64,000 nucleotides of DNA from Dysidea avara (lineage: Eukaryota > Porifera > Demospongiae > Dictyoceratida > Dysideidae), in the NCBI RefSeq assembly GCF_963678975.1, contig NC_089276.1, positions 25,997,555 to 26,061,554 of the forward strand, given 5' to 3'. Shown here piece by piece: positions 1 through 64,000 of the stretch. The stretch's first letter is position 1. Each line of letters starts with the position of its first letter. The notes under the pieces are model-generated. The model searched no databases and was not told where the DNA came from. It worked only from the letters and a program-made list of their open reading frames with translations. A program made the translations under genes and the position numbers.

Positions 1-3000
1 ATAATTGGGAGTTTCAATCACAGAAGGTAGTAATACAAAATGTGTTAGAAAAGGAAAGTTTTGTTTACATGAATCAATAACAGGACACAGTTATAGCACA
101 CTTTAGTATTAAATTTGTGTTTTCATGGAAAGAACTTTCCTTGTTTCAACATGATGCATTTATTGATCCCTATACTACATACAGTCCAGTTGACCCCCAC
201 AGTAAATCATCTACATGTGCTGGCCCCTTTGCTAGTGACTTAAGTGTCCTAGCTAACCTACCAGAAGAAAGCTGTTACACCGAATAATCTGAACACTTGG
301 TATAATGCATTTAGCATGTAAACTGGCTTGGAAAATCAGGATACTTTAATAGCTAATCAGAATGCTTTTGGTTGGTACCAAGGTGTCCTTCATTTCACTG
401 TAGCTACGTAAGTTTAGACTAGTTTCTACAATACGTAATCTACACACATACGTAAAATGGTGTATTACAGCTGCTGCTGAAAAAAGTTGCTGGACAAAAT
501 AAATTGCATACTATTTCAAATATGTCAAATTGTACTCATCTTTCATGAAGTCAATATATTAGTGAAACGAAAAAAACTTAGATTTGTCCCATGTTCCATC
601 ATTGAGTTAACAAAAAATTCCTTTAATGCAAGTGTATCATGGCTGGTTATATTACTCAGCTAGCTTAATAAGAAGATTACAACCAGCATCACTATTTCTG
701 TCTCGATTGGGACTAGAACATAATGAGGTCATCGTGCAATGTGTAGGATAAGATTGTGTACTCAAAGCTCACAGGTCACAAAAGGCAGTGATGTGTGACA
801 ATTGAGCATGTAGGCATGAAGTATGTATATTGACCAGGGAGTTACTTATTGTTTGTTTTTTATGCCATCCATGTTAGTCTGTTTATTTTACCCTTATTAA
901 TGGCTTTATATTATACTTGAAACTACAGTGTGATGCTTCGTGTACAATTTCATGTCAGTGTTTACTGAATCATCTTTACCATTGACTTTAGTGATATTGA
1001 TCTTGAACGTGATAGCATCTAGGAGTGTTAATCAGTGTATCGGCCTGTGATAAACACATAACACAGATATTTTATTTAGCAATTGTTCATGTACGTGTAA
1101 TGGTAATTTGATATGCATCTATGGCAATGGATCTTAATTTGTTGTACTCGTTCAACTGTGTAGTAGGACCTAACATAACTCAAGAAATGGTGACACAAAT
1201 GAGTGTGTTGTCACACTTTCAGGTTTCCAGTGCCAGAGCTATAATAATAGTCAATTTCTTTTTTAGGCTATTGTGTTTGTACTTGGCTTAGTGGCTAAAT
1301 TACAGCAACCTTTAATGGCAATGTAAACAAATGAAATCTCCTAATATTATCACAAGCCTAAACTGAGTCTCTTAACTGTGTATACTGAGTTTGGGTACTA
1401 GTAATACACAATTTTTACAAATAAGCAGCTATAGTACAGGCAGCAAATCGATGTACACAATAATTTGAAAATCATATTTGGCATTGGCTATGATCAGACG
1501 ATCTCTATGGAATGCTCTGAGATTCTATATATTTAATCAATAAGTAAAGTAAAGCTATAAATCAAACTGCCTACATATACACCGTAATAACTACAACAAA
1601 TTCTATATACATATATATTTTGCAAATCAAAAGAACCAAACAGGGGAGCAAGCTTGGTGGTATTCAACACAAAGATTCGGTTATAAACAGACTATACAGT
1701 TATATGCATGCATAATCAGAAACATCATATAATTTAGTTTTTTACTACCAGTTAGTGTCTGGGAGAGCTATGGCTTCACAGTTTAGTGTTAGGGTAGAAC
1801 CCTAGGTGTCATATAAATCCTTATTACATCATAAGTAGAATGATGTAAATTACATAACCATAGGAAGCATGCATGAAAAGTTACAGTGCTTTGTTTAAGA
1901 CAAGCATATTTTTTAAAGTTTAGATCTTGACCCTATACATGCAGTTACCATTGCATTACTCCAGGCCATGACTGAGCTTGAATCATAGATACTCACAGGA
2001 AGTGAATTATATTTACCTTTGAGCCATGCCTCAGCAAGTATTGAGCTTAATAAAATCGAAAATGAAGATGTCTGCCACACAACAGATGATTACATCTTGT
2101 AGCGATTTACTTATGGCTAAAGGATTTAGGTATTACTTATTTCCTAGCTATGGTGTCAATGTGCATATCCTATTCTCTACTATACATGTCCTAGACAGCA
2201 GAAATATAAGCAACGTCAACCTTATAGAGAAAGTTTGACCTATTGATTTTGGGGCATCTACGTACGCATGAAAAAGTAGCGGGAAGTTCCTGAGTGGAAA
2301 CACGATAATCCAAGTTGTACACAATCCAAGCAAATTGTACATGGTGACTATATCAGGACAGCACTGTAACAGCAATGGGACAGATGAAGTATGTGATAGA
2401 ATTATCAAAATGGGGATTTCCATAAATAGATGGTTAAAACTTCCAAAATAGAAAGCAGAGTGTACCAGTATAGAAAGGAGATTTCTAGTTGTGCATAAAC
2501 TATGATCTCTCAAAGGTTTATCTCTATATATGTGTACCTGGCATGTTATATATTGTAATCATATAAATACACAAATATTCATAATTTGTTATCATAGCCA
2601 GCCCTTTAAAAAAAGTTTAATCTTTCTTCTAGAAGGATTTTCTTCATTCACACCTGTAATCATGCATGTATTGGGCTGCACAAGCAATGTCACATCAGGT
2701 CAAGCTACTTAAATTCTGCATTCCATTTGAATGACTTTAGTCTGACAGGGTTTAATAATTGCAGCTGATTAAACAACATGTGTATAGCTGTTCTACCACA
2801 ACTTCCTCATTCCACTGTAGTTATGTACACTGAAACGACCAAAACTATTTTTGCTTTGATAGCTTAATTGCAAATGGGATTTTACTAGTGATGAAAATCA
2901 GCACTGAAAATACATTGAATGGCCGGCTATAGACTTCTACTTCAATAAAAACAACTTGTTAAGAGCATCATTGTGAAAGTTTGGCATAAGAATTTACTTT

Positions 3001-3063
3001 CACCTTTATGTTTTATCACTACATTACACATTGAAACTTTTTTGCTGAGCAGTTAAAGTAACC
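1..3063. other. Non-coding duplicated DNA, no gene seen
   Basis: Short reading frames are scattered here, but none has a consistent frame between the duplicated copies. A minus-strand frame around 2148-2513 recurs near 17250, 20550, 20800, 50350 and 55750, but the 17-kb copy has a stop and a one-base length change, so I read it as a dispersed repeat. The stretch matches 46797-47070, 51280-52270 and 54870-56484. Confidence 0.6.
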
Positions 3064-3889
3064 TACCGTATAGAGGGAAACTTTGGCGGAGATAAACTTT
3101 GGCAAATAGCAAGCTAAATCACATTTGGCAAAATAAACTTTCGAATTCAAGCTCAATCTATAGCTATAAAGTATAAAGATGTTAACTTGTTCCCAGTGTC
3201 TTTGTATTATTATAAGGAGAATGGGATGACGTGCCGTAGACTTTCAAATATCTAAACCTTAAGCAATCATGTGACATCACGTGATCTCCTATAACAAGGT
3301 CATGTATGGTTCAATTCCAAAGAAATGATCAGGGTTTTATCACCATGTAGTGGGGACCTACATACCCTGATCCTCCTAACTCCCTCTCTCATGCTATGGC
3401 ACCACCCATTTCACACTAACGCACCAGTTGAACGATGGCAATTGTTAGTGGAGAAAAATAAAGAGGGAGGGATGTAGGATGGGAATAATAATGTTGGAGC
3501 TGCTTAGAGTGCAGAATGCTAGAGTGCAGAATGCTGCACTGAGTAATGCTCACCACTATTTAAAGCTGCAACTAAGCACCTGTATTACCGGTTTGACTGG
3601 TTTGTGCCCAGGTTAGCCTTGTTACATCTTGACACTATTTGATGTTTGTCTCCACCTTCCCATGGGCCCTATGCATAGATTGCATATTTGTTTCACTAGC
3701 AACTAGGTGTTTCCCAGTAAACAGCCATTGTTATAGAGACACTTCCAAGTTAACCCTGTTTAACCTACGGCTAAACTTGTATTAATCTCAGGCGCTACGA
3801 GTAATTGGTGGGTTACACTTTGGTGAATTTGTAGCGAATCACCAAATTCGCCAAAGTTTTCCCCTGCCAAAGTTTCCCTCTGTACGGTA
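3064..3889. mobile_element. MITE with about 40-bp inverted ends (copy 1)
   Basis: The 826-bp element starts TACCGTATAGAGGGAAACTT and ends with the near-perfect reverse complement, and the inverted similarity continues inward through the repeated CTTTGGC motif. Related empty sites exist near 17970, 21555 and 51085, where AGTAACC runs directly into GCTACAGA. It has no coding capacity, so it is a non-autonomous DNA transposon. A TA target duplication is possible but ambiguous. Confidence 0.75.
3506..3535. repeat. 15-bp minisatellite, 2 units, inside the MITE
   Basis: The unit AGAGTGCAGAATGCT occurs twice in tandem. The sister MITE at 56485 has five units at the same place, and the 45-bp difference accounts exactly for the length difference between the two MITEs (826 and 871 bp). 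Confidence 0.85.
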
Positions 3890-6800
3890 TAGCTACAGAA
3901 TGAATCATTCTGGTGGTGGAGTTGTTCTATAGCACAACAGCAACCTAAATAGCTCTATAAACTGTTAAAGTACACACAGAAAATTATTAGTACATATTCT
4001 AGGTGTATATATACATACTTAGCAACAATGGTGCAGTCTAGTGTGAAACTTGTTAAACAGGATACTTGAAAATGAGGACACCCACATAATCCGAACACTT
4101 GATAATGGTTTATACAGTATCCTTTAGCATGTAAACTAGCTTTGAAAATTAGAACACCTTGATAATCAGGACACTTTTGGTCGGTCCCAAGGTGCCATTA
4201 ATACAGAGGTATTACTGTAGTTATGCAAGTTTAGACTAACTTGCTACATTTGTGTGAATAAGTAATCTAGTGCATAAGATTGTGTATAAAAAGTTGCTGA
4301 GTTGTATACTATTATGAATATGTCAACTTGTACTCGTCTTTCATGAAGTTAATATATTAGTGCAATAAAAGATGCATCTACGTACTTAGGTTACCTTTGA
4401 CTTAGATTTGCCCAATTTTCCATAACAAAAAATCCCTTTATAGGTATGTTATGCAAATAAAGTATATTGCGGCTGGTTAAATAAGTTAGGTAGTTTAATA
4501 AGGAGATTACAAATGCTTTACACCATTACCATTCTTCCATTTGGAGTGTGACTAAGACATCCTGCAATGTGTAGGATAAGATTGTGTACTCAAAATTCAC
4601 AGGTCACAAAAGGCAGTGATGTGTGACAATTGAGCATGCAGGCATGAAGTATGTATATTGACCAAGGAGTTAATTACTTTGGGGTTTTTTTACATGTTGT
4701 CAATGTTATTTTAGCTGGTCTGTTTATTTTACCCTTATTAATGGCTGTATATGTTCTATTTAAAAATACAGTGTGATGCTTTGTTTATAATATTCATGTA
4801 TTTGTTGTAACCATCTTTACCATTGACTTTAGAGATATTGATCTTGAGTAATAAGAGTGTCAGCAGTGTATCAGCCCATGTTATATTATTGCAAGAAATA
4901 ACACAGATATTTTAATAATTGTTCACATATGTGTAACAGTAATTTGAAACGTGTACATGGCAATGGAACTTAATTTGCTTTGATAGGTATATAGGACCTA
5001 ACATAACTCAAGAAATGGTGGTGTGTTGTCACACCTTCAGGTTTTCCAGAGCCAGATGCCAAACTATAACAATAGTCAATTCCCTATTTAAAGACTATTG
5101 TGTATTTTTACTTGGTTTAGTGGCTGAATTACAGCAACCTCTTTAATGCCAACGTAAACAAAAGAAATCTGTGTAGCTTCATGCACTTGATACTTTTGCT
5201 AATACATACATGTATAGCTATGAAAGTGGCAATGCTCACATTCCCATTCATTGTACAGGTAATAGAGTAATAACTGCTCCTTATAATTACCCTAGGCTAG
5301 ATATAAACAGTAAAACATCTACACCTGCTAAACAGTAATTGGGCAATCATAGAAACTATCCAGAAACCATAAGTCAACTACCTGTTCCAATAGCTTAAGA
5401 AGAAAAGAACTGGAAAAGTACTACTATAACTGTTATCATGAACAGGTTACTAGGCTACTAGTCAATACCTACATAGAAAATCATCATAATATACACACAG
5501 TAAATTAGAACTGATTACCACATAAGTAATAAATTTAGATAGTAGGTAAACAAAGTGAAAATCAACATGTTAAACACTTTGAGGTCATTGACAAAATTTA
5601 ATGTGATCATGATCAGGTATACAAAAGCCAGGCGTGTGTAGACACAAACTTTGCATGTTTACTTTTAAAAAAACTATACGTACATTATCATTCTATCAGG
5701 ATGCTAGAACCATGCAAGTTTTATCCCTTAGTTATTAAACTTTTATTGGGTTGGGACTGCAAGTCACAGAATATATAATTTTATACAGATTTTCCTTTTG
5801 AGTATTGAGATAAGGTTTATTCATAATTCAGTACATGATCTGGTACAGTATCCCAATGGTCACATGTCCAGTTCTGCATGCCTGGTCACATAATAGTCTT
5901 CTAAGTGGTTATTGTTACCTTAGAAACTCATCTCCATCAATGTCTGTCGGTCTTTTATCTGCTAGTCCACTTTTTTCTAATAATTTTGTCACTTTGTTTT
6001 TGACATTAAAATCATGTGGTATGGTCTGTAAGGTTAAAGTGTTAAGTCTTAAAATTCAGTAAACAAATGCACTGACTATTGAATTGACTGAACTGTATAA
6101 TCTGTAGTATCAACTCGAGAACTGCCTTGCATCTGCATTTGCCGTGTATCATTGTACGTATGTACAGTGTTAGCATACATATACACATATCTATATTTTC
6201 CAAGCAACATACGTACACATAAAGTAAACAGCACTACATGCATATGGACAGAACATAGAAGACATCAAGAAGAATAAATATTCATAAACAAGCAACTTGT
6301 AATAAAAAATAACTATACAAATACCCAACTGCATGTCTTCTCAGCTTCTTTAAACTTTGAATTCTCTATCTTACCATTTTATGTGCCAGAACTTGTAGCT
6401 GCACTTTAGTACAGAGTGCTTTTATAGCTAGCATGCCCACCATTCAAGCTGTATGTGTAGTATTTCATTGCATCTTAGGCCAATAACAAGCTTTAGGTTA
6501 TAAACTACCCATAAAAGCACATATGTAGCAAAGCCACAGAGCTACTGTTTCAAAGATGATCCTTCAAGTAGATGCATTAAAATGCCTTAATATAAGTTGT
6601 AGTCTTTAAGTATGCTTGTAATTTTGCATACGTGAGTGTAGACAGAGATGCATGGACACAGACAAATAGTTTATTAGTTTTCCTATATTGGCACACATTA
6701 ATCAGTCTTTGACTAGCCAAGAAAAGAGTATCAAGTTAAGAAAAAGATTAAATGATTAAGTATATTAAAAAATTTACAGAACATCCCCTGAACAGGAAAT

Positions 6801-8850
6801 CAGCCACGCAGCATAAATTTCCTGCAATTTAGGAAAATTCAATGTGCTAATAATTTTACCCATAAACAATATACCCTATAAGTGATAATAATATTGTAAC
6901 TTCTTGTTTTTTCTTAAATGAAATGCACTAAATATCTACTAGTGTACAAACAAATGCATGGGATATGGTAATAAAGTTATCTTACATAAATGTGATCTAC
7001 AACAGACAACCTTATTGAAAAATCAAATTTTATTTTCTTGTTTGCAATTTAAACTTGCAATTAAAAAAGGCTTACAAGTGCAGTAGAAAATAGTAGTACA
7101 GTATTATGACGAGGAATACTTTGACATCATGTATTGTTTAATTTGCCAAGTTATCCTACACTTAATGTTCTATAATTCTATGGTACGTTTTGACTCTTAA
7201 GTTCTGTACAGTATATCTCTTACCTAAATGACGAGCTGAGGGTTTTGTTTTTACATACAAAAGCAACACAAGTCAACTCTTAATAGAAATAGACACACAA
7301 AATGTTATAGCATGTTACTCTGCATAAACATAGCAATTATGAAATTCATATAGGTAATTGGAGTCATCCCAACTTCAGCTACAAGTTTCTTATAATATTG
7401 CACATTTATATGGGACCAACCATTCCCTTTTAAAAAATTCATATTTGTCTTCACAAAATGACCTTTTGATACAGGGAAGGTCCATCATGCAGCATAAACT
7501 TATGATGTGCAATTATGGCATTAGGAAAGCAGTGTGGAAGTGTAATGTATGTGGCATAGATACACTATTAGATTTGGCATTGATCTGAGGTGACTGTCAA
7601 TGTTTTTAAGATTATGAAATGAGTGACCAATCTCCTCTGACAAGGAGCACTCTTTGCTCAACTGGATTAGCTTAATCAATATCATGGTTGCTATCATAAT
7701 GCGTACCTTAAAGTTTGGTGGAGAGGAGGGGGGTTTCTTCACTCTTTTCACACAACACTATATGGAATAGTAAGGAATAGTATTCACCTTAATGGTTAGT
7801 CATTCATTCCCTCAGAAGTTACAAAACGAAGAAGATATGTACACAGTAAGAACAAGTATGGCCTCTTGCAGTAAAATGTTTTCTATAATACACCTTCATA
7901 ATCTGACTTCATTGCATCTTTACTACATTGATAGCAACAATGAAAGAGAGTGAAAGCAAGGGAGTGTATAGTAACCATGAACACAGCTTTATATTTCACT
8001 TGCTAGTTCAGGATATTATTTCTCTTTCACTTTAAAATATTTTGTTTATCTACCACTCTCTAGGATTAATGTTATCACTGTATTCACTATTACACTGAAA
8101 CCTCTCTAATCTGCTTGGGTGAAAATGTTGCAAAATCAAAAGTGGCAGCCAAGAAATGACTACAATGATGTTAATGGCAATTGCTGCAATTCCTAATAAA
8201 TTATTATTAATATTACAGGGAATTTCAGTGTGAGCTATTAGAACTATAGAAGGTACATATTTTTCAAGAGTTATGCCACAATCATTCATATACTTCATAT
8301 AACTTTATTCATCATTCTCTTACACTGGATGGACATTTTCTAAATGTTCTATAGCAAAAAATGCATGAAGCGAAGTCGCTCAATAAAGTTTACATATTAT
8401 ACGTATAGAGTGACCACAAAAATATTAGAATCGTCGTTATATGTTTACTTCAGCTTAAAATGTAGTTATGTGCAAACATGTCATGTATTCAGATATTACA
8501 CTAATAGTAACAGGTGAAAATGCACATTCATACATTTTCTAAAAATAGAGGTAATTAGCTATGTGTTTGTTAACTTGATGACAAATGATGTAATGTAGTC
8601 ATATGTAATTCAATATTCAGGTACATCCTAATGTGTAACACAGAATATGTGCAATTGCTGTATCCACTGGAACAACCAAATCACTGGAAACTATACATTA
8701 ATTTCTTACACAAAAGGAAAGCAATAATGAGATATCCTATCTGCAAAGAAAGTGATATAATAGACTATGACCTACATAACATAATAACATTCATTAATAT
8801 GTAGGCAGTATAGCACTGAAGGATATGAATATAAGTGTATGGTTGACTAA
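3890..8850. other. Non-coding duplicated DNA upstream of alpha1
   Basis: This block is repeated at about 21560-26390 and 57356-62270. Small frames at 5835, 7358, 7521 and 8050 were compared between copies; indels that are not multiples of three (for example 8 nt near 8250 versus 61675, and about 10 nt near 7660 versus 25190) argue against coding. One exon-like segment on the minus strand at 5919-6025 is listed separately. Confidence 0.55.
5919..6025 (-). other. Possible exon or exon remnant, unknown gene
   Basis: On the minus strand a 107-nt open stretch is bounded by an AG acceptor after a T-rich run and a GTAACA donor. It would encode 35 residues rich in Lys and Asp, including KVTKLLEKSGLADKRP. 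Copies lie at 23479-23585 (open) and 59362-59448, where a 20-nt deletion breaks the frame. I found no convincing partner exons; a short downstream piece near 5760 could end the frame. I do not recognise the protein. Confidence 0.22.
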
Positions 8851-8852
8851 CA

Positions 8853-8873
8853 CGGAAGTCGCATTGCTATAAA
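8853..8873 (+). promoter_or_regulatory. alpha1 core promoter: TATA box with GGAA site
   Basis: TATAAA lies at 8868-8873, 65 bp before the start codon, preceded by CGGAAGT (an Ets-type core) at 8853-8859. The TATA box is kept at 26407-26412 and 62287-62292 in the sister genes; the GGAA core is kept in the first but is AGAA in the second. Confidence 0.6.
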
Positions 8874-8937
8874 GTTAACGACTCAGTCAAACTGAGCTAT
8901 TTGCAAACAGTACACGCATAAGATATTTTCAGTCAAG

Positions 8938-9913
8938 ATGAGCTTTATTTTCTTAACTACACTACTGATGCCATTGCTGATAGTTCATTCTCATCCAATC
9001 AATATGGTTTGTGTACCAGTTTGTAATACAAGTATTACAGCCAATGAGATACTCATTAATCACTGGTTGAGCAACGATGATTCTACAGGAATAGACCAAC
9101 TTCTGAACAAAGAGGGTACTGTAACTGAAGTGTTAATAAGATTATCATCCACTGATGTGAGTATACACAGCTCCATGCAAGTAATGTAATAGCTATATAG
9201 TATACACACACAACTTTACTCACTGAACTTACTATATGCTCCCCTTTTTTTTCTTCAGCTTAATGATTGTTCCAGTCAGTATAACTTGCTCACAACAGTT
9301 GCTACCGATGCTGAAAATGTATCAATTAATTCTCTGGTGGAATTTTTCAATGCATACCTTGTGCATGAACTGTTTGTGGAGCACTTGATGAGTTTTACAA
9401 TTGATGAGCTACTGTTCAATGACTGGGTGAAACAAGCAAATGTTAATGAGCTGTACAATAATCTTCAAAATTTTCACAACATTTTACAATACAACTTTAA
9501 AAATCTTGCTTATATGGTAAGAGGAATCAATACATTAACTGCATGTACTAGGTAACTTACTTCATTAATACATTAATGTTTGAGAATTGGTGACATATTG
9601 CAGCAATCTGTATGTGTAGTTATTTACTCACATGTGTGTATTTAACCAGCTCAATATCAATGGCACATGTGATGCTTGTAAAAGAAACTGTTCAAGATCA
9701 GATGAAGTCAAGGATTATTTTGTTCAAACTATGAACAGCTGCTCTAGTCCTATCTATAACTTCATTGTGACAGTGGTCAATCACTCATACAAACTGTCTC
9801 AAACATTAAACAAGTTGAAAGAGACAATCACAAACAGTGGTGATATACAAACAATGGATGTTACACCTCATGATGATATCAGTATTGATGAGCTCTGTTG
9901 GTGTGGTGAATGA
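8938..9913 (+). CDS. alpha1: secreted helical cysteine-containing protein
   Basis: Three exons, 8938-9156, 9259-9516 and 9650-9913, give 246 residues. The introns are 102 and 133 bp, both GT-AG and both phase 0. Residues 1-18 form a hydrophobic signal peptide, followed by HP at 19-20, so the protein is probably secreted. Cysteines are at 25, 29, 77, 166, 169, 173, 190, 242 and 244; sequons NTS30, NVS93, NGT163, NCS172 and NHS203 suggest N-glycosylation. The regions 34-72, 95-159 and 177-221 read as amphipathic helices, and exon 2 carries FFNAYLVHELFVEHL. The start is the first ATG after a TATA box. I recognise no known family; a secreted four-helix cytokine-like ligand is the best guess. The gene converges on beta2, with which it shares a nearly identical third exon. 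Confidence 0.85.
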
Positions 9914-10063
9914 TGACTCTATATAATTATAACTGACAAAAGTAGCAATCTTTGAAATGTAGAACATGTAGTCACTAATTACTAGTAACATGTTACAGTT
10001 AGCACTAAATTATTGCATAGTGCATGATCAAATTTACACAGTATAGTGATTGTGTATTTGATT

Positions 10064-10069
10064 AATAAA
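10064..10069 (+). terminator. alpha1 polyadenylation signal
   Basis: AATAAA lies about 150 bp after the alpha1 stop codon and is conserved at the same relative place in alpha7 (63486-63491) and in the broken alpha4 (27167-27172). Confidence 0.6.
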
Positions 10070-10826
10070 ATGCTTTATTAATGCTTTATACTGCAATGTA
10101 TAATTACACAATCACAGCCCACCTCTTTACTGTGTCACTTGTCTGACCACTACATGCAGATGAAATAAAATACACACATATGCATATAAGAAATGCTTAA
10201 TGTTTGGTGTTGTCAACCAACTTTGCCTGAACATTTACAGATGAATAACTTAAAACAAACACAGACTTGAATATTAATTCATAGCTAGAGGTGGCACCAA
10301 GTTTTTTTCTGGATACAATTAATTGGTCTGCTTTAGCATATATAGCTATAATGCACAATGACATGTTTTAGGGTAAAACAACAATGTAGCACTCAGTAGA
10401 CTCTATAGCTGTTGTAATTGTTCTACTGGAATCTGACCAGCTACAAAATGTATATCACAAATAAGTACTGGTACTATACTAACAGTTGCATATATAACTA
10501 CCCATATTCCAATATTTTAAACTATGTACTTTGCTGTATTAAAATATAAGGGATATGCTTTGCATGAATTTATAAAAATGACTATATATGGTATAAAATA
10601 CATGGTGACTTATTATTAGTGTCACTTGTAAACATAATTACTGAGAACAGTAAAAAAAAGTGAAATAAAAATAATTAAATAAAAAAAACAAAAAACAAAC
10701 AAAAATAAAAAACAATACACAATTCATCATTAATACCTAGCTATAGACACACTTAAGCAATGTACAAACTGGATTGGTAGAATTAATAATACCTAACAAA
10801 AAAACTAAAGCACAGTCATTGATCCA

Positions 10827-11806
10827 TCAGTGATCACACCAACAGAGCTCGTCAATACTGATATCATCATGAGGTGTAACATCCATTGTTTGTATATCAC
10901 CACTATTTGTGATTGTCTCTTTTAACTTGTTTAATGTTTGAGATAGTTTGTGTGAGTGATTGACCACTGTCACAATGAAGTAATGAATAGGACTAGAGCA
11001 GCTGTTCATAGTTTGAACAAAATAATCCTTGACTTCATCTGATCTTGAACAGTTTCTCTTACAAGCATCACATGTGCCATTAGCCCTGAGCTGTAAAAAC
11101 AGGCAGCACTAAAAATACTGACAATATAAATTTAGTGAAAAGTTAAATACATGTAGAGATATAGTTAGCTATTGCTTACCAAAATTGCAAGGCTTCTTAG
11201 ATTGTACTGAAGGATGAGTTTTAGCTTTGCAAGTTGCTTGTTCAAGTCATACACCTTTGTCTGATGTACCCAGCCATTGTACAACAATTCACTAGGAGTA
11301 AATGTCATCAAATGTTCCACAAATAATTTGTGTACAAGATAAGCATTAAAAAACTGTCTGATAGCGTTGACTGACACATTAGTATTTTTTGGAACTCTTG
11401 CAATAGAGTTGTATTTAAGCAAACAATCATTGTGCTACAGGATAAAATGATATTGCAAATGAAATGTTTCAATATACTTATAGTAAATATTTAACTATAT
11501 ACAAATTATCACTGCATGTGCTTTTAAAAGTCAATCTAATAATTAAACAGCTAATGCATGTTGCACATCACAACCACACTCTCTATGAAATATACTCACA
11601 TCAGTAGATGATAAACTTATTAGTGTTCTAATCACTGTGCCTTTGTGATTTAGAATTTGGTCTATTCCTGTAGATTGATCATTACCTAACCATTGATTCA
11701 GTAGTGTCTCGTTGGCTGTAACATTTGGACTACAAACTAGTACACATATCATTTTGATTGGATGAGAGTAAACAAGAAGCAATGGCAGTAGTGCCACAGT
11801 ATACAA
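10827..11806 (-). pseudogene. beta2: secreted helical protein gene lacking an ATG start
   Basis: Minus-strand exons are 11600-11806 (5' limit uncertain), 11180-11434 and 10827-11090; introns are 165 and 89 bp, GT-AG, phase 0. Exons 2 and 3 are open and give 85 and 87 residues with the family cysteines: NDC, C-x2-C-x3-C, NSC and terminal CWC. The signal-peptide core and Ser-His-Pro are present. Compared with beta5, however, the six bases ATGAAA that open the frame are missing, and an in-frame TAG sits at 11816-11818, just ahead of the remaining codons. The next in-frame ATG would remove the signal. Either the gene is dead or it uses a TTG start or another 5' exon. The TATA box at 11870-11876 is intact. 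The rest looks conserved, so inactivation would be recent. Confidence 0.75.
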
Positions 11807-11869
11807 AATAGTCTTCTAAGCTGTTTGCACTTGAATCAACTTAACTGAAGCAAGTAATATTGTCATCTC

Positions 11870-11876
11870 TTTTATA
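11870..11876 (-). promoter_or_regulatory. beta2 TATA box
   Basis: TATAAAA on the minus strand, about 60 bp before the expected start. A GGAGGAAACTG segment lies just upstream (11884-11894, read on plus) and is also present at the cut-off beta5 promoter near 44039. Confidence 0.5.
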
Positions 11877-11982
11877 CTCTATTGGAGGAAACTGATCCAC
11901 TGTTATCATATTCACAGATTATTTCTTGTACCCTAAGGCTGTGAATATTACTGAAGTTCCATAATAATCACGTAATCATTAT

Positions 11983-12213
11983 ATGGAGCTATATGATGAA
12001 CAAGGATATTATGACATCATTCAAACTCATCAAATTATCCATGCACTTTCTCACAGCTATAATAATATTATTGGGAGATGTGAAACTGATAATGAACTTT
12101 ACATGAACTCAGTTTACATGTCATGTGCTAATGAGACCATCCAATATAGTACTGAATGTGATTATGATCCTTGGCTGATTGTGCAGATTAAATTTTTTAA
12201 TTTTCCACAATAG
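11983..12213 (+). CDS. Orphan 76-residue frame divergent from beta2, doubtful
   Basis: An ATG-started frame of 76 residues runs on plus, divergent from the beta2 promoter. It is rich in Tyr, Asn and Glu with three cysteines and has no signal peptide. The counterpart in unit 2 (near 44137) keeps the first dozen codons and then hits a stop after a small insertion. It is therefore either a unit-1-specific small gene, an exon, or a chance frame. I cannot name it. Confidence 0.2.
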   Translation: MELYDEQGYYDIIQTHQIIHALSHSYNNIIGRCETDNELYMNSVYMSCANETIQYSTECDYDPWLIVQIKFFNFPQ

Positions 12214-12808
12214 TTTTAGAAATAAATGTGGCAATCGCAAACTCTGTAATCTGACAATCCCTTCTTTGTCTTAAAGATGCATTGTGAAGTGAGGATTCAT
12301 AACATAAACTGTTGATATGATCAAAGGTTATTTAACATGTTTAGAGTAACAGGGTTACTCCTCTATCTAAACATCCTACATACTAAATACCCTACCTCAG
12401 TCGTATGTAGGATACACAGTATTTCTTCATGAACACTAAGTAGTTGTTGTGCGATACCTTAAGTTAGTTACATGCATAACATGTTCTCAATTCCATTGAT
12501 CATGAACATAACCTGGCCATGTGATGACAAATTCACTTATATGGACCTATTATCAACTGTATGAGCAAGATACAATTGGAATCATAACATTGCCATGGTA
12601 TGTACATATAGTGTATGTGTCAGTATGTATAACTAGTTTCATTGAGGAGAATCATGTATATGGAACTCCACCATGCATATCTTAATCAACGATGCAGGTA
12701 CATATCATAGATCTTTAAATAGATTGTTGGAAAGTATACATGGTTAACATAAGTACAAGTGTATACAAAATCAAACACACAGAGAGGGATCAGCAAGCAA
12801 TCATCTAT

Positions 12809-13701
12809 CTAGTTGCACCAACAAAGACTGTCAACATTTTCAGCAATAGAGTTTTGTGGATTGTTCATTTCTTTGTTACTTTTCGACTGGTCATCAACCT
12901 CATGTTTCAATCTCTTTACAACTCTATACAACTTCTCTGAGTGTGAAGTTATAGTAAATACTACACTGTGGATAGGATTGTTACAGTGACTCATTTTTGA
13001 GATAAGTGATGCAACCATCTCAGTTGATTTTGAGCAATTTCTTGTACAACCATGACAAGTTGTGTTCAGCTGTATAACAAAGAATTACACATAACTAGTA
13101 ACACATAGTGTGTAATTATACCCTTACCAGTTGACCAAGGTTCTTGATATTGTAATTTAGAACGTTCAGTAATTTGGTAAGATTGTTATAAGTATCAACT
13201 GCAGTTGGTAGCTGTAGCCACTCCTTTTCTAGTAGCTTAACCTCACCTAGTCCAACTAGATACTCAACATAAAGTTTATGCATCAAGTAAGCATTGAAGA
13301 AGTGTCTGATAGTAGTGATGGATGTGTCATTATAGCATGAAGAACTGTTACATGATGTCATATTTACATAATCCTCTAAGCAGTCATGAAACTATAGACA
13401 ACAAAATGAAATTACTGTATACATGCAGATGGCAATAGTTACATACCTTTGTAGAGTTTTGGCTTTGTAGTGTAAGTATTATACTGGCCACACTGTTTCT
13501 ACTACGACGACGAAGTTGATTGATTCCTTTAGAATTATCACTCAGATCCAACCACTTATCTAAGAACATCATATCAGCAGTGATGTTATCAGTACAGGAT
13601 TGATCCATCACACTAGCATTTTCACTACTTCCAGAAGTACATATAGGATGAGAATTCACCACTAGTACCAGCAACGAGACAGAAATTAAGACAGCTTGCA
13701 T
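12809..13701 (-). CDS. gamma3: secreted helical cysteine-containing protein
   Basis: Minus-strand exons 13447-13701, 13128-13391 and 12809-13069 encode 85, 88 and 86 residues (259 in all). Introns are only 55 and 58 bp, GT-AG and phase 0. A signal peptide covers about residues 1-17, ending NSHP as in the alpha type. Cysteines include 21, 36, 89, 99, 104, 178, 181, 185, one in SHC and the terminal CWC at 256-258. Sequons occur at N28, N39, N95, N100, N106, N155, N175 and N184, so heavy glycosylation is likely. Exon 2 shares FFNAYL, the H-K-L-Y-V-E stretch and a L-N-Y-N-x-K-N-L end with the alpha type. Exon 1 adds a basic RRRSR patch absent from alpha and beta. It is probably a secreted ligand of unknown function; the gene looks intact. 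Confidence 0.85.
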
Positions 13702-13779
13702 CTTATTCTGATTTTAATTTATCGTGTTAAATTAGCTTTTGAGATTATTAATGCTGGTTACCTGAGTGTGGTGCTGTCG

Positions 13780-13803
13780 TTTTATAGGCTATTGAACTTC
13801 CGG
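13780..13803 (-). promoter_or_regulatory. gamma3 core promoter: TATA box and Ets-like site
   Basis: On the minus strand TATAAAA (13780-13786) is preceded by CCGGAAGTT (13795-13803), a good match to an Ets-family site. Both are conserved in gamma6 (46010-46016 and 46025-46033). Confidence 0.6.
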
Positions 13804-15999
13804 ATTATTACCATGTAATAACCCATTTTCGGTTTGCACACGTTAGCAACACTAATCATGTGTACCATAATGATAAATGCATTCCATTCTTAATGTGTTG
13901 TAAAGTATCATTTAAAATTCAATAACAGACAATTAACGTGAAAGTGTGACAACCAATTGGTACAATTTATCACACTTAATGATGCAGTCAAATAGCTTTA
14001 TGTGACTACAACCACACATCACATTTCCATAACCTACATATCAACTATATAGGTGAACTGCTTAAAGAAAAGGAATGATAACAAATTTTATATGAATGTA
14101 AACTTGCTACATATCCATCCAAAGAGAAAAAAAATTGACTCTTTGTTTTTCTAATAGATTTAGAACCTTTTCAAAACTCAGTCATTACCATCATGTTATT
14201 CCAGACAAAAGGTCAAGTTAGTCATCATGTACCAAAATCAAAATGTAGCTAGAGTTAGTGTGTAGCTAGTTAAAGTTGACTAAGTAAACTGATATCTGTA
14301 GTTATGATACTAAAGGTACAGTTACTTGCAGTAACAACTAGACCACATCAAACAACAATTGGAAGTACACATTTAATGGTATAACAACATATATAAAAAT
14401 AATGTGAATCATGTAGATACAGTTTCAGGAAAAGTGAATGCTAAATGCTAAAAATAACATTTTAAAAGATAAAACTGAAAGTGTGTACATGGATACAAAC
14501 TATGAGACTAGGGATATTTGGGCAGAACAGAAAGTATTACATAACTCTGATGGACTCACATGCACAATAATTGGGAGTTTCAATCACAAAATACAAAATG
14601 TGTTAGAAAAGGAAAGTTGTATTTACATGAATCAATAACTGAACACATTTTATGGTTAGCGCACTTTAGTATTAAATTTGTGTTTTAACTGAAAGAATTT
14701 TCTTTGTTTCTACATGATTCATTTATTGATTCCTATACTATAGTCCAGTTGAACCCCACAGTAAATCATTTATAATGTGCTGGCCTATATATATATGCGG
14801 ACGTGGTGATAGGCTTTGCTAGTGACTTAAGTGCCCTAGTTAACCTACTAGAAGAAAGCTGTTAAGGTAAGAGAGGAAACTGTCTGCTCCTAGTAATAAA
14901 TGTCAAAGAGTACATCACTGTACAAACTAAAGATAAAGCCACAAGTTAGGTTTAAAAGTTAACTGAACACATACCTATACCAAAAGATAGCTACATATGA
15001 GACAGGGAAAATCAGGGAGTTCATTTGAGTTTATAAATTTTCACAGTACCAAAATTTCCCTCCATACAAAGATGTGTTTAATAGCCTGTAGAGCTGGTAC
15101 AGGGGTTTTAGTAACTTCTTGCAACACAGAAGGCAACATTTAAAAGTATAATGCATTGTATGGCTTCTTTAATTGACCAATGATTGTTGTTCTACAGTTC
15201 ATATTAGGAATGGCAACACTAAAAATTGGAGTGAACCATGCATCTTTCAGGCACCACACTCTATGCATTTTCAATGTTGGTACATCATACAGTACGCTAC
15301 TACTGTATAGGGATCATAGAAGTTTGGGCTTTTCTAGCCAAAAATATCACCAAAACCAGCTTCACAATGCCACTTTGGCAGTATTAGTTAGGTATAACCA
15401 AGCCCAAAATTTCCTTCAGTACAACACTAAATGTTTCCAATAGATTGTTACAAATTTAAAAGAAAAAGTTAATGGAATTTTCTACTAACTGCCTATATGA
15501 TGCCTTCAGGTAAGTGTAACTTGATAGTGGTTAAAGGCTATGGGCTTGATTTTTTTTCACTGGTCAACATTGTTTCATTCCAAGACGTGCCTTTTGCATA
15601 CCACAGTACATACAATGTGTGTTTACCTTTGTCCTCCTTTGTGTCCCATTTCTTTTTGCTGACAACCCAATGTGTTGATTCATTGTAGCACAGTACAATG
15701 GCTTCTCTACGTTTGTAAATGGGAATTGTCCATATTTTCTGTGATAGCTGGGTTAATTGCAAAGACACATAACCTACTGTTCTTCGTTTGTGACATTGTG
15801 AAATGGTAGCTGAAAGTGAAGCCGGCATAATGACCACTTCACTTTTGAGTCAATAATCAATAGCTGGGGTGCACATTCAGACAAAAAAAATTAACTCAGG
15901 TGCCATCCTTTCTTTTGATGTGGTATGTGTGGGTTCATCAGTCATAATAATGTTACAAAAAAAGTAAACAGACAAGCATAAGATAAATTCAAATTTTAA

Positions 16000-16168
16000 G
16001 TTTGGTTAGGGATCATAGAAAAAGTTGGGAAACAAAGGAGGTTGCCTGAACCTACAAATATACTAGTGGACATTCAATCTCTAATTCAGTATGGAAATAG
16101 TGAATATCTGCAGGTGTAGGCAACCTCCCTTGCTTCCCTACTTTTGTTTCTTTGATCCCTAATCAAAC
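16000..16168. mobile_element. Hairpin MITE (block copy 1)
   Basis: Arms of about 55-60 bp pair around a short centre: GGTTAGGGATCATAG on the left against CTTTGATCCCTAATC on the right, with a GGAGGTTGCCTG/GTAGGCAACCTCC core. The duplicated block has the same hairpin at 49071-49242. Confidence 0.6.
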
Positions 16169-18284
16169 TTAAAAATTCAGTTGAAAACTAAAAATTTTCT
16201 ATTGGACAGTAATTACATAAAATGTGCAGACATGAAACTTATGTACATTATTAACACAAAACACTCCAATTGAATTTTGACTGTTGTGATAATATTGTAA
16301 TGAGAACAATGGTTTGAGCATTTGAAAATTTCACTATTGCCCCCATGACACTTTTGGGAACACGTTTTTATACAATACAGAGGCACATATGGGGGACATT
16401 AAACCAGATATCTTGACTCTTCAGCGGAAAACTACACATTGATTGAAAGCCTATTCAATGGACTACTTGGAGAATGCACACTGTAACTGCAAAGGCTTAT
16501 TTGTTGTAAAGCGCTGACGACAATTTGCAATTCGATATTCTTGCCATGCGTTTGTGTGTCTAAATCATGTAATTCTGATGGAAAATGTAATGGTGAAGTG
16601 AACGCTTGATTTGAGCACCCATCAAGTTATACATTGTCTTTAAAAGGTTTGCATGCTTCTTTACCAAAATATTGCATGGAGAGTTACGGCTTCATAATTT
16701 AGTGTTAGGGTAAAACCCTAGGTGTCATTTCAATCCTATTACATCACAAGTAGAATGATGTAAATTTCATAACCATAGGAAATATGCATCAAAAGTTTAC
16801 AGCATTTTGTTTAAGACACACACATTTTTTAAATATTGTTAATGTCAGTCAATGACCCTATACATGCAGTTACCATTAGGCCATGACTGAGCTTGAACCA
16901 CAGGGAGTATATTACTCAACAAGTAACAACCTTAACAAAATTGAAAATGATGATGTGACTGTATCATGCAACAGATAACTACAACTTGCAGCGATTTACT
17001 TATAGCCACAGGATTTAGCTATATTTATTCCTTGTGGTGTCAATATGTGTATCCTATTCTTTATACTGATCTATGTACATGTCCTAGACAGTAGCAACAT
17101 CAACCTCAATTATTTCATAAAGAAAGTTTGACCTATTGATTTTGGGGCATCTACGTATGCATGAAAAGTACTGGGAAGTTCCTGAGTGGAAACACGGTAA
17201 TCCAAGTTGTTCACAACCCAAGCATATTGTACATGGTGACTATGTCAGGACAGCACTGCAACACAAAATGGGACAGATGAAGTTTATGATAGAATTTAAT
17301 TGAATTTTTAAACTGGGGATCTCCAATTAGCAGATGGTTAACACTTCTGGAATAGAAAGTAGAGTGTACCGGTACAGAAAGGAGACTTCTATAGTTGCGC
17401 ATAAAAATATGACCTCAAAGGTTTATCTCTGCATATGTGTACGTAACTGGTTGGCATTTTGTATATTGTAGTTGTATAAATATGCAAAGATTCTTATGTT
17501 TATTATCATAGAAAGCCCTTTACTAAAAGCTAATCCTTTTTTCTAAAAGGATTTTCTGCATTCTCATTCAGAGTTGTAATCATGGGGCTACACAAGCAGG
17601 CAATCTAATGTCACATCAAATTAAGCTACTTAACTTCTGCATTCCATCTAATTGACTTAGAGGAAAACCTGTGGTTTAATAATTATACAACATGTGTAGC
17701 TGTTCTACCCCAACTTCCTCATTCCACTGTAGTTATGTACACTGAATGACCAAAAGTATCTTTGCTTGATAGTTTACAAATGGGATTCTACAAGAGCATT
17801 CAAAGTACACTGTAGTCTTCCACTTTAATAGAAAACAACTTGTTAAGAGCATCATTATGAAAGTTCGGCATGATACTTTACTTTCATCTTTACATTTTAA
17901 CACCACCTAACTTAACAACATATACACATTGAAACCTTGTCACTATTACAGCTGGGTAGTAAAAGTAACCTTTTGCTACAGATCAACCATTCTGGTGGTG
18001 GAGTCATTCTATAGCACAACAGCTGCCTTAGTAGTTAAATGAATTGTTAAGTACACACAGAAAATTATTAACACATTTCCTGGCTGCATACATACTTAGT
18101 ACCATAGTATAATGGTGTACAACCTGTTAAACCAGACACTTGAAAATGTAAATAATCTGAACACTTGGTAATGCATTTAGCATATGAACTGGCTTGGAAA
18201 TCAGGATACTTTAATAATCAGGATGCTTTTGAATGGTACCAAGATGTCCTTCATTTCACTGTAGCTACATAAGTTTAGACTAGT

Positions 18285-18890
18285 TCCTTCCAATTGTTGT
18301 TTGATGTGGTCTAGTTCTAACTGTATGTATTAATAGTATCATAACTACATGGATGTCAGTTTATTTAGTCAACCTTAGCCACATAATAATACTAGCATGG
18401 TGGCTAACAAGCTGACTCAGTTGACCATAAAGCCATTAATAAGGGTAAAATAAACAGACTAATATGGATGGCATAAACACAAACATAAAGCAACTCCCTG
18501 GTCAATATACATACTTCATGCCTACATGTTCAATTGTCACACATCACTGCATTTTGCAACCTGTAAGGTTTGAGTACACAATCTTATCCTACACACTGCA
18601 TGACAACCTCATTATGTTCTCAAGACAGAAAATGGTGATGCTGGTTGTAATCTCCATATTAAGCTAGCTGAGTAATATAACCAGCCACGATATACTTACA
18701 TAAAATGGATTTTGTAAACTCAATAATGGAAAATGGGACAAATTTAGGTTAAAAGTGACCTGAGTAGATACATATTTTCGTTTCACTAATATATTGACTT
18801 CATGAAAGATGAGTACAATTTGACATATTTGAAATAGTATGCAATTTATTTTGTTCAGCAGCAGTTGTAATACACCATCTTATGTGTGTA
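18285..18890 (-). repeat. Inverted segment of the duplicated block
   Basis: This roughly 600-bp piece reads as the reverse complement of sequence otherwise found direct: its first part matches the reverse of about 14250-14360 and the rest the reverse of about 430-880. The flanks then resume in direct orientation, so it is a local inversion or inverted insertion within the array. Confidence 0.6.
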
Positions 18891-21800
18891 GGTTACTTAT
18901 TAGTACACATTTTAATGATATAACAACTTATAAAATAATAATGTGAGCCATGTAGATACAGTTACAGGAAAACTGATTGAATGCCTCCACCATTAAATGC
19001 TGCAAGTGAACTACAGAGTTAAAAATAATATTTTAAAAGATAAAACTGAAAGTGTTTATGTTGGTACAAACTATGAGACTGCACAATACAATGCACAATC
19101 GCACAAATAAGAGATATTTGGGCAGAATAGAATTAAGTATTACATAACTCTGATGGACTCACATGTGCAATAATTGGGAGTTTCAATCACAGAAGGGAGT
19201 AATACAAAACGTGTTAGAAAAGGAAAGTTTTTTATACATGAAGCAATAACAGAACACATTTATGGTTAATGCACTTAAGCATTCAATTCGTGCTTTATAT
19301 AAAGAACTTTCTTTGTTTCAACATGACACATTTGCTGATCCTTAGAGCGGCCCCACAGTAAATCATTTATAATGTGCTGGCCTACATGTGGACTTGGTGA
19401 TAGGCTTTGCTAGATTTGGCCTAGCTAACCTACCAGAAGGGTAAGGAGGAAACCTAGTAATAAATGTCCAAGATTAATGCACAGTACACAGTGAAACTAA
19501 AGATAAAGTCACAGGTTAGGTTTAAAAGTTAACTGAATACATACCTATACCAAAAGATAGCTACATATGAGACATGGAAAGTCAGTGACTTTATTTGAGT
19601 TTATAGATTTTCACAGTACCAAACTTTCCCTCCATACAAAGATGTGTTTAATAACCTGTAGGGCTGGTACAGGGGTTTTAGTAACTTCTTGCAACATAGA
19701 AGGCAACATAAAAAATGGATAAGCATCTTAATTGACCAATGATTGTTGTCCTAGAGTCCATATTAGGAATGGTAGCAGTAAACAACTACCATAATGGGAG
19801 TGAACCATGCATCTTTCAGACTAGTTAACATGTAAGAAGCCATACCATGCTCTACGCATTTTCAATGTTGGTACATCATACAGTATGCTAGTACCGTATA
19901 TTAGAGATCATGGAGGTTTTGGTTTTCTGGCCAAAAACATCACCAAAAACCGGCTTCACAATGCTGACTTTGCAGTATTAGTTAGGCATAATCAAGCCCA
20001 AAAGTGCCTCCGGTGCAACCCCAATAGATTGTTACAAAAATTTTAAAAATATATAATGGAATTACCTGCTAACTGCCTACCACCTGCCTGATGCCTTCAG
20101 CAAGTGTAAATCGATAACCGCTAAGGCTATGGGCTTGATTTTTTCACTGTTCAACATCACTTCATCCCTAGATGTGCCTTTTGGCATACTGCAGTACCTA
20201 CAATGCTTAATGACAGTCAATGACCTTATACATGCGGTTACTATTGATTACCCAAGGCCATGACTCAGCTTGAATCATAGATACTCATACTCACAGAGAG
20301 TATGTTATATTTACTTTTCAAAAAGTAACAAGCTTAATAAAATGATACGCACCATGCAACAGATGACTATGTCTTGCAGTAATTTACTTATAGCCACAAG
20401 ATTTACTGTACTTTAATTATTCCATATGGTTCCAATATGCATATCCTATTCTTTACTGAACTATGTACATGTCCTAGACAGCAACAACATCCTTAAATAT
20501 TTCATAGAGAAAGTTTGACTTATTGATTTTGGGGCATCTATGTATGCATGAAAAAGTAGTGGGAAGTTCCTGAGTGGAAACACGGTAATCCAAGTTGAAG
20601 CAATTGACCCAATTGTACATGGTGACTATATATCCTCTAGACAGCAGGAAATACAAGATCAACATCAACCTCAATTATTTCATAGATAAATTAAAGTTTG
20701 ACCTATTGATTTTGGGGCATCTACCTATGTATGAAAAAGTACTGGGAAGTTCCTGAGTGGAAACACGGTAATCCAAGTTGTACACAGCCCAAACAAATTA
20801 TACATGGTGACTATGTCAGGACAGCACTGTAACATAAAAATGTAACAAATGAAGTTTATGATAGAATTGAATTGAATTATTAAACTGGGGATTATTGGAT
20901 GGTTAAACCTTCTGGCTAAAGCTACATACTTGATTTTTTCACGGTTTGACATTGTTCCGGCCCAAGAGGTGCGTTTTGGCATACCACAGTATGTACAATG
21001 CATTCATCATGGACTAAAGGTTTATCTCTGTACATGTGTTAGCATTTTGTATATAATTTAGTTGTATAAATATGTAAAGTTTCTTATTTTTGTTATCAAG
21101 GCAAGCCCTTTACAAAAAGTTTAATCCTTTTCTAGAAGGATTTTCTGCATTCAGAGTTGTAATCATGAATGTATGCCATCAAATCAAGCTGCTTAACTTC
21201 TACATTCCATCTGAATGAGTTTAGTCTGACAGGGTTTAATAGTTGCAGCTGATTACACATGTGTAGCTATTCTACCACAACTTCCTCATTCCAATGTGGT
21301 TATGTACACTGAAATGACCAAAACTATGTTTGCTTTGAGAGCTTACAAATGGGATTTTACAAGTGCATGATGAAAACCAGCATTGAAAGTACATTGCATG
21401 ACCTATAATAGTCTTCCACTTCAATAAAAACAACTTGTTAAGAGCATCATTGTGATGGTTCAGTATAGAATTTACTTCACCTTTACATTTTATCACCCAA
21501 CTTAACTACATTACACATAGAAACTCTTTTTGCTCCATGGGCAGTTAAAGTAACCTTTTGCTACAGAATGAACCATTCTGGTGGTGGAGTCATTCTATAG
21601 TATAACAGTAGCCTAAATAGCTCTATTAATTCTGTTAAAGTACACACAGAAAATTATTAGCACATATCCTGGGTGTATACATACATACTTACAAAGGTGC
21701 AGTATAGTGTGAAACCTGTTAAACAAGATACTTGAAAATGAGGACACCCACATAATCTGAACACTTTGTAATGTTTTATACAGTATGTTGGAAAATTAGA

Positions 21801-24800
21801 ACACTATTATAATCAGAGCACTTTTGGTCACTCCCAAGGTGCCGTTAGTACAGAGGTATTACTGTAGTTATGTAAGTTTAAACTAACTTGTGTGAACAAG
21901 TAATCTAGATTGTGTATAAAAAGTTGCTGAGTTGTATACTGTTATAAATATGTCAACTTGTACTCATCTTTCATGAAGTCAATAGATTAGTGCAACACAA
22001 AATGCATCCATGTACTTTTGACTTAGATTTGTCCTATTTTCCATCATTGAGTTTACAATAAAATCCCTTTATAGGTATATTATGCAAATAAATATTGAGC
22101 TACAAATAAGTTAGGTAGCTTAATAAGGAGATTACAAGGCTTCACATCATTACCATTCTTCTGTCTTGAGTGGGACTAGAACATAATGAGGTCATCATGC
22201 AATGTGTAGGATAAGATTGTGTACTCAAAGCTTACAGGTCACAATTGAGCATGTAGGCATGAAGTATGTATATTGACCAGGGAGTTATTTTATGTTTGTT
22301 TTTTTACGTGTTGTCTACGTTGATTTTAGCTGGTCTGTTTATTTTACCTTTATATGTTATACCTAAAAATACAGTGTGATGTTTCATTTATAATTTTCAT
22401 GTATTCATAGTTGTTGTAACCATCTTTACCACTGACTTTAGAGATATTGATCTAGAGTAGTAAGTGTGTCAGCAGTGTATCAGCTCATGATACATTATTG
22501 CAAGAAATAACACAGATATTTAGTAATTGTTTACATATGAGTAACAGTAATTTGAAACGTGTACATGGCAATGGAGCTTAATTCACCGTTATAAGTAGGA
22601 CCTAGCATAACTCAAGAAATGGTGGCACAAATGAATGTATTGTCACCCTTTCAGGTTTCCACAACCAGATGCCAGAACTAAAGGCTATTGTGTTTTCACT
22701 TGGTTTAGTGGCCAAATTACAGCAACCTTTAATGGAAATGTAAACAAATGAAATCTGTGTAGCTTCATGCACTTGATACTCTTGCTAATACATGTAGTTA
22801 TGAAAGTGGTAATGTTCACATTCCCATTCATTGTACAGATAATAGAGTCATAACTGCTCCTTATAATTACCCTAAGCTAGAGATGAACATTAATATATCT
22901 ATACTTGCTAACAGTAATTGGGCAACCACAGAAACTATCCAGAAGCCATATGTAAAGGAAGTCAACTACAGTTCGAAGAAAAGAACAGGAAAAGTACTAC
23001 TATAAATGTTATCATGAACAGGTTGCTAGGTTACTAGTCAATACCTACATAGAAAATCATCATAATACACTAACAGTAAATTAGAACTGATCGATTACCA
23101 CATAAGGAATAAATTTATATAGTAGTAAACAAAGTGAAAATCAACATGTTAAACACTTTGAGGTCATTGACAAAATTTAATGTGATCATGATCAGGTATA
23201 CAAAAACCAGATGTGTACACACAAACTTTGCATGTTCACTTAAAAAAAACTATACATACATTATCATTCTATCAGGATGCTAGAACCATGCAAGTTTTAT
23301 CCCTTAGCTATTAAACTTTTATTGGGTTGGGACTGCAAGTTACAGAATATATATACAGATTTTCCTTTTGAGTACTGAGATAAAGTCTATTCAGTACATG
23401 ATCTGGTACATCCCAATGGTCACATGTCCAGTTCTGCATGCCTGGTCACAAATAGTCTTTTAAAGTGGTTATTGTTACCTTAGAAACTCATTTCCATCCA
23501 TGTCTCTCGGTCTTTTATCTGCTAGTCCACTTTTTTCTAATAATTTTGTCACTTTGTTTTTGACATTAAAATGATGTGGTATGGTCTGTAAATTTAAAGT
23601 GTTAAGTCTTAAAATTCAGTAAACAAATGCACTGACTATTGAATTAACTGAACTGTATAATCTGTAGTATCAACACGAGAACTGCCTTGCATCTGCATTT
23701 GCCGTGTATCATGTACAGTGTTAGCATACATACACACATATCTATACTTTCCAAGCAACATGTGTACACATAAAGTAAACAGCACTACATGCATATGGAC
23801 AGAACATAGAAGACATCAAGAAGAATAAATATTCATATATAAGCAACTTGTAATAAAAAATACCTATACAAATACCTAACTGTCTTCTCAGCTGCTTTAA
23901 ACATTGAATTCTCTATTTAATGTTACCATTTTATGTGCCAGAACTTGTAGCTACCACTTTTAGTACAGAGTGTTTTTATAGCTATATACCTTGCCCACCA
24001 TTCAAGCTGTATGTGTAGTATTTCATTGCATCTTAGGCCAATAACAAGCTTTAGGTTATAAACTACCCATAAAAGCACATATGTAGCAAAGCCACAGAGC
24101 TACTGTGTCAAAGATGATTCTTCAAGTAGATGTATTAAAATGCCTTAATATAAGTTGTAGTCTTTAAGTATGCTTGTAATTTTGCATACGTAAGTGTAGA
24201 CAGAGATGCATGAACACAGACAAATAGTTTATTAGTTTTCCTATATCGGCACATGTTAACCAGTCTTTAGCTAGCCAAGAAAAGAGTATCAAGTTAAGAA
24301 AATGATTAAATGATTAAAAAAATTTACAGAACATCCCCTGAACAGGAAATCAGCCACACAGCATAAATTTCCTGCTATTTGGGAAAATCGAATGTGCTAA
24401 TAATTTTACCCATAAAAGATATAACACGCTATAAGTGTAAATAATGATAACAGTCTTGTTTTTTCTTAAATGAAATGCACTAAATATCTACTAGTGTACA
24501 AACAAATGAATGGGATATGGTAACAAAGTTATCTTACGTAAGTGTGATCTACAACAGACAACCTTTAAAAATAAAATTTTATTTTGTTGTTTGCAATTTA
24601 AGCTTGCAATTAAAAAAGGCTTACAAGTGTAGTAGAAAATAGTAAAATAATGAGGAATACTTTGACATCATTAATTGTTTAATTTGCCTACACTTAATGC
24701 TCTGGTATGTTTTGACTCTTACAGTATATCTCTTACCTATAGGTGATGAGCTGAGAGTTTTGTTTTTACATACAAAAGCAACTTGAGCCAACTCATAGAA

Positions 24801-26406
24801 ATGGACAAAAAAAATATATATATTATAGCATATTATACTCTGCATAAACATAGCAATTATGAAATACATATAGGTAAAGATATGGAGTCATCCCAACTTA
24901 CAAGTTTACTTATGAAATTGCACATTTATGTGGGACCAATCACGCTCTTTTAAAAATTTCATACATGATTTGTCTTCACAAAATGTCCTTTTGATACAGG
25001 GAAGGCCCATCATGCATCATAAACTTATGATGTGCAATTATGGCATTAGAAAAACAGTGTGGAAGCGTAAGGGCTCTGTGACGTATATATGTGGCATAGA
25101 TACACAGTTCGTCTTTTATAGATTTGGCAAGATGGCTGTCAATGTTTAAGATTATGAAATGAGTGACCAATCTCCTCTGACAAGGAACACTACTGGATTA
25201 GCTTAATCAATAACATAGTTGCTATCATAATGGCTTATGCATACCTTAAAGTTTGGTGGGGAGGAGGGGGGTTTCTTCACTCTTTTCACACAACACTATA
25301 TGGAATAGTAAGGAATAGTATTCACCTTAATGGTTAGTCATTCATTCCCTCAGAAGTTACAAAACGAAGAAGATATGTACACAGTATGAACAAGTATGGC
25401 CTCTTGCAGTAAAATGTTTTCTATAATACACCTTCATAATCTGACTTCATTACATCTTTACTACATTGATAGCAACAATGAAAGGGAGTGAAAGCAAGGG
25501 AGTGTATAGTAACCGTGAACACAGCTTTATATTTCACTTGCTAGTTCAGGATATTATTTCTCTTTCACTTTAAAATATTTTGTTTATCTACCACTCTCTA
25601 GGATTAATGTTATCACTGTATTCACTATTACACTGAAACCTCTCTAATCTGCTTGGGTGAAAATGTTGCAAAATCAAAAGTGGTAGGCAAAAATGGCTGC
25701 AATGATGTTAATGGCAATTGCTGCAATTCCTAATAAATTATTATTAATACTATAAGGAATTTCAGTGTGAGCTATTAGAACTATAAAAGGTACATATTTT
25801 TTAAGAGTTATGTTACAATCACTCATATAATTCATATAAGTTAATTCATTATTCTCCTACACTGGATGGACATTTTCTAAATGTTCTATGGAAAAAAAAT
25901 GCATGAAGGGAAGTCCCTCAACAAAGTTTACATATTATACGTATAGAGTGACCACAAAAAAAAACAGAGTCACCGTTATATGTTTACTTCAGCTTAAAAT
26001 GTGGTTATGTGCAAACATGTCATGTATTCAGATATTACACTAATAGTAACAGGTGAAAATGCACATTCATACATTTTCTAAAAATAGAGGTAATTAGCTA
26101 TGTGTTTGTTAACTTGATGACAAATGATGTAATGTAGTCATATGTAATTCAATATTCAAGCACATTCTAATGTGTAACACAGAATATGTGCAATTGCTGT
26201 ATCCACTGGAACAACCAAATCACTGGAAACTATACACTAATTTCTTATACAAAAAGAAAGCAATAATGAGATATCCTATCTGCAAAGAAAGTGATATAAT
26301 AGACTATGATCTACATAACATAATAACATTCATTAATATGTAGGCATTATAGTACTGAAGGATATGAATATAAGTGTATGGTTGACCAACAAGGAAGTCG
26401 CATTGC

Positions 26407-26412
26407 TATAAA
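26407..26412 (+). promoter_or_regulatory. alpha4 TATA box
   Basis: TATAAA kept ahead of the broken alpha4 gene, with AAGGAAGT 12 bp upstream as in alpha1. Confidence 0.5.
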
Positions 26413-26476
26413 GTAAACGACTCAATCAAACTGAGCTATTTGCAAACAGTATACGCATAAAATATTTTCAATCAAG

Positions 26477-27119
26477 ATGAACTTTATTTTCTTCACTACA
26501 CTACTGATGCCATTACTGATAGTTCATTCTCATCCAATCAATATGGTTTGTGTACCAGTTTGTAATACAAGTATTACAGCCAATGAGATACTCATTAATC
26601 ACTGGTTGAACAATGATGATTCTACAGGAATAGACCAACTTCTGAACAAGGAGGGTACTGTAACTGAAGTGTTAATAAGATTATCATCTACTGATGTGAG
26701 TATACACAGCTCCATGCAAGTAATGTAATAGCTATATAGTATACACACACAACTTTACCCACTGAACTTACTATATGTTCCACTATTTTTCTTCAGCTTA
26801 ATGATTGTTCCAGTCAGTATAACTTGCTCACAACAGTTGCTACCGATGCTGAAAATGTATCAATTAATTCTCTGGTGGAATTTTTCAATGTATACCTTGT
26901 GAATGAACTGTTTGTTGAGTTTTATGAGTTTTGTGGGTAAAGTTGGGTAAAGTTTTGTTTGATGAGTTTTGTAAAACTCATCAACACTTGATGAGTTTTA
27001 CAATTGATGAGCTACTGTTCAATGACTGGGTGAAACAAGCAAATGTTGATGAGATGTACAATAATCTTCAAAATTTCCACAACATTTTACAATACAACTT
27101 TAAAAATCTTGCTTATATG
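26477..27119 (+). pseudogene. alpha4: broken copy of the alpha gene, exon 3 missing
   Basis: Exon 1 (26477-26695) is intact with the signal peptide and family residues, and intron 1 is normal. Exon 2 (26797-27119) is 323 nt instead of 258: about 65 extra bases after the FV-E codons bring an in-frame TAA at 26938-26940 and shift the frame. After exon 2 the sequence jumps from the intron 2 donor region to the 3' flank near the AATAAA at 27167, so exon 3 and the stop region are deleted. The product would be a signal peptide plus about 102 residues without the C-terminal cysteines. It is almost certainly non-functional unless the truncated secreted form acts as a decoy. Confidence 0.85.
26959..26984. 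repeat. Perfect 12-bp inverted repeat inside the alpha4 insertion
   Basis: TTGATGAGTTTT, two bases, then AAAACTCATCAA. Both arms copy the adjacent exon text (CTTGATGAGTTTTAC), so the insertion looks templated from its own flank, as in replication slippage or error-prone end joining. Confidence 0.8.
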
Positions 27120-27623
27120 GTAAGAGGAATCAATACATAGTAAATGTAGTGATTGTGTATTTGATTAATAAAATGCTTTATAATTACACAATTACAGCCC
27201 ACCTCTTTACTATACTGTGTGACTTGTCTGACCACTACATGCAGATGAAATAAAATACACACATATGCATATAAAGAAATGCTAAATGTCTGGTGTTGTT
27301 GACCAACTTTGCCTGAACACTCACAGATGAATAACTTAAAACAAACACAGACTTGACTGTTAATTCATAGCTAGAGGCGGCAGCAAGTTTTTTCTGGATA
27401 CAATTAATTGGTCTGCTTTAACATAATTATATAGCTATAATGCACAATGACATGCTTTAGGGTAAAACAACAATGTAGCACTCAGTAGACTCTATAGTTG
27501 TGACAGTGTTGTAATTGTTCTACTTTAATCTGATCAGCTACACAATATATACCACTTTCACACCTCACTTCAAAGGGAAGAGAAGGTGTCTAAGTGGTAT
27601 AATAGCACTGCTAGCAGTGCTCA

Positions 27624-27725
27624 GGAATGCAGTAACGAGAATAGGAGGTAGTATATACAAGTTATATCCCTCCTAGGAGTGATATAACTTGTATATACTA
27701 CCTCCTATTCTCATTAATGCATTCC
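27624..27725. repeat. Hairpin with 45-bp arms
   Basis: Arms 27624-27668 and 27681-27725 pair with about two mismatches around a 12-nt centre (CCTCCTAGGAGT). It is typical of a fold-back MITE. Confidence 0.8.
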
Positions 27726-28124
27726 AAGCATTCTCAGAAATCATTTTATTCCTTACTTTGGCCCCTTTTCTGTTACACCTTTCCAGCTACTGTATAAGTT
27801 ATTAAGTCTAAGTCCTTGAAACTAGGTTAGGTAATCCTAAGGCTGCAGCACATGTTGCTGTAGACCTTCAGTGCTGGTCACTGTAAAGTGTTAATAATAA
27901 TAATAATTTGATTTCTTTGATGAAACTGTGTGATCTCCTCTCCTTTAATATAGCGACACTTCACAGGATCGATAGTGGGTTTTAGTTTTTGTAAAGTGAG
28001 CCAAGGCATAGATCATGGACTTGGGGAAAAAGATAGTTCATTGTTTTACTGAATGAAGAAGGTCACAGGTTAGTTTATATTAAACATGTTACATTCAATA
28101 GTCACGTGGGGATGTCCCACAGAC

Positions 28125-28370
28125 ACTGGGCGTAGCGCTTAATTGATTTGGCCATTAGTGTTAATAGTATTCACTACTTTAGTTTATTCATGGCTAGTAA
28201 AGTAAGTACTTTAGTGTAGTTGAATCGTCTTTACCTTGCCGTTTTGACACCTGGCGCGATGTCACACACGCGTAGTGACTGGGCGTGGCGCTTAATTGGC
28301 TAGGCCATTATAGCGCTGTAAACATATTCACTGCTTTAGTTTATTTATGGCTAGTATAGTAAGTACTTTA
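28125..28370 (+). repeat. Diverged direct duplication of about 90 bp
   Basis: 28125-28213 and 28278-28370 share ACTGGGCGT(A/G)GCGCTTAATT and the later TTTAGTTTATT(C/T)ATGGCTAGTA segment, with differences in between. Confidence 0.65.
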
Positions 28371-28624
28371 TAGCGCACTTAAGCTTCATTATGAGCTCTT
28401 CAGTTCGTATTTGGGCTTCCTGTGTTTAATTGCGTACCCACAATCGAAGCGATCTGCATGCTCGTGACGATATACTTACGTTCAGCCACTCAGCAGTGCC
28501 TTGTCGTTGCTCTTACGACGTTACCCACAATCGAAAGTTACATGGTCCCTTATAAATACACTCGCAAAGCATTTCTGCAGTTTCCATGTACACTTGCAGG
28601 TGATTAACCCAAGTGGAATATATT

Positions 28625-28737
28625 AGTTGTAACATGGGCACTTGTGATTTGCCTGAAATATACACACTCGCGCTCGGGCTGTGCCCTCGTGCTCGTGTGT
28701 ATATTTCAGGCAAATCACTCGTGCCCATGTTACAACT
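28625..28737. repeat. Hairpin with 55-bp arms
   Basis: Arms 28625-28679 and 28683-28737 pair around a 3-nt loop with only a few mismatches; outer ends AGTTGTAACATGGGCAC and GTGCCCATGTTACAACT. Confidence 0.8.
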
Positions 28738-29081
28738 ACTACATATATTACAAATAAGTACTGGTATACTATACTAACAGCTGCATATATAGCTAGCTAT
28801 CAATTCCAATGTCTTCAACTATTTTGCTGTATTAAAATTCAAGGTGATACTTTGCATAAACAAGTAATTAAATATAAATGACTATTATATGGCATAAAGT
28901 ACAATGTGATTTATTATTAGTGTCACTTATAAACATAATTACTGAGAACAGTTTTCAAACAAAAAGCAATACACAATTCATCATTAATACCTAGCTATAG
29001 ACACACTTTAGCTATGTACAAACTGGATTGGTAAAATTAATAATACCTAATAAAAAAAACTAAAACACAGTCATTGATCCA

Positions 29082-30916
29082 TCAGTGATCACACCAACAG
29101 AGCTCATCAATACTGATATCATCATGAGGTGTAACATCCATTGTTTGTATATCACCACTGCCTATGATTGTCTCTTTTAACTTGTTTAATGTTTGAGATA
29201 GTTTGTGTGAGTGATTGACCACTGTCACAATGAAGTTATGGATAGGACTAGAGCAGCTGTTCATATAGTTTGAACAAAATAATCCTTGACTTCATCTGAT
29301 CTTGAACAGTTTCTCTTACAAGCATCACATGTGCCATTAATATTGAGCTGTAAAAACAGGCAGCACTAAAATTACTGGCAATATAAATTTAGTGAAAAGC
29401 TAAATACATGTAGAGAGATAGTTAGCTATTGCTTACCAAAATTGCAAGGTTTCTTAGATTGTACTGAAGAATGACTTTTAGCTTTGCAAGTTGCTTGTTC
29501 AAGTCATACACCTTTGTCTGATGTACCCAGCCATTGTACAACAATTCACTAGGAGTAAACGTCATCAAATGCTCCACAAATAATTTGTGTACAAGATAAA
29601 CATTGAAAAACTGTCTGATAGGATTGACTGACACATTAGTATTTCATTTTTGGAACTCTCGCAATAGAGTTGTACTCAAGCAAACAATCATTGTGCTGCA
29701 GGATAAAATGATATTGCAAATGAAATGTTTCCATACTTATAGTAAATATTTAACTATATACAACTATCACAGCATGTGCTTTTAAAAGTCAATCTAATAA
29801 TTAAGCACCTAATGCATGTTGCACATCATATCAAAACAAATGTCAAATTTACCGGATTCTGCAAGGTTTTGCCCGTTTCCGGTGAAAATTACACCACCAC
29901 GTAAACAAACCACTATAACTTCCGCATACTTCAGTTTACGGAAACATCGTTTGGTTTATCGAACTCGTTGATGTCAGGCGAGTCCTGTGGTATATTAGAT
30001 TTTGCTCTGAGACAAACAGGAAGGGCAGAAAGAGCCTTGTTCTGGTGAATTACGCATCATCGGTTACGTAAAATAATGCCGGAAAAACAAGGTTTTTCGA
30101 GTACTTCTCTGTAAAATTACCAGTTAAACACTCAGTACGGGTGGATTCTTAATCAGTACGCTTCAACACATACAATGATACCAAGTTTTGGGGATTTGGT
30201 GGAGGGTAACAGCCTGTACTTAAGGGATTTGTCCACCCACGTAATCAATTTCTCCAATAGGCTTTTGTATGGAGTGCACATTATGCCATAATCAACAATG
30301 AATAAGTGACACTGTGGTAATGTTACAATTCCAGTACAGGCGGCATTGTATAGGGCAATTCATGGGCTTTCTTTCATTGTATAATGTTCTGTAGAAATTA
30401 TGGGTGCTAATGCCTGTACTTTTGTGTTTTCTGAATATATTACAAAACGCATGTATTTTGTATTGGACAAGGGAATGACAAGGTTTTTTAATCAGCTTGT
30501 TTGACAAACCTGACGAAGTGAAAGGGTTATAAAGTAGATATTATACCTTTTTAATGTTTAATTCTTTAGAATTAAGGGTAAAACTTAGATTTCTGCGAAA
30601 ATTGAGGTTTTGGCTGTGATTTGACAAAATGTACAGAATATTTTTGCGGATATGTCACAACCACACTCTCTATCAAGTGAAGTATACTCACATCTGTAGA
30701 TGATAAACTTATTAGTGTTCTAATCACTGTGCCTTTGTGATTTAGAAGTTGATCTATTCCTGTAGATTGATCATTGCCTAACCATTGATTCAGTAGTGTC
30801 CGTGGCTCGTTGGCAGTAACTTTTGGACTACAAACTGGTACACATATTATATTGATTGGACGAGAGTAAACAAGAAGCAATGGCAGTAGTGCCACAGTAT
30901 ACAAAATAGTTTTCAT
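29082..30916 (-). pseudogene. beta5: broken beta copy with inserted intron 1
   Basis: Exon 1 (30692-30916) is intact, starts MKTILYTV and has a good signal peptide and 75 residues. Intron 1 is about 1 kb instead of 165 bp because of an 826-bp insertion. Exon 2 (29437-29695) has four extra bases near 29645, giving an in-frame TAA at 29636-29638. Exon 3 (29082-29347) has two extra bases near 29265, giving TGA at 29261-29263. The promoter is also cut off by the BEL/Pao element, which begins 50 bp upstream of the ATG and displaces the TATA box to 44014. Four independent lesions mean the gene is dead. Splice sites are still recognisable. Confidence 0.88.
29829..30654. mobile_element. 826-bp insertion in beta5 intron 1
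   Basis: Comparison with beta2 gives an empty site GCACATCACAACC. In beta5 the same bases are split, with TCA on both sides (29826-29828 and 30655-30657), a possible 3-bp target duplication. The ends carry a minimal inverted CATATC/GATATG. No coding frame is convincing. The class is unknown. Confidence 0.55.
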
Positions 30917-30966
30917 CTTCTTTAAACTGTTTGCATTTGAATCAACTTAACTGAAGCAAGTAATAC

Positions 30967-31142
30967 TGTGACATTAATTAGAATGTAACAATAATTAGAA
31001 TAGTCTAAATATAGTGTGTGATCACGTGTATCAAGTTGTTGGTGTGTGTGTGTTGTAGCGTGTCATCCTTATCCGTATCAATCACGCTCTACCGAGTCGT
31101 TAGCTCCTGGCTTGAACCTTCCGTCGCCATATTGGCATTATA
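30967..31142 (+). repeat. BEL/Pao left LTR
   Basis: Starts TGTGACATTAATTAG and ends near GGCATTATA. It matches 43839-44012 with only a handful of differences, so insertion is not very old. A possible primer-binding site (GGTGCTGTGACCAG) follows at about 31147. Confidence 0.85.
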
Positions 31143-31224
31143 TTGTGGTGCTGTGACCAGTTTTGGTTCGCTACTATCAACTCTAACCCTAGTCTCGCGT
31201 GGCCAGACCGCTTTTTCTCCGCCA

Positions 31225-31298
31225 CGGCGCTTATCGATTAGAGATTATAAGCGCCTGCTTTCGAGCAGGCGCTTATAATCTCTAATCGATAAGCGCCG
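31225..31298. repeat. Perfect 35-bp hairpin with TTCG loop
   Basis: Arms 31225-31259 and 31264-31298 are exact reverse complements around TTCG. The left arm belongs to the long inverted end of the Mutator-like element; the right arm begins an extra roughly 480-bp piece missing from the other end of that element. Confidence 0.9.
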
Positions 31299-31486
31299 TT
31301 CACCACCTTTCATAACCCTTACGTAATATTAAGCTCAAAAGCATCCAGACTTCCTACTGTAGTTGTTGCTCTCTCTCTTCGACTTTAGAGCACGCATCTA
31401 GTAGTTGCCGCGAGTAGTCGACTTTAGGGGATGCGTCCAGTAGTTGCCGCGAGTAGTAGACTTTAGGGGAAGCGTCTAGTAGTGTT

Positions 31487-31507
31487 AGCGTTAGGGTTAG
31501 GGTTAGA
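31487..31507 (+). repeat. Short TTAGGG telomere-like run
   Basis: GTTAGGGTTAGGGTTAGAG occurs within the extra piece, with another TTTAGGGTTAGG near 31542. This is the animal telomere unit but only two to three copies. Confidence 0.5.
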
Positions 31508-31617
31508 GTTCAGCTTTGGTTTCTTCTTCACCTTTAGGGTTAGGTTCTTCTTACTATATACAGCTTATTTCGTTAGTCACATTTATAAGATACAAAAGAA
31601 GGGAATCAAAGGAGCTA

Positions 31618-31701
31618 GCAGCGGTAGCATAATCGGTAGCACACTGGACCATCACACTGGGATCCTGGGTTCGATTCCCGTTCAATACTGCACTTTTTTT
31701 T
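31618..31701 (+). ncRNA. tRNA-like pol III promoter, SINE head or tRNA relic
   Basis: An A-box-like TAGCATAATCGGTAGC (from 31625) and a perfect B box GGTTCGATTCC (31668-31678) have normal spacing and are followed by an 8-T run ending at 31701. The T arm is plausible, but acceptor and anticodon stems do not pair properly, so this is not a working tRNA. It fits a tRNA-derived SINE head. Confidence 0.45.
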
Positions 31702-31899
31702 CCGCCTTTTTGGTTCACCGTTTTTTTTGTCTAAGTTCTGTAGGGTTATGAAATAGAGCAGTTTCAAAACCATGGTAACCAAAAATTACGCAATGGACCA
31801 CACCCAAATCGCCATGTTTTTGTACCAGATTGCTTGATGTTGCAAGTTGAATTCCTCACTAAATCCATGCCAAGACTTATTAATTCGTGAGTAAAATAG

Positions 31900-32221
31900 A
31901 TCTAATCCAAAACAGCCAAGCTGTAAAAAAAGTGTGCGGCCCTCAGAAAGGCTATGGTGAAAAAAGATGTGAAATCCAAGGTGGCGGCCAAGAAATGGCT
32001 GTGATGGTAGGTTAGTGGTAAAAATTTTAATAACGACAATTCAGGTGAATTTTTGTGAAGCGGCACAAAAATTCACCTGAATTGTCATTATTAAAATTTT
32101 TACCACTAACCTACCATCACAGCCATTTCTTGGCCGCCACCTTGGATTTCACATCTTTTTTCACCATAGCCTTTCTGAGGGCCGCACACTTTTTTTACAG
32201 CTTGGCTGTTTTGGATTAGAT
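31900..32221. mobile_element. 322-bp near-perfect palindrome (fold-back MITE)
   Basis: Arms of 158 bp (31900-32057 and 32064-32221) pair around AAGCGG with about one mismatch seen (AATAACGAC against AATAATGAC). Such fidelity means a recent origin or active correction between arms. Confidence 0.9.
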
Positions 32222-32639
32222 TTCATTTCTTTTTGTATTTGTATACCCCAAAGCCGGCCTATGGCCAGCTTTAGGACTTTTTTAACCTATGCTTTTTTCT
32301 TTACTACAGGAAGAAGAAAAGATGAAGTAGATGTACTTTAAATATTTTATCAGTAAATGTACAAATTATATATACTGTATAATACATATGTGACCGGATT
32401 TGCGAAAAGGGGTCCAATTTGCCAACTTTGACAATTGATAACTTCAGATTGGAAAGAGCTATTGCCTTGATATTTGGGCAGTGGTGAGCACCACTATAGC
32501 TGAATACATGGTGAAATGTTCAGGTTAATATGTTACTTGAACACTGAGTTATGGTCTCCAACATTTACGGAATTGGATGTGTGTGGAAGACCCCTTTTCG
32601 CAAATCCGATCACATATATTGATTACAGAAATCTCCATG

Positions 32640-35600
32640 ATGGTTTCTTTGTAACTGAACACTCTACAAGGTGACTTCTTCTAATTGCTCTCTCTATAGG
32701 GTGAATTGTTTGTAGCTGAACGATCTACAAGGTAACTTCTTCTAGCTGATCTCTCTACAGGGTGATGTGTTTGTAGCTGAATTTTGTATAGGTGATTTGT
32801 TTGCAGCTGAGCTCTTTACAGAATGGTTTCTTTGTAGCTGAACTATCTAAAAGGTAACTTCTTCTAACTGATCTTTCTACAGGGCAATTTGTTTCTGGCA
32901 GAATTTTCTACAGGGTGATTTCTTTGCAGCTGAACTCTCTACATGGTGGTTTCTTTGTAGCTGAACTCTCTACAAGGTAATTTCTTCTAGCTGATCTCTC
33001 TACAAGGAGATTTGTTTGTAGCTGAACTATCTACAAGGTAACTTCTTATAGCTGATCTCTACAGGGTGATTTGTTCGTAGTTGAATTCTGTACAGGTGAT
33101 TTGTTTGCAGCTGAGCTCTTTACAAAATGGTTTCTTTGTAGCTGAACTTTCTCCAAGGTAACTTCTTCTAACTGATCTTTCTACAGGGTGATTTGTTTGT
33201 AGCTGAACTATCTACAAGGTATTTCTTCTAGCTGATCTCTCTACAGGGCGATTTGTTTGTAGCTGAATTCTGTACAAGTGATTTGTTTGCAGCTGAGCTC
33301 TTTACAGAATAGTTTCTTTGTAGCTGAACTCTCTACAGAGTGATTTGTTTGTAGCTGAAATCCCTACAAGGTAACTTCTTCTAGCTGATCTCTCTACAGG
33401 GTGATTTGTTTGTAGCTGAACTCTCTACAGGTGATTTGTTTGTAGCTGAACTCTACAAGGCGATACTTCTAGGTGATCTCTCTACAGGATTCCTTGTTTC
33501 TAACTGAACTCTCAACAGGGTGATCTGTTCATAGCTGAACTTTCTACTGGGTGATTTGTTTGCAGCTGAACTCTCTAAATGGTGGTTTCTTTGTAGCTGA
33601 ACTCTCTACAATGTGACTTCTTCTAGCCGAACTCTCTACAAGGTGACTTGTTTCTAGCTGATCTCTCTACAGGGTGACTTGTTTCTAGCTGAAGGTGATT
33701 TGTTTGTAGCTGAACTCTCTACATGGTGGTTTCGTTGTAGCTGAACTCTCTACAAGGTAACTTCTTCTAGCTGATCTTTTTCACTGCATATTTGTTTGTA
33801 GCTGAGTTCTCTACAGGGTGATTTGTTTGCAGCTGAACTCTCTACATGGGAGTTTCATTGTAGCTGAACTCTCTACAATGTGACTTCTTCTAGCTGAACT
33901 CTCTACAGGGTGACTTGTTTCTAGCTGAACTCTCTACAGGTGATTTGTTTGCAGCTGAACTCTCTACATGGTGGTTTCTTTGTAGCTGAACTCTCTAAAA
34001 GGTGACTTCTTCTAGCTGAACTCTCTACAGGATGATTTGTTTGCAGCTGGATTCTCTACGTGGTAGTTTCTTTGTAGCTGAACTCTCTACAATGTGACTT
34101 CTTCTAACTGAACTCTCTACAGGGTGACTTGTTTCTAGCCGATCTTTCTACAAGGTGATTGAGTTTTTTGCAGCTGAACTCTTTACATGGTGGTTGCTTT
34201 GTAGCTGAACTCTCTAAAAGGTGACTTCTTCTAGCTGAACTCTCTACAGGATGATTTGTTTGCAGCTGGATTCTCTACGTGGTAGTTTCTTTGTAGCTGA
34301 ACTCTCTACAATGTGACTTCTTCTAACTGAACTCTCTACAGGGTGACTTGTTTTTAGCTGATCTCTCTACAGGGTGACTTGTTTCTAGCTGAACTCTCTA
34401 CAGGTGATTTGTTTGCAGCTGAACTCTCTACATGGTGGTTTCTTTGTAGCTGAACTCTCTACAAGGTAACTTCTTCTAGCTGATCTTTCTACAGGGTGAT
34501 TTGTTTGTAGCTGAATTCTCTACAGGGTGATTTATTTGCAGCTTAACTCTCTACAAGGTGACTTCTTCTAGCTGAACTCTCTACAGAGTGATTGATTTTT
34601 TTTGCAGCTGAACTCTCTACATGGTGGTTTCTTTGTAACTTAACTCTCTACAGGGTGATTTGTTTGTAGCTGAACTCTCTACAGGGTGATCTGTTCATAG
34701 CTGAACTCCCTATAAGGTAACTTCTTCTAGCTAATCTTTCTACAGGGCGATTTGTTTGTAGCTGAGTTCTCTACAGGATGATTTGTTTGCAGCTGAACTC
34801 TACATGGTAGCTTCTTTGTAGCTCTACAATGTTACTTCTTCTAGCTGAACTCTCTACAAGGTGACTTGTTTCTAGCTGATCTCTCTACAGGGTGACTTGT
34901 TTCTAGCTGAACTCTCTACAGGTGATTTGTTTGCAGCTGAACTCTCTACATGATTGTTTCTTTGTAGCTGAACTCTCTACAAGGTAATTTCTTCTAGCTG
35001 ATCTCTCTACAGGCCGATTTGTTTGTAGCTGAACTCTCTACATGATGGTTTCTTTGTAGCTGAACTCTCTACAAGGTGATTTCTTCTATAGCTGATCTTT
35101 CTACAGGGTGATTTGTTTGTAGTTAAACTCTCTACACGATAGATCTTTGTAGCTGAACTCTCTACAAGGTGATTTCTTCTATAGCTGATCTTTCTACAGG
35201 GTGATTTGTTTGTACCTGAACTATCTACATGATGGTTTCTTTGTAGCTGAACTCTCTACAAGGTAACTTCTTCTAGCTGATCTCTCTACAGGACAATTTG
35301 TTTGTACCTGAACTCTCACATGATTGTTTCTTTGAAGCTGAACTCTCTACGAGGTGATTTCTTCTAGCTGATCTTTCTACAGGGTGATTTGTTTGTAGCA
35401 GAACTCTCTACAAGGAAACTTCTTCTAGCTGATCTCTCTACAGGGAGATTTGTTTGTAGCTGAACTCTCTATACATGATTTGTTTGCGGCTGAATTCTCT
35501 ACATGATGGTTTCTTTGTAGCTGAACTCTCTACAAGGTAACTTCTTCTAGCTGATCTCTTTACAGGGTGAATTGTTTGTAGCAGAACGATCTACAAGGTA

Positions 35601-36180
35601 ACTTCTTCTTACTTATCTCTCTACAGGGTGATTTGTTTGTAGCTGAACTTTTTACAAGGAAACCTCTTTTAACTGAGCTCTGTACAGGGTGAATTGTTTG
35701 TAGCTGAACTATCTACAAGGTAACTTCTTCTAGCTGATCTCTCTACAGGATGATTTGTTTGTAGCTGAACTATCTACAAGGTAACTTCTTCTAGCTGATC
35801 TCTCTACAGGGTGATTTGTTTGTAGCTGAATTCTGTATAGGTGATTTGTTTGCAGCTGAGCTCTTTACAGAATGGTTTCTTTGTAGCTGAACTCTCTACA
35901 AGGTAACTTCTTCTAGCTGATGTATCTACAGGGTCACTAGTTTGTAGCTGAATTCTCTACATGGTGGTTTCTTTGTAACTGAAGTATCTACAAGGTGCCA
36001 TCTTCTAGCTGATCTTTCAACAGGGTGATTTGTTTGTATCTGAGCTCTCTACAAGAAATCTTCTTCTAACTGATGTTTTAACAGGGTGAATTGTTTGTAG
36101 CTGAACTCTCTACAGGATGATTTGTTTGTAGCTGATCTCTATACAGGTTACTTATTTCTAACTGATCTCTTGAATTCTGT
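32640..36180. repeat. Satellite array, unit about 30 bp, about 3.5 kb
   Basis: More than a hundred diverged units of the type GTGATTTGTTTGTAGCTGAA followed by CTCTCTACAGG. Variant cores (GTAGC, CTAGC, GCAGC; GAAC or GATC) alternate in a higher-order pattern. A GACTGCTCTATTAGAGTAT segment closes the array near 36200 and recurs at 54681-54737 inside the hAT-like element. Confidence 0.9.
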
Positions 36181-37041
36181 TCAGGGTGACTGCTCTATTA
36201 GGATGACTGCTCTATTAGAGTATCTCGATCTCGCACTTGCTACACCAAGTTGGATTTCGTGTTATAACTCCGTGGCTTTAAGTCTGATTCTTCTACACCA
36301 TTGAAGAGCCTTTCTAAGATGATAACTCCATCTGTACAGCGATTTTGAAAGCATTACCCCAAGCGGTTTACCTGGTAGGCGTGGCAAGCATAATAATAAT
36401 AATAAAATAAAAATATTAAAAATTAGCTAATCTCGATTGCGTAATTGTTACACACTGTTGATTTTTTCGCTGTATCTTCCTGGTTTTTAGCTCGATTTCT
36501 TTCAAACCACAAAAGGTTTGAGGTTCAATAGTTAACCTATTCACCCACCGATTTTCAGCTTCTTTCCATACGCGGTTTACCCTGTAGGCGTGACAACATA
36601 TTGGTGTTATTTTTCGTGCATAATCGCTCATAGCTCTTTGTCTGTTTATGGTATTCCAGCCAAAGTTGGTACCGAGATGCGCCTTTATACCCCCCTTCTG
36701 TGTGCCAAATTTCAAGGCAATCGGATAACGCGTTCGAGTTTTATAGCAGATTTTGTAAGTGTGCGACAAGAAAAAGAAAAACAAGAAGAAAAAAAAAAAC
36801 GAAGAAACTCAGCCAATTTTTCAAGTCGCATATCTCGGGAACGCGCGAAGCGATTTCGCTCAAATTTGGAATGTAGAGTGCTGCAGTTGGGGGGCATGTC
36901 CACAGCAAAAATCGTCTTGTTTCATCAAGGAAGCACAGAGCTACGGAGGTGCGAAAATTGCGTTTTCTTTCTTCCTGTCAATATACTCACGGGTGTTACG
37001 CGCCGGCTTCTTGGGCCGCACGACACACTACCGTGTGTCTT
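36181..37041. other. Repeat-derived non-coding DNA within the nested element
   Basis: Contains an ATA-rich microsatellite (about 36390), a purine-rich run near 36770-36800 and GC-richer sequence with TATCTCGGGAACGCGCGAAG. Overlapping open frames exist on both strands (36122-37158), but they overlap each other in three frames and look like repeat sequence, not genes. Confidence 0.5.
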
Positions 37042-37701
37042 GATGCCAGTGATAGAATAAAATGTGCAGGTGAGTTATTAGGCATTAAAAGATACGTACT
37101 GCCTCCCAACAGGGCAGTTTCGAAAGAAAGAGAAATGCGTAAAAATGGATTTGGCTAAATTACGACCTATTCACCGCCCAAAGGTGGTTAAACTAGGGGA
37201 AACTTACAGTATAGGTCTTTACCCAGCACCACAGCAGCGTACAGCCACATCCGGCTATCCCAGGATTAGCCAGAGCTCCTGAAAGGCACGAGACCGGTAA
37301 TGGCGTACTACCAAACTGTGATAAAACGCCAGCAAAAGAAGACTCTTAGTGGTGAATTTTGCTAGAGTTAAGTTTTATTGTCGAAATCAACCATCAGTTA
37401 AACTTTAGCGGTCTTATTTTGCTGTCTGATTTTTCACACGAAGTGGGAATCCCAGCACATGAGCGATTCTGGCTAACTCGGGGATAGCTCGATGTGGCTG
37501 TACGATGCTGTGGTGCTGGATAAAGACCTATACTGCAGGTTTCCCCTAGTTTTAACCACCTTTGGGCGGTGAATAGGTCGAAATTTGGCCAAATCCATCT
37601 TTACGCATTTCTCCTTCCTACGAAACTACCCTGTTGGGAGGCAGTACGGATCTTTTAATGCGTAATAACTCACCTACATACTTTATTTTATCACTGGCAT
37701 C
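37042..37701. mobile_element. Fold-back element with about 230-bp arms
   Basis: Arms 37042-37272 and 37470-37701 are inverted copies with moderate divergence, around a 197-bp centre. The outer ends are GATGCCAGTGATA and its complement. No coding capacity. Confidence 0.8.
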
Positions 37702-38060
37702 TCTTTTACTTACGTATTAATAAGTCTTGGCATGAATTTAGCGAGGAATTCAACTTGCAACAGAAACAGTCTGGTACAAAAACATGGCAATTTGGGTGTG
37801 TCCATTGCGTAATTTTTGGTTACCATGGTTTTGAAACTGCTCTATAGGGTGAAAAGAGTGATACCCAGCGTCGAAGCAGGCGCTTATAATCTCTAATCGA
37901 TAAGCGCCGTGGCGGAGAAAAAGCGGTCTGGCCACGCGAGACCACTCTAACCCCAGGCGCAGAAGCCGTGGCACCGTGGCAATTTATTCTTAACGGTACC
38001 CGCCAAGGCAAGCCACTCTATCATTTGAACTGTTATTGTTGCCATTGTTTTAGCGAATCA

Positions 38061-39115
38061 ATGGAGGAGCAGACTCGTCTAATAGCCTCACGGAGAGGAT
38101 ACAATGGTCACGTGACTCGACTCTTCACTAAGATCGACGAACTAATTGACGGAGAATTTGACGATTACATGACACGTCATTAAACAATTCTATAGAACAA
38201 CTCCCCAGAAAGATGGAGAAGTTGACACATATCGATGAGCAATTAGTAAAATTGTATGATGACGTGAGTGAACTAGAGACAGCTGCGATGGAAGCAGAAA
38301 AGTTACATGACGATATAATGGATAAGGTCGTTTGAGCACGGAGGTACATTGAATTAAACACTACAAGACAGTGTAGCAGAGTCTCTCCAACACCAGCCAG
38401 TCAGGTACAGTCTAACGGAGGCCAAACACAATCAATAAGTAATTTAGCTCAAGCTAGTGATATTCTGTTGACTACCTCCATAACATCAGAAGCTACCTCC
38501 CATGTATCTATAGCTGCTACCTCAGAGATATCTACACCTGCTACTTTCCACTTATCTATGGCTAATTCCCATGTGTCAACAGCTACTACTTACCACTTAC
38601 CTACAGATGAGTACAATGTTGAAGTAACTAGCACACAAGGGGTACAAGGCCACCCCCATTAATTCCAGCAACCTTCTACACAGCCGCCACACCTAGCAGT
38701 ATCAGTCCTTACAGGCCATTTATGTCTATAGCATTTGCCCCAGGGAATCTCTGAATCGCCGCTGTCCACACAAGCTCACAGATTCCCAGCCTCAGTAATC
38801 ACAACTCATGTGGCTCCACCAATTCAAGACCATCAACAGTTTTCCAACACTCGTCTTCCCAAACTTACGCTACCTACGTTCTCAGGAGACCCCTTGAACT
38901 GGTTAACGTTCTGGGATTCTTTCTACATGACGATTCATGCCAAACCCAACTTGAGTGTGATCCAGAAGTTTTCTTATCTGAAGGCTCAGTTGCAGGGAGA
39001 TGCTGCTAGGACAATTGCAGGTCTTCCACTCACTGAGGCAAATTATACCAACTCCATTGCATTACTAGAAGACCGCTACAGTCAAAGACACAAAATAGTG
39101 GATGCTCATATGTGA
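38061..39115 (+). pseudogene. BEL/Pao gag remnant (DUF1759-type)
   Basis: An ATG at 38061 opens a gag-like frame that stops at 38183 and again near 38333, with frame changes. The frame at 38735-39115 carries the gag core typical of BEL/Pao: a P-K-L-x-L-P-x-F-S-G-D-P-x-x-W motif, then F-W-D-S-F, then K-F-x-Y-L-K. It ends at a TGA at 39113-39115. The region between holds a Ser/Thr-rich linker. The protein would form the particle shell. It is clearly inactive. Confidence 0.75.
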
Positions 39116-39275
39116 GCCCTCAGAGAAATGCCATCCTCATCAAACAGTCTTACTAGTCTTCGAATTTTTTATGACTCAGTGGAAAGCCACATTCGAGGGC
39201 TGGCATCATTAGGAAAATCAGAAACCTCGTATGGTGAGCTACTTGTACCGGTCGTCTTAGACAAACTGCCCATAG

Positions 39276-39992
39276 ATGTCCAGAGAAATCTTGCATGAGA
39301 ACATTCAAACTATCAATGGATTCTTTCTGATCTCATGGCTGCAATTCTTAAGGAAATTAGAGTCCTTGAGTGTGGGCAATACAACCCGCACAAGCAGATT
39401 CCTAGATCAAGTGCAGCATTCATTGTTAATTCTAGAGATCACTTCAATAAGAAACAGCATCAAGATGGCCTCGACAGTAAGCGTAAGCAACAGTGTCTGT
39501 TTTGCAAAGGACTCCATCCTACACATAATTGTAATGTTGTCAGATTATCAGAAACAACTTGACATTGTTAAGGAGAATACACTTTGTTTTAATTGTCTTG
39601 CTCGCCACAGGGTATCTCAGTGCCCATCCAAGTTCCGTTGCAGGAAGTGCAAAAAGAAGCACCACACCAGCCTTTGCAACAGTGAAACAACCAACACTTC
39701 AGAAGGGGCGAGTAATGAGCAGAAGACAGAGATCACCACACCCACCAGTGGACTCCTAACACCAGCATCGCACTGCAAGGCTTCTGAGAACAACACCACA
39801 ACCTGTTTGCTTAAAACAGCTATTGCTCCAATAATTGCTGGTGGTATCAGAACCCAGACAAATATACTCTTTGATGAGGGTGCACAACGCTCGTTTATCT
39901 TGGTGGCAATGGCCAATGAGCTACAAATTACTCCTGTGTCAACAACAGATGTAGCAGTATCCTCCTTTGGCACCACAGCTTTGACACAGTAG
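39276..39992 (+). pseudogene. BEL/Pao zinc knuckles and aspartic protease remnant
   Basis: Two CCHC-type zinc knuckles are visible, in different frames: C-x2-C-x4-H-x4-C near 39500 and C-x2-C-x4-H-x4-C near 39590, followed by a further C-x2-C-x4-H-x4-C. The retroviral-type protease region follows. Its active site reads LFDEGAQRSFI, with Glu where the family normally has Ser or Thr after the catalytic Asp. Frame shifts separate the knuckles, so the polyprotein is broken. Confidence 0.7.
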
Positions 39993-40141
39993 AAACTTGG
40001 AACCACCATGGTGGAGGTAGAGACAGAGTCTGGTGAGCTGATACCCTTATCTGTTCTAATTGTGCCATCAATTTCAGCTCCTATCCAGAACTCAATTTCA
40101 ACCTCTGTCCGCATCTTCGAGGCCTCAAATTAGCCCAACCA

Positions 40142-41167
40142 GTGACATCTGAAGGGAATTTTACTATATCTCTCCTTATTGGCACAGACTATTATTGGAG
40201 CTTTGTTCAGGACCACATTGTGAGAGGTCAGGGTCCCACTGCTCAACAATCCAAGCTAGGGTACTTGCTGTCTGGGCCACTACCAAGTGCAATTTCAGAG
40301 GAAACATCATCTGCCCTACTACAGATCACTTCAGTGATGACCATTGACAAACTCAAATCACCAGACCTACATAACTTCTGGTCAGTAGAAGCAGTTGGAA
40401 CAGACGCTAATTTGAAGTCCATAGACTCAGTATTCCTCCAATCATACCAGCATTCTTCTATCACTCAAACCCCTGAAGGCCCATATATCGCAAGATTCCC
40501 ATGGAAAGTAGATAAACCACATCTTCCCTCCAACTTTGCTATTTGCAAGAAGAGAACACAAACACTCATGAACAAGCTCAGGAAAACTCCTCACATCCTA
40601 CAACTCTATGATGGCATTATCAAGGAACAGGAAGAACGAGGATTCATTGAGAGAGTATATGATGATGCCACACCTGATGTTCATTATTTGCCTCACCATC
40701 CGGTGAAGGAGTCAGCCACCACTCCCATTAGGGTTGTGTATGATTGCAGTTGTCGTGGTGACAGCAACTCAGCAAGTCTAAATGATTGCCTCATGGTAGG
40801 GCCACCATTCTTAAACAACCTATGTGCAATCCTTCTACGTTTTCGTATCCATGCCTTTGCTCTCTCAACTGATATAGGGAAGGCATTTCTCCATGTCAAG
40901 CTCCACCCATCTAACAGAAACTTCACTAGGTTTCTATGGCCAGCTAACCTGGAAACTCCAAACCTGGAAATGTGCACATACCTCTTTGCTGTGGTTCCCT
41001 TTGGCTTGTCCAGCTCTCCATTTATGCTCGGAGCAGTCCTCAACCTGCACTTGTCCAAGTTTGACACTCCAGTTGCACTAGATATGAGAGAAAATGTTTA
41101 TGTTGACAACGTTCTATCTGGATGCAACACCAAAGATGAGCTCCTAGTGTACTACACCCAATCCTGA
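40142..41167 (+). pseudogene. BEL/Pao reverse transcriptase region
   Basis: The longest surviving frame (341 codons) includes the GTDYYW segment common to BEL/Pao polyproteins, the R-V-V-Y-D-C motif, the A-L-S-T-D-I-G-K-A-F-L palm motif, a P-F-G-L-S-S-S-P-F stretch and the catalytic box as YVDN at 41099-41110. Most reverse transcriptases have YVDD or YADD, so the last Asp is changed to Asn; this occurs in some BEL relatives and may not by itself kill activity. TGA at 41165 ends the frame inside the domain. Confidence 0.8.
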
Positions 41168-41273
41168 GACATCATGAATCAAGCCAAGTTTAATCTCAGG
41201 TCATGGTCAACAAACAGCCATCAACTCAAGCAAGTTATCATGGAAGACAAAAACCAGTGATTCTAGCACAACA

Positions 41274-42369
41274 GTGGGACTGTTAGGTCTGCGATGGAAT
41301 ACATCAACTGACATTCTTTCTCTTGCAACAAGACAACTTCCACCTGTCGACACCTTTGTTACAAAGCGTGATATACTGCAGGCGTCATCACAGATTTTCG
41401 ACCCGCTGGGATGGGTAACACCAGTAACAATTAAGGCCAAAATTCTACTGCAGGAGATCTGGCAAACAAAGTTAACTTGGGATGAACCCCTTCCTACTGT
41501 GATCAAGGAGAAGTGGATTGCCATTCTTGCTGATCTACAAGAATTGCCACAACTGATGATACCAAGAGCTTACTTCCCATCCAGTCAATCAAATATGCAG
41601 ATAAGTAACATGTTTGTGTTTGCAGATGCCAGCACTAAGGCATATGGAGCTGTTGTATACCTTAGTAGAGATAATAATATTTGTCTTGCTATGTCAAAGA
41701 CCCGTGTGGCTCCTATCAAGGCTACTTCCTTACCAAGATTAGAGCTCATGGCAGCTGTTACTGCTACGAGATTAGCGAAGTTTGTTTATTCAGCAGTCCC
41801 TCACATTCAACAAGTACACTTTTGGACAGACAGCCAAATTGTGTTACATTGGATACACTATGGCACAAATTCCAAACCATTTATTGACCACCGTGTTTGT
41901 GAGATTTGTGAAACATTTCCTACTGTTAACTGGTCTTTCACACCCTCAGGTGACAACCCAGCCGATCTGCTTACAAGAGGAATATCAACCAACCAAAAGA
42001 GTGTCTCACCTGTGGACACAAGGCCCACACTGGCTGCCCACAAAATCAGATTGGCCCACATGGACACCCACAAGTGTACTCCATCTACAGGCAGAAGAGG
42101 ATGTTGAACCTGAAGCTACTCACACAACAGAGCTTCCAACTACAGACAGCCACACAGGTATTTTATCTATTGTTGATGTATCACGATACAGTAGTTTTAA
42201 TCGCATTCTGGCTGTCACTGCTTATGTTTTCAGATGGCTTCAGAACCTATGCAAACAGCAACCCAAGTTATCTGGCCCCTTAACAAACATTGAATTGACT
42301 AATGCACGTAGACATCTGGTGAAGGGCATACAGGGTTCAGCTTACCAAGTTACTCAAAAGGCAATCTAA
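41274..42369 (+). pseudogene. BEL/Pao RNase H-like region
   Basis: The frame at 41274-42107 continues the BEL pol with a Q-I-F-D-P-L-G-W segment (connection domain) and an RNase H core: FVFADAS with the first acidic residue, LPRLELMA with the Glu, FWTDSQIV with the Asp, and the late NPADLLTRG motif. After about 42000 the homologous text switches to an overlapping frame up to 42369, showing a frameshift. Confidence 0.7.
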
Positions 42370-42379
42370 GTGTCCCCCA

Positions 42380-43837
42380 CTAGTCAGACAGTTACGCCTT
42401 TTTCTAGACGACAAACAGTTAATTCGTTGCAGAGGACGGATTCACAATGCCCCCACCACAGAGCTGAGTAAATTCCCCTTCCTCCTACCCTTCAATTGCC
42501 GGTTTAGTGATACAATAGTCCTAGATACCCACAACAAACTCCACCATGGAGGTGTGAGCATCACTGTAACAGCTCTACGCCAGGTCTATTGGATACCTTC
42601 CATCCGGCAATATGTCAGGAAAGTGTTGAGAAGATGTGTCATTTGTAACAAGTTGATGGGGAAACCCTATAGAGCTCCAGACCCCCCTCCACTGCCTAAG
42701 GTACGTGTCGCAGAATCTTCACCGTTTACGGTGACAGGTGTAGACTTTACTGGTGCCCTATATGTCAAGGTAGGGGGACAAGAGAGAAAGGTGTACATCT
42801 GTCTTTTCACATGTGCTGCCACAAGAGCAGTGTATCTCGAAGTTGTTAGCGACCTTACCGTGGATACTTTCCTGTTAGCCTTTCGAAGATTTTCTTCAAG
42901 AAAATCCCTACCACGCAAGATGATTTCGGACAATGCGTCCACGTACCTCGCTGCCGCGGAGGATTTACAAAGATTGTTTGAATCAGAGTCACTGAAAGGA
43001 GCATTAGAATTTCAGAATGTAACTTGGGATTTCATTCCCAAGCGTGCTCCCTGGTATGGAGGATTCTGGGAACGCATGATAGGGATAACCAAGCAATCAG
43101 TGAAGAAAACGCTTGGAAGAGCCTTTGTTACTCTGGAACAACTTGAGACTATTATTGTGGAAATCGAAACCATGTTGAATGATAGGCCACTGACCTATGT
43201 TACTGTATCGTCTGATTTTGCTGATCTGGAGCCGCTTACTCCCTCTCATCTACTATATGGCAGGAGAATCCGCCCTGTTCCTCACCCGCTAGATAATCCA
43301 GAAGAGTTAAATGATCCAGACTTCCTTGATGCTGACAACATAAAGAGGAGAGTAGACAAACAAGCACATCTTATTGAGCAGTTTTGGACACGTTGGAAAA
43401 GACAATACTTAACTTCCTTGAGAGAGTTCAACAAGATTTTGGGACACAACAAACAAGCTATCAAACTAGGCGATGTTGTGATTGTACATGACGACAAGCC
43501 AAGAATGCAATGAAGATTAGCTGTTGTAGAGAAGCTCATTACAGGAAAGGACAATTTGGTTCGTGCAGCTCATATTAGAATGGGGATGTATAAGACATCT
43601 TGTCCTATTGTCAAGCTCTACCCGTTAGAAGTTTCAAGTGAAGACGATGTTTCTCAAACAGTTACTGATAACACCTCAGATGAATCTACTCAACATCTGA
43701 AGGACACTCAAGCACCGTCTAACAACATTATTTCCTCTGGAACACTTCCACGAAGGGATGCTGCTGCCAAGGCCTTACAGAAGACATCTAAGTGGGCAAC
43801 TATATTAGGCCGGGCCCCGGAGAATGTAGGAAATTGA
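42380..43837 (+). pseudogene. BEL/Pao integrase and C-terminal domain
   Basis: An H-H-C-C type zinc region ends with CVICNKLMGKPY near 42640. The core (42554-43513) shows the three acidic residues in context: TGVDFTG, ISDNAST and WYGGFWERMIG. The C-terminal domain (DUF5641-like, KLGDVVIV) is cut by one in-frame TGA at 43511-43513, after which the same frame stays open to 43837, next to the right LTR. It integrates element cDNA into the host genome in active relatives. Confidence 0.8.
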
Positions 43838-43838
43838 C

Positions 43839-44012
43839 TGTGACATTAATTAGAATGTAACAATAATTAGAATAGTGTAAATATAGTGTGTGATCACGTG
43901 TATCAAGTTGTTGGTGTGTGTGTTGTAGCGTGTCATCATTATCTGTATCAATCACGCTCTACCGAGTTGTTAGCTCCTGGCTTGAACCTCCCGTCGCCAT
44001 ATTGGCATTATA
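43839..44012 (+). repeat. BEL/Pao right LTR
   Basis: Direct repeat of 30967-31142, starting TGTGACATTAATTAG, with one dinucleotide fewer in the GTGTGT run and a few substitutions. Confidence 0.85.
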
Positions 44013-44013
44013 C

Positions 44014-44026
44014 TTTATACTTTATA
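44014..44026 (-). promoter_or_regulatory. Orphaned beta5 promoter (two TATA motifs)
   Basis: Two minus-strand TATAAA motifs (44014-44019, 44021-44026) and the flank beyond match the beta2 promoter at 11870. The BEL/Pao element separates this promoter from beta5 exon 1 by 13 kb. Confidence 0.65.
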
Positions 44027-44733
44027 CTCTCTTGTATTGGAGGAAACTGATCCACTGTTATATTCACAGATCATTTCTTGTACCCTAAGGCCGTGAATAT
44101 TACCGAAGTTCCATAATAGTCACGTAAATCATTATATGGAACTATATGATGAACAAGGATATTATGGCATCATTAGGTAGTTTCAGACTCATAAAATTAT
44201 CCATGCACTTGCTCACAGCTATAATAATATTATTGGGAGATGAAAAACTGATAATGAACTTTACATGAACTCAGTTTACATGTCATGTGTTAATGACACT
44301 ATCCAATATAGTATTTACATGATTATGAGCCTTTGCTGATTGTGCAAATGTGGCAATCACAATTCTGTAATGTGACAATCCCTTCTTTAATTGTCTTAAA
44401 GATGCATCCTGAAGTGAGGATTCATGACATAAATTGCTGACTGTTGATAAATGATCAAAGGTTTTTTTGACATGTTTATATTAATAGGGTTACTCCCCTA
44501 CCTAAACATCCTAGCTACATACTAAATACCCTACCTCAGTCGTATGTAGGATACAAAGTGTTTGTTAATGTACACTAAGTAGTTGTTTTGTGATACCTTA
44601 AGTTAGTGACATGCATAAATGCATGTTAATTCCATTGAGTTACATGAACATAACCTGGCCATGTGATGACAAATTCACTTATATGGACCTATCATCATTT
44701 TAACCAACTGTATGAGCAAGATACAATTAGAAT

Positions 44734-44895
44734 CATAACACTGTCATGGTATGCACATTGTGTATACAGTGTATGTAACTAGTTTCATTAAGGAGAATCA
44801 TGTATATGGAACTCCATAACACTGTCATGGTATGCACATTGTGTATACAGTGTATGTAACTAGTTTCATTAAGGAGAATCATGTATATGGAACTC
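44734..44895 (+). repeat. 81-bp exact tandem duplication
   Basis: 44734-44814 is repeated at 44815-44895 with no difference I can see. The unit 1 counterpart near 12575-12670 has one copy, so this is recent. Confidence 0.85.
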
Positions 44896-45042
44896 CATGC
44901 ACCATGCATATCTCAATCAACGATGCAGGCACATAATAATAGATCTTTAAATAGATTGTTGAAAAGTATACATGGCTAACATAAGTACAAGCGTATACAG
45001 AATCAAACACACACACAGAGGGATCAGCAAGCAATCGACTAT

Positions 45043-45935
45043 CTAGTTGCACCAACAAAGACTGTCAACATTTTCAGCAATAGAGGTTTGTGGATTGTTC
45101 ATTTCTTTGTTACTACTTGATTGGTCATCAACCACATGTTTCAATCTCTTTACCACTTTATACAATTTCTCTGAGTGTGAAGTTATAGTAAATACTACAC
45201 TGTGGATAGGATTGTTACAGTGACTCATTTTAGAGACAAGTGATGCAGCCATCCCAGTTAATTTTGAGCAATTTCTTGTACAACCATGACAAGTTGTGTT
45301 CAGCTGTATAATAAAGAATTACACATAACTGCCAACACATAGTGTGTATTTATACCCTTACCAGTTGACCGAGGTTCTTGACATTGTAATTTAGAATGTT
45401 CAATAGCTTGGTAAGATTGTTATAAGTATCAACTGCAGTTGGCGGCTGTAGCCAATCCCTTATTAGTAGCTTAACCTCGCCTAGTCCAACTAGATGCTTA
45501 ACATAAAGTTTATGCATCAAGTAAGCATTGAAGAAGTGTCTGATAGTAGTGATGGATGTGTCATTATAGCATGAAGAACTGTTACATGATGTCATATTTA
45601 CATAATCCTCTAAGCAGTCATGAAACTATAGGCAACAAAATGAATTTACTGTATACATGCAGATGGCAATAGTTACATACCTTTGTAGAGTTTTGGCTTT
45701 GTAGTGTAAGTATTATACTGGCCACACTGTTTCTACTACGACGACGAAGTTGATCAATTCCTTTAGAATTATCACTCAGATCCAACCACTTATCCAAGAA
45801 CATCATACCAGCAGTGATGTTATCAGTACAGGATTGATCCATCACACTAGCATTTTCACTACCTCCAGAAGTACATATAGGATGAGAATTCACTATTAGT
45901 ACCAGCAACGAGACAGAAACTAAGACAGCTTGCAT
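45043..45935 (-). CDS. gamma6: secreted helical cysteine-containing protein
   Basis: Minus-strand exons 45681-45935, 45362-45625 and 45043-45303 encode 85, 88 and 86 residues; introns are 55 and 58 bp, phase 0, GT-AG, exactly as in gamma3. The signal peptide with NSHP, all cysteines and most sequons are kept. Differences from gamma3 are scattered substitutions, for example Lys-to-Arg or similar changes in exon 2 and several in the C-terminal tail; no frame break is seen. Keeping an open frame over three exons while neighbours alpha4 and beta5 decayed suggests selection. Function unknown; probably a secreted ligand, as for gamma3. The TATA box is at 46010-46016. Confidence 0.85.
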
Positions 45936-46009
45936 CTTATTCTGATTTCAATTTATCGTGTTAAATTAGCTTTTGAGATTTTTAGTGCTTATTACCTGTG
46001 CTGCCGTCG

Positions 46010-46033
46010 TTTTATAGACTATTGAACTTCCGG
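46010..46033 (-). promoter_or_regulatory. gamma6 core promoter: TATA box and Ets-like site
   Basis: TATAAAA (46010-46016) and CCGGAAGTT (46025-46033) on minus, at the same spacing as in gamma3. Confidence 0.6.
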
Positions 46034-47205
46034 ATTACCATGTAATGACCCATTTTTGGTTTGCACACATTAGCAACACTAATCATTTGTACCATAACGA
46101 TAAATGCATTCCATTCTTAATGTGTTGCAAAGTATCATTTAAAATTCAATAGCAGGCAATTAACGTGAAAGTGCGGCAACCAATTGGTACAAGTTATCAC
46201 ACTTAATGATGCAGTCAAATAGCTTTATGTGACTACAACCACACATCACATTTTCATAAACCTACATATCAACTATATAGGTGAACTGCTTAAAGAAAAG
46301 GAATGATGACAAAACCTTATAAGAATGTAAACTTGCTACATGTCCTTCCAAAGAGAGAAAAAAAGACTCTTTGTTTTCTAATAGATTTTAAACCCTTTCA
46401 AACTCAAACATTACAAAAAACCATCATGTTGTTTCAAACAAGAGGTCAAGTCAGTTTGTTAGTCATCATGCACCAAAATCAGGATGTCACTAGTATTAGC
46501 ATGTAGCTAGTTAAGGTTGATTAACTAAACTGATATCTGTAGTTATGATACTATAGGTACAGTTACTAGCAGTACCACATCAAACAACAATATAAAAGTA
46601 ATGTGAGCCATGTGGATACAGTTTCAGGAAAAGTGAATGCCTCCATCATTAAATGCTGCAACTAAGCTAGAGAATTAAAATAACATTTTCAAAGATAAAA
46701 CTGAAAGCGTGTACATGGATACAAACTAGCTATAAGACTAGGGATGTTTGGGCAGAACAGAAAGTATTACATAACTCTGATGGACTCACATGTGCAATAA
46801 TTGGGAGTTTCAATCACAGAAGGTAGTAATACAAAACGTGTTAGAAAAGGAAAGTTTTGTTTACATGAATCAATAACAGGACACAGTTATAGTGCACTTT
46901 AGTATTAAATTTATGTTTTCATGGAAAGAACTTTCCTTGTTTCAACATGACGCATTTATTGATCCCTATACTACAGTCCAGTTGACCCCCACAGTAAATC
47001 ATCTACATGTGCTGGCCCCTTTGCTAGTGACTTAAGTGTCCTAGCTAACCTACCAGAAGAAAGCTGTTAGGATAAGGGAGGAAACTGGCTGCTCCTAGTA
47101 ATAGTGTCAAAGAGTAATTCACAGTACAAACTAAAGATAAAGTCACAGGTTAGGTTTAAAAGTTAACTGAAAACATACATATCATACACTACAACAGTTG
47201 TGTAT

Positions 47206-47990
47206 AGTAGGGACCACAAAGGAGTAGGCGTGGCCCACGAAATAAAATCACTAAAAAAACAGCCCTGACAATGATGCTGATGAGGCAGTATTGGATGGGT
47301 AAAACTAAGCCCAAACAAGCTTCAAATTGACCCGAAACACTTTCGACAAGTTGCTATGGAGTTTTTTTTTTAAAAACTTTATTTAACGGAATTTTTTACT
47401 GACTGACTGCCTGATACCTTCAGACAAGCATAACTTGACTCGATAATGGCTAAGGCTACAGGCTTGATTTTTTCGAGTACTGTTCGACGTCACTTCGGCC
47501 TGACTGGTGCCTTTTGGCATACCGCAGTACATATAATGCATCCTTCATGGACTTACCAGTGTCCTCCTTTGTATCCCATTCATCTTTGCTGACAGTGAAA
47601 AGTGTAGATTTGGTGATAACACGTGATGGCTTTCCTTCATAATGGAAATTGTCTGTAGTGGCTATTTTGATTGCAGAGGTGCTTTTTGAACAGTTCTTGA
47701 TTCATACTGCTGTGTAATGGGTTGAACATAGCAGACAACAAAGCGTAATGGATACTTCACTTTTCAGACGATAATTGATATAGCTGGGGTGCGTGGCATC
47801 ATTTCAGATGTGGTATGCATGGGTTCAATATTCATAATAATTATTTACAAATTAAACTTTACAAACAAGTACACATACCCTTGAGCACAGTAGGGATATA
47901 ACACTTCTTATTATTTTACTGTGATTTAATATCATGCACTACTCCAACTTGTTTCAGTACCTTTTATCGATGTGCTATGGTCCCTACTCT
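47206..47990. mobile_element. Insertion with AGTAGGGACCA inverted ends
   Basis: The left end AGTAGGGACCA (47206-47216) and a right end reading the same on minus (to about 47990) bound sequence absent from the sister block near 14965. Inside is a diverged copy of the CTTTTGGCATACCGCAGTAC dispersed repeat. No coding frame. Confidence 0.45.
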
Positions 47991-47999
47991 AGTTGAAAA

Positions 48000-50900
48000 T
48001 TCCAAATTTTTCTGTGTACTTGTACCAATAGATAGCTACATATGAGACATGGAAAGTCAGTGAGTTCATTTGAATTTATAAATTTCAAAATTTCCCTCCA
48101 TACAAAGATGTGTTTAATAGCCTGTAGAGCTGGTACAGGGGTTTTAGTAACTTCTTGCAACACAGAAGGCAACATTTAAAAGTATAATGCATCACATGGC
48201 TTCTTTAATTGACCAATGATTGTTGTTCTACAGTCCATATTAGGAATGGCAACACTAAAATAGGAGTGAACCATGCATCTTCCAGGCACCACACTCTACG
48301 CATTTTCAATGTTGGTACATCATACATGTACAGTATGCTAGTACTGTATAGGGATCATGGAAGTTTGGGTTTTTCTGCCAAAAATATCACCAAAACCAGT
48401 TTCACAAATGCTGCTTTGGCAGTATTAGCAAGAGTAAACCTCTCCATTATTTACTCTTGGTATTAGTTAGGTATAACCAAACTCAAAAGTGACTTCAGTG
48501 CGACACTAAATGCTTCCAATAGATTGTTACAAATTTAAAAAAATATTATTTAATGGAATTTTCTACTAACTGCCTGCTTGATGCCTTCAGGTAATTATAA
48601 CTTGATAACGGCTAAGGCTACGTACGGGCTTGATTTTTTCACTGGTCAACATTCCTTCGTCCCAATTCAAGACACGCCTTTTGGCATACCACAGTACATA
48701 CAATGTGTATTTACCTTTGTCCTCCTTTGTGTCACATTTCTTTTTGCTGACAACCCATTGTGTCGATTCATGGTAGCACAGTACAATGGCTTCCCTACAT
48801 TTGTAAATGGGTATTTTCTGTGGTGGCTGGGAGACACATTTCCTACTGTTTTTAGTTTGTGACACTGTGAAATGGGTTGAAAGTGAAACGTAATGGCCAC
48901 TTCACTTTCGAGTCAATAATCAATATCATGGGGTGCCCATTCAGACAAAAAAAATTAACTCAGGTGCCATCCTTTCTTTTGATGCGGTATGTGTGGGTTC
49001 ACCAGTCATAATAATGTTACAAAAAAAGTAAACAAACAAGTATAAGAAAACTTTGAATTTTAAGTTTGAATAGGGATCATAGAAAAAGTAGGGAAACAAG
49101 GGAGGTTGCCTGCACCTGCAAATATATTAGTGGACATTCAATCCCTAATTTAGTCATGGAAGTAGGGAATAAATTTCCACTAGTATATCTGCAGGTGTAG
49201 ATTACCTCCTTTGTTTCCCTACTTTTGTTTCTATGATCCCTAATCTTATAATTTTAGTTGAAAATTACTGAAATTTTCTATTGGATAGAAATTACATAAA
49301 AAATATACATGCAGACATGAAACTTGCATACATTATTAACACAAAACCCTCCAATTGAATTTTGACTGTTGTGATAATATTGTAATGAGAACAGTGGGTT
49401 GAGCATTTGAAATTTTTCATTATTGCCCACATAGCACTTTTGGGAATGCGTTTTCACACAATACAGAGGCACATATGGGGGACATTAAACCAGATATCTT
49501 GACTCTTCAGCCAAAAACTACACATTGATTGAAAACCTATTCAATTATTCAATGAGCTAGTTGGAGAATGCACACTGTAACCGCAAAGACTTATTTGTTA
49601 TAAAGCACTGAACAACAATTTGTAATTCGATATTCTTGCCATGCGATTGTGTGTCTAAATCATGTGGAAAATGTAATAGTGAAGTGAACGGCATTTGTGA
49701 AGAACACCCATCAAGTTATGCATCATCTTAAAAAGGTTTGCATGCTTCTTTACTAAAAGATTGCATGAAGAGTTATGGCTTCACAGTTTAGTGCTAGGGT
49801 AAAACCCTAGGTGTCATTTCAATCCTATTACATTACAAGTAGAATGATTTAAATTCGTAGCCATAGGAAATATGCATCAAAAGTTTACAGTGCTTTGTTT
49901 AAGACACACATTTTTTTTTAAAAGTTTAGATCTATATTGTTAATGACAGTCAATGACCCTATACATGCAGTTACCAATGATTACTCCAGGCCATGACTGA
50001 GCTTGAACTATAGATACTCACAGGGAGTGTATTACACTTACCTTTCAACAAGCAACAGGTTTAATAACATTGAAAGTGATGATGATGTGAATGCGTCATG
50101 CAACAGATGACTACAACTTGCAGCGGTTTACTTATAGCCAAAGGATTTAGCTATATTTACTCCCTGTGGTGTCAATATGCATATCCTATTCTTTACTGAT
50201 CCATGTATATGTCCTAGACAGTAGCAACATCAACCTCATAGAGAAAGTTTGACTTATTGATTTTGGGGAATCTATACGTATGCATAAAGAGTAGCTACTG
50301 GGAAGTTTCTGAGTAGATAAACACGGTAATCCAAGTTGTACACTACCCAAGCAAATTGTACATTGTGACTATGTCAGGACAGCACTGTAACACAAATGGG
50401 ACAGATGAAGTTTATAATTGAATTATTAAACTGGGGATTTTCAATTAGCAGATGGTTAACACTTCTGGAATAGAAAGTAGAGTGTACTAGTACAGAATGG
50501 AGATTTCTATAGTTGTGCATAAAAATATGACCTCAAAAGTTTATCTCTGCATATGTGTACATAACTGGTTGGCATTTTGTATATTGTAGTTATATAAATA
50601 TGCAAAGATTCTTATGTTTGTTATCATAGAAATCAAAATTGAATCCTTTCTTCTAAAAGGATTTTCTGCATTCAGAGTTGTAATCATGAATGTATGGGGT
50701 TACACAAGCAGGCAATCTAATGTCGCATCAAATCAAGTTAATTAACTTCTGCATTCCATCTAAGTGACTTAGAGGAAAACCTGTGGTTTAATAATTATAA
50801 AACATGTGTAGCTGTTCTATCACAACTTCCTCATTCCACTGTAGTTATGTACACTGAATGACCAAAAGTATTTTTGCTTTGAGAGTTTACAAATGGGATT

Positions 50901-52274
50901 TTACAAGACCATTCAAAGTACACTGTAGTCTTCCACTTTAATAGAAAACAACTTGTTAAGAGCATCATTATGAAAGTTCGGCATTAGACTTTACTTTCAT
51001 CTTTACATTTTAACACCACACAACTTAACAGCATATGCACATTGAAACCTTGTCACTATTACAGCTGGGTAGTAAAAGTAACCTTCTGCTACAGATCAAC
51101 TATTCTGGTGGTGGAGTCATTCTATAGCACAACAGCTGCCTAAGTAGTTAAATGAATTGTTAAGTACACACAGAAAATTATTAACACATATCCTGGCTGC
51201 ATACATACTTAGTACCACGATAATATAATGGTATACAACCTGTTAAAGCAGACACTTGAAAATGAACACACCGAATAATTTGAACACTTGGTATAATGCA
51301 TTTAGCATGTAAACTGGCTTGGAAAATCAAGATACTTTAATAGCTAATCAGAATGCTTTTGGTTGGTACCAAGGTGTCCTTCATTTCACTGTAGCTACGT
51401 AAGTTTAGACTAGTTTCAACAATAAGTAATCTAAACACATAAGATGGTGTATTACAACTGCTGCTGAAAAGTTGCTGGACAAAATAAATTGCATACTATT
51501 AATAAGGAGATTACGACCAGCATCACTATTTTCTGTCTTGAGTGGGACTAGAACATAATGAGGTCGTCGTGCAATGTGTAGGATAAGATTGTGTACTCAA
51601 AGCTTACAGGTCACAAAAGGCAGTGAAGTGTGACAATTGAGCATGTAGGCATGAAGTATGTATATTAACCAGGGAGTTACTTAATGTTTGTTTTTATGCC
51701 ATCCATATTAGTCTGTTTATTTTACCCTTATTAATGGCTTTATATTATACTTGAAACTACAGTGTGATGCTCCATTTACAATTTCATGTCAGTGTTTACT
51801 GAATGATCTTTACCATTGACTTTAGTGATATCGATCTTGAGCATGATAGCATCTAGGAGTGTTAATCAGTGTGTTGGCCAGTGATAATCAAATAACACAG
51901 ATATTTAGCAATTGTTCATGTACGTGTAATGGTAATTTGATATGCGTCTATGGCAATGGATCTTAATTTGTAGTACTCATTCAACTGTGTAGTAGGGCCT
52001 AACATAACTCAAGAAATGATGGCACAAATGAGTGTGTTGTCACACTTCCAGGTTTTCCAGTGCCAGAACTATAATAATAGTCAATTCCTTTTTTAGGCTA
52101 TTGTGTTTGTACTTGGTTTAGTGGCTGAATTACAGCAACCTTTAATGGCAATGTAAACAAATGAAATCTCCTAATATTATCACAAGCCTAAGCTGAGACT
52201 CTTAACTGTGTGTACTGAGTTTGGGTACTAGTAATACACAATTTTTGCAAATAAGCAGCTATAATAGTACAGAC
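48000..52274. other. Non-coding duplicated DNA, no gene seen
   Basis: Matches 14980-18280 and then 650-1430. Frames at 48209, 48578 and 48587 lie in the dispersed repeat and shift between copies. Confidence 0.55.
49071..49242. mobile_element. Hairpin MITE (block copy 2)
   Basis: Same hairpin as 16000-16168: TAGGGATCATAG left, CTATGATCCCTAA right, with a somewhat longer centre. Confidence 0.6.
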
Positions 52275-52367
52275 AGCATCAACAGGGCCGCCCAGAGAAA
52301 TTAAGGGGCCCAGGGCAAAGAGTTAAAGTGGGGCCCCAGTGGCAAGGAGGTTTCCATTCTGAATCAC

Positions 52368-54500
52368 AACTTATTTATTTATTTATTTTATTTTCCAAAA
52401 ATGTGCAGCCTCAGTTTGAGGATTAATGCACATATGAAACATGCATACAAAATGTTTTACAATATGATTGATTATGGGATTACTGATTGGTAGGGGAAAG
52501 TAATAATAATTTCAGTTGGTACTTAAAAATTTGTAATGATTGTTGTTGGATTAGGTCAGGTGGGAGTGAATTCCACAGTCTAATTGATCTAGGGAAGAAT
52601 GAATTACTGTACTGATTGGTCCTTGCATAGATATGATGAAATCTTTGATCATGTCCTCTGGTGTTAGAAGTGACAGGGATTAAATCAACTGGAGATATAT
52701 CAATGAGATTATGAACAATTTTGTAGAGGAGGGTGATACTAGATACTTGTCTGTGGTGTTCTAAGCTGGGAATGTTAAGGTCAATGAGCATGTTAGTTAC
52801 GCTGCTGAAACGCGAGAAGTCAGCCATAATGAATCTGGCAGATTGCCTCTGTACTCGTTCAAGCTTATCAATGTCTCTTCTTATGTGAGGGGACCAGACA
52901 GGAGTGGCGTATTCTAAGATTGGTCTTATCATGGCATTATAACATTTCAATTTGATTTGAGTAGGGCAGGACTTAAGATTTCTCTGTAGGAATGCTTTGA
53001 CTGATAGAGCTTTGGATGTGATGCTAGTAATGTGTGTGGACCAAGACAAGTCATTGGTGATTGTAACTCCTAAATATTTAGTAGATGAAACTTCTTGGAT
53101 AGAGATGTCATTAATGGTGTAGTTGTACGTGATCGGATTGTGTTTACGAGTGATTCTCATAAATACACTTTTATCAGGATTAAAAAAAACATACCAGATC
53201 TAGTGCCCCATTGTGATAAGGAGTTGAGATCATTCTGAAGTGATAAACAGTCGGATGTAGAGTGAATAACAGTATAAAGTATGGTATCGTCAGCATACAG
53301 ACCAATGTTGGCATTGATTGATAATGGGAGGTCATTAATATAACATAAAAATAATAGAGGGGCTAAGATTGTTCCTTGGGGGACACCCGAGTTAACTGCA
53401 TGTGACTCACTGGTTGAACCATCAAGAGTTATACTTGTTGATGCCTACCGATGAGGAAGTTTTGTAGCCATGTTAGTAGTTCCCCTCTAATACCATAGTA
53501 GGATAATTTGTTACATAAACGGTGATGGGGGACTTTATCAAATGCCTTAGATAGATCTAGAAAAATGATATCAATTTGAAAGCCAGAGTCGAGAGATTTA
53601 GAAATGTTGTTTACGGTAGTAATAAGTTGTGATTCACATGATCTTCTAGGTCGGAAACCATGTTGTCGGTCGCAGAGGATATTTATTGATTCTAGGTGAG
53701 AGAAGAGATGAGTGTGAATTAGGTGCTCCATGATCTTGCAGCTGATACTGGTTAGCGATATTGGTCTGTAATTGGATGCAAGTGTTTTGTCTCCTTTTTT
53801 GAATACAGGTACAATATTAGCACGTTTCCAGTCCATGGGAAGTTCTCCTTGATGAAGTGATGAATTGATGATCAGAGTTAGTACTGGAGCAATTTCTTGA
53901 GAGGCTAATTGTAATAAGTGTGATGGGATTTTGTCTGGTCCTGGTGCTTTATGAACATCCAAAGTTGTTAGGAGCTGGGAGACATCAGCATAAGTAATGG
54001 AAATAGGTTGTATATCAAGATAAGGGCTTTCATCTGGTGTGAGAGTACACTGGGTGTCTTCGGTGGTAAACACTGAGCTAAAATAATCGTTGAGGATATT
54101 AGCTTTGTGGGTGGAATCAGTGATGGTATGACCATTATGTGACAGTGGGGGTATTCCAACGTGATCCAATTTTTGCTTTTTGATATATGACCATAGTTTT
54201 TTTGAATTAGCTGTGGGACTGGAGTCAATGAGCTTCGAAAATTAGTCATTATAGGCTTGACGGCATTCTTTTTGAGCTAAATTTTTGAGAGTTTTATACT
54301 ATTGCCAGGCGGCAGGTGAGCGTGTTCGGCGATACTGAGCATAAGCTCGCTTCTTTCGTCTACAAATTCTTTTAATGTAGGTGGTGATCCATGGTCGGTT
54401 TGATGTCTTGTTCGAAGATAACTTGCTAGGAACCAAAGTGTCCAGACAGAAGTGACAAGCAGATTTAAAGTCAGTCCACAACTGGTTGATTGGAAGTCAC
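52368..54500 (-). pseudogene. 5'-truncated LINE, CR1/Jockey-like reverse transcriptase
   Basis: Read on minus, the fragment starts in the linker before the reverse transcriptase (RRKKRAYAQYRR near 54340), passes through APGPDKIPSHLL, NYRPISLTS, HGFRPRRSCESQL and DLSKAFDKVPH (53429-54169), has the catalytic YADD near 53288, and ends with the C-terminal part (52480-53160) with KLERVQRQSARF and LWNSLPPDL. An (AAAT)n tail lies at 52370-52395. The endonuclease is missing, and there are frame breaks near 54200 and between 53160 and 53430, so it is dead. These motifs suit CR1/Jockey-type LINEs. Confidence 0.85.
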
Positions 54501-54518
54501 TTCACCCAAGCTGTAAGT

Positions 54519-54592
54519 TAAAGACCAAAAAATAAATAAAACTGAAATAAATAAATAAATTAAAAAAAAAATAAAATAAAAAAAAAAAAAAG
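54519..54592. repeat. A-rich low-complexity run
   Basis: AAATAAAT-type and pure A runs on plus. It may be the tail of another retroelement inserted in the opposite sense to the LINE. Confidence 0.6.
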
Positions 54593-54867
54593 GTCATGAC
54601 CTGCTAACAATGAGAAAACTACCCTCGCCAACCATATCTCCTTATATATAAGCTTGCTACACTGCTACTCTGAAGAATACTGTGACTGCTCTATTAGAGT
54701 ATTTAGATCTGACTGCTCTATTAGAGTATATCGATCTTTCAAACCATAGACAGGTATTCGGGGGGCCCTTCGTGGGGCCTCCTGGGGTCCCTTTCAGGCT
54801 GGGGCCCGGGGAAAAATGCCCCAGTCCCCCCCCCCCCCCCCCCCCTGTGGGCGGCCCTGAGCATCAA

Positions 54868-56484
54868 TGTCAAATCAATGTACACGAAAATTTGAAAATC
54901 ATATTTGGCCTTGGCTATGATCAGATGATCTCTATGGAATGCTCTGAGATTCTATATATATGCTTATCAACAATTTATAATCAATATGTAAAGTAAAGCT
55001 ATAAATCAAACTGCCTACATATACACCGTAATAACTGCGACAAATTCTATCTACATATATATTTTGCAAATCAAAAGAACCAAACAGGGGGAGCAAGCTT
55101 GGTGGTATTCAACACAAAGATTTGGTTATAAATAGACTATACAGCTATATGCATAATCAGAAACATCATATAATTAATTTTTCACTACCAATTAGTATCT
55201 GGGAGAGTTATGGCTTCACAGTTTAGTGTTAGGACAGAACCCTAGATGTCATATAAATCCTTATTACATCATAAGTAGAATGATGTAAATTGCATACCAT
55301 AGGAAGTATGCATGAAAAGTTACAGTGTTTTGTTTAAGACAAGCATATTTTTTAAAGTTTAGATCTATACAGTTAATGACCCTATACATGCAGTTACCAT
55401 TGCATTACTTCAGGCCATGACTGAGCTTGAATCATAGATACTCACAGGGAGTGTATTATATTTACCTGTGAACCATGCCTCAGCAAGTATTGAGTCGAAA
55501 ATGATGATGTGTGCCACACAACAGATGACTACACCTTGTAGCGATTTTCTTATGGCTAAAGGATTTAGCTATTACTTATTCCCTAGCTATGGTGTCAATG
55601 TGCATATCCTATTCTTTACTATACATGTCCTAGACAGCAGAAAATATAAGCAACATCAACCTCAATTATTTCATAGAGAATTGCATGGGGCATCTACGTA
55701 TGCATGAAAAAGTAGCAGGAAGTTCCTGAGTGGAAACATGATAATCCAAGTTGTACACAATCCAAGCAAATTGTACATGGTGACTATGTCAGGACAGCAC
55801 TGTAACAGCAATGGGATAGATGAAGTATGTGATAGAATTATTAACATATAGTTTAAACTTCCAGAATAGAAAGCAGAGTGTACCAGTATAGAAAGGAGAT
55901 TTCTAGTTGTACATAAACTATGATCTCTCAAAGGTTTATCTCTATACATGTGTACCTGGCATGTTATATATTGTAATCATATAAATACACAAATATTCAT
56001 AATCTGTTATCATAGCCAGCCCTTTAAAAAAGTTTAATCTTTTCTTCTAGATGGATTTTCTGCATTCACACCTGTAATCATGCATGTATTGGGCTACACA
56101 AGCAATGTCACATCAGGTCAAGCTACTTAAATTCTGCATTCCATTTCAATGACTTTAATCTGACAGGGTTTAATAATTGCAGGTGATTAAACAACATGTG
56201 TATAGCTGTTCTACCCCAACTTCCTCATTCCACTGTAGTTATGTACACTGAAATGACCAAAACTATTTTTGCTTTGAGAGCTTAACTGCAAATGGGATTT
56301 TACTAGTGATACTAAAAATCAGCACTGAAAATACATTGAATGGCCGGCTATAGACTTCTACTTCAATAAAAATAACTTGTTAAGAGCATCATTGTGAAAG
56401 TTTGGCATAAGAATTTACTTTCACCTTTATGTTTTATCACTACATTACACATTGAAACTTTTTTGCTGAGCAGTTAAAGTAACC
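54868..56484. other. Non-coding duplicated DNA, no gene seen
   Basis: Collinear with about 1450-3063, including the dispersed minus-strand repeat frame near 55750. Confidence 0.6.
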
Positions 56485-57355
56485 TACCGTATAGAGGGAA
56501 ACTTTGGCGGAGATAAACTTTGGCGAATAGCAAGCTAAATCACATTTGGCAAAGTAAGCTTTCGAATTCAAACTCAATCTATAGCTATAAAGTATAAAGA
56601 TGTTAACTTGTTCCCAGTGTCTTTGTATTATTATAAGGAGAATGGGATGACGTGCCGTAGACTTTCAAATATCTAAACCTTAAGCAATCATGTGACATCA
56701 CGTGATCTCCTATAACAAGGTCATGTATGGTTCAATTCCAAAGAAATGATCAGGGTTTTATCACCATGTAGTGGGGACCTACATACCCTGATCCTCCTAA
56801 CTCCCTCTCTCATGCTATGGCACCACCCATTTCACACTAACGCACCAGTTGAACGATGGCAATTGTTAGTGGAGAAAAATAAAGAGGGAGGGATGTAGGG
56901 TGGGAATAATAATGTTGGAGCTGCTTAGAGTGCAGAATGCTAGAGTGCAGAATGCTAGAGTGCAGAATGCTAGAGTGCAGAATGCTAGAGTGCAGAATGC
57001 TGCACTGAGTAACGCTCACCACTATTTAAAGCTGTAACTTAGCACCTGTCATACCGGTTTGACTGGTTTGTGCCCAGGTTAGCTTTGTTACATCTTGACA
57101 CTATTTGATGTTTGTCTCCACCTTCCCATGGGCCCTATGCATAGATTGCATATTTGTTTCACTAGCAACTAGGTATTTCCCAGTAAACAGCCATTGTTAT
57201 AGAGACACTTCCAAGTTAACCCTGTTTAACCTACGGCTAAACTTGTATTAATCTCAGGCACTACGAGTAATTGGTGGGTTACACTTTGGCGAATTTGTAG
57301 CGAATCACCAAATTCGCCAAAGTTTTCCCCTGCCAAAGTTTCCCTCTGTACGGTA
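56485..57355. mobile_element. MITE with about 40-bp inverted ends (copy 2)
   Basis: Same element as 3064-3889, same site, with the internal minisatellite expanded by 45 bp. Confidence 0.75.
56927..57001. repeat. 15-bp minisatellite, 5 units
   Basis: AGAGTGCAGAATGCT five times without visible change. The copy at 3506 has two units. Confidence 0.9.
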
Positions 57356-60300
57356 TAGCTACAGAATGAACCATTCTGGTGGTGGAGTTGTTCTATAGCA
57401 CAACAGCAACCTAAATAGCTCTATAAACTGTTAAAGTACACACAGAAAATTATTAGTACATAATTTATCTTGGGTGTATACATACTTAGCTACAATGGTG
57501 CAGTCTAGTGTAAAACTTGTTAAACAAGATACTTGAAAATGAGGACACCCACATAATCTGAACACTTGATAATGGTTTGTACAGTATCCTTTAGCATGTA
57601 AACTGGCTTTGAAAATTAGAACACCTTGATAATCAGGACACTTTTAGTTGGTCCCAAGGTGCCGTTAATACAACTGTAGTTATGCAAGTTTAGATTAACT
57701 TGCTACATTTGTGTGAATGAGTAATCTAGTGCATAAGATTGTGTATAAAAAGTTGCTGAGGTGTATACTATTATAAATATGTCAACTTGTACTCGTCTTT
57801 CATGAAGTTAATATATTAGTGCAATAAAGAATGCATCTACATACTTAGGTTAACTTTGACTTAGATTTGTCCAATTTTCCATAACAAAAAATCCCTTTAT
57901 AGGTATGTTATGTAAATAAAGTATATTTCGGCTGATTAAATAAGTTAGGTAGCTTAATAAGGAGATTACAAATGCTTCACACCATTACCGTTCTTCCATC
58001 TGGAGTGTGACTAATACATCCTGCAATGTGTTTGTGTACTCAAAGCTCACAGGTCACAAAAGGCAGTGATGTGTGACAATTGAGCGTGTAGGCATGAAGT
58101 ATGTATATTGACCAGGGAGTTTATTACTTTGTCTTTTTTTTACGTGTTGTCAATGTTATTTTAGCTGGTCTGTTTATTTTACCCTTATTAATGGCTGTAT
58201 ATGTTGTATTTAAACATACAGTGTGATGCTTCGTTTATAATATTCATGCATTTGTTGTAACCATCTTTACCACTGACTTTAGAGATATTGATCTTGAGTA
58301 ATAAGAGTGTCAGCAGTGTATCAGCCCATGTTATATTATTGCAAGAAATAACACAGATATTTTAATAATTGTTCACATATGTGTAACAGTAATTTGAAAC
58401 ATGTACATGGCAATGGAACGTAATTCGCTGTGATAGGTATATAGGACCTAACATAACTCAAGAAATGGTGGTGTGTTGTCACACCTTCAGGTTTTCCAGA
58501 GCCAGATGCCAGAACTATAACAATAGTCAATTCCCTATTTAAAGGCTATTGTGTTTTTACTTGGTTTAGTGGCTGAATTACAGCAACCTCTTTAATGCCA
58601 ACGTAAACAAAAGAAATCTGTGTAGCTTCATGCACTTGATACTCTGGCTAATACATACATGTATAGCTATGAAAGTGGCAATGCTCACATTCCCATTCAT
58701 TGTACAGGTAATAGAGTAATAACTGCTCCTTATAATTACCCTAGGCTAGATATAAACAGTAAAACATCTACACCTGCTAAACAGTAATTGGGCAATCATA
58801 GAAACTATCCAGAAACCATAAGTCAACTACCTGTTCCAATAACTTAAGAAGAAAAGAACTGGAAAAGTACTACTATAAATGTTATCATGAACAGGTTGCT
58901 AGGCTACTAGTCAATACCTACATAGAAAATCATCATAATATACACACAGTAAATTAGAACTGATTACCACATAAGTAATAAATTTATATAGTAGGTAAAC
59001 AAAGTGAAAATCAACATGTTAAACACTTTGAGGTCATTGACAAAAAAATTTAATGTGATCATGATCAGGTATACAAAAGCCAGGTGTGTATAGACACAAA
59101 CTTTGCATGTTTACTTTAAAAAAACTATACGTACATTATCATTCGATCAGGATGCTAGAACCATGCAAGTTTTATCCCTTAGTTATTAAACTTTTATTGG
59201 GTTGGGACTACAAGTCACAGAATATATAATTTTATACAGATTTTCCTTTTGAGTACTGAGATAAGGTTTATTCAGTACATGATCTGGTACAGTATCCCAA
59301 TGGTCACATGTCCAGTTCTGCATGCCTGGTCACAAATAGTCTTGTAAGTGGTTATTGTTACCTTAGAAACTCATCTCCATCCATGTCTGTCGGTCTATTA
59401 TCTGCTAGTCCACTTTTTTCTAATAATTTTGTCACTTTGTTTTATGGTCTGTAAGGTTAAAGTGTTAAGTCTTAAAATTCAGTAAACAAATGCACTGACT
59501 ATTGAATTGACTGAACTGTATAATCTGTAGTATCAACTCGAGAACTGCCTTGCATCTCCATTTGCTGTGTATCAATGTATGTACAGTGTTAGCATACATA
59601 TACACATATCTATATTTTCCAAGCAACATGTGTACACATAAAGTAAACAGCACTACATGCATATGGACAGAACATAGAAGACATCAAGAAGAATAAATAT
59701 TCATAAATAAGCAACTTGTAATAAAAAAAATAACTATACAAATACCCAACTGTCTTCTTAGCTGCTTTAAACTTTGAATTCTCTATCTTACCATTTTATG
59801 TGCCAGAACTTGTAGCTGCACTTTAGTACAGAGTGTTTTTATAGTTACCATGCCCACCATTCAAGCTGTATGTGTAGTATTTCATTGCATCTTAGGCCAA
59901 TAACAAGCTTTAGGTTATAAACTACCCATTAAAGCACATATGTAGCAAAGCCACAGTGCTACTGTGTCAAAGATGATTCTTCAAGTAGATGCATTAAAAT
60001 GCCTTAATATAAGTTGTAGTCTTTAAGTATGCTTGTAATTTTGCATATGTGAGTGTAGACAGAGATGCATGGAAACAGACAAATAGTTTATAAGTTTTCC
60101 TATATCGGCACATGTTAATCAGTCTTTAGCTAGCCAAGAAAAGAGGATCAAGTTAAGAAAAAGATTAAATGATTAAGCATATTAAAAAATTTATAGAACG
60201 TCCCCTGAACAGGAAATCAGCCACGCAGCATATATTTCCTGCAATTTGGGAAAATTCAATGTGCTAATAATTTTACCCATAAATGATATACCCTATAAGT

Positions 60301-62270
60301 GAATAATATTGTAACTTCTTGTCTTTTCTTAAATGAAATGCACTAAATATCTACTAGTGTACAAACAAATGCATGAGATATGGTAATAAAGTTATCTTAC
60401 ATAAATGTGATCAACCTTATTGAAAAATCAAATTTTATTTTCTTGTTCGCAATTTAAACTTGCAATTAAAAAAGGCTTACAAGTGCAGTAGAAAATAGTA
60501 GTACAGTATTATGACGAGGAATACTTTGACATCACTTACTGTTTAATTTGCCAAGTTATCCTATGCTTAATGCTATATAATTCTATGGTATGTTTTGACT
60601 CATAAGTTTTGTACAGTATATCGCTTACCTAAATGATCATGACGAGCTGAGAGTTTTGTTTTTACATACAAAAGCAACACAAGTCAACTCTTAATAGAAA
60701 TGGACACACAAAATGTTATAGCATGTTACTCTGCATAAACATAGCAATTATGAAAATCATATAGGTAATTGGAGTCATCCCAACTTTTGCTACAAGTTTC
60801 TTATAATATTGCACATTTATATGGGACCAACCATTCCCTTTTTAAAAATTCCTATTTGTCTTCACAAAATGACCTTTTGATACAGGGAAGGTCTGTCATG
60901 AATCATAAACTTATGATGTATAATTATGGCATTAGGAAAGCAGTGTAGAAGCGTAAGGGCTCTGTGACGTATGTGGCATAGATACACAATTCGTCTTTTA
61001 GATTTGGCATTGATCTGAGGTGACTGTCAATGTTTTTGAGATTATGAAATGAGTGACCAATCTCCTCTGACAAGAAACACTCTTTGTCCAACTGGATTAG
61101 TTTAATCAATAACATGGTTGCTATCATAATGCGTACCTTAAAGTTTGGTGGTGGGGAGGGGGTTTCTTCACACTTTTCACACAACACTATATGGAATAGT
61201 AAGGAATAGTATTCACCTTAATGGTTAGTCATTCATTCCCTCAGAAGTTATAAAACGAAGAAATATGTACACAGTAAGAACAAGTATGGCCTCTTGCAGT
61301 AAAATGTCTTCTATAATACACCTTCATAATCTGACTTCATTACATCTTTACTACATTGATAGCAACAATGAAAGAGAGTGAAAGCAAGGGAGTGTATAGT
61401 AACCATGAACACAGCTTTATCTTTCACTTGCTAGTTCAGGATGCTATTTCTCTTTCACTTTAAAATATTTTGTTTATCTACCACTCTCTAGGATTAATGT
61501 TATCACTGTATTCACTATTACACTGAAACCTCTCTAATCTGCTTGGGTGAAAATGTTGCAAAATCAAAAGTGGCAGCCAAGAAATGACTGCAATGATGTT
61601 AATGGCAATTGCTGCAATTTCTAATAAATTATTATAAATACTACAGGGAATTTCAGTGTGAGCTATTAGAACTATAGAATTTTTCAAGAGTTATGCCACA
61701 ATCACTCATATACTTCATATAACTTTATTCATCATTCTCTTACACTGGATGGACATTTTCTAAATGTTCTATAGCAAAAAATGCATGAAGCGAAGTCCCT
61801 CAACAAAGTTTACATATTATACGCATAGAGTGACCACAAAAAAAATAGAGTCACCATTATATGTTTACTTCAGTTTAAAATGTAGTTATGTGCAAACATG
61901 TCATGTATTCAGATATTATACTAATAGTAACAGGTGAAAATGCACATTCATACATTTTCTAAAAATAGAGGTAATTTGCTATGTGCTTGTTAACCTGATG
62001 ACAAATGATGTAATGTAGTCATATGTAATTCAATATTCAGGTACATCCTAATGTGTAACACAGAATATGTGCAATTGCTGTATCCACTGGAACAACCAAA
62101 TCACTGAAACTATACATTAATTTCTTATACAAAAGGAAAACAATAATGAGATATCCTATCTGCAAAGAAAGTGGTATAATAGACTATGACCTACATAACA
62201 TAATAACATTCATTTATATGTAGGCGTTATAGTACTGAAGGATATGAATATAAGTGTATGGTTGACTAAC
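57356..62270. other. Non-coding duplicated DNA upstream of alpha7
   Basis: Collinear with 3890-8850 and 21560-26390. Small frames (60924, 61478 on minus) are related to those at 7521 and 8050 but differ by indels that shift frame. Nothing else is supportable. Confidence 0.55.
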
Positions 62271-62286
62271 ACAGAAGTCGCATTGC

Positions 62287-62292
62287 TATAAA
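62287..62292 (+). promoter_or_regulatory. alpha7 TATA box
   Basis: TATAAA 65 bp ahead of the start. The upstream Ets-like core of alpha1 is changed here to ACAGAAGT, losing GGAA. Confidence 0.55.
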
Positions 62293-62356
62293 GTTAACGA
62301 CTCAATCAAACTGAGCTATTTGCAAACAGTACACGAATAAGATATTTTCAATCAAG

Positions 62357-63334
62357 ATGAACTTTATTTTCTTCACTACACTACTGATGCCATTGTTGAT
62401 AGTTCATTCTCATCCAATCAATATGGTTTGTGTACCAGTTTGTGATACAAGTATTACAGCCAATGAGATACTCATTAATCACTGGTTGAACAATGATGAT
62501 TCTACAGGAATAGACCAACTTCTGAACAAGGAGGGTACTGTAACTGAAGTGTTAATAAGATTATCATCTACTGATGTGAGTATACACAGCTCCATGCAAG
62601 TAATGTAGTAGCTATATAATATACACACACAACTTTACTCACTGAACTTACTATATGTTCCACTATTTTTCTTCAGCTTAATGATTGTTCCGGTCAATAT
62701 AACTTGCTCACAACAGTTGCCACCGATGCTGAAAATGTATCAATTAATTCTCTGGTGGAATTTTTCAATGCATACCTTGTGCATGAACTGTTTGTGGAGC
62801 ACTTGATGAGTTTTTCAATTGATGAGCTACTGTTCAATGACTGGGTGAAACAAGCAAATGTTAATGAGCTGTACAATAATCTTCAAAATTTCCAAAACAT
62901 TTTACAATACAACTTTAAAAATCTTGCTTATATGGTAAGAGGAATCAATACATTAACTGCATATACTAGGTCACTTTCTTTATTGATACATTAATGTTTG
63001 AGAATTGGTGACATATTGTAGCAATCTGTATGTGTAGTTATTTACTCACATGTGTGTATTTATCCAGCTCAATATTAATGGCACATGTGATGCTTGTAAG
63101 AGAAACTGTTCAAGATCAGATGAAGTCAAGGATTATTTTGTTCAAACTATGAACAGCTGCTCTAGTCCTATCCATCACTTCATTGTGACAGTGGTCAGTC
63201 ACTCACACAAACTGTCTCAAACTTTAAACAAGTTAAAAGAGACAATCACAAACAGTGGTGATATAGAAACAATGGATGTTACACCTCATGATGATATCAG
63301 TATTGATGAGCTCTGTTGGTGTGGTGGTGAATGA
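62357..63334 (+). CDS. alpha7: secreted helical cysteine-containing protein
   Basis: Exons 62357-62575, 62677-62934 and 63068-63334 encode 73, 86 and 88 residues (247). Introns are 101 and 133 bp, GT-AG, phase 0. The signal peptide is kept, as are SHP, the two exon 1 cysteines, NDC, C-x2-C-x3-C, NSC and terminal CWC; the tail has one extra Gly compared with alpha1. Substitutions are few (for example Asn30 to Asp, which removes the first sequon). No break is seen, so this is a probable working gene. Role as for alpha1: probably a secreted ligand or effector, family unknown. Confidence 0.85.
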
Positions 63335-63485
63335 TGACTTTATATAATTATAACTGACAAAAGTAGCAATCTTTGAAATGTAGAACATGTAGTCACTAAT
63401 TACTAGTAACATGTTACAGTTAGCACTAAATTATTGCATAGTGCATGATCAAATCTACACAGTATAGTGATTGTGTATTTGATTT

Positions 63486-63491
63486 AATAAA
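63486..63491 (+). terminator. alpha7 polyadenylation signal
   Basis: AATAAA about 150 bp after the stop, in the same context as in alpha1. Confidence 0.6.
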
Positions 63492-64000
63492 ATGCTTTAT
63501 TAATGCTTTATACTGCAATGTATAATTACACAATTACAGCCCACCTCTTTACTATACTGTCACTTGTCTGACCACTACATGCAGATGAAATAAAATACAC
63601 ACATATGCATATAAAGTAATGCTTAATGTTTGGTGTTGTCGACCAACTTTGCCTGGACATTTACAGATGAATAACTTAAAACAAGCACAGACTTGAATAT
63701 TAATTCATAGCTAGAGGTGGCGCCAAGTTTTTTCTGGATACAATTAATTGGTCTGCTTTAGCATATATAGCTATAATGCACAATGACATGTTTTAGGGTA
63801 AAACAACAATGTAGCACTCAGTAGACTCTATAGCTGTTGTAATTGTTCTACTGGAATCCGATCAGCTACAAAATGTATATTGCAAATAAGTACTATACTA
63901 ACAGCTGCATATATAACTACCCATTCCAATATCTTAAACTACGTACTTTGCTGTATTAAAATACAAGGGGATATACTTTGCATGAATTTATAAAAATGAC

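Follow-up and report, generated by a model that had tools for sequence, protein, structure and literature searches.

What kind of gene family occupies this locus, how have its copies become nearly identical in one part while staying different in another, and what might its products do? The window (the whole 64,000-nucleotide stretch that was analysed, C5:25997555-26061554 in a genome of 550.8 Mb and 108 contigs) had been annotated as carrying seven related three-exon genes or gene remnants. Reading frames and tblastn across the window bear out all seven and their places; tblastn with nine exons finds no eighth copy there. Their order is alpha(+) beta(-) gamma(-) alpha beta gamma alpha. The first, alpha1 (+), has exons 1 to 3 at 8938..9156, 9259..9516 and 9650..9913, which encode a signal-like N-terminus with the first cysteines, a FFNAYL core, and a C-x2-C-x3-C ... 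CWC segment followed by the stop codon. Next come beta2 (-; 11600..11815, 11180..11434 and 10827..11090), which has lost its start codon (at this point it is 8 bases shorter than beta24), and gamma3 (-; 13447..13701, 13128..13391 and 12809..13069). The second alpha, alpha4 (+), is a dead copy located by tblastn: exon 1 lies at 26477..26695, exon 2 (26797..27119) is interrupted by a 65-base insert and exon 3 is missing. Also dead is beta5 (-), with exon 1 at 30692..30916, 838 extra bases in intron 1, and frameshifts in both exon 2 (29437..29695) and exon 3 (29085..29347). The last two are gamma6 (-; 45681..45935, 45362..45625 and 45043..45303) and alpha7 (+; 62357..62575, 62677..62934 and 63068..63334). 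Live and dead copies thus stand side by side in the array, as had been claimed, and, because beta2 is without a start codon, alpha1, gamma3, gamma6 and alpha7 are the only intact copies in the window. Segmental duplications are contained in it, among them 3501-10582 with 56968-64000 (95%) and 3892-9396 with 21560-26932 (88%).

The fixed order of the three subtypes is real, and it continues beyond the window. With 230 kb of upstream and 50 kb of downstream flank included, exon searches locate 25 alpha, beta and gamma copies or remnants over 163 kb (C5:25,902,245 to C5:26,065,691), the last 18 of which fall into six successive alpha(+) beta(-) gamma(-) triplets; no further copy of these subtypes occurs in the next 46 kb. 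Reading frames, splice sites and start codons mark 14 copies (4 alpha, 4 beta, 6 gamma) as intact and the other 11 as broken. A poly(A) signal is absent from the 600 bases after the stop codon in 8 of 22 copies checked. An exact 21-base alpha exon 2 pattern has three matches genome-wide, all of them inside this cluster. The copy order and the self-alignment of the window indicate that the cluster grew by duplication of whole alpha-beta-gamma triplets. Upstream of these copies, six-frame reading reveals a divergent fourth three-exon subfamily, delta (loci L004-L013 and L029-L031, C5:25,767,950-25,893,748), of which nine copies are seen, one of them with in-frame stops. In four modelled delta copies the introns are GT-AG, in phase 0, and placed between the same exons, and delta is homologous to the alpha/beta/gamma profile (hhalign Prob 97.1, E 5e-11, 196 columns). 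Counted from the first delta copy seen, the family extends over at least about 298 kb.

The architecture ascribed to the family by the initial annotation stands in large part. Two introns at matching places, in phase 0 and bounded by GT-AG, are found in all five copies modelled (alpha1, beta2, gamma3, gamma6 and alpha7), and C-x2-C-x3-C with a terminal CWC is found in all six copies with a third exon, alpha4 having lost its own. Two motifs that had been taken as general have exceptions: the N-terminus, in which a signal peptide was called by eye from the sequence, ends at Ser-His-Pro in six of the seven copies and at Ser-Arg-Pro in beta5, and FFNAYL is present in five of the seven, being FFNVYL in alpha4 and beta5. 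The degree of relatedness by tblastn depends on the exon: exon 2 sequences match between subtypes at E 1e-12 to 1e-24; exon 1 matches at about 1e-26 between alpha and beta, and at only 1e-5 to 1e-6 between either and gamma; exon 3 matches at about 1e-52 between alpha and beta, and at 1e-14 to 1e-16 when complete alpha or beta exons are compared with gamma. In an alignment of 19 sequences (15 alpha, beta and gamma, beta2 included, and 4 delta) six cysteine columns are common to all, and two further cysteines are recognised by reading in each of the subfamilies, their positions slightly displaced. N-glycosylation motifs number 2 to 10 per protein.

The exceptional likeness of alpha and beta in exon 3 is the new finding at this locus: the third exons of these two subtypes have been homogenised, whereas exon 2 keeps its subtype identity. 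Averaged over pairs of an alpha and a beta copy, synonymous difference amounts to 0.39 in exon 1 (42 pairs) and 0.71 in exon 2 (30 pairs), as against 0.09 in exon 3 (36 pairs). The boundaries of this likeness were examined by a shuffling control with 10 pairs (8 alpha-beta, 2 alpha-alpha), all of them with 93-98% identity in exon 3 DNA. Past the stop codon, the first 150 bases align no better than shuffled sequence in any of the 10 (the real score is attained by 29 to 179 of 200 shuffles). The introns of the same pairs are 62-79% identical, compared with 60-69% for shuffles, and their similarity, though weak, is real: in none of 17 comparisons is the real score attained by more than 11 of 200 shuffles. 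The shuffling control therefore identifies the introns as diverged homologues and the 3' flank as devoid of likeness, leaving exon 3 alone nearly identical; the drop in similarity at its border is sharp, yet the introns are not random.

Phylogenetic comparison places the two exons in the same opposition. Monophyly of exon 3 is rejected by the AU test for alpha (p 0.011) and for beta (p 0.016), whereas in the tree of exon 2 alpha and beta each form a clade (support 81/86 and 85/90, neither starred). Within alpha itself, alpha01, alpha05 and alpha1 represent three types, the pairwise synonymous divergence of which, in exon 2, far exceeds that in exons 1 and 3 (p 9e-5, 1e-5 and 6e-5). The difference between exons is weaker for beta06 and beta09 (p 0.035), and none is detected between gamma07 and gamma13 (p 0.10). 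We read the pattern as pointing to concerted evolution of a shared C-terminal module. Its form suggests gene conversion as the mechanism: exon 3, the cysteine-rich C-terminal module, would have been copied repeatedly between alpha and beta, with conversion stopping at the exon borders, where good homology stops, and with exon 2 escaping conversion and diverging. That the identity of exon 3 comes only from the pairing of convergent alpha and beta copies was considered and rejected, because alpha01 and alpha05, which have no adjoining convergent beta, share the same exon 3.

Relatives in other genomes bear on the relative age of the subtypes and of the homogenisation. A search of one protein collection finds them only as pieces on JGI and ENA contigs, and a scan with a five-protein alignment finds none on viral contigs or on bacterial and archaeal contigs; within the scope of that collection, the sequences are consistent with a family restricted to a lineage. 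The whole-protein alignment retrieves a single protein, P0001, which on reading comprises first and second exons of beta-like type, intron 1 being translated in frame between them; the exon searches retrieve 12 proteins each, 24 in all. Five of these (P0002, P0003, P0008, P0014 and P0018) match copies in this genome at 99-100% and lie on one 1,506,122-base contig, and therefore probably belong to the same species or assembly; for the remaining 19 the match is 61-83%, save P0009 at 95%. All seven proteins with an alpha/beta-type exon 2 (P0001, P0015-P0017, P0019, P0022 and P0023, some of them mutually close, as P0001 and P0016 at 90%) side with one subtype by at least 12 points. All five distant proteins with an alpha/beta-type exon 3 (P0004-P0007 and P0010; P0002, P0003, P0008 and P0009 were left out as coming from the same or nearly the same species) lie within 2 points of being equally close to alpha and to beta. 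Since exon 2 keeps its subtype elsewhere and exon 3 does not, the alpha and beta subtypes look, from protein sequences, older than the split between the genomes, exon 3 having been homogenised since. The alpha/beta-type exon 3 of other genomes is 76-83% identical in protein to that of this genome, in which 10 other alpha and beta copies are 91-98% identical to alpha1; the exception is beta06, at only 83% to alpha1 no closer than the nearest copy from another genome. Paralogues within the genome are thus more alike than orthologues, the hallmark of a concerted family, in exon 3 only, at the protein level and against five outside sequences.

Searches for a known relative return little, and the earlier statement that no database family can be recognised holds: neither Pfam, NCBIfam nor PDB yields a credible match. 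NCBIfam returns nothing at all; Pfam, PHROGs and PDB return only weak matches, the strongest of them to an unnamed PHROG (E 3e-4) and to Pfam DUF4487 (E 0.003), each for one of five members, and these are taken as chance because they differ from member to member. Sponge aggregation factors carry Calx-beta and related repeat domains, and none of these domains appears in the Pfam results for this family. The family is also undescribed in the literature searched, motif search included, a body of text outside which most subscription papers fall.

What, then, might the proteins do? It appears probable, on balance, that this is a tandem family of secreted, disulfide-bonded and, in part, probably helical proteins (of ~230-250 residues after the signal-like N-terminus) that evolves in concert and has some extracellular recognition or effector role. 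As an extracellular ligand or effector, such a protein might meet a shared partner through its C-terminal module, with exon 2, which differs between copies, setting specificity. Among extracellular roles, a recognition or signalling ligand is favoured because the genes form an array, the subtypes are old and exon 2 contrasts with exon 3, and it is made plausible by analogy with three known systems. In MHC class I, within-species homogenisation is most noticeable at one constant-domain exon, exon 4, while other parts differ, the antigen-binding part being diversified (PMC1403747). The likeness here is of one homogenised exon (exon 3) and another part kept different; no sequence relation to MHC class I is found, and the present products would be short and secreted. 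The rodent ESP pheromone genes, with their Esp exon 3, compared with MUP and ABP (PMC3477143), likewise form a large family encoding secreted proteins, a likeness drawn from description; unlike them, the present family gives no support for positive selection in averaged codon models. The sea urchin SpTransformer genes form an invertebrate immune family that is clustered and shows tandem segmental duplications (PMC8634487), as the present copies also are clustered and segmentally duplicated in tandem, but they have two exons and a mosaic of elements in exon 2, whereas there are three exons here and no mosaic was noticed.

To go beyond a ligand in general and assign these proteins specifically to immunity, allorecognition or reproduction, the direction in which the initial annotation pointed, is doubtful. 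Less likely again is an invertebrate constant/variable recognition locus, in which a constant exon 3 and a variable exon 2 would give a repertoire of secreted ligands, maintained by exon-limited and possibly RNA-templated conversion. Secreted recognition ligands are little known in early-branching animals, which lends weight to the locus if the host is one of them. With one exon in common and another diverging, four subfamilies and relatives elsewhere, the cluster is a defined candidate for tests of expression, binding and allele diversity, and it lends itself to the study of gene conversion confined by exon borders.

The alternative that survives best, though it is rather unlikely, is a structural, digestive, antimicrobial or matrix family that is not a ligand at all, the array reflecting only dosage and birth-and-death. 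Dosage also yields tandem arrays with dead copies, and the codon models agree with it to the extent that omega is below 1 at p < 0.05 in 10 of 12 sets (three subtypes and their pool, three exons; the sets also take in individual open exons from broken copies, with tree and kappa fixed in the test) and that averaged omega never exceeds 1, leaving positive selection unsupported. For the whole cluster, pooled omega is 0.40, 0.47 and 0.46 for exons 1 to 3 (below 1 with p 2e-10, 5e-9 and 1e-5). For alpha, beta and gamma in turn it is 0.27, 0.30 and 0.47 in exon 1, 0.46, 0.51 and 0.94 in exon 2, and 0.49, 0.77 and 0.45 in exon 3; the only values indistinguishable from 1, those of gamma exon 2 (p 0.81) and beta exon 3 (p 0.47), may reflect relaxed constraint. 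Pairwise dN/dS is 0.27 for alpha1-alpha7 and 0.45 for gamma3-gamma6. Such purifying selection supports protein coding, on the main reading as well as on this one. What tells against a dosage family are the subtypes that predate the split from other genomes and the three divergent alpha exon 2 types set between homogenised exons 1 and 3; together, the old subtypes and divergent exon 2 suggest that variation in this exon is maintained, neutral divergence being also possible.

Descent from class I/II helical cytokine-like ligands, along a branch so divergent as to fall below profile detection, is quite improbable. These proteins do resemble helical cytokines and type I interferons in their signal-like N-terminus, in having only phase-0 introns, in the clustering of their genes and in possible helices. 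As to the helices, helical periodicity of hydropathy has p < 0.05 in three of seven segments (one of seven after correction for seven tests); the long segment of exon 3 alone shows it clearly, and it is not significant over the whole mature chain. Against this kinship, searches of Pfam and PDB give no cytokine match, and the number of introns differs: there are two here, compared with four phase-0 introns in fish type I interferon genes (PMC4929537) and three in the IL-4/13 genes of sea bass and other teleosts (PMC5440397).

It is more improbable still that the likeness of alpha and beta exon 3 is due to constraint on its nucleotides (for instance, through a function at the RNA level) instead of gene conversion. 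The identity does extend to synonymous sites and drop at the exon borders. The third exons of convergent alpha(+) and beta(-) copies also form close inverted repeats, 917-987 bases apart in all four pairs in which both are present and open; an example is at window positions 9650-9913 and 10827-11090, where alpha1 and beta2, ~0.9 kb apart, share 244 of 261 bases (93%). Judged from sequence, read-through of such a pair could generate long double-stranded RNA. Nucleotide constraint is nevertheless difficult to reconcile with the divergence of exon 3 in other genomes noted above, or with gamma, the exon 3 of which shows no such constraint. Gene conversion remains the preferred reading. Finally, that these are repeat-derived open frames and not a gene family is scarcely credible, for all that the region is rich in repeats and 11 of the 25 copies are broken, given omega below 1, splice sites kept though introns have diverged, and subtypes conserved in other genomes.

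The surroundings of the genes contain other elements, most of them recognised by eye. Long open frames at 38732-43513 (+) of the window, between beta5 and gamma6, resemble what we take to be a BEL/Pao-type retroelement, and others at 52480-54241 (-) are like the reverse transcriptase of a non-LTR retroelement. The segment 32500-36500 has many self-matches and a strong AT skew, and is apparently an array of short-unit repeats. Within 46 kb downstream of the cluster, at L024-L028, lie open frames like those of a TauD-like dioxygenase gene.
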